Below are positions 1-64,000 of a DNA stretch of 64,000 nucleotides, piece by piece. The translations under genes were made by a program, and so were the position numbers. The DNA comes from Trifolium pratense (lineage: Eukaryota; Streptophyta; Magnoliopsida; Fabales; Fabaceae): positions 24,262,337-24,326,336 of the forward strand of contig NC_060064.1 of NCBI RefSeq assembly GCF_020283565.1, in the 5' to 3' direction. The notes below the pieces were generated by a model. It was not told where the DNA came from. It saw only the letters and a program-made list of their open reading frames with translations, and did no database searches. Every line of letters starts with the position of its first letter. Position 1 is the first letter of the stretch.

Positions 1-336
1 TACTAATATTAATGTAAATATTAATCTTGAGTTTGTTATTGATGATTATTAGTAGTTTAAGTATTAGTACAAATATTAGTTTATAATCTATTAATAATTA
101 TTTCAAGTCAATCGGTATATGTTGAGTATTATTTTAAGATACAATTTAATTTTAATTTGATTTTATTTGACAAAAAAATAATGAATAGCTGATTGAATTT
201 ATAATATTAGGTAAAATTAGCAATTGAGCTAGTATAAATAAGCTATACGTTCATACAAAAATGTGATCAAATAGATTTTTTTTCTTCAATATGACCTTAT
301 AAGCTATTAGCTACAGGTTTTCTTCAATATAATTTT
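1..336. other. AT-rich spacer, no gene seen
   Basis: Very AT-rich sequence with short stop-riddled frames. I recognise no coding domain, RNA gene or clear terminal repeat here. Confidence 0.5.
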
Positions 337-652
337 GGCTTAATTACATATTTGGTCCCTTATGTTTAAAAAGTTTCAAGTTGGTCCCTTATGTTATTGA
401 TCTCAACATATGTTGACCCTTTTCGTTAAATTTTGAATTACTTTTTTCTAACTTTTTGTTAAATTTTGAGTTAATTTATTCTAAAACTTTCACATAGTAC
501 TTTCCTAAGTGATCCACGTACGCAAATTCATTAGACAAGTTGACAATTAAAACAAAAATTTGACGAAAATGATCAACTTGAAACTTTTTAAACATAAGGG
601 ACCAAATTGAATTCTAAAATAAACATAAGGGACCAAATATGCAATTGAGACT
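337..652. repeat. Foldback MITE-like element (GGCTTAATT...TTTGGTCCC ends)
   Basis: The left end (ggcttaattacatatttggtccc, then 'aagtttcaagttggtccc') reappears inverted at the right end ('gggaccaaatatgcaattgagac', with 'caacttgaaactttttaaac' inside). The inverted arms cover most of the element, so it is a short non-autonomous foldback repeat. Half-copies with similar ends occur near 664, 1,571 and 51,520. The superfamily is not certain because I cannot resolve a target duplication. Confidence 0.6.
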
Positions 653-663
653 ATAATTTTTGT

Positions 664-799
664 ATTTAATTTCTAGGCTTAAATATCACATTTTTTTTTT
701 TCAAAAAAAAGAGGAGTAGCAAAGGGCTACTACCTCAATATATATATATATAATAAGATGAGGAAAGAGATACAAAAAGAAGGAGGGGGACTAGGCCAA
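664..799. repeat. Left half of a GGCTTAAAT-ended repeat plus LINE poly(T) end
   Basis: 'aggcttaaatatcac' at 664-690 faces its inverse 'gtgatatttaagcct' at 1,573-1,589. A LINE fragment (about 690-1,514) therefore appears to have inserted inside this small repeat. The T/A run at 690-710 fits the poly(A) tail of a minus-strand LINE. Confidence 0.45.
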
Positions 800-807
800 A
801 AACCTCC

Positions 808-1514
808 CTAACCATGTATAACCCTAAAAAAGGGTTTACCAAGTCTATCACAATTAAAACTTTCCTTAATTTGATGAGGAAGCTCACACCATACAGTAAG
901 CCTGTTTAAAGATAAACCCAAATTTGCTAAACCACCAGCACACTGATTCCCCTCACTAAAAATATGAGAAACAATGATATTCATGCGCCTAGAAGCCACC
1001 ATGCAATTGTACCAACGACTTCTTAAAGGCCAAGGCACCATATTAGGAGACTTGTAGGACATTACCACAAGCATGAAATCTGTCTTAATCCATAAGTTAT
1101 TCCATCCTCTAGAGTCTGCAATTTCAATAGCTGACATGAGGCCACAATGTTCAGCATAAAACGCCGAGGACAAAGCAAGATTAACTGCAAAACAACAAAT
1201 AAATTTTGTACAGTTGTTTCTAAAAATCCCACCACATGCTGATGCAAGAGGAGTAGAAGCACCATCTATATTGCATTTGATCCACTGAGATGGAGGAGGT
1301 TGCCATATAATCTCTTTCAAGAAAGATGGCTTAGGAGGGTGGATGATAACCAAGAAAGCTTTGAGAATTGAAAAATCTCTGATAGAAGTCGAAGAAGTAA
1401 GATTTGTTTGGTTACCAGTAAGAGTGATGTTAGCAGATATCCAAGATAATGAAGACATCCAATTTGGTCTGCACCTGAAAAATCTAGCATTGTTTCGAGC
1501 TATCCAGATTGCTT
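808..1514 (-). pseudogene. 5'-truncated LINE: RNase H-like (RVT_3) domain
   Basis: A minus-strand frame of about 216 codons resembles the RNase H-like domain at the 3' end of plant LINE (non-LTR) ORF2 proteins. Visible family features are W-x-KCNIDGAS near residue 60, an ACGGIFRN turn, AEHCGLMSAIEIA, a WIKTDFMLVV strand and the closing HIFSEGNQCAGGLANLGL. The reading can be extended upstream through AIWIARNNARFF to about 1,514, where a stop or junction ends it. The usual DGxxD-type residues are partly replaced (GGLAN instead of DxLAN), so it is decayed. No reverse transcriptase lies upstream, as expected for 5' truncation. The poly(T) at about 690 would be the tail. Confidence 0.8.
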
Positions 1515-1851
1515 AAACAAAAAAACAATATAGAGACTAAAACAAAAAAAACGGAAACATACAGGGACCAATGTGATATTTAAGCCTAATTTCTATATTA
1601 TAATTTTTTTCTCATTTTTTTTGCAGCCCACCCATGTAATTTTTTCTAGTTCCGCCACCGGCTTTAGGAGTTTTTTTTTTTTCAACTGCAAAACTTTATT
1701 AATAGACACTAAAACGTACAATGATTACATTACAGCCCAAAAAGAGTACAAATAGCAGTAGGTACAAACCAATATAATAACAAATAGCTAAAATTTTCCA
1801 CCACAATAAGGATGCAAGAAGTATTACTAATGAGCTCAGAATGACAATAAT

Positions 1852-2527
1852 CTAACATGAGTTATAGAAAAGGGGAAGTTTCTCGTTCTTAATATCCACA
1901 CAGAAATCAAAAGCATTCCTTTCAACAAGAATTCTTTTGTGAAGATCAGAATTAAGATCAACCTCGATTAAAACTCTGTCAAAATGACCGAAAGTTCTCT
2001 TCATTTATGCCTCATCAAGCGCTAAAGGAATTCCTAGAGCCCCTGCAATTTCAAACAATTAATGTTGCGGGTCGCCAATATTTATGAGCAAGACCATGAA
2101 CGCGTATCCAAGTTTGAGCGATGGTGTGCAGCACAATGTGAGGGTTGAAGTCAGCTGTCCAAGCAAAGGTCCGAAGGAAACCTGGTGAAAGATTCCAAGA
2201 GCCAATGGATCTAATTGCACTTAGATCATTGATGGATGAAAAAATAAATTCAAAGTAACCATTCCCTAGTGAAACCATACACCATGGAGCATTGGTTTCC
2301 CAAAACTTTAAAATTTGTGCCTTTAAGTCTAGCATGGAAACCAGAGATAGACCCTTTAGGATTGAGACTAAGACACTTGCCAAATATTCATCTTCAATTA
2401 TTTTGATTGAGACTTGCTTACCTTTCAAACAAAGTTTAGGTAACTGCGATGCATGAATATTGCACGAATTTGACAATGCTTGAGTAAATGTTTTGGTAAC
2501 AGTTGACTGTGAGGTGGTGGAAGCCAT
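1852..2527 (-). pseudogene. DUF4283-type transposon protein, frameshifted
   Basis: A minus-strand reading from ATG at 2,527 gives LKGKQVSIKI, ILKFWETNAPWCMVSLGNGYFEF, then IGSWNLSPGFLRTFAWTADFNP and WIRVHGLAHKYWRP. This is the typical pattern of DUF4283 proteins associated with plant LINE-type elements and domesticated derivatives. The frame breaks near 2,060. The continuation (FEIAGALGIPLALDEA) is in another frame, has a TAA at 2,005-2,007, then reads on (FGHFDRVLIEVDLN, VERNAFDFCVDI) to a TAG at 1,852. The fold is recognisable but the gene is broken. The G+C-richer stretch at 2,640-2,880 may be its leader. The expected CCHC zinc knuckle is missing. Confidence 0.75.
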
Positions 2528-3080
2528 TAGAGTAGAACCCAAAAAGACCACCAAGCAGCAACCCACACAAACAATCAAAACAGAAGCTTGAAGCTTGAAA
2601 ACGGATGAAAACACACAAACAAACAACAACAATCAAAACAAAGTTCTACATACAACAATCAAACCTTTATCGGGTCACTGTTCATCGCCCTTGAAAAGAC
2701 CGCATTTGAGCACCTGAGCTGAAAATCAAGAGTGAAACAGGGAGGAGGAGACGCGTTGGGGTGGAAGAGGCAGACCGCCGTAGCGACTAGCGACGAAACG
2801 ACCGTTCAACCAAAGGAAGAAGACGGGTTACTATACATCTTTCTCCTTTCGCTTTTCCTCGACCACTCTTATTATCTCCTTCTAAAAAATATTTATCTTT
2901 CTCCTAAATAAATTTAAATATATATATTTTTGGTTAATTACATGAAGAGAAAAGGAAAAAGAAAAAACAAACACCAGGAGAGACTACTCCTGGGTGTAAA
3001 TTACACCATTAACATCTTCAAAAAGTGGCTTATAGCTAAATTTCTTGGAGGCGTTGAAGTCATAACCAATGTAATATTTG
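2528..3080. other. Putative leader of the DUF4283 fragment and spacer
   Basis: 2,640-2,840 is richer in G+C than its surroundings and lies just upstream (minus strand) of the DUF4283 start, so it may be the element's 5' region. 2,880-3,060 is AT-rich with no recognisable gene. Confidence 0.35.
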
Positions 3081-3491
3081 CTACACCCCTATTTTAGCTA
3101 GCACATCCACACACGAATTTTCTTCCCAAAGGATATGAGAGAGAACCACCACCCAATCAAGAGTAATAAGCTGTCGATTGCTCAAATTCTCATTAGCAAA
3201 ACGGTGATGACGAGAGAACCCACTGCGGATTAGATTAACTACCTGAAGTGAATGTAATAAACAATTAATCTTTGTGTAACCATTCTCCCAACAAATTGTT
3301 AAAGCATGCACCACAACCATTATTTTAGTGAAAATAATGCTTTTAATTGACACTGTAGCATGAAATTCTGATATGAATTCACCTTTAAGATTTCGCTGGA
3401 GACCACCATAGCCCGCAGAGTTTAAAGAACCCAACAAGCTCCCGTCCACATTATGGCATATCATTCCTTCCATTGGTCTATCCCACGTCAC
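3081..3491 (-). pseudogene. Second RNase H-like LINE fragment
   Basis: This 136-codon minus-strand frame contains the family pattern NVDGSLLGSLNSAGYGGLQRN, then AEx-like helix remnants, INCLLHSLQVVNLI, and a closing VVLSHILWEENSCVDVLAKIG. These match the RNase H-like (RVT_3) domain of plant non-LTR elements, with the ENxxxDxLAKxG ending preserved. The first catalytic aspartate (NVDG) is present. It lies upstream, on the same strand, of the DUF4283 fragment. That is the wrong order for one LINE, so the two are probably independent insertions. Confidence 0.75.
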
Positions 3492-3559
3492 TAAACGAGG
3501 ATTAGACGATTGAGTTGCTGCTGTTTATGGCAAAAATCCAAAGAGTGTGGCTTAAAGTT

Positions 3560-4219
3560 TTGCAACGGTTTGGCCATCGTTTATGAAATGTGATGTAGCC
3601 TTATAGGTGGCTATCACCTATTCTCTAATTAAGGCCACGTTTTTTTTTTTACTTTAGCCCGCAAAATAAATAAAAAGTGTAAGTTACACATATCTTCTTA
3701 TCAGGGGCGTCTCCGAGTTTTAGGAGATTCTGTGCAAAATATAAAAATGACCCCTTAATAAAAAAAAAATTTGTTGATTTAAATTGCATATAATATAAAA
3801 AAAAAATCAATCTTATAAACATATAAATTACCAATATTAAATCAATTGTATTAAATTAAATGGAACAAGAAATACAAAATAATTATCTTTGTATATAACG
3901 TCAAAAAAGAACATCATAATCTAAGATCAAATTGTATGCAAAGATTAAAATGGACTAGAACTATATTTACGATTATAGATAATTAATCTATTGATACATA
4001 TGATATTTTATGAACATTAACAATATATAACTATTATTTTAAGGCCCAAAAATTAATCTATTAATATACATTTGATATTTTATAGGTATAAATAATATAT
4101 AAGTAATATTATAGGATCTCAAAATTTTTAAATATAATTTTATGGTATTTTTTTATTTATAAAATAGGGTGTTAAAATCCAAATTCAATTCAAATAAAGG
4201 GGTTAAAACTAAATATTCA
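3560..4219. other. AT-rich spacer with possible hAT-end remnant
   Basis: 'caggggcgtctccgag' at about 3,702 resembles the CAGGGGCG ends of plant hAT elements, but no partner end is convincing. Otherwise the stretch is AT-rich and gene-free. Confidence 0.35.
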
Positions 4220-4225
4220 CTTTTT

Positions 4226-4295
4226 AGATTCATTGAATAACCGATGTATCTAGTCTATATTATAGACGATATACTTTAGTTATTCAATGAATAAC
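4226..4295. repeat. Short palindromic foldback sequence
   Basis: 'agattcattgaataac' faces 'gttattcaatgaat' around the centre 'tagtctatattatagacga', giving an almost complete 70-nt hairpin. Related palindromes ('agattcattga...tcaatgaatct') occur at 10,164-10,234 and 20,589-20,658. Confidence 0.65.
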
Positions 4296-4379
4296 TAACC
4301 CCCGAACCAGATTAAACTGGCCGTGAAAAACAAAGAAAAAAACTAAATATGATTTTTTTACATTTATTTTCTAGTTTCT

Positions 4380-4640
4380 GTTTTCTTCGTTTTTTGCATA
4401 TTGGTTACTTATTATTTTAGTGTGTGTTCAGAGTTTTATACTTTCGCCTAATTATACTCATCATTTATACTTCTGCACATGATTGTTAGGTTTTGAAGTG
4501 TCAAAGTATGTAATTCTTTTTTCGTTTTTTATAGTTATGTCTCTCAATCTCTGAAGTCGAGATATGTAATGCGGGTACAATAGGATGCAATACATGTAAA
4601 CTAATTGTAAAGAACATTCATTGATTTAAAGTTGCATATG
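4380..4640. repeat. Duplicated upstream region of an F-box gene
   Basis: This stretch ('attgttaggttttgaagt', 'gatgtctctc'-like, 'tacatgtaaactaa') is similar in order and content to 62,800-63,050, which precedes the F-box gene at 63,512. It looks like the 5' flank of an F-box relative whose coding part has been lost here. Confidence 0.5.
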
Positions 4641-4644
4641 ATTT

Positions 4645-5608
4645 ACAAAAATAAACGAGATTTACTAAAAATAATATTTTATGCTCAAATCTTGAGAATA
4701 TATAATTTAAAGTTGCATATGATTCTCACATAAATTAATCACCAAATATATATATATAGGATTTTACAAAATAAATATTCAATCCCAGAAATAAAAAAAT
4801 TTATATTAAAATTAAAATCAAAGAAATATTCTTGGTTAGAATTTATTTAAAATCAAATTTTCCTAGTATAAGTCAAATCGTAAATAAAATAAATTATCAA
4901 ATCAATATATTATGGAATAAAATCAAATCTTTAATGGTACATAAATAGGGAGATTAAGTATAAACGAAGAAGGAATATGGACATATATATATATACATTG
5001 AACACAAAATTTTGAGAAGAAGATTTTTAAAATTATAAATTCTTCTCAAATAAATAAATAAATATAAAATATCTCTAGGTGTTCAAAATTTTTAAAATAT
5101 TCTCTACCAAGGTAATGAAGACCGGATCGTATCAGTCGGTTCGATCTGTTGAATCGAGAATCATACCTCAATCTGATCCAATACAAATAGGAAATCGTTG
5201 TGCCACATAACCAATATATGAACCAGAAAACCAAATAAAAATTAGAAACAATTGTAAAAACTGACGTTTTTTTCCAGTTTCAATGGTTGCGCAACATATT
5301 TCTCTTTTGACAAAAGATAAAAAACAAGCTCCAATTTAAGATAATAAAGAAGTCAATTTGATGTTTTCATAGCAAGCAAGCATTGATCTAAGAAGAACAA
5401 GAAGAAAAAGGGGAGACATAAAATGAAATAATGAAAAAAAGAAAAGAAGAAGATGCATACTAAAGGAGAGATGAGATGAGAGATTATAGAGGATGACAGC
5501 TACTTATTTAATTATAGATGAGAGATTAACTTTAGGTTTTGTGTTATATATATAAGTGGGTACTTATGTAGGCTTCGGCCAAAAATTTAATCATCCCACA
5601 AAAAACAA
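4645..5608. repeat. Truncated extra copy of the conserved F-box-associated block
   Basis: This is a non-coding copy of the block found at 8,270-9,110 (A), 18,680-19,610 (B) and 34,840-36,000 (C), and inverted at about 43,390-44,600 and 53,280-54,540. Shared landmarks are 'tgctcaaatcttgagaata', 'gatccaatac', and 'caagcaagcattgatctaag'. It stops after 'cccacaaaaaacaag' and joins directly to the cox1-bearing MITE of copy A at 5,609. Confidence 0.75.
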
Positions 5609-5985
5609 GAATTTGAAGTGATGGGCAAAGAAAGAAGGTCCATTTTAATTTATGACAAATCTGGTCCGATGGTTGTTCTTCACTAACCACAAGGATATAG
5701 GGACTCTATATTTCATCTTCGGTGTCATTGCTGTAGTGATGGGCACATGCTTATCAGTATTGATTCGTATGGAATTAGCAGGACCCAGCGATCGAATTCT
5801 TGGTTCATAAATTTTATTTTTTGGTGAGAAAATTTGAACTAACATCACGGAAAACGTCTGATGCAGTTACGATGTGCCCGTACACCTGTATTAAGATCAG
5901 ACCGTAATTGTGGGGCAATGCTGTTGCGGAGGTTTTCACATCAGCAATACTGCAGCCACAAGGCGGATCGCAATTTAAAACCTTG
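5609..5985. mobile_element. CAAGG-type MITE, left half missing (copy A)
   Basis: The right half of the element is present, ending with 'gcaatttaaaaccttg' at 5,985. Its left half and left terminal repeat are missing: the sequence joins the conserved block at 5,608/5,609. Full-length relatives are at 48,172-48,671 and 59,465-59,912. It carries the captured cox1 segment (5,652-5,804). Confidence 0.75.
5652..5804 (+). pseudogene. cox1: Mitochondrial cox1 5' fragment (copy A)
   Basis: Fifty-one uninterrupted codons begin [20 protein letters not shown] and continue [23 protein letters not shown]. This is the start of plant mitochondrial cytochrome c oxidase subunit I, which covers the first transmembrane helix; the full protein is over 500 residues. 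It ends in ILG, then joins transposon sequence (ttcataaattt). It is a nuclear insertion of mitochondrial DNA, not a gene. The undamaged frame reflects a recent or slowly diverged capture. Changes from the expected protein include GPSDR, where copy C keeps RPGDQ. Some mitochondrial leader may be included upstream ('tgatgggcaaagaaag'). Confidence 0.93.
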
Positions 5986-6179
5986 ACAGGATCGGTCATG
6001 CCACAATGTGATCAGGATTTTTTTTTTTTCCAGCTTAACTGAATTCGTCGTGCCATGATGGGCTTCCATGATGCAATAATGGAGACTTGATTAGAGCGTG
6101 TTTTTCACAATAAATAGAGGTCCGGGTCTCAAGGATTTGAGAGAAGCAAAAGTGGCTAGGAATACTATGTTTTATTATA

Positions 6180-6457
6180 CTCACTCCGCTCATTTTTATA
6201 AGGAACACTTTGGAGAAAAAATTTGGTCATTTTTATAAGAAATTTTTACCAATTTTCAAATGTTTTAATGTTTAATTTCATTTATGCCCTTATTTATTAT
6301 GAGAGATAATATTAAAAATAAATAAGTGAGTTGAAGGAAGAGTAATTAAATAAGGGTATATATGAAATCAATTTAAATTTTAAGAGTATTAAATAAAAAT
6401 AACTATGTAAAATGTGTTTCCTTGATAAGTGTAATTTTGTCAAAGGAGTCGAGGGAG
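6180..6457. mobile_element. Stowaway-like MITE (copy A)
   Basis: The ends 'ctcactccgctc' and 'gtcgagggag' are inverted forms of the CTCCCTCCG terminus typical of Stowaway (Tc1/mariner) MITEs. TA dinucleotides flank both sides (6,178-6,179 and 6,458-6,459). 'ttttataaggaacactttgg' follows the left end. Confidence 0.8.
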
Positions 6458-6479
6458 TATATTTTTGACTGGATGAATG

Positions 6480-6655
6480 AATTGTTATGCATGCACGCTG
6501 CAAAAATACTGTTATACTATTGGAGATGGACAAATTTTTTTGTCAAACTAAGTCTTATAAAAATGGACAATTTTTATGTCAAACTAAGTGTTATAAAAAT
6601 GGATGAAGGGAGTATATGTAAGTAGAAATCACCTAACATTTCTGTACATTTCTGT
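6480..6655. repeat. Stowaway-derived fragment
   Basis: Contains 'gtcttataaaaatggac' and 'gttataaaaatgga...gggagtat', an internal and right-end piece of the same Stowaway family without a matching left end. Confidence 0.45.
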
Positions 6656-7038
6656 TAGGGGTGGGCAAAAAAACCAAAAAATTGAACCACAACTTACTGT
6701 TTTGAAACTGAACTGAAACAATTCAGTTATTATCGGTTCAGTTTGCTTTAATAGTTTTGTTTAGTTTAATGGTTCAGATCGGTATTTGTGTTTAAAAATT
6801 CCTAATATTTAATTTGATTTTCTTATATTTTTTTCAAAGGTACTAATAATAACAATACAATTAAAAAAATATAGTAAATTTTAATTATTTAAAAGTTGGT
6901 TATGCTTTGCTTTGGAATCATAAAGTCGAACCATTTTAACAGTTCGGTTCAGTTCGAAAGACAAACAGTTAAACTACTATGAATTTTGAAAACAATTTGG
7001 TTCGGTTTTCCTTCGTAACCGAACCAGGCCCACCCCTA
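6656..7038. mobile_element. TAGGGGTGGGC-ended hAT-like MITE (copy A)
   Basis: The left end 'taggggtgggca' and right end 'ggcccacccccta'-type (gcccacccc ta) are inverted repeats of hAT style. The interior is rich in 'ggttcggttcag' and 'gaactgaa' runs. Flanking octamers (tttctgtt / attcccat) do not match well, so the target duplication has decayed. Confidence 0.7.
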
Positions 7039-7096
7039 ATTCCCATTAGAATAGGGGAAAAAGAAACTAGTTACAGATATAAGTCCACTTTGTAGG

Positions 7097-7436
7097 GATA
7101 AGCTTGATATCATATCCAAGAAACTATTAAGTTTTGACGATCTCTTCAACTTTTCGGTGGTTTGCAAGGAATGGAGCGCAGTTCAAAAAATTTTGTTGGC
7201 GAAAATTCCTAGAATCACAATCATCGATGATTGTGCAAACTACTAGGTATGCAAAAAGGTTTTACTATTTATATAGCGTACCCAAAAAACGAGCTTACAG
7301 CTCTAAGATGAGTTATTTCTGGGGTTTATCTTATTGTGGTTCATCTAGTGGATATCTGATCATGACAGGTGCGAACAATACACCTTTCATGTTGTTGACA
7401 CCTTTCAAGAATAGATATCCACTAAATGAACCATAA
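7097..7436 (+). pseudogene. F-box/DUF295 pseudogene, sense arm (copy A)
   Basis: The first frame reads DKLDIISKKLLSFDDLFNFS then VVCKEWSAVQK and LLAKIPRITII before a TAG near 7,245. This is an F-box domain (LP/LL...DL...VCKxW), the adaptor motif that binds SKP1 in SCF ubiquitin ligases. After a frameshift, a second frame gives RYAKRFYYLYSVPKKRAYSS, MSYFWGLSYCGSSSGYLIM and MLLTPFKNR, typical of the start of the DUF295 beta-propeller region that follows the F-box in this plant family. The gene is cut at about 115 codons, whereas intact members have roughly 350-400, because the sequence then turns back on itself. Confidence 0.85.
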
Positions 7437-7624
7437 TAAGATAAACCCCAAAAATAACCCATCTTAGAGCTGTAACCTCATTTTTTTTAGTATACTATAA
7501 AAATAATAAAACCTTTTTGCATATGTAGTAGTTTGCACAATCATCGATGATTGTGATTTTAGGAATTTTCGCCAATAATTTTTTTGAGCGACCCTCCACT
7601 CCTTGCAAACCCCAAGAAGTGGAC
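7146..7624. repeat. F-box inverted repeat (copy A)
   Basis: Left arm 7,146-7,359 (from 'tcaacttttcggtggtttgc' to 'tagtggatatctg') pairs with right arm 7,413-7,624 ('agatatccactaaatgaacc' to 'gcaaaccccaagaagtggac'). Both arms hold F-box/DUF295 coding sequence in opposite orientation, separated by a loop of about 53 nt (7,360-7,412). Arms are similar but imperfect. A transcript through it would fold into a hairpin of about 210 bp. No promoter is evident. Confidence 0.88.
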
Positions 7625-7639
7625 AAATATATTCTAGAT

Positions 7640-8361
7640 AATAAGTTCATTATAAAGTAGTAGATGATATCTTAAAGAAATTTCTTCTTATATATATATA
7701 CAATCATATATAATTAGGCATAAGAGGTAAAAAATAAAATTACAACTAACCTCAAAGAAAGTGACTTTCATCCTTGCAAGTAGAATTACTAAGCTTTGAT
7801 GACTTGACGAGAATATTAAATAAAATTGCACATTATCATCCCAAGTGGTTCTGAAATCAACAAGAAACTGTTATAACAAAATATAAGACTATATTCTAAT
7901 ATGTGCAATTTAAGGTGCCTTGCTCAAAAGATTTATTTTGTAGATATCTTCATAGTGAGCATGAAATAACCACCAAAAAACATAAAATTTCAATAAATTC
8001 ATTTACATGATATTTGGTGTCATCATTAGCAAAAATTAGTCTCGTGAGCTTAGCTCATTTGGCAGGAACATTGTATTACAAAGATCGGGATTTGAACCCT
8101 GATCATCCCACTTATCCACTTTAAGGGTGGAATTTCTAGACACAAGATTACTTGACAAAAAAAATAATTAACAAAAATTAAGCCTAAAATAATTTCACAC
8201 TATAACACTTTAGTAAAACAATATACATTAGTGTTACTTCAAGAGATTTACAAAAATTATCAACAAAAATAAACGAGATTTACAAAAAAAATATATTTTA
8301 TGCTCAAATCTTGAGAATATATAATTTAAAGTTGCATATGATTCTCACATAAATTAATCAC

Positions 8362-8415
<54 letters not shown>

Positions 8416-9620
8416 ATTTTACAAAATAAATATTCAATCCCACAAATAAAAAAATTTATATTAAAATTAAAATCAAAGAAATATTCTTGGTTTGAATTTA
8501 TTTAAAATCAAATTTTCCTGGCATAAGTCAAATAAGTCAAATCGTAAATAAAATAAATTATCAAATCAATATATTATGGATCAAATCTTTAATGGTACAG
8601 GGAGATTGAGTATAAACGATGAAGGAATATGGACATATATATACATTGAACACAAAATTTTGAGAAGAAGATTTTTAAAATTATAAATTCTTCTCAAATA
8701 AATATAAAATATCTCTGTGTATTCAAAATTTTTAAAATATTCTCTACCAAGATAATGAAGACTGGATCGTATCGGTCGGTTCGATCTGTTGAATCGAGAA
8801 TCATACCTCAATCTGATCCAATACGAATAGGAAACCGTTGTGCCACATAACCAATATATGAAGTCAATTTGATGTTTTCATAGCAAGCAAGCATTGATCT
8901 AAGAAGAACAAGAAGAAAAAAGGAGTCATAAAATGAAATAATGAAAAAAAGAAAAGAAGAAGGTGCATACCAAAGGAGAGATGAGATGAGAGATTATAGT
9001 AGGTGACGGCTACATATTTGATTATAGATGAGAGATTAACTTTAGGTTTTCTGTTATATATATATAAGTGGGCACATATGTGGGCTTGGGCCAAAAATTT
9101 AATCATCCCACACAAAACAAGAAATTTTTCTCCTCCCGCCCCATATATTTCTTTTACACCCCTAAATTTCCAATTTTTCTTTAAACTTATTTCGAAAATG
9201 TTTTCTGCTCGCTACATTTTGGAAAACGTTTTCCAAAATATCCCTTTATACACCAAAACACAAACAAGTAAAAAAAAAAACCCTCCTTTGTCAATTTTCC
9301 CACTCTGTTCTTTCTCCATGGTACCACTACACAAAAGTCGCCCTTCACCGGCAACATCGCAAAAATGCCGCACAACCCTCCCGAAACACCACGATTAACT
9401 CTCAAGTAATAACGTGGACTAGGACGTGGATAATGCGTGGATAACCTTACCCACAACATTATCTGGGTAGCGAATTACCAACGCAACAAAATGCCACAGA
9501 CCCGTTCCCTAGGTATGTCGTGGATAAATTTCATATATACTCAAGATAAAACTGTGGATAATGGCAAAAATGGCCGTGGGAGGGAGCATGAATTTTTATT
9601 AATAGATATTGTCATATAGT
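7640..9620. repeat. Conserved non-coding block next to the F-box repeat (copy A)
   Basis: AT-rich sequence without recognisable coding domains, kept in all units beside an F-box inverted repeat. It includes an (AT)n tract at 8,366-8,414, the SINE at 8,039, and a more complex part around 9,100-9,580 ('gtgggcttgggcc', 'ccatggtaccactacac', 'tctgggtagcgaatt'). Short frames there are not convincing proteins. It recurs inverted at about 43,390-45,000 and 53,280-55,330. Confidence 0.6.
8039..8171 (+). mobile_element. tRNA-derived SINE (copy A)
   Basis: Starts 'gtctcgtgagcttagctcat' with an RNA polymerase III A box (tagctcatttgg), and a B box (gatttgaaccc) about 50 nt later. It ends in 'ttgacaaaaaaaat'. 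Nine-base target duplications CAAAAATTA flank it (8,030-8,038 and 8,172-8,180). A related site lacking the SINE at about 51,457-51,475 has only one copy of the target. Confidence 0.9.
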
Positions 9621-10580
9621 GTAGATTTAATTTATTATAAAAAAATATAGATTTGGTGTTTTGTTATAAAAAATAAATTATAGATTTGATTTTTTGGTTT
9701 TTATAAAGTATAGATTTGATTTGAATCCAAGCAAAAAAAAAAAAAATTGACAAAAAAAATGTAATATATAGAATAATATGAAATATCATCAAATTAACAT
9801 CCAACTCCAACGAAAAAAAATCTTTTCTGCAATGTTGTTGAAGAAACAAAATTGAATGAAAATTTATAAAATGAAAGGCAATAAAGAAATAAAACTTTCC
9901 TATAGTAAAAAAAGAAAAAGAAGATCTGGTCATTGAATGTCAACGATAATATTTTGACATATATGGAAGGTAATAATAACATTAAATTGATGATACGGTA
10001 CCTTATTTAAGGTACCGATATCATCTATTTTGATACCCTAATTGCCACGTCATGTAACTCCAATGATAAAAAAAAAGGTACCGTATCATTAGTCTATGAA
10101 GCTCTCTTAGATACCCTTATTGGAGATGCTCTTAGTATAAGAGAAGTTTTTTTTTTTTTTTAGATTCATTGAGTTATTAATTTAGTTAGTCTATAATATA
10201 GACCAAATACTTTAAAAATTCAATGAATCTAAAAAGCAAATTTTCTCCTATATTAAGTATTATATTTTCATTTTGGTAAAAAAAAAAAGTAAAAAAAGTA
10301 TTTGTTATAATTTGGTCAAAAGAGAAAACAATTTATAAATTTCTTTTATTTTGGTCAATAAAGAAGAAAAAAAAAACCATTTATTATATTTTGGTCAAAA
10401 TGGAAAGACTATTTATTTATATTTTTTGGTCAAAAAGAAAAATCTATTTATTATCTTTCTTATAAAAAAAACTATATTTTATAAAAAATACTATTTATAA
10501 TGATTTTTATCAACCAATCAAAATACTCTCTTCGATATTATTTTTTGTAAGAAACTTTTAAATTTTCAGAATTATTCAAT
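9621..10580. other. AT-rich region with palindrome, no gene
   Basis: Contains the foldback 'agattcattga...tcaatgaatct' (10,164-10,234) and repeated 'attttggtcaaaa' motifs (10,270-10,440). Short low-complexity Lys/Phe-rich frames are not genes. Homologous stretches are 20,120-20,990 and 36,510-37,500. Confidence 0.5.
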
Positions 10581-12500
10581 AATTAATGTATTTGGATTAT
10601 ATTATAGACCAAATACATTATCTGTTTAATGAACTCAACAAAATGACGGTTTCTTATAAAAAGGAAGCAGAGGAGAATGTAACAACTATAAATAATGTTG
10701 TTGTCATTGTTCAGTGTTCACCAATTATGAATCTGTTTAAACAATTTTCTATCAGGCTATTTTTTCCATGAAGTGTTTATAGAAATCTTTCTTTCCGTCT
10801 CTGATATGCATTCACTGAAACCCTAAGTTCAAACGCAAGTTTTACTGAAACCCTCTCACAAAAATCATTCCCTCTCTATAAGCCATAAGTTCAGACGTAT
10901 TCATTTATTACTGAAACCATTCACAAAACCAATCACAAAGCTCTCATTTAAGTCATTCATGAAATTCAATCACGAAGTTGATTCATGGCCTAAATATCAG
11001 TCATGAATCTCATTCACAAGCGTGCACGAAGTATCCTTCACAAGTGTCCATGGAATAGAGTAATTTTCAGATCTGAATAATACTAATTCCACTTTCTATA
11101 TATAAAGATTTTTCACATTCAAGGTAATTTGATTCTGTTCTATTTTCGACTAGATGGTGTTTTTGCTATTGATGCTCTTGATTCATAAAACTATTTTTTG
11201 CTATCATTGTGGTGTTTTTGGTTGGTTCCGCCGATATATAACTGCTTGTTGAGATTTCAAGATTTTAGAATATGGTTTTTGAGTTAGTGGATTTTTTTAT
11301 TTGTATATGATATATTTTTGAGAGTATTCTCTGAATCTAAGTTACTGTGACGGTCATGGTAAAAGTTAAACATATCAGAACTTCACAATATGTTGAAAGA
11401 TGAGACTCATCGGAAAGAGAAACTTGAAGAAAATCTAGGTCCCGTTTGTTTCAGATTTTTTAGAAGAAAAAAAAATTTTTTTTTTTTAAGTTATTTTATT
11501 TATGTTTGTTTTAGATTTTTTTAAAAATCATTTTTTAAAAGATGTTTTTAATAGTTTTTTTAAAATCTATATTTGTTTTCTTGATAAACATGAGGAAATC
11601 TATTTTTTTTTTTTAAATTACAAACCACGTGCAAAGTGAAGTTAATTGAAGGAAATATATTTTCATAATTGTAAACAAATGTAAAGTAGCTTTAGATTTT
11701 CTTCAAAATCTCTAGATTTTATTAAAGAAAAAATCACTTTTAGTGGTACTGAATTATCTATTATTTGTCATGTGATCTACATCTAGTGCCATGTTAATAT
11801 TTGTTGCCTTATTGTGATTGTTCTGGAGTAGGACTTGAACGTTGACACTAATTATCTCTTGCATTATGGCAGGGTGTGATTTTATTTTTGAATGTTTAAT
11901 CTAGATTGACTTGTTCAAATTAGAAAATCTTCCTAATATTAAAAATGTAGTTGCTTTTATTTGTACATTTTCATATTATGAGTTTATGACATGTATATGT
12001 AAAGTTTCTGTATTATTTTTTTCTTGCTTTGTTTCTTTTGTATCCATTGAGTCGTTTTTTGTTTATAAGTGATTGTGAGTGCCAAGTTACTTATAGTTAG
12101 TATTAGTTTACTTTTGTTTTCTTAATATGTGATGTCAAGAACCTTTTCTTATGAATAAGTCTGTGAGGATCATTAAACTTTTTGCCATGTGTGTGATATG
12201 TGTCTTTACATATTAAACAAGTATAGTTTTTTGTTCCTTTGCTTCAATCTTTTAATTTGCTTCAATCTTTTAAATTTGTATAAGTAATACTATGACAGAA
12301 ATAGTTGCTTGGATATGTTAACAAATGCTAACAATTTAACATTCTTATGCCTTCATTCATGTATACTAGACTGCTTCACAAACAATCCATGTCAAGTCAG
12401 GTAGCATCAATTTAACTCGTAGATGTCGTCTTTCTTTTGATTGGCTGTATAGGTTTCACAGTATGTATATATATATATGTGTGTGTGTGTGTATTTTCAG
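10581..12500. other. Non-coding leader-like and intron-like region (copy A)
   Basis: 'gaaaccctaagttc' at about 10,820 contains a telo-box-like motif seen in plant promoters, followed by C/A-rich 'ctctcacaaaaatcattccc', as in a 5' leader. A foldback of the 'gtttgtttcagattttttag' type lies at 11,440-11,770. A splice-like 'ttgcattatggcag' occurs near 11,870. In copy B an extra stretch at 22,400-22,450 reads like a short exon followed by 'gtgagt'. No product recognised. Confidence 0.35.
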
Positions 12501-12520
12501 GTGGAGATATGAGCTTATAT

Positions 12521-13226
12521 GGAGAACATTTTTCACTATATATAGATAGATGTAGTAATTGTAGGATTGCTACTTTGGATTTAATGATTCCAAAGTAGGT
12601 AAAGCTAGCGATAATAATCACCATTTGAAACAGGTGTGGTCTATGGAGGAAATTGAAGGTGAATACTGGCGCATAATAGAGCAACCGATTGATGAGGTCG
12701 AGGTATTATTCTTTTGAAATATTGTTGGTTTTCAATGTAACATGCATAATATATAATTTTTGTAGGTGTATTGTAGAGCTGACTAGCAAACTAGAGCCTT
12801 TAGAAATGGTTTTCCAAACACATCGTCCTTAACTAGAGAATTTTGTATGCCATGATTGGCTGGAATCTTATTCAAATAAGGACAAATTTGAATCACTCTT
12901 AGTTAAGGATGATGTCTTGTGAAAACCATTTCCTAGTCCAGTTTGTTACCAAGTAAGCTCCATAATACACCTACAAAAGTCATATATTGATACATAAATT
13001 GTTTTCTTAAGCATGTTATACATTGTAATCCAACAATGTTTTATTGAAATAATACCTCAACTTCATCAATCGGTTGCTCTATTATCCGCCAGTATTCACC
13101 TTCTATTTCCTCCACAGACAGCACCCGTTTCTCATGGTGATTATTATTACTACTTTTATCATCTTTGCAATCATTGAATCCAAATTAGCAATGCTACATA
13201 TACAACAGCTGTAGTGAAAAATGTTT
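12521..13226. repeat. JMJ demethylase fragment as inverted repeat (copy A)
   Basis: Left arm 12,521-about 12,838 ('ggagaacatttttcac' to 'catcgtccttaactagag') pairs with right arm about 12,895-13,226 ('ctcttagttaaggatgatg' to 'gtgaaaaatgttttt'), with a loop of about 55 nt. Both arms carry the same two exon pieces and the intron between them. The sense arm reads MEEIEGEYWRIIEQPIDEVE then donor 'gag|gtatta' at 12,702/12,703; its second exon 'gtgtattgtagagctgactag' is stopped. Confidence 0.88.
12905..13194 (-). pseudogene. JMJ14/18-like histone demethylase fragment (copy A)
   Basis: On the minus strand, 13,194-13,056 reads FGFNDCKDDKSS...KRVLSVEEIEGEYWRII and EQPIDEVE, ends at a donor (GAG|gtatta), and resumes at 12,970 after 'tgtag' with VYYGAYLVTN. 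This matches the segment between the JmjN and JmjC domains of plant JMJ14/JMJ18-type H3K4 demethylases, where EIEGEYWRIVE...DEVEVYYGADLE is characteristic. Phase-0 splicing joins VE to VYYG, so the intron was kept: capture was from genomic DNA. Catalytic JmjC residues are absent. It is the antisense arm of the inverted repeat and is better preserved than the sense arm. Confidence 0.85.
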
Positions 13227-13306
13227 TTCCGCCTAATACATAAATGAAGTTTGAAACATATACAATCAAACAAAAGATAGATGACACCTACAAGTTAAAT
13301 TGATGC

Positions 13307-15331
13307 TGTAATCCCCGACTTTTAGATTTATGTAGGATTTAGTTAATTTCTAGTTTTGTTCTATTAAGAATTAATTATTTTGTGTATTTGTGTTATTATT
13401 TAATTTTTTAGCATGTTAAATAATTAATTAACGGGAATTTAGAGTAGAAGGGACGAGATAGTGAAAATAAGTAATTAAGTTATAATTACAAGACTTTTAG
13501 GAAATTAACATAAGTGAAGAGAAAAATAGAAAAAATAAGAAATTTAGAAGAAATTAACATAAGATTATTTATATTTCATGGTTTTGGTTTATAGGTAAAA
13601 TAGCTAGTAAGTCTTTTCGTGTGTTTTCAGATTGGTGTAAGGATCCATTAAAATATATTATTAACATGTAATGGTCCCTATAAGAATTGTAAGGGTTGAG
13701 TACCACTTGTACTTCTTATAATTCAATTTATGCTTATAAAAAAAAATAAAAAAAAATAAAGAGTGGGGTGCGGAGTTTAATTAGCGCGTAAAGAGAGGGA
13801 TATGGGTTAGTAAAACGGTAGAGAAAGACGTTTTGGGTATATAAATCAGTTTCTAAATGTTTATGAGATTTTTCCTATGTTTAAATCGCCGAAATCATAT
13901 TTTTTGGGTGTTTTAATGGAGTTTCGTGTTACTGTTCATGTTGTTCTTCGTGTTTGCATCGGTGCAAACCATCCTTGCACCGGTTCATCTGGGTTTTGAG
14001 AGGTTTGCATCGGTGCAAGCCCTTCTTGTGTTGTTTGCATGGGTGCATCCCTGCTATGCATCGATTCTTGTTTGTTCTTGGGTTGTTCGTTTTTTCTTCT
14101 TGCATTGGTGCATCCCTGTTATGCACTAGATCAACCATTCCTAGGTAGTCTTGCATCAGTTCAAGGCTCCCTGAGCCGACTCAAACTTTTCCAGAGTTGC
14201 CTTTGCATCAGTGCAACCCAGTTTTGCACCGGTGCAACTTTGCCAGAAAATTATTTTCTCGAAGTTGTTTTGAAAATCGATAATTAAGCTTTTCTAGAGT
14301 TTTAAAGAAATTATGTTTTGTTACGGGGCTCTATTAATGCCTGTTTTTTTTTTAAAAAAAAATTAATAAAGTCGATTAATCCCTTTCTGTTACTAATTAA
14401 CATAAATTTTTAGCAAGTTCTAAAATGATCTTAAAATAAAACGTCCGTGTTGGGAACTGTTTGAATTTTAAGAAATAATTTATAAGTTATTAATTGACGA
14501 GGTTTAAGCCGTTGAATATTAAGAATTAATTTATAAGTAAGCTGTTGCTATTTATGTTGTCATAAGCTGTTGTTTATAAGCCGTTGATCATTGATTTAGT
14601 TCTTTTAATTAGTTGATTTTATTAGTTGTTTAAATTGATGTTGTTGAAGAGTGTTTTCTGGAAAATAATTTTGACCTCCGCCCTTGGTACCACGTGCATC
14701 TAGAGAGTGTGTTGCATTGCATCACATTATGTTTGTAATTATTGAATTTAATTAATTTTTATGCTTGAGTTGTTTTTATTTTCAATAATTCTATCTTGAG
14801 TTACTACATGATGTGAGTTTAATTATGTCGTTATGTTTTATCCTTCAAAGAAGATAATGTGTTTTTTACTATTTCTTGGATTACTTTAAATTCAGTAATC
14901 TTTTGTGACCGTGTTACTCACCTCTTGTTGTTTCCCTTTCTAGCTTGGCCCTACGATGTACAATCGTATATTTTTAGGTAGATGATCATCCTTAGTCGCT
15001 GAGTCTGGAGATGGCATTAGGAGGCTGTCAAAATTTATCGCTTTCTGTTATGTGGAGTCTATGCTAGGATATTTTTTGGGGAAACTATATTTTAATTCAG
15101 TTGTTCAATTTCATTAAGGATTTCTGGATCGTGTTATTCTTTTTTTCGAGACACCGTGATCTAAACTTGGAGATTAGTTATTTGGTTTATTTTAAGTTCC
15201 GCCGCATAAATTTTGTTTGGTTGAGTATGTGTGACACCTTTTTTAAATAAATGAAGTTATTTTGATAATTAAAATCAGTGGGGTTTTTTTTTTAGATAAA
15301 TTAAAATCAGTGGGGTTTAGAGGGTGTTACA
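13307..15331. mobile_element. Solo LTR, gypsy-like (copy A)
   Basis: Begins TGTAATCCCCGAC and ends GAGGGTGTTACA, the TG...CA pattern with short inverted termini common in Ty3/gypsy LTRs. It is 2,025 bp long. Flanks are GATGC on the left and TATGT on the right (TATGC in copies B and C), consistent with a decayed 5-bp duplication. No internal retroelement genes lie on either side, hence a solo LTR. The interior (13,953-14,241) holds an array of TTGCATCGGTGCAA-type palindromes. The same LTR sits at 23,654-30,829 and 39,799-41,823. Confidence 0.8.
13953..14241. repeat. Cluster of TTGCAYCGGTGCAA-like palindromes (copy A)
   Basis: About nine degenerate copies of TTGCA(T/C)CGGTGCAA occur within 290 bp of the LTR ('tttgcatcggtgcaaacc', 'ccttgcaccggttc', 'tttgcaccggtgcaac'). 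Each is close to self-complementary. Overlapping open frames on both strands here are by-products of the repeat. Confidence 0.75.
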
Positions 15332-15852
15332 TATGTACCTGACTTGCCATGGATTGTTTTTGAAGCAATCTAGTATACATAAATGGAAGAATAAAAATGA
15401 CATTACTTTATACAATTATATATACTTAAAATTTAATTCAACATGTTATACATGTCATATAATTAAGAGAATTGCTTTATGAGCATTGCTTCTAATTAAG
15501 CGCATGATCTAAAGTGAATTCACATGATTACACTCATAATAAACAATTTCGTGAGTAGTTCGTGATGAATATTTCGCGAGGAATAGCAATGCTACACTCA
15601 TAATAAGCAAATGGACAACTAAAGTGAATTCACATGATTACTGTCATTCTTGATGCTACAATTTAGAATTCCATGTCCAAATAATGCAAATATTTTTTTA
15701 TAAAAATCAATATATACCGATGACAGTCTGTCATATGATAATTTTAGTAGTATTTTAATAATTTCTTGGTAAGTACCTAAGTATTTTAGGTCAATTGAAG
15801 AAGGTACAATAGTTTGAAGAAAAAACACAAAACAAGGTAAAAATGCTAATCC
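15332..15852. other. Unit end of copy A, no gene
   Basis: AT-rich single-copy-like sequence of the duplicated unit. It lacks the 511-bp insertion that copy B carries at 30,948, so 'catgttatacatgtcat' (about 15,441) is the empty site. Confidence 0.6.
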
Positions 15853-16491
15853 AAGGTTTTAAATTGCGGATGCGATAACGGTTGCAGTTGTTGCGAATGC
15901 GATCATTGTGGTTGCTACAACGCGCAATGCGACTGTTGCGGCGTAAAATCATTTTGAAATTTCACAAGCTATATAAAATGAAACTACTATGTAACTTCAC
16001 TATTTATCCGCCGTTGCATAATCTTAGTTTATTCCATAACCACTGATTTGAATCTTCTTAAAACACACTGTTGAGAGATTGTTAAAAATAAGATTTTCCA
16101 TTACATTTGACATAAATTAGAATTTGAAGTGATGGGCAATGAAAGAATATCCATTTTATGACAAATACGGTCCGATGGTTGTTCTTCACTAACCACAAGG
16201 ATATAGGCACTCTATATTTCATCTTTGCTGTCATTGCTGTAGTGATGGTCACATGCTTATCAGTATTGATTCGTATGGAATTAGCATGATCCGGCGATCA
16301 AATTCTTGGTTCATAAATTTTATTTTTTAGTGAGAAAATTTGAACTAACATCGCGGAAAACGGCTGATGCAGTTACGATATGCCCGTACACCTAAATTAA
16401 GATCACACCGTAATTGCGGGGCGATGCTATTGCGGAGGTTCCCGCATCAGCAATACTGCTGCCGCAATGCGGACCGCAATTTAAAACCGTG
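15853..16491. mobile_element. CAAGG-type MITE with cox1 insert (copy B)
   Basis: Left end CAAGGTTTTAAATTGCGG and right end 'ccgcaatttaaaaccgtg' are inverted termini. The interior is rich in 'gcggttgcg' stretches. Compared with the 48,172 relative (reverse complement), it holds an extra segment of about 180 bp at 16,130-16,309, between 'atttgaag' and 'ttcataaat', which is mitochondrial cox1. Flanking octamers do not match. Confidence 0.85.
16158..16310 (+). pseudogene. cox1: Mitochondrial cox1 5' fragment (copy B)
   Basis: Same captured cox1 start as copy A ([20 protein letters not shown]...), but with substitutions such as [11 protein letters not shown] and an in-frame TGA after MELA ('gcatgatcc'). 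It therefore cannot encode even the fragment. It sits inside the CAAGG-type MITE. Confidence 0.92.
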
Positions 16492-16701
16492 ACAGGATCC
16501 GTCATGCCACAATGGGATCAGCAAAAATAATAATTTTTCAACTTAACTGAATTCATCGTGCCATGATGGGCTTCCATGATGCCATAATGAAGACTTGATT
16601 AGAGCGTGTTTTTCACAATAAATAGAGGTCCGGGTCTCAAGGATTTGACACACCGGAATTGAGAGAAGCAAAAGTGGCTAGGAATACTATGTTTTATTAT
16701 A

Positions 16702-16995
16702 CTTCATTCGGTTGTTTTTATAAGGATCACTTTGGATAAAAAAATTGGTCATTTTTATAAGAATTTTGACCAATTTTCAAATGTTTTAATGTTTAATTTC
16801 ACTTATGCCCTTATTTATTTTGAGAGATAATATTAAAAATAAGTAAGTGGGTTGAAGAAAGAGTAATTAAACAAGGGTATACATGGAATCAATTTAAATT
16901 TGCAAGAGTATTAAATATAAATAACTATGTAAAATGTGATTTCTTGATCTATGTAATTTTGTCAAAGTATTCCTTATAAAAATGACCGGAGGGAG
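16702..16995. mobile_element. Stowaway-like MITE (copy B)
   Basis: Ends 'cttcattcggttg' and 'gaccggagggag' with TA on both sides; the allelic copy of 6,180-6,457 and 32,737-33,030. The right end is closer to the CTCCCTCCG consensus than in copy A. Confidence 0.82.
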
Positions 16996-17183
16996 TATAT
17001 TTTTGACTGGATGAATGAATTGTTATGTATGCACGCTGCAAAAATACTGTTATACTATTAAAGATGGACAAATTTTTTTGTCAAACTAAGTCTTATAAAA
17101 ATGGATAATTTTTATGTCAAACCAAGTGTTATAAAAATGGATGGAGGGAGTATACGTAAGTAGAAATCACCTAACATTTCCGT

Positions 17184-17427
17184 TAGGGGTGGGCAACAAA
17201 ACCAAAAAACTGAACCACAACTTACAGTTTTGAAACTGAACTCAAACAATTCAGTTATTATTGGTTCAGTTTGCTTTAATAGTTTGATTTAGTTTCGATT
17301 TTTTTGTTTAAAAATTCCTAATATTTAAAAATTCTCCAATAATTTGATTCAGTTATTATTGATTTTCTTATATTTTGAAAACAGTCTGGTTTGGTTTTCC
17401 TCCATAACCGAACCAGGCCCACCCCTA
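17184..17427. mobile_element. TAGGGGTGGGC-ended MITE, internally deleted (copy B)
   Basis: Same ends as at 6,656 and 33,219, but the 'cattttaacagttcggttc' interior is missing, so it is about 130 bp shorter than its sisters. Confidence 0.7.
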
Positions 17428-17487
17428 ATTCCCATTAGAATAGGGAAAAAAAAAAAAGAAACAAGTTACGGATATAAGTCCACTTTG

Positions 17488-18018
17488 TAGGGATAAGCTT
17501 GATATCATATCCAAGAAACTATTAAGTTTTGATGATCTCTTCAACTTTTCGGTGGTTTGCAAGGAATGGAGCGCATTTCAAAAAAATTTATTGGAGAAAA
17601 TTCCTAGAATCACAATCATCGATGTTTATGCAAACTACTAGGTATGCAGAAATGTTTTACTATTTATATAACATATCCAAAAAATGAGCTTACAGCTCTA
17701 AGATGAGTTATTTTTGGGGTTTATCTTATTGTGGTTCATCTAGTGGATATCTGATCATGATCAGTGCGAACAATACACCTTTCATATTGTTGACACCTTT
17801 CAAGAATAGATATCCACTAAATGAACAACAATAAGATAAACCCAAAAATAACTCATCTTAGAGCTGTAAGCTCGTTTTTTTGGGTATGTTATAAAAATAA
17901 TAAAACCTTTTTGCATATGTAGTAGTTTGCACAATCATCGATGATTGTGATTTTAGGAATTTTCGCCAATAATTTTTTTGAACGACCCTCCACTCCTTGC
18001 AAACCCCAAGAAGTGGAC
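17488..18018. repeat. F-box/DUF295 pseudogene inverted repeat (copy B)
   Basis: The sense part (DKLDIISKKLLSFDDLFNFS, VVCKEWSAFQK) begins at about 17,488. The arms pair 17,541-17,753 with 17,808-18,018 around a loop of about 54 nt. The second DUF295 frame is more damaged than in copy A. Same organisation as 7,146-7,624. Confidence 0.85.
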
Positions 18019-18439
18019 AAATATATTCTAGATAATAAGTTCATTATAAAGTAGTAGATAATATCTTAAAGAAATTTCTTCTTATATATACACAATCATA
18101 TATAATTAGTCATAAGAGGTAAAAAAAAAAAAATTACAACTAACCTCAGAAAAAGTGACTTTCATCTTTGCAAGTAGAGTTACTAAGCTTTGATGACTTG
18201 ACGAAAATATTGCAAAAAATTGAACATTATCATCCCAAGTGGTTCTGAAATCAACAAGAAACTGTTATAACAAAATATAAGACTCTATTCTAATATGTGC
18301 AATTTAAAGTGCCTTAAGAAATGCTCAAAAGATTTATTTTGTAGATATCTTCCAAGTGAGCATGAAATAACCACCAAACAACATAAAATTTCAATAAATT
18401 CATTTACATAATATTTGGTGTCATCGTTAGCAAAAATTA

Positions 18440-18572
18440 GTCTCGTGAGCTTAGCTCAATTGGCAGGAACATTGTATTACAAGGATCGGGATTTGAACCC
18501 TGATCATCCCACTTATCCACTTTAAGGGTGGAATTTCTAGCCACAAGATTACTTGACAAAAAAAATAATTAA
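18440..18572 (+). mobile_element. tRNA-derived SINE (copy B)
   Basis: Copy of the SINE at 8,039, with A box 'tagctcaattgg', B box 'gatttgaaccc', and CAAAAATTA duplications at 18,431-18,439 and 18,573-18,581. Confidence 0.9.
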
Positions 18573-18599
18573 CAAAAATTAAGTCTAAAATAATTTCAC

Positions 18600-21500
18600 A
18601 CTATAACACTTTAGTAAAACAATATACATTAGTGTTACTTCAAGAGATTTACAAAAATTATCAACAAAAATAAACGAGATTTACAAAAAATAATATTTTA
18701 TGCTCAAATCTTGAGAATATATAATTTAAAGTTGCATATGATTCTCACATAAATTAATAACCAAATATATATATAGGATTTTACAAAATAAATATTCAAT
18801 CCCACAAATAAAAAAATTTATATTAAAATTAAAATCAAAGAAATATTCTTGGTTTGAATTTATTTAAAATCAAATTTTCCTGGTATAAGTAAAATAAGTC
18901 AAATCGTAAATAAAATAAATTATCAAATCAATATATTATGGAATAAAATCAAATCTTTAATGGTACAGGGGGATTGAGTATAAACGATGAAGGAATATGG
19001 ACATATATATACATTGAACACAAAATTTTGAGAAGAAGATTTTTAAAATTATAAATTCTTCTCAAATAAATAAATAAATATAAAATATCTCTAGGGGTTC
19101 AAAATTTTTAAAATATTCTCTACCAAGTTAATGAAGACCGGATCGTATCGATCGGTTCGATCTGTTGAATCGAGAATCATACCTCAATCTGATCCAATAC
19201 GAATAGGAAACCGTTGTGCCACATAACCAATATATGAACCTGAAAACAAAATAAAAATTAGAAATAATTGTAAAAACGGACGGTTTTTTTTCCAGTTTGA
19301 ATGGTTACGCAACATATTTCTTTTTTGACAAAAGATAAAAACCAAGCTCCAATTTAAGATAATTAAGAAGTCAGTTTGATGTTTTCATAGCAAGCAAGCA
19401 TTGATCTAAGAAGAACAAGAAGAAAAAGGGGAGACATAAAATGAAATAATGAAAAAAAGAAAAGAAGTAGATGCATACCAAAGGAGAAATGAGATGAGAG
19501 ATTATAGAGGGTGACGGCTACTTATTTGATAATAGATGAGAGATTAAATTTAGGTTTTGTGTTATATATATAAGTGGGCACATATGTGGGCTTGGGCCAA
19601 AAATTTAACCATCCCACACAAAATAGGAAATTTTTCTCCTCCCGCCCCATATATTTCTTTTACACCCCTAAATTTCCTATTTTTTCTTTAAACTTATTTC
19701 AAAAATGTTTTCTGCTCGATACATTTTGGAAAACGTTTTCCAAAATATCCCTTTATACAACAAAACACAAACCAGCAAAAAAAAAACCCGTCAATTTTCC
19801 CACTCTGTTCTTTCTCCATGGTACCACTACACAAAAGTCGCCCTTCACCGGCAACATCGCAAAAATGCCGCACAACCCTCCTGAAACACCACGATTAACT
19901 CTCAAGTAATAACGTGGACTAGGACGTGGATAATGTGTGGATAACCTTACCCACAACATTATCTGGGTAGCGAATTACCAACGCAACAAAATGCCACAGA
20001 CCCGTGCCCTGGGTATGTCGTGGATAAATTTCATATATACTCAAGATAAAACTGTGGATAATGGCAAAAATGGTCGTCGGAGGGAGCATGAATTTTTATT
20101 AATAGATATTATCATATAGTATAGATTTAATTTATTATAAAAAAAATATAGATTTGGTGTTTTGTTATAAAAAATAAATTATAGATTTGATTTTTTAGTT
20201 TATATAAAGTATAGATTTGATTTGAATCCAAGCAAAAAAAAAAATTGACAAAAAAAATGTAATATATAGAATAATATGAAATATCATCAAATTAACATCC
20301 AACTCCAAGGAAAAAAAAATCTATTCTGCAAAGTTGTTGAAGAAACAAAATTGAATGAAAATTTATGAAATGAAATGCAACAAAGAAATAAAACTTTCCT
20401 ATAGTAAAAATAGAAAAAGAAGATCTGGTCATTGAATGTCAACGATAATATTTTGACTTATATGGAAGGTAATAATAACATTAAATTGATGATACAGTAC
20501 CTTATTTAAGGTACTGTATCATTAGTCTATGAAACTCTTTTAGATACCCTTATTGGAGATGCTCTTAGTATAAGAGAAGTTTTTTTTTAGATTCATTGAG
20601 TTATTAATTTAGTTAGTCTATAATATAGACCAAATACATTTAAAATTCAATGAATCTAAAAAACAAATTTTCTCCTATATTAAGTATTATATTTTCATTT
20701 TGGTCAAAAAAAAAAAAGTAAAAAAAGTATTTGTTATAATTTGGTCAAAAGAGAAAACAATTTATAAATTTTTTTATTCATTTTGGTCAATAAAGAAGAA
20801 AGAAAAAACCATTTATTATATTTTGGTCAAAATGAAAAGACTATTTATTTATATTTTTTGGTCAAAAAGAAAAATCTATTTATTATCTTTCTTATAAAAA
20901 AACTATATTTTATAAAAAATACTATTTATAATGATTTTTATCAACCAATCAAAATACTCTCTTCGATGTTTTTTGTAAGAAACTTTTAAATTTTCAGATT
21001 TATTCAATAATTAATGTATTTGAATTATATTATAGACCAAATACATTATCTATTTAATGAACTTAACAAAATGACTGTTTCTTATAAAAATGAAGCAGAG
21101 GAGAATGTAACAACTATAAATAATGTTATTGTCATTGTTCACCAATTATGAATCTGTTTAAACAATTTTCTATCAGGCCATTGTTTCCACCGATGGAAAA
21201 ACCCATTTCCATGAAGTGTTTATAGAAATCTTTCTTTCCCTCTCTGATATGCATTCACTGAAACCCTAAGTTCAAACGCAAGTTTTACTGAAACCCTCTC
21301 ACAAAAATCATTCCCTCTCTATAAGCCATAAGTTCAAACGTATTCATTTATTACTGAAACCATTCACAAAACCAATCACAAAGCTCTCATTTAACTCATT
21401 CATGAAATTCAATCACGAAGTTAATTCATGGCCTAAATATCAGTCATGAATCTCATTCACAAGCGTGCACGAAGTATCCTTCACAAGTGTCCATGGAATA

Positions 21501-22830
21501 GAGTAATTTTCAGATCTGAATAATACTAATTCCACTTTCTATATATAAAGATTTTTCACATTCAAGGTAATATGATTCGGTTCTATTTTCGACTAGATGG
21601 TGTTTTTGCTCTTGATGCTCTTGATTGATAAAACTATTTTTTGCTATCATTGTGGTGTTTTTAGTTGGTTCCGCCGATATATGTATCTATAACTGCTTGT
21701 TGAGATTTCAAGATTTTAGTATATGGTTTTTGAGTTAGTGGATTTATTTATTTGTATATGATATATTTTTGAGAGTATTCTCTGATTCTAAGTTACCGTG
21801 ACGGTCATCATAAAAGTTAAACATATCAGAACTTCACAATATGTTGAAAGATGAGAATCATCGGAAAGAGAAACTTGAAGAAAATCTAGGTCCCGTTTGT
21901 TTCAGATTTTTTAGAAGAAAAAAATCTATTTTTTTTTTAAGTTATTTTACTTGTGTTTGTTTTAGATTTTTTTAAAAATTATTTTTTAAAAGATGTTTTC
22001 AATAGCTTTTTTTAAACTCTATATTTGTTTTCTTGATAAACATGACGAAATCTATTTTATTTTTTTAAAATTACAAACCACGTGCAAAGTGAAGTTAATT
22101 GAAGGAAATAGATTTTTATAATTGTAAACAAATGTAAAGTAGCTTTAGATTTTCTTCAAAATCTCTAGATTTTATTAAAGAAAAAATCACTTTTAGTGGT
22201 ATTGAATTATCTATTATTTGTCATGTGATCTACACCTAGTGCCATGTTAATATTTGTTGCCTTATTGTGATTGTTCTGGAGTAGGACTTGAACGTTGACA
22301 CTAATTATCTCTTGCATTATGGCAGGGTGTGATTTTATTTTTGAATGTTTAATCTAGATTGACTTGTTCAAATTAGAAAATCTTCCTAATATTAAAAATG
22401 TAGTTGCTGATACATTATTTGTCAATCAAAGCATCAAGAATGACAGTTATCATGTGAGTTCCTTTTATTTGTACATTTTCATATTATGAGTTTATGACAT
22501 GTATATGCAAAGTTTCTGTATTATTTTTTCCTTGCTTTGTTTCTTTTATATCCATTGAGTCGTTTTTTGTTTATAAGTGATTGTGAGTGCCAAGTTAATT
22601 ATAGTTAGTACTTAGTATTACTTTACTTTTGTTTTCCTAATATGTGATTGTGATGTCAAGAACCTTTTCTTATGAATAAGTCTGTGATATGTGTCTTTAC
22701 ATCAAACAAGTATAGTTTTTTGTTCCTTTGCTTCAATCTTTTAAATTTGTATAAGTAATACTATGACAGAAATAGTTGCTTGGATATGTTAACAACTGCT
22801 AACAATTTAACATTCTTATGCATTCATTAT
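18600..22830. other. Non-coding part of copy B (conserved block, leader-like region)
   Basis: Collinear with 8,200-12,500 of copy A and 34,760-38,960 of copy C. It includes the foldback at 20,589-20,658, the telo-box-like motif near 21,265, and a copy-B-retained stretch at 22,400-22,450 that reads NVVADTLFVNQSIKNDSYH before a 'gtgagt' donor. That stretch is possibly a short exon of an unrecognised captured gene. Confidence 0.4.
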
Positions 22831-22832
22831 AT

Positions 22833-23558
22833 GGAGAACATTTTTCACTATATATAGATGTAGTAATTGTAGGATTGCTACTTTGGATTTAATGATTCCA
22901 AAGTTGGTAAAGCTAGCGATAATAATCACCATTTCAAACAGGTGTCGTCTATGGAGGAAATTGAAGGTGAATACTGGCGCATAATAGAGCAACCGACCGA
23001 TGAGGTCGAGGTATTATTCTTTTGAAATATTGTTGGTTTTCAATGTAACATGCATAAGAAAACAGTTTATGCATCAATATATAATTTTTGTAGGTGTATT
23101 GTAGAGCTGAGTCAGCTGACTAGCAAACTAGAGACCTTAGAAGTGGTTTTCCAAACACATCGTCCTTAACTAGAGAATTTTGTATGCCATGATTGGCTGG
23201 AATCTTATTCAAATATGGACAAATTTGAATCACTCTTAGTTAAGGATGATGTCTTGTGAAAACCATTTCCTAGTCCTGTTTGTTTCCAAGTAAGCTCCAT
23301 AATACACCTACAAGTCATATATTGATACATAAATTGTTTTCTTAAGCATGTTATACATTGTAATCCAACAATGTTTTAATGGAATAATACCTCGACTTCA
23401 TCACTCGGTTGCTCTATTATCCGCCAGTATTCACCTTCTATTTCCTCCACAGACAGCACCCGTTTCTCATGGTGATTATTATTACTACCTTTATCATCTT
23501 TGCAATCATTGAATCCAAATTAGCAATGCTACATATACAACAGTTGTAGTGAAAAATA
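22833..23558. repeat. JMJ demethylase fragment as inverted repeat (copy B)
   Basis: Same arrangement as 12,521-13,226: a sense arm with MEEIEGEYWRIIEQPTDEVE, and a minus-strand arm whose first exon piece spans 23,391-23,519 with the donor at 23,390 (VEEIEGEYWRII...SDEVE). The second-exon piece (VYYG-like) is just beyond 'tgtag' near 23,310. Confidence 0.85.
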
Positions 23559-25104
23559 TACAGTAAAGCACTCTTCCGCCTAATACATAAATGAAGTTTG
23601 AAAAATATACAATCAAACAAAAGATAGATGACACCTACAAGTTAAATTGATGCTGTAATCCCCGACTTTTAGTTAATTTCTAGTTTTGTTCTATTAGGAA
23701 TTAATTATTTTGTGTGTTTGTGTTATTATTTAATTTTTTTATCATGTTAAACAATTAATTAACAGGAATTTAGAATTTAGAGTAGAAGGGACGAGATAGT
23801 GAAAATAAATAATTAAGTTATAATTACAGGACTTTAGGAAATTAACATAAGTGAAGATCTAGAAAAATAGAAAAAATAAGAAATTTAGAAGTAATTAACA
23901 TGAGATTATTTATATTTCATGGTTTTGGTTTATAGGTAAAATAGTTAGTAAGTCTTCTTGTGTTTTTTTCGATTGGTGTAAGAATCCATTAAAATGCATT
24001 ATTAGCATGTAATGGTCCCTATAAGAATTGTAAGGGTTAAGTACCCCTTGTACTCCTTATAATTTAAGTTTTACTTATAAAATAAAAATAAAAAATAAAT
24101 ATAGAGTAGAGTCCGGAGTTTAATTAGCGCGTAAAGAGAGGGATATGGGTTAGTAAAACGGTAGAGAAAGACGTCTTGGGTATATAAATCAATTTCTAAA
24201 TGTTTATGAGATTTTTCCTGGGTTTAAATCGCCGAAATCATTTTTTTTTTGGGTGTTTTAATTGAGTTTCGTGTTACTGTTCATGTTGTTCTTCGTGTTT
24301 GCATCGGTGCAAACCATCCTTGCACCGGTTCATATGGGTTTTGAGAGGTTTGCATCAGTGCAAGCCCTTCTTGTGTTGTTTGCATGGGTGCATCCCTGCT
24401 ATGCATCGATTCTTGTTTGTTCTTGGGTTGTTCATTTTTTCTTCTTGCATTGTTGGTGCATCCCTGTTATGCACTGGATCAACCATTCCCAGGTAGTCAT
24501 GCATCAGTTCAAGGCTCCCTGAGCCGACTCAAACTTTTCCAGAGTTGCCTTTCACTACAAGAAAACTGTCTTAAAGCGTCTGCCAAAATGAGACTCTAAA
24601 GGGCAAAAAACGGATGCTACAAGCGTTTTAGCGTCTACTTAGTGTCTACATCGTGGCAGACTCTTAAATGCCTGAAGCTAACAGTTGCGTCTAGTAGACG
24701 CTAGCTTAGAGTCCGCTTTAATAGACACTACGTTGAAGCTAGTGAACTGTATATAAGGCAGACGCTACTAGAGTCCGCTTTAGGTTGACGCCACTAATAT
24801 ATTTTGTTGTTATAAAACGTCACTTGTAGAGTCCGCTTGGCAGACGCTAATTTATTTATTTTTATTTTTTAATATAGAATTTTAATTAGCTAATGGAAAA
24901 TTAAAATCAACTAACAATTAGTATTTATGTATCTAAAATATAAATTCATCAATTCTTAACAGGACCATCTATTTCTCATAAAATGCAACAAAAAGTTCTA
25001 CATCTATAAAAATATATATCCCACAAAACATACAACACCAAAATATCCCACAAAATATATAACCTATCAAAATAGCTCTTAGATTTGACTTCAAAATAAC
25101 CCAC

Positions 25105-25300
25105 AAAGTCTACACACCTAAGGTTTACAACCAAGTGTCCGGTACCATAACACCTACCCCGAGACTTACCCCCAGAAACAGCTTTCCATATTTAAATTTT
25201 CTGTGATCATCACCCTCTTGAGTGTCACCAGTAGCACCACCATCAGTTTGTGCCATTTGGGTCAGATGTTCCCGATATTCATCCTATAAATCAACATGAG
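25105..25300 (-). pseudogene. En/Spm transposase-associated relic
   Basis: The minus strand reads DEYREHLTQMAQTDGGATGD and, in another frame, AVSGGKSRGRCYGTGHLVVN. The GGKxRGRxYGTGH pattern resembles the end of plant Ptta/En/Spm transposase-family proteins carried by CACTA elements. The two pieces are in different frames and no complete domain remains. The G+C-richer stretch at 28,090-28,250 could be its promoter side. Assignment rests on a short motif. Confidence 0.5.
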
Positions 25301-25679
25301 ACCAACATCAATAAATTTCAAGAGAATTTATATATATGTGAAAACTACAAACTGTGTTGACACACATTCATATAAGAGAAAATGAACAATATGTTGACAC
25401 ACAATTCAGTTAAGTTAAAAAAAAAACTATTGACCAGGTTCCAGATAACAGTCCTGACTCTTAACCAAACCAAAAGAGATCAACTTAGAGTAAGGAGCTA
25501 CAAAATCAGTTAAGTTGATTTGTTGCATGAATAGATTCCTTTTAAGTATATAAAAGTACTTTAGGCAACCTAATTTGATTGATGTAGCAGTAGAATCTAT
25601 TTTTTACTATGAAAGAGAAGCAGCCACTTGGAGGTTCTGCTAGCAACAGAAACTATAAGCAAACATTATAAACACACTG

Positions 25680-25830
25680 GTTCAGTTACAGTTTGGTTCC
25701 AGTTATTATAACAATGGTTCAGTTAATAAACTGTTTTTATAAACACAGTTTGGTTCTCAAACTTTATTATAAAGGTTCAGTTCAGTTTGGTTCAGTGTTT
25801 TGGTTTTTTTGAACACCCCTACTTAGAGAT
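25680..25830. repeat. hAT-like MITE fragment inside the CACTA element
   Basis: 'ggttcagttacagtttggtt' and 'aacacccctact' resemble the interior and one end of the TAGGGGTG-type elements seen at 6,656; only one end is recognisable. Confidence 0.4.
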
Positions 25831-27461
25831 CAACTTTAACCAATATATTTAATAAGAATATTCTTTATTGATGTTGATAACTATCTTCAGAGAACACAAG
25901 GTGATAGGATTAGTGTGGAATGAAAAACCACCAAGATGTGAATATTTTACAAAATGAATCTTTTACCTACCTCACCCCATTTCAGTGGATATGTTGGTGG
26001 AGCTGCTGGTTTTACCATACATGTTGGTCGATGCAGATTGAGTAGACGTATTATAATCAGAATATGACCGAAAAACTAGTTAATAAATTAGAGAAGTGCT
26101 TAAGACTGATATAATCAATAAGCAAAAACTAGTGAATGCAATTGCCCTCCCACCAAACCTCCAACTTACAAAGAACCCAACCAACAAACACATTACTATC
26201 ACTATCAAATGCATAATAACGGGACACCAAACAACACAGCAAAAGCAAAATAACAGATGAGACACAAATTTTCATTTTCATAAGTTACTATACAAAAGAG
26301 GAGTGTTTGAACTTACTTTAGAACATATAGATATAGATGTCAATAACTTGCAAATCAGCACATGCCATGCCTTTCCTATGTAAACCATGACTCTCTGCAA
26401 ATACAAATCATAACCATGACTCTCAATTGGGCATCTCTTTTGACACTAACATGATTTATCTTACGTGTATACTTCCATAAAAACTAAAAAGAGTGGTTTC
26501 TCTTACTGCTAATAAAATTTTATCAGCACTTCTTTTTGGAGAAACAAATCCAGAAAATAAGGTTAAAGTAGAGAAATATATGAATTAGATAATAACAAAA
26601 AATAAATATCAGAGGATTAAATTTGCAAACCTAGAGGAATAGAAATGCAACAGCAGGTTCTTGAAGCACATAAGAACATAAAACTGAAGATTAATGAATA
26701 GAATACATTGCAAAAGGGTTCTTGAAGCATATAAGAACATAAAATACTTACCCTAGCAGACTTGTAAAGAAAAGCCATAAGATACTTTGGCATAACTTCA
26801 TCCATAGAAATTCCAATTCATTCGGTGAACACATAGATCTATCACAGTATCAAATTGATTTAATCAAATTAACCGAACATAAAGAGCGAGTTACAAGAAA
26901 AATAATCAAGTGAATAAACAGGGAGATAGAGAAGGGAGAAAATAAAATAGAATTAGCCATTTTGTTAACATTTTCTTTCAATTGATTTCATAACCAAGAT
27001 TTGGTCTAAAACATGACACTACACAACTCCAATGCAATTACACCACATAACATAGTAAGAGACATGTTTGGCCTAGTAGTAAGTAAGCTTATTTTTACCA
27101 TATCAATATATAAAGAATACTAATACAGTGAGAAGGAAAAAGAGAGAGAGGCCTAGAATAGAGACATTGCAAAATGAAGTTTGGCAATAGCCTCACAACT
27201 GAATGATGAAAGAAGGTATCCTTACAAATGGGAACCAAGTTGAATTCTTCATCCATTTTCATTTTGTGATTCATGTTTTCACCACAACAGCCACAATCCA
27301 TATCCACTCAATAAACCTACACAAGAGAAAAATTGGGTCAAAAAGACAACTATAAATGAATAACAACTCTTGTGATCAACACCAAACTAGTATAGTCACA
27401 TAAGCATAGTCACATAGTGTGTGTGAGTACAAACTAGTAACGTTGCAAGAAACAAATACAA

Positions 27462-27581
27462 ATGGAGATAAATGGTGAGATAAGAGTATCAAAGTTCAAG
27501 AGGGTTTGTGTGTTTTGTGTGAGTAGCCCCGGCAAGAAAAGTAGCTATCAAGATGCTGCCATTCAACTTGGAAACAAATTG
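27462..27581 (+). pseudogene. LOG: Captured LOG (LONELY GUY) exon 1
   Basis: ATG at 27,462 opens 40 codons containing [20 protein letters not shown] and [12 protein letters not shown], followed immediately by a splice donor (ttg|gtatat). This is the first exon of LOG proteins, cytosolic phosphoribohydrolases that release active cytokinin from its nucleotide. The usual CVFCGSS is CVFCVSS here. Later exons with the PGGxGTxxE catalytic motif are absent. About 100 bp of leader-like sequence ('aacaaatacaa') precedes the ATG, so upstream host DNA was captured too. It lies on the + strand inside the CACTA element; splicing to downstream element sequence is possible but not shown. Confidence 0.9.
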
Positions 27582-27589
27582 GTATATAC

Positions 27590-28090
27590 TTTATTCATTT
27601 TCTCCCCTGTTTTTTTTTATGTTCTACAAAAAGGATTTCTTTTTCTTATTTCTTTTTTTATAGTTATTAGTTGCTGTTCAAATATTTAAACTTTATGAAA
27701 AGACATATTCAATATTTCAGTTGGGTCAATTCCTTATGTTCATAACATGTTTGTTGATAGTTCTAACTTAAAAAAACTATGTCTTTCTTTCTTTTGGTTA
27801 ACTTAGTTTCTAACATAACACAGAAATTAACTAACTCATCCAAACAACTAGCTTAAATTCAACACAAAGATTAAATTCAACATAATAACTTAAATTCAAC
27901 ACAAAGATTAAATTCAATACAGTATAGAAGAATACCTAACAACAAAACAACAAGCTTTTTTAAAATAGCAACCAAGTACAACTATACAAGTGGTACTTAG
28001 AAGAGTCACAATACAGAATACATGGAAACAGAAGGGAATCCAAACATGCACTAACTCAAAATTAAAAGAACAAGAGTTAAGGAACTAACT
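27590..28090. other. CACTA interior, no gene seen
   Basis: Intron-like T-rich sequence after the LOG donor (27,590-27,720), then tandem 'aaattcaacacaaagatta'-type repeats near 27,850-27,920. No coding domain recognised. Confidence 0.5.
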
Positions 28091-29154
28091 TGTTGACTGT
28101 GAGAGCTTCTTCGATGGCGGAATGGACGGCGGAAGTGAACGGCGTAAGTGGACGGCGAAGTGATTGTTCTTCAACGGAATGAACGCGGAATAGGGTTAAG
28201 GTTCAGGAACGGCGAAGATGTTTTGTTTGTGTTCTTTGAGATTTGGGGAAAAAAAAGGAAAATTATTTTAAGACATATAATAAATTAAATGATATACTCC
28301 GTATTCTATCAGTAAGAATGAAATTGCCCTAAAAAAAAGTGAAAAGAAAAAAAAAAAAAGGGGGAAAATGAAAAATTGGGAAATTTTTTTGGCGCTTAAC
28401 AAATAATTTAATTTTTATTTAATTTATTATTTATGACTAGAGTCCGCCTCAGCAGATTCTAAGATGAGGGATTTCTTTATTTTTACTTAGCGTCTCAGTA
28501 GTGTCTCTGAAAGCAGACACTAATTATAATTATTCAATTAAAATAAAGATTTAAAAAATAAAACCAGTAGCGTCTACCAGTTAGACTTAAAGCGGACTCT
28601 AGTAACGTTTGTGTCGGGGCAGACGCTAAATAATTTGAAGCTAATCAGCAGTTTTGTTGTAGTGTTTGCACCGGTGCAACTTTGCCAGAAAATTATTTTC
28701 TCGAAGTTGTTTTGAAAATCGATAATTAAGCTTTTCTAGAGTTTTAAAGAAATTATGTTTTGTTACGGGGCTCTATTAATGCCTGTTTTTTTTTAAAAAA
28801 AAAATTAATAAAGTCGATTAATCCCTTTCTGTTACTAATTAACATAAATTTTTAGCAAGTTCTAAATGATCTTAAAATAAAAATGTCCGTGTTGGGAACT
28901 GTTTGAATATTAATAAATAATTTATAAGTTATTAATTGATGATGTTTAAGCTGTTGAGTATTATGAATTAATTTATAAGTAAGCTGTTGCTATTTATGTT
29001 GTTATAAGCCGTTGTTTATAAGCCATTGATCATTGATTTAGTTCTTTTAATTAGTTGATTTTAGTAGTTGTTTAAATTGATGTTGTTGAGTAAAAAATAT
29101 GATCATGCATTCGTCCATGAATCTAAGCCGTTGATAAGCCGTTGAAGAGTGTTT

Positions 29155-29786
29155 TAGGGATGGCAATGGGTAGGGTATGGGTAGGGTACTATAGTACCCA
29201 TCCCCATACCCGCAGATTGAAAAAATACCCGTACCCATCCCCATACCCGCGTGGGTAACAACTTTTGCCCCCGTCCCCATACCCTATGGGTACCTAGGTA
29301 CCCATACCCGTATCCGTTACCCGCATTTTTACTAAAAATAAATTGATCAATTATAAAATATCATATAATTTTAATAGAATTAAAAAAATTTCAAAGATTT
29401 TAATATTGACTAATGAAAATTATAAACAAAATTATTACTAACTTTATGTTAAAGTTCATATTTATGTTAAATATTCACATTATTTTTATATTATGTTATA
29501 AATAAATATTTTTATTAAAAATATGTAATAGTTTAGTAGAGATGTATTGTTTTAAATTGATTTACATATATTAGAATATAATAATATAAATAAAATAAAT
29601 AAATATATATTATGCGGGTATGGGGCGGGGTGGGTACTAAGGTACCCGTACCCGCACCCATACCCGTTCATTTTTGCGGGTAATTACCCATACTCGTGCC
29701 CGTACCCAAAATGCGGGTTTTTACCCTACCCGTTATGGGTAATTTTTGTGGGTACCCTCTGGTTATGGGTCAAATTGCCATCCCTA
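29155..29786. mobile_element. hAT-like non-autonomous element (copy B only)
   Basis: Terminal repeats TAGGGATGGCAAT and ATTGCCATCCCTA. Eight-base duplications GAGTGTTT lie at 29,147-29,154 and 29,787-29,794, and copies A and C have a single 'gaagagtgttttctgg' at the same place. Subterminal stretches are dense in 'tacccgtaccc' and 'gggtatgggtaggg'. It is 632 bp with an AT-rich core and no transposase frame. Confidence 0.93.
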
Positions 29787-30356
29787 GAGTGTTTTCTGGA
29801 AAATAATTCTGACCTCCGCCCTTGATACCACATGCATCTAGAGAGTGTGTTGCATTGCATCACATTATGTTTGTAATTATTGAATATAATTTTTATGCTT
29901 GAATTGTTTTTATTTTCAATAATTCTATCTTGAGTTACTACATGATGTTAGTTTAATTATTTCGTTATGTTTTATCCTTAAAAGAAGATAATGTGTTTTT
30001 TACTATTTCTTGGATTATTTTAAATTCAGTAATCTTTTGTGACTGTGTTACTCACCCCTTGTTATTTCCCTTTCTAGCTTGGCCCTACGATGTACAATCG
30101 TATATTTTCAGGTAGATGATTATCCTTAGTCGCTGAGTCCGGAGATGGCATTAGGAGGCTGTCAAAATTTATCGCTTTCAGTTATGTGGAGTCTATGCTA
30201 GGATATTTTTTGGGGAAACTATATTTTAATTCAGTTGTTCAATTTCATTAAGGATTTCTGGATCGTGTTTTTCTTTTTTTCGAGACACCGTGATCTAAAC
30301 TTGGAGATTAGTTATTTGGTTTATTTTTAGTTCCGCCGCATAAATTTTGTTTGGTT

Positions 30357-30752
30357 GTTTGGTAACACAAATAAGCTAGCTTATAGCTTATTATATGAGC
30401 TTATAAGCTTGTTTCAAAAAATTAGAAGTGTTTGGTAACAAGCTTTTTGTACTAGCTTATAGCTTTTTTTCAGATGCTATTTCAAGTAGCATTTGAGCTT
30501 ATAGCTTATAGCTTTTTACACTTTATTCCATTTTTACCCTTTAATTTAATAACTACCCACTCTAAAAAATAAACTACCCACTATCAATTATGTAATTTTA
30601 TATTTTATAACCACTTTAAAAGCTAATTTTACCAAACACTTTAATTTCAATAAGCTAGCTTTTCAGCTATCAGCTATAAGCTAGCTTTTCAGCTATCAGC
30701 TAGCTTATCAGCTATCAGCTAGCTTATAGCTTATTTTTACCAAACAGACCCT
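30357..30752. mobile_element. 396-bp foldback element (copy B only)
   Basis: Absent from copies A and C ('tttggttgagtatgtgtg'). Its ends 'gtttggtaacacaaataagc' and 'ttatttttaccaaac' are inverted repeats, followed inward by many 'agctataagctagctta' repeats that are largely self-complementary. The right end carries an extra 'agaccct' that the left lacks, and no target duplication can be assigned, so the superfamily is open. Confidence 0.8.
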
Positions 30753-30947
30753 GAGTATGTGTGACACCTTTTTTAAATAAATGAAGTTATTTTGATAATT
30801 AAAATCAGTGGGGTTTAGAGGGTGTTACATATGCTACCTGACTTGCCATGGATTGTTTTTGAAGCAATCTAGTATACATAAATGGAAGAATAAAAATGAC
30901 ATTACTTTATGCAATTATATATACTTAAAATTTTATTCAACATGTTA

Positions 30948-31458
30948 GTGTTTCTATCAATATACCGCATCATATTTTTTGGTTTTAATCCTCTTATTCA
31001 CGGGAGAAGGGGATCCCGGTAATACAGAGTTCTGCTGCAAGGTACGTTAAGGTTGGCCAATAATTGTTCCCATTAGAAAATAAACTCGGGTTCTCCCGTA
31101 CGATTCGTCTTATGGGAGCTCATCCACTTAATCCCAATGTCTTTGGTTCAGACCACATCATATTAAAAATTTATCGTATCCTTTCTTTGTACCTTTCATA
31201 ATGCACGTTGGAATTGATAAATTGGGTTTGATAAATTGTTAGCAGTTGTTAACATATCTAAGCAATTAAGACATAAGACATATAAGAAACTATACATGTT
31301 TGATGTAAAGGAACATAAGACATGGCAACAAGTAAAAAAAATGTAAAACAATACTAAATTTAAGTAAACTTGGCCCTCACCATCACTTATAAACAAAATG
31401 TCTCAATGGATATAATAGAAGACAAAGGAAGGATAAAATAATACAGAAACGTTACATA
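30948..31458. mobile_element. Insertion shared by copies B and C, unknown type (copy B)
   Basis: Absent from copy A ('catgttatacatgtcat'). It is bounded by GTTA on both sides, with 'gtttcta' at the left and 'cagaaac' at the right as possible short inverted ends. It includes a more complex G+C-richer part at 31,005-31,160. In copy C that part is an open minus-strand frame (see 41,988-42,192). Origin unrecognised. Confidence 0.6.
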
Positions 31459-31874
31459 TACATGTCATATAATTAAGAGCATTGCTTTATCGTGACAATT
31501 TTGTGAGCATTGCTTCTAATTAAGCGCATCATCTAAAGTGAATTCACATGATTACACTCATAATAAACAATTTCATGAGTAGTTCGTGATGAATATAATC
31601 GAGGAATAGCAATGCTACACTCATGATAAGCAAATGGACAACTAAAGGGAATTCACATGATTACTGTCATTCTTGATGCCTACAATTTACAATTCCAAGT
31701 CCAAATAATGCAAATATTTTTTATAAAAATCAGTATATACCGATGACAGTCTGTCATATGATAATTTTAGTAGTATTTTAATAATTTCTTGGTAAGTACC
31801 TAAGTATTTTAGCTCAATTGAAGAAGGTACAATAGTTTGAAGAAAAAACACAAAACAAGGTGAAAATGCTAATC
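31459..31874. other. Unit end of copy B, no gene
   Basis: Collinear with 15,442-15,852 of copy A. No coding domain seen. Confidence 0.6.
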
Positions 31875-32526
31875 CAAGGTTTTAAATTGCGGCTGTGGTC
31901 GCGGATGCGATAACGGTTGCAGTTGTTGCGAATGCGATTATTGTGGTTGCTACAACGCGCAATGCGACTGTTGCGGCGTGAAATCATTTTGAAATTTCAC
32001 AAGCTATATAAAATGAAACTACTATGTAACTTCACTATTTATCCGCCGTTGCATAATCTTAGTTTATTCCATAACCACTGATTTGAATGTTCTTAAAATA
32101 CACCGTTGAGAGATTGTTAAAAATAAGATTTTTCATTACATTTGACATAAATTAGAATTTGAAGTGATGGGCAACGAAAGAATATCCATTTAATGACAAA
32201 TCCGGTCCGATGGTTGTTCTTCACTAACCACAAGGATATAGGGACTATATATTTCATCTTTGGTGTCATTGCTGTAGTGATGGGCACATGCTTATCAGTA
32301 TTGATTCGAATGGAATTAGCACGACCTGGCGATCAAATTCTTGGTTCATAAATTTTATTTTTTGGTGAGAAAATTTGAACTAACATCGCGGAAAACGTCT
32401 GATGCGATTACGATGTGCCCGTACACCTGAATTAAGATCACACCGTAATTGCGGAGCGATGCTATTGCGGAGGTACCCGCATCAGCAATACTGCTGCCTT
32501 AATGCGGACCGCAATTTAAAACCTTG
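31875..32526. mobile_element. CAAGG-type MITE with cox1 insert (copy C)
   Basis: CAAGGTTTTAAATTGCGG at 31,875 and 'gcaatttaaaaccttg' ending at 32,526. Same internal structure as 15,853-16,491, including the cox1 segment. The left G-rich part is slightly longer ('ggctgtggtcgcgg'). Confidence 0.87.
32193..32345 (+). pseudogene. cox1: Mitochondrial cox1 5' fragment (copy C)
   Basis: Fifty-one open codons ([20 protein letters not shown], then [31 protein letters not shown]). It keeps the RPGDQ residues expected for cox1 that copies A and B have lost, so it is the copy closest to the mitochondrial source at that position. Only the N-terminal tenth of the protein is present. Confidence 0.93.
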
Positions 32527-32736
32527 ACAGGATCCGTCATGCCACAATGGGATCAGCAAAAATAATAATTTTTCAGCTTAACTGAATTCATCGTGCCATG
32601 ATGGGCTTCCATGATGCCATAATGAAGACTTGATTAGAGCGTGTTTTTCACAATAAATAGAGGTCCGGGTCTCAAGGATTTGACACACCGGAATTGAGAG
32701 AAGCAAAAGTGGCTAGGAATACTATGTTTTATTATA

Positions 32737-33030
32737 CTTCCTTCGGTTGTTTTTATAAGGATCACTTTGGATAAAAAAATTGGTCATTTTTATAAGAATT
32801 TTGACCAATTTTCAAATGTTTTAATGTTTAATTTCACTTATGCCCTTATTTATTATGAGAGATAATATTAAAAATAAGTAAGTAGGTTGAAGAAAGAGTA
32901 ATTAAACAAGGGTATACATGGAATCAATTTAAATTTGCAAGAGTATTAAATATAAATAACTATGTAAAATGTGATTTCTTGATCTATGTAATTTTGTCAA
33001 AGTATTCCTTATAAAAATGACCGGAGTGAG
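32737..33030. mobile_element. Stowaway-like MITE (copy C)
   Basis: Ends 'cttccttcggttg' and 'gaccggagtgag', TA on each side; sister of 6,180-6,457 and 16,702-16,995. Confidence 0.82.
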
Positions 33031-33218
33031 TATATTTTTGACTGGATGAATGAATTGTTATGTATGCACGCTGCAAAAATACTGTTATACTATTTAAGAT
33101 GGACAAATTTTTTTGTCAAACTAAGTCTTATAAAAATGGATAATTTTTATGTCAAACCAAGTGTTATAAAAATGGATGGAGGGAGTATACGTAAGTAGAA
33201 ATCACCTAACATTTCCGT

Positions 33219-33592
33219 TAGGGGTGGGCAACAAAATCAAAAAACTGAACCACAACTTACAGTTTTGAAACTGAACTCAAACAATTCAGTTATTATTGGT
33301 TCAGTTTGCTTTAATAGTTTGATTTAGTTTCGATTTTTTTGTTTAAAAATTCCTAATATTTAATTTGATTTTCTTATATTTTTTTCAAAGGTACTAATAA
33401 TAACAATACGATTAAAAAAAATATAGTAAATTTTAATTTCTTAAAAGTTAGTTATGAGCTTTGCTTTGGAATCATAAAATCAAACCATTTTAACAGTTCG
33501 GTTCAGTTCGAAAGACAAACAGTTAAACTACTATGACTTTTGAAAACAGTTTGGTTTGGTTTTCCTCCATAACCGAACCAGGCCCACCCCTA
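33219..33592. mobile_element. TAGGGGTGGGC-ended hAT-like MITE (copy C)
   Basis: Full-length sister of 6,656-7,038, with 'taggggtgggca' and 'gcccacccccta'-type ends and the 'cagttcggttcagttcg' interior retained. Confidence 0.72.
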
Positions 33593-33651
33593 ATTCCCAT
33601 TAGAATAGGGAAAAAAAAAGAAACAAGTTACGGATATAAGTCCACTTTGTA

Positions 33652-34180
33652 GGGAAAAGCTTGATATCATATCCAAGAAACTATTAAGTTTTGATGATCT
33701 CTTCAACTTTTCGGTGGTTTGCAAGGAATGGAGCGCATTTCAAAAAAAATTATTGGAGAAAATTCCTAGAATCACAATCATCGATGTTTATGCAAACTAC
33801 TAGGTATGCAGAAAGGTTTTACTATTTATATAACATATCCAAAAAATGAGCTTACAGCTCTAAGATGAGTTATTTTTGGGGTTTATCTTATTGTGGTTCA
33901 TCTAGTGGATATCTGATCATGATCAGTGCGAACAATACACCTTTCATATTGTTGACACCTTTCAAGAATAGATATCCACTAAATGAACAACAATAAGATA
34001 AACCCAAAAATAACTCATCTTAGAGCTGTAAGCTCGTTTTTTTGGGTATGTTATAAAAATAATAAAACCTTTTTGCATATGTAGTAGTTTGCACAATCAT
34101 CGATGATTGTGATTTTAGGAATTTTCGCCAATAATTTTTTTGAACGACCCTCCACTCCTTGCAAACCCCAAGAAGTGGAC
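33652..34180. repeat. F-box/DUF295 pseudogene inverted repeat (copy C)
   Basis: The sense arm 33,702-33,914 pairs with 33,970-34,180; loop about 55 nt. The F-box reading (KKLLSFDDLFNFSVVCKEWS) begins at about 33,655 and is nearly identical to copy B, with 'caaaaaaaattattgg' replacing the copy A sequence. Confidence 0.85.
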
Positions 34181-34601
34181 AAATATATTCTAGATAATAA
34201 GTTCATTATAAAGTAGTAGATGATATCTTAAAGAAATTTCTTCTTATATATATACAATCATATATAATTAGTCATAAGAGGTAAAAAAAAAAAAATTACA
34301 ACTAACCTCAGAAAAAGTGACTTTCATCTTTGCAAGTAGAGTTACTAAGCTTTGATGACTTGACGAAAATATTGCAAAAAATTGAACATTATCATCCCAA
34401 GTGGTTCTGAAATCAACAAGAAACCGTTATAACAAAATATAAGACTCTATTCTAATATGTGCAATTTAAAGTGCCTTAAGAAATGCTCAAAAGATTTATT
34501 TTGTAGATATCTTCCAAGTGAGCATGAAATAACCACCAAACAACATAAAATTTCAATAAATTCATTTACATAATATTTGGTGTCATCGTTAGCAAAAATT
34601 A

Positions 34602-34734
34602 GTCTCGTTAGCTTAGCTCAATTGGCAGGAACATTGTATTACAAGGATCGGGATTTGAACCCTGATCATCCCACTTATTCACTTTAAGGGTGGAATTTCT
34701 AGCCACAAGATTACTTGACAAAAAAAATAATTAA
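34602..34734 (+). mobile_element. tRNA-derived SINE (copy C)
   Basis: Third copy of the SINE, with CAAAAATTA at 34,593-34,601 and 34,735-34,743. The A box is 'tagctcaattgg', the B box 'gatttgaaccc'. Confidence 0.9.
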
Positions 34735-34955
34735 CAAAAATTAAGCCTAAAATAATTTCACACTATAACACTTTAGTAAAACAATATACATTAGTGTTAC
34801 TTCAAGAGATTTACAAAAATTATCAACAAAAATAAACGAGATTTACAAAAAATAATATTTTATGCTCAAATCTTGAGAATATATAATTTAAAGTTGCATA
34901 TGATTCTCACATAAATTAATAACCAAATATATATATAGGATTTTACAAAATAAAT

Positions 34956-35127
34956 ATTCAATCCCACAAATAAAAAATTTATATTAAAATTAAAATCAAA
35001 GAAATATTATTGGTTTGAATTTATTTAAAATCAAATTTTTCTGGTATAAGTCAAATAAGTCAAATCGTAAATAAAATAAGTTATCAAATCAATATATTAT
35101 GGAATAAAATCAGATCTTTAATGGTAC

Positions 35128-35187
<60 letters not shown>

Positions 35188-35353
35188 CCCACAAATAAAA
35201 AAATTTATATTAAAATTAAAATCAAAGAAATATTCTTGGTTTGAATTTATTTAAAATCAAATTTTCCTGGTATAAGTAAAATAAGTCAAATCGTAAATAA
35301 AATAAATTATCAAATCAATATATTATGGAATAAAATCAAATCTTTAATGGTAC
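34956..35353. repeat. Local direct duplication around an (AT)n tract (copy C)
   Basis: 34,956-35,126 ('attcaatcccacaaat' to 'aatggtaca') is repeated at 35,181-35,353, with an (AT)n run at 35,129-35,180 between them. Copies A and B have one copy each. Confidence 0.85.
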
Positions 35354-37059
35354 AGGGGGATTGAGTATAAACGATGAAGGAATATGGACATATATATATA
35401 TACATTGAACACAAAATTTTGAGAAGAAGATTTTTAAAATTATAAATTCTTCTCAAATAAATAAATAAATATAAAATATCTCTAGGGGTTCAAATTTTTT
35501 AAAATATTCTCTACCAAGATAATGAAGACCGGATCGTATCGATCGGTTCGATCTGTTGAATCGAGAATCATACCTCAATCTGATCCAATACGAATAGGAA
35601 ACCGTTGTGCCACATAACCAATATATGAACCTGAAAACAAAATAAAAATTAGAAATAATTGTAAAAACGGACGGTTTTTTTTTTCAGTTTGAATGGTTAC
35701 GCAACATATTTCTTTTTTGACAAAAGATAAAAAACAAGCTCCAATTTAAGATAATTAAGAAGTCAATTTGATGTTTTCATAGCAAGCAAGCATTGATCTA
35801 AGAAGAACAAGAAGAAAAAGGGGAGACATAAAATGAAATAATGAAAAAAAGAAAAGAAGCAGATGCATACCAAAGGAGAAATGAGATGAGAGATTATAGA
35901 GGGTGACGGCTACTTATTTGATAATAGATGAGAGATTAAATTTAGGTTTTGTGTTATATATATAAGTGGGCACATATGTGGGCTTGGGCCAAAAATTTAA
36001 TCATCCCACACAAAACAGGAAATTTTTCTCCTCCCGCCCCATATATTTCTTTTACACCCCTAAATTTCCTATTTTTTCTTTAAACTTATTTCAAAAATGT
36101 TTTCTGCTTGCTACATTTTGGAAAACGTTTTCCAAAATATCCCTTTATACAACAAAACACAAACCAGCAAAAAAAAAACCCGTCAATTTTCCCACTCTGT
36201 TCTTTCTCCATGCTATCACTACACAAAAGTCGCCCTTCACCGGCAACATCGCAAAAATGCCGCACAACCCTCCTGAAACACCACGATTAACTCTCAAGTA
36301 ATAACGTGGACTAGGACGTCGATAATGCGTGGATAACCTTACCCACAACATTATCTGGGTAGCGAATGACCAACGCAACAAAATGCCACAGACCCGTGCC
36401 CTGGGTATGTCGTGGATAAATTTCATATATACTCAAGATAAAACTGTGGATAATGGCAAAAATGGCCGTCGGAGGGAGCATGAATTTTTATTAATAGATA
36501 TTATCATATAGTATAGATTTAATTTATTATAAAAAAAATATAGATTTGGTGTTTTGTTATAAAAAATAAATTATAGATTTGATTTTTTAGTTTTTATAAA
36601 GTATAGATTTGATTTGAATCCAAGCAAAAAAAAAATTGACAAAAAAAATGTAATATATAGAATAATATGAAATATCATCAAATTAACATCCAACTCCAAC
36701 GAAAAAAAATCTTTTCTGCAATGTTGTTGAAGAAACAAAATTGAATGAAAATTTATAAAATGAAAGGCAATAAAGAAATAAAACTTTCCTATAGTAAAAA
36801 AAGAAAAAGAAGATCTGGTCATTGAATGTCAACGATAATATTTTGACATATATGGAAGGTAATAATAACATTAAATTGATGATACGGTACCTTATTTAAG
36901 GTACCGGTATCATCTATTTTGATACCCTAAGTGCCACGTCATGTAACTCCAATGATAAAAAAAAAGGTACCGTATCATTAGTCTATGAAACTCTCTTAAA
37001 TACCCTTATTGGAGATGCTCTTAGTATAAGAGAAGTTTTTTTTTTTAGATTCATTGAGT

Positions 37060-37455
37060 TATAATTTGGTCAAAAGAGAAAACAATTTATAATTTTTTTT
37101 TATTCATTTTGGTCAATAAAGAAGAAAAAAAAACCATTTATTATATTTTGGTCAAAATGGAAAGACTATTTATTTATATTTTTTGGTCAAAAAGAAAAAT
37201 CTATTTATTATCTTCCTTATACAAAAAACTATATTTTATAAAAAATACTATTTATATTTGTTATAATTTGGTCAAAAGAGAAAACAATTTATAAATTTTT
37301 TTTATTCATTTTGGTCAATAAAGAAGAAAAAAAAAACCATTTATTATATTTTGGTCAAAATGGAAAGACTATTTATTTATATTTTTTGGTCAAAAAGAAA
37401 AATCTATTTATTATCTTTCTTATACAAAAAACTATATTTTATAAAAAATACTATT
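37060..37455. repeat. Local direct duplication of about 200 bp (copy C)
   Basis: 'ttataatttggtcaaaagag' to 'aaaaaatactattta' occurs at 37,060-37,257 and again at 37,260-37,455. A and B have one copy. The foldback that precedes it in A and B (10,164; 20,589) is partly deleted here. Confidence 0.8.
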
Positions 37456-37499
37456 TATAATGATTTTTATCAACCAATCAAAATACTCTCTTCGATATT

Positions 37500-38970
37500 T
37501 TTTGTAAGAAACTTTTAAATTTTCAAATTTATTCAATAATAAATGTATTTGGATTATATTATATACCAAATACATAATGAACTTAACAAAATGACGGTTT
37601 CTTATAAAAAGGAAGCAGAGGAGAATGTAACAACTATAAATAATGTTGTTGTCATTGTTCACCAATTATGAATCTGTTTAAACAATTTTCTATCAGGCCA
37701 TTTTTTCCACCGATGGAAAAACCCATTTCCATGAAGTGTTTATAGAAATCTTTCTTTCCGTCTCTGATATGCATTCACTGAAACCCTAAGTTCAAACGCA
37801 AGTTTTACCGAAACCCTCTCACAAAAATCATTCCCTCTCTAAAATCCATAAGTTCAAACGTATTCATTTATTACTGAAACCATTCACAAAACCAATCACA
37901 AAGCTCTCATTTAAGTCATTCATGAAATTTAATCACGAAGTTGATTCATGGCCTAAATATCAGTCATGAATCTCATTCACAAGCGTGCACGAAGTATCCT
38001 TCACAAGTGTCCATGGAATAGAGTAATTTTCAGATCTGAATAATACTAATTCCACTTTCTATATATAAAGATTATTCACATTCAAGGTAATTTGATTCTG
38101 TTCTATTTTCGACTAGATGGTGTTTTTGCTATTGATGCTCTTGATTCATAAAACTATTTTTTGCTATCATTGTGGTGTTTTTGGTTGGTTCCGCCGATAT
38201 ATGTATCTATAACTGCTTGTTGAGATTTCAAGATTTTAGTATATGGTTTTTGAGTTAGTGGATTTATTTATTTGTATATGATATATTTTTGAGAGTATTC
38301 TCTGAATCTAAGTTACTGTGACAGACATCATAAAAGTTAGACATATCAGAACTTCACAATATGTATATGTTGAAAGATGAGACTCATCGGAAAGAGAAAC
38401 TTGAAGAAAATTTAGGTCCAGTTTGTTTCAGACTTTTTAGAAGAAAAAAAATCTATTTTTTTTTAAAGTTATTTTACTTGTGTTCGTTTTATATATTTTT
38501 TTAAAATAATTTTTTTCTTCAAAATGAAAAGATGTTTTCAATAGCTTTTTTTTAAAATCTATATTTGTTTTCTTGATAAACATGAGGAAATCTATTTTTT
38601 TATTTTATTTTAAATTACAAACCACGTGCAAAGTGAAGTTAATTGAAGGAAATATATTTTCATAATTGTAAACAAATGTAAAGTAGCTTTAGATTTTCTT
38701 CAAAATCTCTAGATTTTATTAAAGAAAAAATCACTTTTAGTGGTATTGAATTATCTATTATTTGTCATGTGATCTACATCTAGTGCCATGTTAATATTTG
38801 TTGCCTTATTGTGATTGTTCTGGAGTATAGGACCTGAACGTTGACACTAATTATCTCTTGCATTATGGCAGGGTGTGTTTTTATTTTTGAATGTTTAATC
38901 TAGATTGACTTGTTCAAATTAGAAAATCTTCCTAATATATATATTTTCAGTTGGAGATATGAGCTTATAT
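37500..38970. other. Non-coding leader-like region of copy C
   Basis: Collinear with 10,550-12,500 of copy A, but the part between 'cttcctaatat' (about 38,936) and the JMJ repeat is deleted compared with A and B. No gene recognised. Confidence 0.45.
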
Positions 38971-39700
38971 GGAGAACATTTTTCACTATATATAGATGTA
39001 GTAATTGTAGGATTGCTACTTTGGATTTAATGATTCCAAAGTTGGTAAAGCTAGCGATAATAATCACCATTTCAAACAGGTGTCGTCTATGGAGGAAATT
39101 GAAGGTGAATACTGGCGCATAATAGAGCAACCGATTGATGAGGTCAAGGTATTATTCTTTTGAAATATTGTTGGTTTTCAATGTAACATGCATAAGAAAA
39201 CAGTTTATGCATCAATATATAATTTTTGTAGGTGTATTGTAGAGCTGAGTCAGCTGACTAGCAAACTAGAGACCTTAGAAGTGGTTTTCCAAACACATCG
39301 TCCTTAACTAGAGAATTTTGTATGGCATGATTGGCTAGAATCTTATTCAAATAAGGACAAATTTGAATCACTCTTAGTTAAGAATGATGTCTTGTGAATA
39401 CCATTTCCTAGTCCTGTTTGTTTCCATGTAAGCTCCATAATACACCTACAAAAGTCATATATTGATACATAAATTGTTTTCTTAAGCATGTTATACATTG
39501 TAATCCAACAATGTTTTAATGAAATAATACCTCAACTTCATCAATCGGTTGCTCTATTATTTGCCAGTATTCACCTTCTATTTCCTCCACAGACAGCACC
39601 CGTTTCTCATGGTGATTATTATTACTACTTTTATCATCTTTGCAATCATTGAATCCAAATTAGCAATGCTACATATACAACAGTTGTAGTGAAAAATGTT
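38971..39700. repeat. JMJ demethylase fragment as inverted repeat (copy C)
   Basis: Sense arm (MEEIEGEYWRIIEQPIDEVK; the final codon is AAG, not GAG) and minus-strand arm with exon piece 39,531-39,659 (donor at 39,530), where the former CGG codon is changed ('tttgccagtattcacc' on +). Same loop sequence 'ttgtatggcatgattggct'. Structure as in 12,521-13,226. Confidence 0.85.
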
Positions 39701-39798
39701 TGCCACAGTAAAGCACTCTTCCGCCTAATACATAAATGAAGTTTGAAAAATATACAATCAAACAAAAGATAGATGACACCTACAAGTTAAATTGATGC

Positions 39799-41823
39799 TG
39801 TAATCCCCGACTTTTAGTTAATTTCTAGTTTTGTTCTATTAGGAATTAATTATTTTGTGTGTTTGTGTTATTATTTAATTTTTTTATCATGTTAAACAAT
39901 TAATTAACAGGAATTTAGAATTTAGAGTAGAAGGGACGAGATAGTGAAAATAAATAATTAAGTTATAATTACAGGACTTTTAGGAAATTAACATAAGTGA
40001 AGATCTAGAAAAATAGAAAAAATAAGAAATTTAGAAGTAATTAACATAAGATTATTTATATTTCATGGTTTTGATTTATAGGTAAAATAGTTAGTAAGTC
40101 TTCTTGTGCTTTTTTTGATTGGTGTAAGAATCCATTAAAATGCATTATTAGCATGTAATGGTCCCTATAAGAATTGTAAGGGTTAAGTACCCCTTGTACT
40201 CCTTATAATTTAATTTTTACTTATAAAATAAAAATAAAAAATAAATATAGAGTAGAGTCCGGAGTTTAATTAGCGCGTAAAGAGAGGGATATGGGTTAGT
40301 AAAACGGTAGAGAAAGACGTCTTGGGTATATAAATCAATTTCTAAATGTTTATGAGATTTTTCCTGGGTTTAAATCGCCGAAATCATTTTTTTTTGGGTG
40401 TTTTAATGGAGTTTCGTGTTACTGTTCATGTTGTTCTTCGTGTTTGCATCGGTGCAAACCATCGTTGCACCGGTTCATCTGGGTTTTGAGAGGTTTGCAT
40501 CGGTGCAAGCCCTTCTTGTGTTGTTTGCATGGGTGCATCCCTGCTATGCATTGATTCTTGTTTGTTCTTGGGTTGTTCATTTTTTCTTCTTGCAATGTTG
40601 GTGCATCCCTGTTATGCACTGGATCAACCATTCCCAGGTAGTCATGCATCAGTTCAAGGCTCCCTGAGCCGACTCAAACTTTTCCAGAGTTGCCTTTGCA
40701 CCGGTGCAACTTTGCCAGAAAATTATTTTCTCGAAGTTGTTTTGAAAATCGATAATTAAGCTTTTCAAGAGTTTTAAAAAAATTATGTTTTGTTACGGGG
40801 CTCTATTAATGCCTGTTTTTTTTTTTAAAAAAAATTAATAAAGTCGATTAATCCCTTTCTGTTACTAATTAACATAAATTTTTAGCAAGTTCTAAATGAT
40901 CTTAAAATAAAAACGTCCGTGTTGGGAACTGTTTGAATATTAATAAATAATTTATAAGTTATTAATTGATGATGTTTAAGCTGTTGAGTATTAAGAATTA
41001 ATTTATAAGTAAGCTGTTGCTATTTATGTTGTTATAAGCCGTTGTTTATAAGCCATTGATCATTGATTTAGTTCTTTTAATTAGTTGATTTTAGTAGTTG
41101 TTTAAATTGATGTTGTTGAGTAAAAAATATGATCATGCATTCATCCATGTATCTAAGCCGTTGATAAGCCGTTGAAGAGTGTTTTCTGGAAAATAATTCT
41201 GACCTCCGCCCTTGATACCACATGCATCTAGAGAGTGTGTTGCATTGCATCACATTATGTTTGTAATTATTGAATATAATTTTTATGCTTGAATTGTTTT
41301 TATTTTCAATAATTCTATCTTGAGTTACTACATGATGTTAGTTTAATTATTTCGTTATGTTTTATCCTTCAAAGAAGATAATGTGTTTTTTACTATTTCT
41401 TGGATTATTTTAAATTCAGTAATCTTTTGTGACTGTGTTACTCACCCCTTGTTGTTTTCCTTTCTAGCTTGGCCCTACGATGTACAATCGTATATTTTCA
41501 GGTAGATGATTATCCTTAGTCGCTGAGTCCGGATATGGCATTAGGAGGCTGTCAACATTTATTGCTTTCAGTTATGTGGAGTCTATGCTAGTATATTTTT
41601 TGGGGAAACTATATTTTAATTCAGTTGTTCAATTTCATTAAGGATTTCTGGATCGTGTTTTTCTTTTTTTCGAGACACCGTGATCTAAACTTGGAGATTA
41701 GTTATTTGGTTTATTTTTAGTTCCGCCGCATAAATTTTGTTTAGTTGAGTATGTGTGACACCTTTTTTAAATAAATGAAGTTATTTTGATAATTAAAATC
41801 AGTGGGGTTTAGAGGGTGTTACA
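39799..41823. mobile_element. Solo LTR, gypsy-like (copy C)
   Basis: TGTAATCCCCGAC to GGGTGTTACA, 2,025 bp, uninterrupted. GATGC precedes and TATGC follows (4 of 5 bases match). It serves as the empty site for the three insertions in copy B. Palindrome cluster at about 40,444-40,710. Confidence 0.82.
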
Positions 41824-41936
41824 TATGCTACCTGACTTGCCATGGATTGTTTTTGAAGCAATCTAGTATACATAAATGGAAGAATAAAAATGACATTACT
41901 TTATGCAATTATATACACTTAAAATTTTATTCAACA

Positions 41937-42304
41937 TGTTAGTGTTTCTGTCAATATACCGCATCATATTTTTTGGGTTTAACCCTCTTATTCACGGGAG
42001 AAGGGGATCCCGGTAATACAGAGTTTTGCTGCAAGGTATGTTAAGGTTGGCCAATAATTGTTCCCATTAGAAAACAAACTCGGGTTCTCCCAAACGATTC
42101 GTCTTGTGAGAGCACATCCACTTAATCCCAATGTCTTTGGTTCAGACCACATCATATTAAAAAAAATTTCGTATCCTTTCTTTGTCCCTTTCATAATGCA
42201 CGTTGGAATTGATAAATTGGGTTTGATAAATTGTTTGCAGTTGTTAACATATCTAAGCAAATAAGACATAAGACATATAAGAAACTATACATGTTTGATG
42301 TAAA
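41937..42304. mobile_element. Insertion shared by copies B and C (copy C, truncated)
   Basis: Same sequence as 30,948-31,300, beginning 'gtgtttctgtcaatatacc'. It is cut at 42,304, where a CACTA end begins, so its right end is missing. Confidence 0.6.
41988..42192 (-). pseudogene. Unrecognised coding-like fragment
   Basis: A minus-strand frame reads MKGTKKGYEIFFNMMWSEPK, TLGLSGCALTRRIVWENPSL and ends AKLCITGIPFSRE. Composition is less AT-biased than the surroundings and looks like real coding sequence, but I do not recognise the family. Copy B has a frameshift-free but substituted relative at 31,000-31,200 with a stop. It may be a captured host exon. Confidence 0.35.
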
Positions 42305-42670
42305 CACTAATGCAGAAAGGAGATACAACTACTGGCCAAACAGACTTTCCACTACTGGCCGTGGCCAGTAGTAAACGCGGTCGACGTTGTAAGTCCACAC
42401 TTTCCACGTCGGGTCTTTTTATACCCGTCGTGGTATCCTAATTTCTTCTGTAATTATTATTTCAAATTATGGGGATTCCACGTCGGTTTTTACAAATACC
42501 CGTAGTGGTATGTATGAGATTCCACTACGGGTATTTACACATATCCGTAGTGGTATGTATGGTTTCTAGTTTTTTTTTTTTTTTTAAGAATTGGGGATTC
42601 CACTACGAGTATTTACAAATACCCGTAGTGGTATGTATGAGATTCCACTACGGGTATTTACCAGATGAAA
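42305..42670. mobile_element. CACTA terminus with hairpin subterminal repeats
   Basis: Begins CACTAATGCAGAAAGGAG. Inside are four copies of a near-palindrome CCACTACGGGTATTT-AC-AAATACCCGTAGTGG (42,478-42,508; 42,522-42,553; 42,600-42,631; half at 42,645), as in CACTA subterminal regions. The other terminus is not in the window; the sequence changes to the F-box-associated block at about 42,690. Confidence 0.7.
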
Positions 42671-42711
42671 ACTATAAAAAAAATTATGAAAATCGGATTA
42701 TTTTTCGGTTT

Positions 42712-43305
42712 GGCAGGTTGGACAACTTTTTTCTTTTTAGACAAAAGATCAAAAACAAGCTCCACTTTAAGATAATAAAGAAGTCAATTTGATGTTTTCG
42801 TAGCAAACAAGCATGGATCTAAGAAAAACAAGAAGAAAATTGGGAGACATAAAATGAAATAATGAAAAAAAGAAAAAGAGTAATATTATTCTTTTTCTAT
42901 GCAAAACAAAGGAGAGAGATGAGAGATTATAGAAAATGGTGGCTACCTATTTGATTATAGAAGAGAGATTAACTTTTAGGTTTTCTGCTATATAAATATA
43001 TATAAGTGGGCACATATGTGGGCTTGGGCCAGAATCCCACACAAAAAAAAGAGATTTTCCTTGTCCCTCCTGGATATTTCTTTTACACCCCCCAAAATTC
43101 CTATTTTGTCTTTAAACACATCTCGAAAAAAGTTTTCCAAAAATATCCCTTTATACACAAAATCACAAACAAGCAAGCAACAAACCCACATTTTTGTCAA
43201 ATTTTCCCACTCAATTCTTTCTCCATGGTATCAGTGCACAATCGTCGTCCTTCCTCCGCAACATCACACAACCTTCATGAAATATCACAGTCCTCCATTC
43301 ATTTG

Positions 43306-43362
<57 letters not shown>

Positions 43363-44030
43363 ATGCGCATGAAGGTGACAATGTGGTGGATATAGAGTGA
43401 GAGAGAGAGAGAGAACAAATGAATGGAAGACTGGGGTGTTTCATAAGGGTTGTGCGATGTCGCGGAGGACGGACGACGATTGTGCAGTGCTACTATGGAG
43501 AAAGAATTGAGTGGGAAAATTTACCAAAAAATGGGTCTGTTTCTTGCTTGTTTTTTGTTTTTGTGTATAAAGCGATATTTTTGGAAAACATTTTTCGGAA
43601 TGTGTTTAAAGACAAAATAGAAATTTTAGGGGGTGTAAAAGAAATATCCGGGGGGGGAGGGGACAAGGAAAATTTCTTTTTTTTTTGTGGGATTCTGGCC
43701 CAAGCCCACATATGTGCCCACTTATATATATTTATACAGCAAAAAACCTAAAAGTTAATTTCTCATCTATAATCAGATAGGTAGCCGTCACTCTCTATAA
43801 TCTCTCATCTCTCTCCTTTGTTATGCATCGTCCTTCTTCTTTTTCTTTTTTTCATTATTTGATTTTAAGTCTCCCCATTTTCTTCATAGATCCATGCTTG
43901 CTTGCTATTAAAACATCAAATTAACTTTTTTATTATCTGAATGTGGAGCTTGTTTTTGATCTTTTGTCTAAAAAGAAAAATGTTGTCCAACATTCCAAAT
44001 CGAAAAATAATCTGATTTTCACAAATTTTT
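42712..44030. repeat. Head-to-head palindrome of the conserved block
   Basis: The left arm (42,712-43,358) is the forward block ('gacaaaagatcaaaaacaag', 'gtgggcttgggcc', 'ctttctccatggtatcag'). The right arm (about 43,397-44,030) is its inverse ('gaaagaattgagtggg', 'ggcccaagcccac', 'cttgtttttgatcttttgtc'). The left arm ends in (CT)n at 43,311-43,358 and the right begins with (GA)n, separated by about 38 nt. The many overlapping frames in both arms are not convincing genes. Confidence 0.88.
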
Positions 44031-45800
44031 CTAGTTTTAATCTGGTTTTTCGGTTCATATATAGGTTTTCATCTGGTTTTTCTGTGTCTATTGGACCAGA
44101 TTGAAGTATGATTCTCGATTCAAATTCTCGATTCAACAGATCGAATTGGCTGGTCCGATCCAGTCCTCATTACCTTGGTCGGGACCATTTTAGATTTTTT
44201 GAACACCTAGAGATCTTTTTATATTAATTTATTTGTTTATTTGAGAATAATTTATAATTTTAAAAATCATCTTCTCAAAATTTTGTGTTCAATATATTTG
44301 TCCATATTCCTTATTGTTTATATACCTCGATCTTCTTATTTATTGATTTGATATTTTATTTTCAAATAAAATATGATTTGAATTATACCGAGAAAATTTT
44401 ATTTTAAATAAATTCAAACCAAGAATATTTCTTTGATTTGAATTCTAATATAAAATTTTTGATTTTTGGGATTGAACATTTATTTTGTAAAATCTTATAT
44501 ATTTGGTGATTAATTTATGTGAGGCTATATACAACGTTAAATCTTATATTCTCAAGATTTGAGCATAAAATATTATTTTTTTAAAATCTCTTGAGGTAAC
44601 ACTAATGTGAATTATTGTTAATTACGACACCAAAAATGAATTTATAAAAAATTATGTTGTTTGGTGGTTATTTCATGCTCACTAGGAAGATATCTACAAA
44701 ATAAATCTTTTGAGCATTTCTTAATGCAATTTAAATTGCAAATATTATTAATAGAATCTTATATTTTGTTATAACAGTTTGTTGTTGATTTCAGAACCAT
44801 TTGGGAAGATAATGTGTAAGTTTATGTGATATTCTCATCAAGTCATCAAAGCTTAATAACTCTTATTTACAAGGATGAAACTCACTTTCTCCGAGGTTAG
44901 TTATAATTTTATTATTTCCTGAAGATATCATCTACTACTTGAAAATGAACTTATTATTAGAATATATTTATAAATTTATAATTTTTTAAATATTTTATAG
45001 ATTTCTCGTAAATATACTACATTAAAAAAATAAAATATGTTGGGAGTATTTCAAAACGAATTAATTTTAGAGTATTGTGAATGGTTATGCAATAATTCTT
45101 AATTTTTATTTTTACAGTATCACCTATTATAGGTATAATTATGCAAATTTATTTTGTTTGGTAAAATAATAAAAAATATTCTAATTATATTTAATATTAT
45201 ATTAATAATAGTCATACCTTATCAGTATACTATTGTTAATATAATTTGTTGTTAATTGTTCAATGTATTTGTGTTTTGATAATTATGTCAAATATGCATG
45301 GTTCGAGTACTCTATCGATTAGAATATTTTGGTGACATAATATTTTTTAAGTACATTGTTATATTTCTTATTTATTATAATTGAGACCTTGTATTTGAGA
45401 TTGCAATAAATTAGAAAACTTTTTTTTTAAGAAATGTAATATTTTATCTCTATTTTATGCAATATCATAATTTATTTAAATTCTAAAGGTATACAATTCC
45501 TTAATCCATTTATTTTTGTTTATAATGGATACGACCTCTACTATACTACGCAAACCTGTCACTACTAGACTTAATTAACATTTTTTTGAGGTATAGGCCT
45601 AATTAACATAGTGGCCAATTCCTTAGTTCATTTGTTAATGTAGATATATATGTTATATAATTTGGATATATGATTGATAAAATCCCCACAAAAATCAATA
45701 CAGTTCACATTTTACAATGATTAATTTTGATATGGACAATCTAACATTGAAAATCCCTTAACATTCCAATTGTAGAAGAGAAAAAAATGAAACAAGTCAT
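44031..45800. repeat. Inverted conserved block, then AT-rich spacer
   Basis: 44,031-44,960 is an inverted, diverged relative of 7,640-8,860, without the SINE. 45,000-45,800 is AT-rich and gene-free. Confidence 0.55.
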
Positions 45801-45806
45801 GGATGT

Positions 45807-46704
45807 AGTCCATTTCCTTGGGATATATTTGATTTCGTATCCAATAAACTACTAAATTTTGACGATCTTTTTAAATTTTTGACAATTAGTACGGAGTAGT
45901 GGGCATACATAAAATTTATTAGAAACTACTCCTAGAATATCAATCACCATTGATTGCACAGACTACTAAATATGCAAAAAGATTTTATTCTTTTTATAAC
46001 ATACTTGAAAAATGAGCTTATAGCTCTAAAATTAGTTATTTTTATGGCTTATCCTATTATGGTTTGTCTAGTAGATATTTGATCATAATATGTGTCAACA
46101 TTACACATCAGCTAATTGATCCAATTAAAAGAAAATAGAAGATCATTTATACCTTAGTAGTTGGAAAGGATCAACTTATTTTGCATGTCTTGTCTAATTC
46201 GTTTTTGCCAAAGTCTCTGATGAATTTGTAGTAGTGCCTTCATGCAAACGTTTCAAACTTTTCAAACGTTCGCATGAAGGCACTATGACAAATTCATTAG
46301 AGCCTTTGGCAAAAACGAGTAAGACACGACAAGCAAAATAAGTCAAATCATTTTCAACTACTGAGGTATCAATGGTCTTCTGTTTTCTTTTAAATGGATT
46401 CATTAGTCGAAGTGTTTTGTTGGTACCTGCCATGATCAAATATCCAGTAGACGGACCATAATAAGATAACCCCTAAAATAAGCTCATTTTTCGGGTATGC
46501 TATAAAAAGAGTAAAATCTTTTTGTATATGTAGTAGTCTGTACAATTAATAGTGATTGGGATTCTAGGAATATTCTCTAATATATTTTCTGAATGCATTC
46601 CACTTCGTGCAAACTGCTGAAAAATTAAAGAGATTGTCAAAACTTAGTAGTTTCTTGGATGTGAAACCAAGCATATCCGACCAGGGAAAAGGACTAATGC
46701 ATGA
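45807..46704. repeat. Near loop-less F-box/DUF295 inverted repeat
   Basis: Left arm 45,807-46,256 and right arm 46,262-46,704 meet at 'cgtttcaaacttttcaaacg' with almost no loop. The minus-strand reading of the right arm has an F-box (KKLLSFDNLFNFSAVCTKWN), then DUF295 pieces: IFDHGRYQ-type, MAGTNKTLRLMNPFKRKQ, YFACRVLLVFAKGSNEFVIV and PSCERLKSL, several stops apart. Arms are about 440 bp, similar but not identical. The foldback point is deeper in the gene than in copies A-C. Confidence 0.88.
46194..46439 (-). pseudogene. DUF295 fragment in the 46-kb inverted repeat
   Basis: An 81-codon minus-strand frame: MAGTNKTLRLMNPFKRKQKT, LTYFACRVLLVFAKGSNEFV, then SCERLKSLKRL before it reads across the fold point into the opposite arm. 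It matches the blade following the F-box in plant DUF295/KIB-type F-box proteins (GxxNPFxRxK, LAFAKGSxEFV). Not a functional gene. Confidence 0.75.
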
Positions 46705-46859
46705 CTTCTTTCATATTTTTCTCTGCTACAATGGAATCAAGCATATCCAGGTGATTTCCAATGTTAGATTATCCATATGAACTATATTGATTTGTGTCAA
46801 GTAAATTTTGATATTGCGTCAAAAAAGAGCCAAAATCAAATTTCCTATGTTTCAAGTAA

Positions 46860-47660
46860 ATTTTGATGAGAGCTGCTATATACAGCGAACACAATTTCAC
46901 GAAATTTTTCACGAAGCTCGTGAACTTGCTTTTTCTTTTATTGTGATCGTGAGCTTGTCTTTTAACATCTCAAATAATTAATAAAAAACATTAGTTTCAT
47001 CTTTTGCTTGCTATACTACCTGCTAATTTTTAATCTAAGGCAATTTAGAGAGTAGAGACCCACCGTTGTTTATAAGCTGTTCTGTTTTTTATGTGTGAAG
47101 GTGTCATAGTAATAAAGCAGAAAACTTTGACTAATCACATTAGGTTTATTCAAAAAAAAAAAATAACAAGTTTACTCCTTTAAAATTGGCTCATGACTCC
47201 CATGAAGCACAAATTAGAACAAACAAACAATACCAGATTTGCACACCCAGACCCAGAAAGATTTAACAACACCAGATGTGTGTGAAGATTTAAAGCAACA
47301 AATAGAGCAAAACAGGTAAGACCCTTGCACAGAAAATCGATTAAGGAAGGCAATAAACAGACAGCAACGACAAACGGCGGCGAACGGCGACAATGACGAA
47401 GAACAACGGCAACGGAATTGCGAGGAACAAAGACACACAGGTGGAAGCAAAGCATGAGCCGGAGTGGATGGAAAGACACACAGGACAAATCTGAGGAGAT
47501 GAACGGAGACTGGCCTTTGCTTTTGGCCAAGATTTGGGGCTCTTGTGAAGTATAACTCTGTTACATTTGTTGAAAGACATGTTGACACGTCAATCGTGAA
47601 ATTTTCGCTATTACTTTTCTCGCGATATTTAGCATTTTTGAATTTTGATATTGCTTCAAA
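46860..47660. other. Possible TIR insertion with G+C-richer core
   Basis: 'aagtaaattttgat' occurs at about 46,855 and again at 47,664, and the enclosed ends ('tgctatatacagcg...aatttcacgaa' and 'tcgtgaaattttcgctatt...atttagca') are partly inverted, suggesting a roughly 790-bp element. Its core at 47,330-47,530 ('ggcggcgaacggcgac') is unusually G+C-rich here, with overlapping minus-strand frames of 79-124 codons that show no known domain. Confidence 0.4.
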
Positions 47661-48171
47661 AAAAAGTAAATTTTGATATGGACTAAACTAGAAAAGGTGT
47701 TATAAATTATTTGCCATTAAAAAAATAAACCGGAGCCAAAATTTTATTTAAGCGATTTTCTTTAGGTAATTCTCCCAGTATGAAATTCATTATATATATC
47801 TAGAATATTCATTATACATATCATGATAGCAATATACTTGAAGTTGAACATATCATGATAAAACGGTAATCTAAACAGTCATATTTTTGTTGTATTAATT
47901 CTATTTACTTCTAAATTTTGTTGCAGATAGTATTCAGTATTCACCAAAGCTTGCTTATATATCTATTCATAAAATGAAGTATAAGGAATTTTTTTCAAAT
48001 TATTATACATTGAATTTTCATGTTTTGATTGTGTTTCACCTAGTATATATCCATATTGACTAATGAAATAAAAGTTATTTATCAATATTTAATTCTATAT
48101 TGGATAATGATATTGCTATAGAATCTAATCTTTAATAAAATAACATCTGGTATAGGCTTTGTACTCATGAT

Positions 48172-48671
48172 CAAGGTTTTAAATTGCGGTCCGCATCCGC
48201 AATTGCGGCCGCAGTATTGCTGATGCGGTAGCCACCGCAACCGCATCGCACCGCAATTGCGGTGTGATCTTAATTCACGTGTACGGCCGCATCGTAACCG
48301 CATCACCACCGCATCGGAAGCCGCATAAGATGTTTTCGGCGATGTTCCTTCAAATTTTCTCACCAAAAAGTAAAATTTATGAACTTCAAATCCTAATTTG
48401 TGTCAAATTAATGAAAAATCTTACTTTTAACAATCTCTCAATCATGTATTTTAAATACATTCAAATTATTGTTTATAGAATAAACTAAGACTATGCAATG
48501 ATAGATAAATAGTGTAGTTACATAGTAGTTTGATTTTATATAGCTTGTGAAATTTCAAAATGATTTCACGCCGCAACAACCGCATTGCGCGTGCAGCAAC
48601 CGCAATGACCGCATTCGCAACAACTGCAACCGCAACCGCATCCGCGACCGCAACCGCAATTTAAAACCTTG
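48172..48671. mobile_element. CAAGG-type MITE, full-length with 8-bp duplication
   Basis: CAAGGTTTTAAATTGCGG and its inverse bound a 500-bp element. CTCATGAT flanks it on both sides (48,164-48,171 and 48,672-48,679), indicating a hAT-type insertion. The interior is rich in 'gcggttgcgg'. It lacks the cox1 segment, so it is the uninterrupted form of the element at 15,853 (opposite orientation). Confidence 0.93.
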
Positions 48672-48882
48672 CTCATGATAGCAATGTTGAATGTTGTTCA
48701 ACCACACAGACTTTAATGTTGATGATTAGTTCCTCATCAAGCATAGATTTATCAACCTTTGTTCTCTTTCTTTCATTTTGTATAGTATTACTTATGCCTA
48801 CATAGAAATACATTTGCTTTTAATTCAGTTTTCTTACACTTGTTCTTAATTCATCCATATGGATTTATGCTAGTTATGGTTT

Positions 48883-49292
48883 TATGTTGCGGATTAAGGT
48901 CATTAGGGTTGCTACGATGTGCATTGCAGGGTGAAATGATTTTTAATTTTTACAAACCACTCTAAGTAGCACAATATTGTGCCACCATACTATTTACATA
49001 CTATAAGAGACTCTCCGGTTAAAATACAAAGTTGAGAGAGACTATTAAAAGGACGGTTTTTCATTAGATATGAAGTATTTTGGGATTTGAGGTTTTGAAA
49101 TTTTAATTATTCATGCGAAGATTTAAAAGGACATATCTAGAATCATGAAATTTGAATTCGTTGCAGTTGTACATGTGATTAAAGATCAGACCAAACAATT
49201 GTGGTACGACAGTTGCAAAAGCTAGCTACCTCATCAGCAATACTAGTACTGCAGCTGCAATTGCGGTTGCAAACTGCAATTTGAAACCTTGG
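48883..49292. mobile_element. Degenerate CAAGG-type MITE
   Basis: Scattered similarity to the 48,172 element ('ttgaaatttt', 'gagagagactattaaaagg', 'gcaattgcggttgc') and a decayed right end 'tgcaatttgaaaccttgg'. The left end is not preserved. Confidence 0.5.
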
Positions 49293-49299
49293 TGCTATA

Positions 49300-49880
49300 A
49301 CAATATTACATGAAATGTTTGTCTGAAAAAAGTCTCGTGTTTCAATGTATGTTTCAAGCATTAACGCTCGACTTAGAAAGGAAATTGCCTACCAGATGCT
49401 GTGATCGATGCTGGTGGGTAGATAAGTATTACATTTTTTCTATGTTTACAAATTGGCCACTATTGCACAATTCAAGTCATCATATATAGTTTCTAATGAA
49501 TGGTAGATTGTTGCAAACATGAAATAACTATTATGCAGATTACCTTGAGCATATATTTACTCTTCCCCCTTTTGCTATGTTTGATTCTTTTATTTGATTG
49601 ATTCATGTTTCTCCTCTGCGTGGAAGTTGGAGTGCTGAAATTTGGATCTCTTCCTATTTGATTCTTTTATTATAATGATTTTTACTTCTATGACAAAGTT
49701 CAAGAAAAAATCGCATCTATTGTAAGCATCCTTATATAAGCATGAATATTCTTTATGCGCAATTTCTCACTGAAACTTCATTTGACATGATTTTGTTGTA
49801 GCTGATTAATAATATTACGGACGAAACAAGAAGAGAATCTACTTCTCCTTTGACTCATCAATTGAGTATGAATTGAAAAA
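49300..49880. other. Spacer, no gene
   Basis: AT-rich sequence preceding the LINE insertion. Some intron-like stretches ('tttgttgtag') but no recognised exons. Confidence 0.4.
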
Positions 49881-49891
49881 TACATCATCTA

Positions 49892-50384
49892 GTGGTTATT
49901 ATAAGCTTAATGTTGATGCAGTAGGTCCGATTGAGGGAGGTAAGTAGGGTATTGGTGTTGTGGTGAGAGATGGTGTTGTGGTTGCCGCTAGTTGCTGGCA
50001 AATCCTTTCATTACCAGACTCAGAAGTAGCAGAAGCTTTAGCTAAGCGGAAGGGTTTGGAATTTGCAAAAGATTTGTGTTTTGCGAATCTTATAACGGAA
50101 TCAGATGCTTCAAATGTGGTTTTGGCGTTGAATAATCGTCGACAATCTTCCCACTATGTTGGTTCTATTATTGAAGATTGTATTAATTTTAATGTTTACT
50201 TTCATAGTTTAAACTTTGTTCATATTAGGCGTTAAGCTAACCAAGCTGCCCATTATTCAGCTAAATACGCTCTTTACAATTCATACTACATATGGAATGA
50301 AGAGACTCCGCCTTGTATTTCTGCGGTCTTGAGTTTTGATTTGTTGGCAGACTTTCATTAATGAAATTTTTTTAAACACCAAAA
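49892..50384 (+). mobile_element. 5'-truncated LINE with RNase H-like domain
   Basis: Sixteen-base duplications AAAAATACATCATCTA at 49,876-49,891 and 50,385-50,400 flank a 493-bp insert ending in an A-rich tail. The + frame reads GYYKLNVDAVGPIEGG, a TAG at 49,947, then GIGVVVRDGVVVAASCWQIL, AEALAKRKGLEFAKDLCFAN, ITESDASNVVLALN and NFVHIRR*ANQAAHYSAKYAL. This is the RNase H-like domain of a plant LINE with the DxxxxGxGVVxRD and ESDA motifs. Two stops interrupt it. Strong 5' truncation leaves only the 3' end. Confidence 0.9.
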
Positions 50385-50446
50385 AAAAATACATCATCTA
50401 AAAAAGGAAGCTAGCTAATTAATGTGAAGTTAACACATTTCTCATA

Positions 50447-50938
50447 TTATGTTCCGATGCAAATTCCTGCTAAGCGAGAGAGAACTAGGTTATGTATCAA
50501 TGTATACACTTGTATACAAGCTTTTACATTGTCAATAAGTGAAACAATGTAGAGTTTTTTTAATGTATTAAGTGATGCCTCATAGATGTTGGATGAAAGT
50601 GATACGTCATTAATGTTGGCGAAGAGTGACAAAACATAGGGTAGTGATGCATCATATAAATGCTTTTTGGAAGACGAGAGAAGCATGTGAAAGTGATATG
50701 TCATAAATACTATTTGGAAGAGAGAGGAAGGATAGGGAAGTGATAGTTGAAGGAGGGAAAGAACATGGGAAATAAGAAGAGTGGGACCGCACGAGTAAAT
50801 GTTAAGTGACGGTGGAGCCGTGTGAGTAAATGCATGAGGAAGGGAGAATAATAGCTTGTATTTAAGGTTTTGATTTAGGAGGCAAAAATTAGGGTTATCA
50901 ATTTCTAACTTAACAAGCTTTTTTTTATAAGCAAACAA
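50447..50938 (-). other. 163-codon open frame, no recognised domain
   Basis: A minus-strand frame rich in Ser/Leu (e.g. PSLNIYSCGPTLLISHVLSL, SLFANINDVSLSSNIYEASL). The + strand shows imperfect repeats ('gtgatacgtcat', 'gtgatgcatcat', 'gtgatatgtcat'), so the frame probably reflects a repeated non-coding sequence rather than a gene. Confidence 0.25.
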
Positions 50939-51100
50939 TATATTATAAAGGAGTACAAATGGGTACTCAATCTCTCACACTATAAAGCAAATTATAGTAT
51001 GCTTTGAAGACATACAATAGGATCTAAACACCATTCAGAAAAAGAGAAAGAGGACTTACGGCCAAAACGTCCCCTAACCTTACAAGCTTTAAAAATAACT
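50920..51100 (-). mobile_element. LINE 3' end fragment
   Basis: Starts with a T run (50,921-50,927, the tail on the minus strand). It includes 'gaggacttacggccaaaacg tcccctaacc', similar to 'ggggactaggccaaaaacctccctaacc' at 786-813 beside the first LINE fragment. Confidence 0.45.
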
Positions 51101-51289
51101 AGATCTTCGACCTATGTGATGCACAACTTTGATTTCATACACAACAAATTAAACTATTAATAATAGCATTTTTAACAGAATAAACAGAAGATTCTTTCGT
51201 ATATTTATTGTCAGCATAGTTTTTCAAACAACTCTTGATAGTGCAACGTTTTTCATATATCAAATTTTTTATTTATAGGATCGAAGATT

Positions 51290-51530
51290 TATTTGGTTAA
51301 ATCTTATATATTTGGTGACTAATTTTGTGAGAATCATATACAACTTTAAATAATATATTCTCATGAATTGAGCATAAAATATTATTTTTTAAATCTCTTG
51401 GTAACACTATTGTGAATTATTATTTTATTAAAGTGTTATAGTGTGAAATTATTTTAGGCTCAATTTTTGTGAATTATTGCACCAAATATTATGTAAATGA
51501 ATTTATATAAATTTTAGGCTTAATTGAAGT
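51290..51530. repeat. Inverted fragment of the conserved block without the SINE
   Basis: Inverse of 7,990-8,330 but lacking the SINE. 'ggctcaatttttgtgaatt' at 51,457-51,475 is the unoccupied SINE target. Confidence 0.75.
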
Positions 51531-51730
51531 TATAGTCTGCATATTTAACATGTTTTGTGATTTTGGTCTCTATATTTTAAATCAATCATTTTAGTCCTCC
51601 TATTTTGATTCTTTTTGCACTTTTGCTCCCTAACCCAAATTTTTGGTCTACAAAGCATGATGTGGCATGTTTTTAAATGATGTGTTACTAAAGATGATTA
51701 TGTGGCAAATCATAATGTGTATTTATTTTA
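51500..51730. repeat. Half of a GGCTTAATTG-type repeat
   Basis: 'aggcttaattgaagttatag' followed by 'ttttggtctctatattttaa' and 'agtcctcctattttgat' resembles one half of the foldback family at 337-652. The inverted partner is missing. Confidence 0.4.
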
Positions 51731-51904
51731 GGGTCTTGCTAACGAGTGCTCACGAGATACTCTTTAAATTAATAAATTAATAAAACTAGAAAATGACCAA
51801 AATAAAAATATAAAAAAAAAAAAAAAAAATGAAAGAATTGAAGTCTTGTGTGCTTGAGCGTTAGAGGTCTCTTTCTTGCATGCTTCAGCATCATAATGTA
51901 TGTA

Positions 51905-52222
51905 GTGGTATTGTGATGCTACCTATGAAGGGAACGAGCAAGTGAAAGAAGCAAAGGATAATCTCTTGGCTCAACAATATGAGTTATTCATAATGAAGGA
52001 AGATGAAGATATTAAAACCATGTTTGCATGGTTATAAATTATTGTGTCTGGACTTCAAGTTCTGAAGAAAAGCTATACAGCTTCAAAGATTCTTATGAGT
52101 CTTCCCGCCAAATGGACACCAAAGGTTACTACCATTCAAGAAGCAAAAGATTTGAATGATCGATCCAAAGCTAGAATCTAATAAGCTCTCTTAAGGTTCA
52201 TGAGTTAGAGCTTATGGGAGAT
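51905..52222 (+). pseudogene. Copia retrotransposon gag (UBN2) fragment
   Basis: The + frame reads CDATYEGNEQVKEAKDNLLA, QQYELFIMKEDEDIKTMFAW, a stop, then IIVSGLQVLKKSYTASKI, LMSLPAKWTPKVTTIQEAKD, LNDRSKARI and two stops. This is the gag polyprotein pattern of Ty1/copia elements (EGTxxVKxAKxxxLxxQYE-F-M; SLPxxWxxKVTAIxEAKDL). No zinc knuckle, protease or integrase follows. Confidence 0.85.
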
Positions 52223-52229
52223 GAACATC

Positions 52230-53280
52230 TTAAGAATTCTAAATCTGTTGCTTTGAAGTCAAGTGGTAAATCTACTAAACCTCTTCAATTCAACCCCCTA
52301 TTCAACCCCCCTTCTCGTAATTCTCACCTTAAATATATAATTCACATGTAGAATAAAATGTTCCTCTCATTTAGTTTGATGATTCTATAAATTAAATTGG
52401 GTGTTCCTCTTTGTATATGAATCACGACTAAAATCAATATCTCAACGTTGTCTCGCATCACATGTACCGCAATAACATTCTGGGTCGCATCATGTTTTAG
52501 TCAATACCAAGATAATTAGAAACGGACTAGTCATTAAACCGACATGTTTGTGGGATCGAGGTTCAATGCTTAGACCAGGGTTCGGTCCCCCAGACCCCCC
52601 AATTTCCACTTTTGCTCTTAAACTTATTTCAAAATGTTTTCCTATGTACAATTTCTTGCGGAAAATGTTTTTCGAAATGTCTCTTTATACACATTCGACC
52701 ATGAAATTGTCAGATTTTTATTTTATTTAATATTTTCTATTTTTTGATGTTCGTTTGTATCGTATGAAGATGAAGTTTTTATTTTTAATGTTTGTTTTTG
52801 TCGTTTGAAGATGAAGTTGTCATTTTTTTTCATTCACATTCCAGTATTTCAGAAACTATTTTCCAAAATTTCTCAGAGATTAATATATTTCGAAAGATGT
52901 TTGTTTCTATAGTTCGAAGTGGAAGTTGTTATTTTTAGTGTTCGTTTGAGTCGTTTGAAGATGAAGTTGTAAGTTGTATTTTTTTATTCACATTCCACTA
53001 TTTCAAATACTATTTTCACAACTTTTATAGCGATTAAACAATTTTGGAAAACAATTTTGGAAAATTCCTACAAATTCTAGACTTTCGGAACATAGAATCC
53101 GAAACTTGTTCAGAAAACATGTTTCAAAGGGATTTTGGAAAACATTTTCCAAAATCACGGTATCTTTGATCTGAAACGCAAATTTGATAACCTAATTGAA
53201 TTAATAATGTCAATAATTTAATATTCATCAAACTCATCATTAAAAACCAAACATAATCCAAACTCGTCATATCTTGTAAT
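52230..53280. other. AT-rich spacer, no gene
   Basis: Includes repeated 'gtcgtttgaagatgaagttg' motifs (52,755-52,960) and 'ttggaaaacattttcc' stretches related to the end of the conserved block. No coding domain. Confidence 0.45.
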
Positions 53281-54634
53281 TCAATTTCTTCATTGAATGC
53301 TCTATGAATTTGGAGAAGGGTTGAAGGTGACAATGTGGTGGGGAGGGAGACGGAGGGAAGGAGGGAGAGAGATAGAGATAGGGATAGAGACTGTGGTGTT
53401 TCAGGAGGGTTGTGTGATGTTGCGGAGGAAGAAGTGAGTGGGAAAATTTGACAAAAATGTGGGTTTGTTAATTGCTTGTTTGTGTTTTTGTGTATAAAGG
53501 GATATTTTTGGAAAACCTTTTCCGAAATGTGTTTAAAGACAAAATAGGAATTTTGGGGGGTGTAAAAGAAATATCCAGGGCGGACGAGGAAAATTTCTTT
53601 TTTTTGTGTGGGATTCTGGCCCAAGCCCACATATGTCGATATATTTATAGAACTGAAAACCTAAAAGTTAATCTCTCATCTAAAATCAAATAGGTAGCCG
53701 CCACCCTCTATAATCTCTCATCTCTCTCCTTTGTAATGCATCTTCCTTCTTCTTTTTCTTTTTTTCATTATTTCATTTTATATCTCCCCATTTTCTTCTT
53801 GTTCTTCTTAGATCCATGCTTGCTCGCCATGAAAACTTCATATCGGCGGCTTTATTAGCTTATAGTGGAGCTTGTTTTTGATCTTTTGTCTAAAAAAAAA
53901 ATGTTGACCAATCTTTCAAACCGAAAAAAACATTCAATTTTCACAATTTTTTCTAGTTTTCATCTGGTTTTCAGATTCATATATAGGTTATGTGCTCCAA
54001 CGGTTTTCTGTGTCTATTGGACCAGATTGAGGTATGATTCTCGATTCAACAGATCTAACCGACTGATCTGATCCGGTTTTCATTACCTTGGTTGAGACCA
54101 TTTTAGATTTTTTGAACACCTAGAGATCTTTTATATTAATTTATTTATTTATTTGAGAATAATTTATAGTTTTAAAAATTATCTTCTCAAAATTTTGTGT
54201 TGTTCAATGTATTTGTCCATATTCCTTATTCGTTTATATATCTCGATCTCCATATTTATGTAACATTAAAGATTTGATTTTATTCCATAATATATTGATT
54301 TGATATTTTATTTTCAAATAAAATATGATTTGACTTATATCGAGAAAATTTTATTTTAAATAAATTCAAACCAAGAATATTTCTTTGATTTTAATTTTAA
54401 TATCAAATTTTTGATTTGTGGGATTGAACATTTATTTTGTAAAATCTTATATATTAGGTGATTAATTTATCTGAGAATCATATACAACTTTAAATCATAT
54501 ATTCTCAAGATTTGAGCATAAATTATTGTTTTTTTGTAAATCTCTTGAAGTAACAGTAATGTGAAGTGTTGTTTTACTATAGTGTAGTGTGACATTATTT
54601 TAGGCTTCATTTTTATTAATTTTTATTTTCAAGT

Positions 54635-54945
54635 ATTCTAGTGGTTAGAAATTCCACCATTAGGCTATGTTTGGATTGATGGAATGAGATGGGATGGAAT
54701 GGAAAGGGATTTCATCTCATAGCACCACTTATCTTCAATTTTGTTCTATCCTTTTTGAAATATACAATGGAATGTAAGATTTATTTCATCGCGCTCCATT
54801 CCACTCCACTCTACTTCACTTCATTCCATTAATCCAAACAGAATCTTAAGGTGAATAAGTGAGATGATCAGAGTTCGAACCCCAACCCACTACATATATA
54901 ATGCAATGTCCCTGTCAAATGAGCTATGCTCATGGGACTAATTTT
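54635..54945 (-). mobile_element. SINE, antisense, split by a Tourist-like MITE
   Basis: The inverse of the 8,039 SINE: 'gtggttagaaattccacc' ... 'gttcgaaccccaac' (B box inverse) ... 'tgagctatgctcatggga' (A-box end). It occupies the same site as in copies A-C and is interrupted at 54,663-54,845. Confidence 0.82.
54663..54845. mobile_element. Tourist-like (PIF/Harbinger) MITE
   Basis: Ends 'ggctatgtttggatt' and inverse of 'gattctgtttggatt', with TTA on both sides (54,660-54,662 and 54,846-54,848). The interior is 'ggaatgagatgggatgg'-rich. It is nested inside the SINE. Confidence 0.8.
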
Positions 54946-55339
54946 TGTTAATTATGACACCAAATATTATGTAAATGAATTTATATTTATGTTGTTTGGT
55001 GGTTATTTCATGCTCACTAGTAAGATATTGCCAAAACAAATATTTTGAGCATTTCTTTAGGCAATTTAAATTGAACATATTAAATTAGAGTCTTATATTT
55101 TATATTTTGATATAACAGTTCATGTTTGATTTATGAACCACTTGGAATGACAACATGTAAGCTTATATGATATTCTCGTCAAGTCATCAAAGCTTTGTAA
55201 CTCTACTTACAAGGATGAAAGTTATTCTCCCTGAGGTTAGTTGTAATTTTATTATTTTCTACCTTTTATGACTAATTATATGATTGCATCTAATGAGAAA
55301 TTTATTTATAATATTGTCTACTACTGTTTTGAAAATATA

Positions 55340-56280
55340 AAATGTACAATTATATATATAAAATGAAATTATTCTTTAGAATATATATTTAAATTTATAA
55401 CTCTTTAAATATTTTATATATAGATTTATCTCGTTAATGTACTCGATTAAGAAAAATAAAATATGTTAAGAGTATTTCATATCAAATTAATTTGAGAGTT
55501 CTATTATGGATGATTATGCAATCATTCTTAATTTGTGTTATCATAATCTCACTTATCGTGGATACAATTACGTAAAATTTGTTTAGTAAAATAATAAAAT
55601 TTATTTTAATCATATTTAATATTATATTGTTCAATGTACTTTTGATTTAATAAAAATATGGTTCGAGTAGTATCTGTAATAGAATTTTCTGGTGACATGA
55701 TATTTATAAAGTACATTGTTATATTTCTTATTTATTAATACTGAGATCTTTTGTTTGAGATTATAAGAAACTTTTTTTAAGGCATAAACTATTTCTATTT
55801 ATAAAGTTCCTCTATTTTATGCAATATATTAATTTATAGAAATTCTTGTTTAAAATGAATTGAAATTTTAGTAAAAAAAAATGAATTGAAATTCTTCTTG
55901 TACTACGTAAGTGATAAACATACCCTATCGATGTGACATTATTTAACATGATCATTGTGTGGTATATAATGTAGTTGAATATTTGTTTAAATACTATTAA
56001 AATTCTTGCATTGATATTCAATTATCTTTAACTTCGTGCAAACTTGACTAAAACAGTACTTAAATGACTCAATTTGACTCAAAACTACTTATAAAATGAC
56101 TTTAAAAACATCATATGACCGAGTGTCATCAATTAGTATATTATATATGTTATTTATGCTGATATTATATAGCTTGTAAACCTTTATTTTGATATACTAC
56201 TGACAATATAATTCAATAAATAAGAAAAAATGTTTGGGTCCAACATGTCGTAGAAAGGGTCTTAAATAGAAAAGGTTTTA
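55340..56280. other. AT-rich spacer, no gene
   Basis: Collinear in places with 44,960-45,540 ('tatgttgggagtatttca' relatives). No coding domain recognised. Confidence 0.5.
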
Positions 56281-56389
56281 ATCTTGGTTATAAAAATAGG
56301 TTATATTTTGTGTTTTCTATCGCTAATGTAGTTTTGCAATCAGAAATTCCTCGAACAATTAAGGTTCCTAAACTCACCAAATTTTCTAG

Positions 56390-57715
56390 TGAGGTTGTCA
56401 AATTTATTTTGCTTGTCGTGTATTACTCACTTTTGCCAAAGACTCTGATTAATTTTTCATAATGGCTTCGTACAAACGTTTTCTCAATTTGTATTTTTAC
56501 CGGTCCTTATATTCTAGTTGCGAAACTTATTCTAAATGAGCATATCCATGAAAGGTTGTGGACTTTGTTGTATTTAACTATACTATTTATGTTCTCGCCA
56601 ACAAGACTAAAATAAGGGTACTTAACTTGAACTCTACAAGTTTTGAAATTTCTAAAACTGAAGAATAATCTCAGTGTAATTTATTGGTCATATAATTTAC
56701 TTAGGTTCGATGGAGAGCTTATCTAATAGTTCACTTTGTATCGAATAAACTATTGGATTGTCTACAGGATAGATTGAGAAACAATGACTTATCCCATGTT
56801 AGAAACTTTGGCTGGCCTGGCATTATTTCATTCGTCTTACAAATACTAAGCGTTAGAGAAAGTTATCTAAAGTATAAAAGTTATCTCAAGTAATATAATA
56901 CGCACATGTAGGCTGCTTTCACACTTGAGATAACTTTCGCTAGCGCATAGCATTTGTAAGGCGAATAAAATAATGTGAGGTCACCCAAAGTTTCTAACTT
57001 TGAGATAAGTCATTGTTTCCCAATCAATCTTGTAGACATCCAATAGTTTTATTTGGTACAAAGTGAACCACTAGATACTCCCCATGGTTCCTAAGTAAAT
57101 TATATGACAAAGAAGTTACATTGAGATTATTCTTCGGTTTTAGAAATTTCAAACTTGCAATGTTATTGTTAAGTACCCCTATTTCAGCCATATTGATGAG
57201 AACATAAATAGTATTATTAAACACAACAAAGTCGATAACCTTCCACGGATATCTCCTTTTGGAATAAGTTTCACAACTTGAAATGATAGCGACGAATAAA
57301 CATACAAACTGAGGGAACGTTTGCATGAAGTCATTATAACAAATTCATTAGAGCCTTTGGCAAAAGAGAGTAAGACAAGACAAGCCAAATAAGACAAATC
57401 TTTTCCAACTAACAAGTTAATGATGTTTTCTTGTAACTAGATTCATTAGCTTAGATAAGTTTTTAACATCGGCCATGATCAAATATCCACTAGATGAGCA
57501 AGAATATATAATAAGCCACAAAAATAAATCATTTTAAATTTGTAAGCTCGTTTCAGATATGCTATAAAAAGAGTAAACTCTTTTCACAATAATTGTAGTC
57601 TATACAACCAATGATGATTGGGATTCTAGGAACTTTCTCCAATAAAATTTCTAAAAGTCTTCCACTCCGTGGAAGCCGCCAAAAATTTAAAGAGATGGTC
57701 AAAACATAATGGATA
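56390..57715. repeat. Longest F-box/DUF295 inverted repeat
   Basis: Left arm 56,390-about 56,880 and right arm about 56,925-57,400 are inverse copies ('ggattgtctacaggat' versus 'cttgtagacatccaat'; 'aaactttggctggcc' versus 'ggtcacccaaagttt'). The right side continues unpaired to 57,715 with the F-box-proximal part. The fold point at about 56,900 lies some 250 codons into the gene, the deepest of the five F-box inverted repeats. Confidence 0.87.
57024..57715 (-). pseudogene. F-box/DUF295 pseudogene, minus strand
   Basis: From 57,715 downward: an F-box remnant (FLAASTEWKTF-like), KVPRIPIIIGCIDYN, YLIMADVKNLSKLMNLV, DLSYLACLVLLSFAKGSNEF, VIMTSCKRS; then, in another frame, FVCLFVAIISSCETYSKRRY, PWKVIDFVVFNNTIYVLINM, AEIGVLNNNIASLKFLK and YLVVHFVPNKT. 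PWKxxDxVVFxxxIYVL and LVxHFxP are signature features of the DUF295 propeller. Several stops and frameshifts split it. It is the best-preserved DUF295 body in the window. Confidence 0.85.
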
Positions 57716-57754
57716 TGAGATTCAGTATATCCCGAGGAAGGGGACTGCTATATA

Positions 57755-58050
57755 CTTCCTCCGTCCTTTTTTATAAGAGTTAGTTTGACAAAAAAAATAT
57801 CCATTTTTATAAGACTCTTTTGCAATTGTCAATGACATTAATTATTTTGTTTTCAAACTTACCCTTATTTAATTTACATAGTTTTTTGAAACATTAATTG
57901 TTTTTGTTTGATACAAAGCACTACAATTAATTGTAAGGGTAAATATGAAAAATCAATACTGTAAAATTTTTCAATCAATTTAATACTAATACTCACTTTC
58001 TTAATATTCAAATTTTGTCAAACTATATCTTATAAAAAGAGACGAGGGAA
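57755..58050. mobile_element. Stowaway-like MITE
   Basis: Ends 'cttcctccgtcc' and 'gagacgagggaa', flanked by TA (57,753-57,754 and 58,051-58,052). 'gacaaaaaaaatatccattt' and 'tttgtcaaactatatctta' follow inside. Confidence 0.85.
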
Positions 58051-58429
58051 TACATAACTTCTTAGTTACATAAAGCATAGTTATAAATATTAAAATTTAA
58101 AAAATTTGAACAGCGAATCTATAACGAAACTCCACTATAATTAAGCCACAGAGCGAAACTCCAGAAACATATAGTAACCACTTAGTAACGTAACATAGTT
58201 GTAGACATAGTAGAAGCATATATTGTCCTATAAAAATTAGATAATATATTCATTCCTTAGATCATCATAAAAAAGTGGATATTCTATACACCAAGAACAA
58301 TTTGCTTAAAGAAAGAAAAAAAAGAAAAAAAGAAGAAGAAAGGTACAAATTATAAGAAGCATTATTTGGTGTCATTAGGTTGTAGTCCCCTTCTTGCCCT
58401 TATGTGTACTTTCAACTCAATAAAATTAA

Positions 58430-58805
58430 CTATGCGTCGTAACTGCTCTGGATCGGCTAAAAGCCCAACACATACGAAGGCCCATCAAAATGGGATAAGC
58501 ACAATTATGTGGTACAACGACCACGGAACCAAAGCAACAAGCAGGGACAGAGGTCAAATGTCCACCACGTCCTAACGTGTTCCCGTGGAAAGGGCAATCC
58601 AGGTGTTATATATGGTCGATCCTCTGCACATGAGAGACCTCATTATACTGTAAAACCCTGATATTCTCCTATATATAAGCATTCATACATCAATCCCTAA
58701 GTATGAAATATTTGCGCCGCCATTTACTCACTCTTTATCACCCCATTCAAATACTGACTTGAGCGTCGGGGTGCTAATAATTTTGCAGGTACCTTTCCCC
58801 CATAC
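58430..58805 (+). mobile_element. Gypsy-type LTR fragment
   Basis: Contains a TATA element 'ctatatataagcattc' (about 58,670) followed by 'tactgacttgagcgtcgggg' and 'ttttgcaggtacc', the order found at the R-U5 end of legume Ty3/gypsy (Tat/Ogre-like) LTRs. It is more G+C-rich than its surroundings. No internal genes follow. Confidence 0.65.
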
Positions 58806-58809
58806 AAAG

Positions 58810-59390
58810 ATCAAGAAATCATCACATCAACATCTGAACAATACCTTCTGTATTCACTCCAGCTGAATCACGAGGAGCTAAAACAAATCATTTCTAAACA
58901 ACCAGTAACTATGATACCACTTCACACATGATCCATATTATGAATTGTTGACTCACTCATCTATCTAAAGAGCCTTTTATTCTATCCATATATATATATA
59001 TATATATATCAGAACCAAATATTCTCCTGTATTCAACCATTCATGAAAAATTAAATGCACCCGAAGCATCAATAGAGTAGATAAACCAAATCAAGGCGAG
59101 TAGATGAACCAAAATCAAGAATAATGATGAAACAATTGGTAGGGAGTTGTATAAGAAAAAGATTAGAATCACCCAATATGATAATGTATATTCATCCGGA
59201 GATGGATTAGTTGTTTACATTTCATTATTACATTACAAAAAATTAATAACTTCTTAAATTAAAACTAATTTCTTTAATGAGTTTTCTTGTAATTTCATTA
59301 CTTTTGATCATTGAATATTATCACGGGTTGTCGGTCTCCTTATTTAAAATATATTAAACCAACATTTTTAAGTGCAAAAAACTAATTGAG
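58810..59390. other. Spacer, no gene
   Basis: AT-rich, with an (AT)n stretch at 58,988-59,010. Frames shorter than 60 codons; nothing recognised. Confidence 0.5.
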
Positions 59391-59394
59391 AGAT

Positions 59395-60462
59395 ATCTCA
59401 CTTAGTTGCTGCAATACTAAGATACATAAAAGGGACATTGGATAATGATATCTTATATTTCCAGCAAGGTTTTAAATTGCGGACCGCATCACCTGATGCG
59501 GCTGCAATATTGCGGATACGGAAGGCACCGCAACCGCATCATACCGCAATTGCAGTGTGAACATAAATCACACTCGATGCCGCAACAAAACCGCAACGCA
59601 ACGACGTTTTGACCGCAACGGGCCGCATCAAGCAGAAAATTAGAATTTAGATGAACATTTGAAGAAAAGAAGAAGATGAAATAAACCGAACCACTGAATT
59701 TTCACTCATGTTGTTCTGGGTTGTGTTTGGAAGTTTGATTTCTGCACTGGGTTTGGTTAATTTGCCATTGTGGTAGAGAGAATTATAAATAAAAGATATA
59801 TAAGATATTACAATAATTTAGTTTTTATTATGTATTTGTGCGGAGAGAAAATTATTTCACACCGCAATAGCCGCAACCGCAATGGCGACCGCAATCGCAA
59901 TTTAAAACCTTGATTTCCAACACTTAGACAGAGGAGGAAGCTTCAAATTGATTGGTTACACTGATTCTTATTACTGTGGAGACAACTCACAACGATATAG
60001 AAAACCAAATGCAGGCTAGATCTTTCTAGTTGGAGAAGCACCAATCTCTTAGTGCGCTCAAGGAAAAAACTTGTTATAGCTTGTGAAGCATAATATATAT
60101 AGAAGCTTCCTTGTCGAGTTGTGTGGTTAAGTAATTTGATGAATGAGCTTAAGTAATGTGAAGTGTGATTTATTGATCATCAAGGTTGATAACCAATTTA
60201 CAATCAAACTAGCTAAGCACCATGTTGCCCATAGACGAAGCAAACACATAGAGATGAAGTTCCATTACCTAAAAAACAGGTTAGCGAAGGGATTATGAAA
60301 CTAAAGCATTGTAGAAGTGAAATGCAAATAGCAGACTTACTTACAAAGGGTGTAACAATTGAAACTTTCACAAGATTGACAAGTTTGATGGGTATTGAGT
60401 TGAAACGTGAATTAAGATGGAATGTTGATGGTATGTCATATGTGATAATTCAAGTTATGTGA
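59395..60462 (+). pseudogene. Copia RT/RNase H C-terminal fragment, split by a MITE
   Basis: Reads HLVAAILRYIKGTLDNDILY, then (after the MITE at 59,465-59,912) FKLIGYTDSYYCGDNSQRYR, ...APISWRS, LVIACEA, VDNQFTIKLAKHHVAHRRSK, HIEMKFHYLKNRLAKG. After a frameshift near 60,286 it continues IMKLKHCRSEMQIADLLTKG, TFTRLTSLMGIELKRE and ends at TGA 60,460. RYxKGT, GYTDSDxxGD-like, CEAEY-like and RSKHIExxFHxLR...QxADxLTK are the hallmarks of Ty1/copia RNase H. Many stops; inactive. Confidence 0.9.
59465..59912. mobile_element. CAAGG-type MITE inserted in the copia gene
   Basis: CAAGGTTTTAAATTGCGG to 'gcaatttaaaaccttg', 448 bp, flanked by ATTTCCAG (59,457-59,464) and ATTTCCAA (59,913-59,920). The copia reading is continuous once the element and one octamer are removed. 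Confidence 0.92.
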
Positions 60463-60724
60463 GCTTACTTATTGTGCAAGTCAAGCCTTCAGTGATTAGT
60501 TGTGTATGTTTTTTGTGTGTTAATAACTATTAGTAACGTGATGTGCAAGTAATATCCTTATAAATACCTTGTATAATATGTGATCATTGTAATCAAGTGT
60601 TCGCTGTTTCTCTTATCCATCTTTATTCATTTTCAAAATTGTGTGGTTCATTTTGTTCCTATCTTGTGTTCATTCTCAATGATATAGAGAATTGTGCCTA
60701 TTTCGCATCTGTTCCTAGTGTGCA
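60463..60724 (+). mobile_element. Probable copia 3' LTR fragment
   Basis: Immediately downstream of the copia stop: a TATA-like 'ccttataaataccttg' (60,557), then 'tgtaatcaagtgttcgctg' and a T/C-rich stretch. This order fits U3-R-U5 of a copia LTR. Exact LTR edges are not resolved; the following hAT-like element interrupts it. Confidence 0.55.
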
Positions 60725-61505
60725 TAGGGGTGTACGTGGGCCGGATTGGGTTGGGTTTGGCCAAAACCAAAACTCAAATCACATATGGTACTTCGGGTTG
60801 GGTTTAGTAAAATAACCACCCGTTATAACATTGGGCCGGGTTGGGTAAATCCACTAATTGTCGGGTTGGATTGGGTTGGGTTGTGGGTTACCAAATTATT
60901 TTTCTAGTTTTTTTTATTAAATATCTAAATATTGAATCATTATATTTTCTCATAAAAATAACTCAATCAATGTATCTTCTTGAAAAATAGGGTAACTTTT
61001 TTTCACTATAAAAAATAATCACTCATTTTTTTGTGTAAATCTACTAATTTACGGGCTGGACAGCGTGTTATACAAATGATTTTTTTGCTTTTTTTAATAT
61101 CAAATGACTAAACCATGAATCACTATATTTGTTTATGAAAATTATTCAATTTTTTAAAATTTTAAAAAAATAATGCGAAAAGTTATCATATTTGTTTATA
61201 AAAATTATTCAATCTTTTTTATTTTTGTAAAAAATAGTATAATTCATTTTCAATATAAAAATATTTAATAATCAAATAAAAAAATCTTTAGTATTTTCAT
61301 AAAAAAATTTCAAGAAACATAACACTAGTGGGTTAGTCGGTTTTTTGGGTTGGGTCCGGTTTTACCCGAAACTCAATTTTTTTAATGGGTTTTTCATTTT
61401 TGAAATCCATATCCACCCACTTGTCCGACCCAACCCACTTTTTTGGGTTGGGTTGGGTGGGTTTGACCGGATCGACCGGATTTGTCCAACCCATGTACAC
61501 CCCTA
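60725..61505. mobile_element. hAT-like element with TAGGGGTGTAC ends
   Basis: TAGGGGTGTACGTGGGCC at the left, and the inverse of it ('ccatgtacacccccta'-type: catgtacacccc ta) at the right, 781 bp. The interior has 'gggttgggttggg' and 'gtccgacccaacccac' inverted stretches. Flanks 'agtgtgca' and 'gtgcaaag' only partly agree, so the 8-bp duplication is decayed. Confidence 0.75.
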
Positions 61506-61582
61506 GTGCAAAGGGTTGTGCTAGCTATGGCAACAGATATTTGCCGGGTTTAATTTTGCTCCATTTATTATGAGAGAGATGA

Positions 61583-61608
61583 ATAAATAAATAAATAAAT
61601 AAATAAAG
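61583..61608. repeat. (AAAT)n microsatellite
   Basis: Six to seven tandem 'aaat' units. Confidence 0.9.
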
Positions 61609-61609
61609 C

Positions 61610-62790
61610 AACATTGAAGTTCACAGACTAAATTAATTGCACTAAGCAACATGCATCACTTTATGTAGTAATAGTGTTTAATAATTAATCTATTAAAAAA
61701 TTTAATTCAAAGTTTTCCAAACTACTATTTGTTTCTTAAATTGAACTCATTAACCATCTGATCTTAATTGTTTTGTTGCTTAAAAGAAAAACATGGTATA
61801 CACTAAATTTGCATCTTTAAGAACCAAAGAGAACTAAGAGAATTTTATAAAAACATGGATTATTGCATTTATAATTTATCATATTTAGTAGTATTAAATT
61901 AAGGGTTTAAAATGTTTTTGATATTTCTAAATTTATAAATATCAACTTTCATTTTTAGTCTCTTGAAAAAAAAAAATCAAATTTTAGTCCTTTAAATATT
62001 TGGATAAGAACCACAAGAGAACATAGATGCTCTATTTTAAAAAACACATGTACAATCACTTTGATTACTGATGCTTGAATGATCTAAAGTACATTATGAA
62101 GACAAGTGTCAAAACAAATAACGCAGCATAACAAGTGTTAACGCAACATGACAAGTGTTAAAGGAACTATATGCAACAAGATAAGTGTCTGTAACTTTGA
62201 ATTAACGATTAAATAAATAAATAATTAAACTAACCATATTTCAAGGTCTTACGAATGATGTCATCAAAATAAGTTATTTCGAATATGTTACATGAACTTT
62301 TGTGAAAAAGAAGGACTAAAATAGAAAACTAAAAATGTAGAGAAATTAAAGTTCAAAAGAAACTTTTAGAGGGTCCAAAAATAAAATTTGGAATATTTAA
62401 AAAGACTAAAAACATATTTTTTTCAAAACAAAAAAAAAACTAAAAACATATTTATTTCTTAAATTAAACGGTGGATCATATCAGAGCACATATTAAGAAG
62501 CTGGATATATATAAAAATATTGTCTATATTCGATTTATTAATTAAGTTACTTTGGCCCCTTAAAAAAACTAAAAACATATCTATTTCTTATAACAAACAG
62601 ATTCGATAATTAAGGGTGTCTATAAAAACTAAAAAGTGTGGAGTATACAAAATATAGTATGAAGGTTTAAGCGTACCAATGGACAAGGGTTTCTCATGAT
62701 TGATAGTGGAGCTACTTGAAATTAATCTCACCTCTTAAATCTTCTATGATGTATGTGCAATCTCTGATTACATGTTATTTTTCTGTTTCT
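61610..62790. other. AT-rich region with a foldback-like repeat, no gene
   Basis: 'tttttagtctcttg' and 'ttttagtcctttaaat' near 61,955-61,998 face 'gggtccaaaaataaaat' and 'aaagactaaaaacatat' near 62,370-62,420, resembling a diverged GGTTTAAA-type foldback repeat. Nothing coding. Confidence 0.4.
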
Positions 62791-63050
62791 GATTTATCAG
62801 TTTTTCTTTTATATATCCGCTGCTGATTTAGTATGCCAGTGTTCTGAGTTGTATTTTTTCACTTAATTACTATAATACTCCATTATTTATTCTTCTGCAT
62901 ATTATTGTTAGGTTTTGAAGTATAAAAGTAATTGGAATTCTTTTTCTTATAGTGATGTCTCTCGACCTATGAATTCTTTTTCTTAAATTTTGTTGAAATT
63001 CATGATACAATACGGCCTATACGTTAACGAAAGTTATATACATGTAAACT
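62790..63050 (+). promoter_or_regulatory. Upstream region of the terminal F-box gene
   Basis: Similar to 4,380-4,640 in order and content, so it seems to be the ancestral 5' flank of this F-box family. No defined TATA box can be singled out in this AT-rich sequence. Confidence 0.4.
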
Positions 63051-63372
63051 AACCGCAGTATTGCTGATGCGGTAAGTTACGTGTATTGTAACCGCATGAC
63101 AAACTGCATTAGATTATTTTGGTCATGTTTGTTCAAATTTTCTCACCAAAAAATAAAATTTATGAAACTCAAATTCTAATTCGCCTCAAATCTAATGAAA
63201 AACCTTCCTTTTTAACAATCTCTCGAGGTACATTCGAATCGTGCTTATGAAATAAAATGTAATTGTGGGTAAAATAGTGTAGTGGCATAGTGGTGTCATT
63301 CTATATAAGTTGTGAAATTTCAAAATGACTTCACACCGCAACAATCGCATTGCGCATTGCATTTGCAGCGGC
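63049..63372. mobile_element. Terminally truncated CAAGG-type MITE in the F-box 5' region
   Basis: Contains internal parts of the element ('cgcagtattgctgatgcgg', 'tcaaattttctcaccaaaaa', 'gtgaaatttcaaaatgac', 'caacaatcgcattgcgca') in the 48,172 orientation, but both terminal repeats are missing. It lies between the upstream region and the F-box start. Confidence 0.75.
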
Positions 63373-63511
63373 TCCATGACCATGCACAAAGTACACATCT
63401 CTAATTTAGGAGTATGTGGGCTTCATAGGTCATGACACATCAATTAATCTTTTATATATATGTATGAAACTTATAGTTACTTTTTGCAGCGGCTCAGTGA
63501 AAAAATACGAG

Positions 63512-64000
63512 ATGGATGAAAACGACATATTGACAAATCAACCGGTTGATGTATTGGAAGTGATTCTGAAGCGTTTGCCCCTTAAAGATTACCTTGTATT
63601 GAGAACAATATGCCGTTATTGTAGGAAAACAATTTCGAATGTCATCGAAAACAAGCAATGCTGCCATTTACCTGAACAGCCACAAGTTTTCCTACAATCC
63701 AACAATTCAAGGTTCTTTTTTAGTTTGAGTACCAAAAGTGTACATCATCTTGGAACACCACCGTTGTTGCGCACTAATAGATGTGTTGGCTCAGTTGAAG
63801 GCTGGTTGATTGTGAATGACTATTCTGAAAAAGGTTTTGCGAAATTTTTCTTCTTGAATCCAGTGACTAAAGTTAGAATCTTGATACCATCAAAGTTGTC
63901 CTTGCCTTCCAACTCTAACGTCGGAAGTAATGGAATAACATGTGTGAGAAAAGTAGTGGCCTCTTCGAAACCAAATTGTGATAAATCTGATTGTTATTTA
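63512..64000 (+). CDS. F-box/DUF295-type protein, 5' part (runs off window)
   Basis: ATG at 63,512 opens 163 codons without a stop, to the window edge. The N-terminus has an F-box of the plant type: LTNQPVDVLEVILKRLPLKD, then YLVLRTICRYCRKTISNVIE, which would bind the SKP1 subunit of an SCF ubiquitin ligase. Next come LPEQPQVFLQSNNSRFFFSL, CVGSVEGWLIVND and FFFLNPVTKVRILIP, which match the start of the DUF295 beta-propeller (CxGSxxGWL...FLLNPxT). The frame stays open upstream of the ATG to a splice-acceptor-like 'actttttgcag' at 63,480-63,490, so a 5' exon is possible. Intact members are about 350-400 residues. It is clearly diverged from the F-box pseudogenes in the inverted repeats. Substrate unknown. 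Confidence 0.85.
   Translation, partial: MDENDILTNQPVDVLEVILKRLPLKDYLVLRTICRYCRKTISNVIENKQCCHLPEQPQVFLQSNNSRFFFSLSTKSVHHLGTPPLLRTNRCVGSVEGWLIVNDYSEKGFAKFFFLNPVTKVRILIPSKLSLPSNSNVGSNGITCVRKVVASSKPNCDKSDCYL

Follow-up and report, generated by a model that had tools for sequence, protein, structure and literature searches.

The 64-kb window analysed here, meaning the whole stretch of clover DNA under study, holds five F-box/DUF295 (KIB1-type) pseudogenes, each followed by its own inverse and folded back at one of three points of the gene. This raises the question of whether such an arrangement arose once and was then remodelled and multiplied, or arose several times, and whether the hairpins could act on relatives of the gene from which they derive. 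No earlier account of F-box/DUF295 palindromes was found among the titles and abstract openings that targeted searches of an open-access library listed.

Five palindromes of one type of gene

All five inverted repeats proposed by the sequence-only reading are present (palindromes A to E, Table 1). Compared with its own complement by BLAST, the repeat is 83.6% identical in A, 84.0% in B, and 84.4% in C, where arms of ~239 bp surround an apex of 13, 9, and 9 nt, respectively. In D the identity is 77-81%, varying with the alignment, and the arms extend ~95-115 bp past the part matched by the reference protein P0001. In E, arms of ~490 bp with an identity of 80% enclose an apex of 35 nt. The outer ends of the second arms vary from locus to locus. 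A chance origin is excluded by the BLAST E-values of the inverted repeats (<=5e-141) together with the RNA fold z-scores, for which shuffle controls cover B (z = -29.7, 0 of 100 shuffles equally stable) and E (z = -32.2, 0 of 20 shuffles). Of the arm lengths first reported, that of ~490 bp for E held, whereas the 440 bp given for the copy at 46 kb (D) had to be replaced by ~530 bp, and those of A-C by the value above. Likewise, the span first assigned to E (56,390-57,715) does contain a palindrome, but its final portion is the one-sided 5' end that lies outside it.

Fold points were placed on P0001, the record of a 396-aa Trifolium pratense F-box/DUF295 protein with a whole DUF295 domain, whereas the palindrome arms correspond to parts of such a relative. 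As had been noticed from the sequence, the fold lies progressively deeper in the gene from A-C (codon ~146) to D (~197) and E (~320). The left arm of A is 67-70% identical to P0001 residues 39-156, and a 279-aa read-through of E matches the 396-aa protein with 48% identity (5.3e-57). This read-through reaches PF03478 exactly at the Pfam cut-off (27.4 bits, 3e-6), and weak matches to the same family, below the cut-off, occur in two of the eight pieces (0.022 and 0.027). There is no Pfam F-box match in the pieces or in the E read-through; A-D align with the N-terminal part of P0001, whose own F-box scores fall below the cut-offs. Stops or frame changes break the frame in every one of the five copies, which are therefore pseudogenes, and the last ~76 residues of P0001 are matched in none of them. 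Clover protein relatives on record are open over up to 396 aa.

Table 1. Palindromes and associated segments in the 64-kb window
Feature	Position	Strand or orientation	Remarks
Palindrome A	7146..7623	left arm sense +, right arm sense -	F-box/DUF295 pseudogene; fold codon ~146
Palindrome B	17541..18017		fold codon ~146; tandem copy of A
Palindrome C	33703..34179		fold codon ~146; tandem copy of B, 98.8% over 1.6 kb
Palindrome D	45716..46792		arms ~530 bp; fold codon ~197, apex 2 nt
Palindrome E	56404..57392		DUF295 part only; both arms = codons ~171-320
E pseudogene 5' (F-box) end, unpaired	57393..57753	-	stops at abutting repeat starting ~57757
Common flanking block, A	7656-8862		sequence match among all five loci
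Common flanking block, B	18050-19817		sequence match among all five loci
Common flanking block, C	34212-36209		two pieces: 34212-35153, 35175-36209
Common flanking block, D	43450-44969	opposite to A-C	
Common flanking block, E	53424-55325	opposite to A-C	
Tail segment on other side, A	5803-5986		matched to D only
Tail segment on other side, B	15866-16492		
Tail segment on other side, C	31875-32527		
Tail segment on other side, D	48171-48671		
Tail segment on other side, E	63091-63359		
JmjC (JMJ14-like) gene fragment palindrome	12525..13225		second palindrome family; with inferred intron
JmjC (JMJ14-like) fragment palindrome, further copies	22840-23557; 38975-39700		
Third palindrome	42660..44046		D flanking block self-folded; fold at (CT)25 microsatellite, 43309-43359

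Multiplication of the locus

Palindromes A-E have collinear matching flanks on both sides, which indicates that the locus was multiplied by segmental duplication. A 10-16 kb segment occurs in three tandem copies, each with the same hairpin (A, B, and C); D and E, whose flanks match and keep their order, are older copies of this locus. The five hairpins first described therefore stand as five repeats, but not as five separate histories, of which there are at most three. The idea of a duplicating family gains support from the tandem segment copies and the collinear flanks. The block adjoining the palindrome is 88% identical between B and D over 285 bp, with the arms lower, at 71-76%, which may mean that block and palindrome differ in their history.

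History of the arms

Arms as divergent as unrelated gene copies, which had been raised beforehand as the sign of chance insertion, are not seen: the two arms differ by 13-21% within loci A-D, against 22-30% between locus groups. The arms of A-C are nearer to one another than to D or E, and the split between A-C and D/E has a bootstrap of 100. Site patterns of A-C against D favor grouping by locus by 18 to 3 (A), 16 to 2 (B), and 17 to 2 (C), the third pattern being 0 throughout. The AU test, run on an alignment of nine rows and 261 columns that comprises all arms except the left arm of E, rejects three of the five trees compared, namely those in which arms of the same side group together (p 0.0003-0.0006). 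Among the rejected histories is that of one hairpin whose arms evolved independently and which was merely shortened from the apex (AU p 0.0003); this leaves one or more resets of the arms, or more than one origin of the arrangement. Only the first of the two options initially offered, pure apex-shortening, is thereby lost, and a repeated origin, or else an arm reset, remains. In the best tree the D arms group together (bootstrap 91). A tree in which they are split, with D_R joining E_R and D_L outside, is not rejected (AU p 0.16), so that one palindrome may be common to D and E. The overlap of the D and E arms, 77 columns, is too short for ordering (2 sites within locus, 1 orthologous, 1 crossed).

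The arms of A-C agree in a side-specific manner at 18 sites, versus a single site with both arms changed together, which makes the palindrome older than the A-C copies. After the A/C split, 22 changes are one-sided and 1 is two-sided; with no visible arm resetting in this period, a reset would be a rare event. Arm divergence since the split resembles that of the flanks.

In a test without positive control, the codon positions do not differ significantly in their divergence between loci. At codon positions 1/2/3 this divergence amounts to 0.23/0.21/0.27 for A_L-D_R (p 0.64) and 0.26/0.24/0.27 for D_R-E_R (p 0.82), and the comparison of A with D and E gives a non-significant third-position trend. 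Since codon positions diverge alike, the ancestor locus was probably non-coding before its multiplication; that is, the ancestral F-box gene was probably already dead.

Proposed origin and remodelling of the palindromes

The explanation that is tentatively preferred, at slightly less than an even chance, is a tail-to-tail inverted duplication that was reset and shortened at least once, through template switching or arm conversion, and then spread by segmental duplication. An F-box/DUF295 gene would have undergone the tail-to-tail inverted duplication, and been killed, before the locus was multiplied. A duplication of the locus, for which the collinear flanks speak, would then have given rise to the A-C and D/E types. 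In the A-C ancestor, the arms would have been re-equalised and the apex shifted towards the outside; template switching from one arm of the quasi-palindrome to the other is the likeliest mechanism and would at the same time account for the very short apex (2-35 nt across loci). A, B, and C then arose by tandem segmental duplication, as is directly visible in the window, and their arms have since drifted largely independently, as the observed changes show. Template switching is described as creating or re-perfecting stems (PMC8794818) and as homogenising arms (PMC8604942). Points against the preferred explanation are that symmetric loss at the apex is not an obvious product of ordinary deletion, that the second arms end differently from locus to locus, and that a reset would be rare.

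A serious competitor, if a less probable one, is that the gene was duplicated first and the A-C and D/E genes then snapped back independently, two or three times, at different codons, by fold-back or template-switch inverted duplication. This would fit the arms coalescing within A-C, and within D too according to the best tree, the three fold points with a short apex at each, and a similarity of the B-D block that exceeds that of the arms; moreover, a JmjC fragment and the D block are also palindromic in the same 64 kb, a region seemingly prone to such events. However, it demands two or three hits on the same gene at corresponding positions, the codon-position signal expected from live genes is absent (again, in a test without positive control), and the split-D tree lets D and E share one palindrome. 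An unlikely third possibility is a self-renewing gene palindrome, in which, after each round of drift, arm-to-arm fold-back or template switching overwrites one arm and shifts the apex, so that a single dead gene would go on yielding near-perfect hairpins with new fold points (codons ~320, ~197, ~146).

Folding and small-RNA potential

The hairpins could also be working silencing loci, transcribed and cut by Dicer-like enzymes to silence F-box/DUF295 relatives in trans as proto-MIRNA or hairpin-siRNA genes, although this is improbable. Each arm type is predicted to fold into one long stem (MFE of -278 for B, -535 for D, and -510 kcal/mol for E, with z about -30 for B and E), both arms match a protein-coding gene as in a proto-MIRNA, and clover relatives with open frames are on record. 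In a pairing simulation that was read six ways and began with the A/C ancestor, reconstructed by outgroup majority with ties resolved by the other arm, pairing came out slightly above the level expected after random substitutions, with a marginal fraction of equally good outcomes of 0.02-0.06 for C and 0.06-0.16 for A; preservation of pairing is at best weak. A first version, in which the 27 A/C substitutions were placed randomly on C (0 of 300 equally stable), was discarded for testing selection, since C has itself drifted from the ancestor and the changes from C to A are neutral on average.

Against a silencing role stand the nearly exclusively one-sided changes after the A/C split and the flank-like divergence of the arms. 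Arm mismatch is 14-20%, and exact duplex runs of >=21 bp are limited to one each in A, B, and C and none in D and E. No Rfam family reaches its gathering score in the window. Small-RNA loci could at most draw on the hairpins as raw material. In other comparisons, strand-specific wobble counts (+/-) of 9/12 in A, 7/9 in B, 7/9 in C, 32/26 in D, and 24/32 in E have no consistent bias, and a methylation-type CpG signature is not seen, the observed/expected ratios of A, C, D, and E (0.53-0.76) being no outlier next to the five flanks (0.26-0.81) and the window (0.70).

The mobile hairpin family first envisaged, a foldback or MITE-like element inserted five times, would explain five similar hairpins within 50 kb, but is very improbable: instead of fixed terminal inverted repeat ends and unrelated flanks, the palindromes end at differing gene positions and have homologous flanks on both sides, which point to segmental duplication. 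Long-read libraries are known to yield artefactual palindromes, but a sequencing or assembly artefact from fold-back chimeric reads is hardly credible here, given arms that differ by 13-21% in A-D and the same 18 side-specific differences recurring in A and C.

Relation to known systems

New plant miRNAs are known to arise from inverted gene duplications, and Allen et al. in 2004 reportedly traced the birth of young plant MIRNA genes to inverted duplication of coding genes. To our knowledge, early pre-functional miRNA stages have seldom been observed as a series. The usual MIRNA foldbacks are shorter than the arms of 240-530 bp found here. Rice Lgc1 is an active tail-to-tail inverted repeat of glutelin genes with closely matching arms; the clover palindromes have the same tail-to-tail arrangement and a possible hairpin RNA, but their arms are pseudogenes mismatched by 14-20%.

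According to PMC1790633, 16 Arabidopsis MIRNA loci show evidence of having originated in inverted duplications of coding sequences; the paper also names F-box genes among the targets of several young miRNAs of this plant, a precedent for a silencing role. As in those young genes, both clover arms are homologous lengthwise to a protein-coding gene; unlike them, they are hundreds of base pairs long and known here from their DNA sequence. The small-RNA precursors of the Arabidopsis S-locus, which have proto-miRNA features (PMC13128112), are likewise inverted repeats with a predicted hairpin, at a stage before true miRNA genes, but they are transcribed and act on SCR, whereas the clover palindromes are known here from their sequence. 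Template-switch stems, in which one event copies a reverse complement beside its source or re-pairs a drifted stem, offer another parallel, although those treated in PMC8794818 are stems of RNA genes and the clover arms are gene-derived and much longer.

At one locus, the window thus shows three fold points of a single gene, together with a partial order of events from palindrome to triplication to drift, and with two other palindromes adjoining. Such a series lets one ask whether hairpins are born once and then decay, or are renewed by arm-to-arm copying. A self-renewing palindrome, if true, would time and again supply fresh precursors of small RNAs directed at its own F-box family; if the hairpins yield no small RNAs, they would be ordinary debris of a fast-turnover gene family.

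Other palindromes in the window

The JmjC piece, which gave no match in a Pfam six-frame search, was recognised through comparison with solved structures. The third palindrome, formed by the D flanking block, has a longest exact run of 51 and seven exact runs of >=21, the largest number of such runs among the nine palindromes measured.

Inverted F-box/DUF295 pseudogenes

All five inverted repeats of F-box/DUF295 pseudogenes claimed by the sequence-only reading are recovered by self-alignment (palindromes A-E; see table), with spacers of 2-35 nt between the arms at the fold point. When folded as RNA, palindrome B reaches a z of -29.7, with none of 100 shuffles as stable, and palindrome E a z of -32.2, with none of 20, so that folding of both far exceeds chance. 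Shuffle controls cover these two; D exceeded the length for shuffles, and A and C were folded without them. A census of the whole window additionally returned the JmjC and block palindromes, together with several others that are smaller or weaker.

Palindromes of the window
Feature	Position	Properties
Palindrome A	7146-7623	self-alignment
Palindrome B	17541-18017	self-alignment
Palindrome C	33703-34179	self-alignment
Palindrome D	45716-46792	self-alignment
Palindrome E	56404-57392	self-alignment
JmjC (JMJ14-like) gene-fragment palindrome	12525-13225, 22840-23557, 38975-39700	one per tandem segment; arms 72-77% identical
Block palindrome	42660-44046	83-88% identity; fold at (CT)25 microsatellite; 51-bp exact duplex run

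The KIB1-4/DUF295 domain gives weak Pfam scores in two of eight short frame pieces, and the read-through of E, the copy at 57 kb, meets the Pfam cut-off for this domain. The read-through matches five proteins, four of them named as legume (two from Trifolium pratense, one each from T. repens and Gastrolobium bilobum), the top match being the 396-aa protein P0001 (E = 5.3e-57). By these matches, the window probably comes from a clover-like legume. Mapped back, P0001 places the left arm of A at residues 39-156, the final ~10 lying past the fold, and its right arm at 73-146; the arms of D at 48-196 and 52-203, the last few past the fold; and E at 64-320 on its right side and 171-319 in its left arm. 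The fold points fall at codon ~146 in A-C, ~197 in D, and ~320 in E, and in this mapping the last ~76 residues of P0001 find no match in any of the five copies, all of which carry stops or frame changes. At 7364-7415, the left reading of A stays in frame past the fold (..LLTPFKNR vs LMNPFTRK in P0001) and overlaps the other arm, which could be the mark of a short inverted match used in folding back.

Copying of the loci

Palindromes A, B, and C sit within long direct repeats. Identity between B and C is 98.8% across 1.6 kb and 95-98% across further kilobases, and A shares 88-96% identity with each of them; D and E are oriented the other way round. On one side of the palindrome, D and E have a block in common with A-C (73-88%), and on the other side a tail segment (73-89%, that of A matched to D only), in the same block-palindrome-tail order. 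Because block and tail are collinear across the loci, the unit of multiplication looks like the neighbourhood rather than the hairpin. Of the proposed mobile or duplicating hairpin family, duplication is supported and mobility is not.

The second arm of B abuts the block (arm end 18017, block 18019), and those of A and C lie within 33 bp of its matched part, whereas D and E have an extra 0.7-1.1 kb in between. This stretch is partly common to D and E, at 69%, so it was probably lost from A-C. A 203-bp tandem duplication at 37058-37459 (98% identity) is seen duplicated only in segment C.

State of the ancestor and history of the arms

Live F-box genes are expected to leave an excess of third-position change. 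Codon positions, fixed via P0001, were compared over 705 columns in the arms of A, C, D, and E, with B excluded because it is nearly identical to C. Differences at positions 1/2/3 are 22/96, 20/96, and 26/95 between the left arm of A and the right arm of D, 35/136, 32/136, and 38/139 between the right arms of D and E, and 23/95, 24/95, and 33/97 between the left arm of A and the right arm of E. None of the 17 overlapping pairs shows uneven divergence below p 0.26. Such evenness speaks in favour of the ancestor having been a pseudogene before the locus multiplied, for which prior folding would be the simplest reason.

Across the four A and C arms, 181 of 224 columns are identical, 18 are side-specific, 22 are changed in one arm, one in both, and two otherwise. 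It follows that the palindrome predates the A-C copies; since that copying no overwriting of one arm by the other is visible. Compared with D, the sites grouping arms within a locus number 18 (A), 16 (B), and 17 (C), those grouping corresponding sides 3, 2, and 2, and the third pattern is absent. In AU tests, the arm trees grouping by side, three of the five, are rejected (p 0.0003-0.0006), while trees grouping the A-C arms are retained, with D arms closest to each other (p 0.86) or otherwise (p 0.16). The left arm of E has no overlap with the compared stretch and is absent from this test, and the 77 columns of D/E overlap hold no usable ordering signal (counts 2, 1, 1).

The JmjC palindrome is likewise a DNA-level inverted duplication predating the A-C copies, with 64 side-specific sites, 13 one-sided changes, no two-sided ones, and 4 others between the A and C segments. 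In both arms of the copy at 12525-13225, an exon reading ..EEIEGEYWRIIEQPIDEVEV precedes an apparent intron, beyond which lies the next exon. Joined across this putative intron, the left-arm piece matches the rice Os05g0196500 protein (4igo, 2.4e-10) and Arabidopsis JMJ14 (5ykn, 4.2e-10).

Origin of the fold points

Even codon divergence and the arm tree together suggest a single ancestral palindrome, followed by at least one event that re-matched the A-C arms and shifted their apex. Template switching between quasi-palindrome arms, able in principle to re-match arms (PMC8794818; PMC8604942), may have done both; palindrome instability is treated elsewhere (PMC7999016). An ancestral inverted duplication, its arms reset and shortened from the apex before segmental duplication, is tentatively the best explanation overall. 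Separate origins, with an independent fold-back event in each lineage, form the main rival and are considered somewhat improbable; the other palindromes of the window lend them some support. A result that fits less smoothly is that B and D are closer in the block beside the palindrome (88% over 285 bp) than in their arms (only 71-76%). This could mean faster evolution of the arms, or else different histories for block and palindrome, and because of this discrepancy the ancestral duplication is rated slightly lower and separate origins slightly higher.

The cluster is real, well observed, and unusual. Its components are already known, namely segmental duplication, F-box pseudogenes, and gene-derived inverted duplications: the latter are described for young MIRNA loci (PMC1790633), and F-box and DUF295 are among the domains over-represented in the genes from which plant pseudogenes derive (PMC7935947). 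Its interest lies in a fold point that moves as the arms are reset, a reading open to testing.

Pairing potential

Taken in 100-column bins, A and C diverge by 1-9 in their arms and by 0-7 in their flanks. With random substitution simulated from the reconstructed ancestor, the fraction of simulations that pair as well is 0.06-0.16 for A and 0.02-0.06 for C (three readings each); pairing is kept slightly better than random, too weakly for a claim of selection. A, B, and C each contain one exact duplex run of 21 bp or more, D and E contain none, and the block palindrome contains seven. If any well-matched dsRNA is made in the window, the latter would be the better candidate, the best of the palindromes measured. 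One ORF tested within it has no Pfam match.

Neighbouring sequence

Repetitive ORFs with LHRCKP-like motifs occur once per tandem segment (13885-14287, 24262-24599, and 40303-40759), and the one searched has no Pfam match. The same holds for an 82-aa piece at 27441-27689 (+), where a LONELY GUY-like reading frame presumably begins. Adjoining the E pseudogene, short repeats run from 57757 on, starting CTTCCTCCGTCC..TTATAAG, with relatives to the left of A-C at 6526-6603, 17059-17142, and 33106-33177; we take them to resemble a MITE end. RVT_3 (RNase H-like) and DUF4283 pieces at 808-1458, 3081-3491, 49948-50235, and 2051-2632 probably derive from retroelements.
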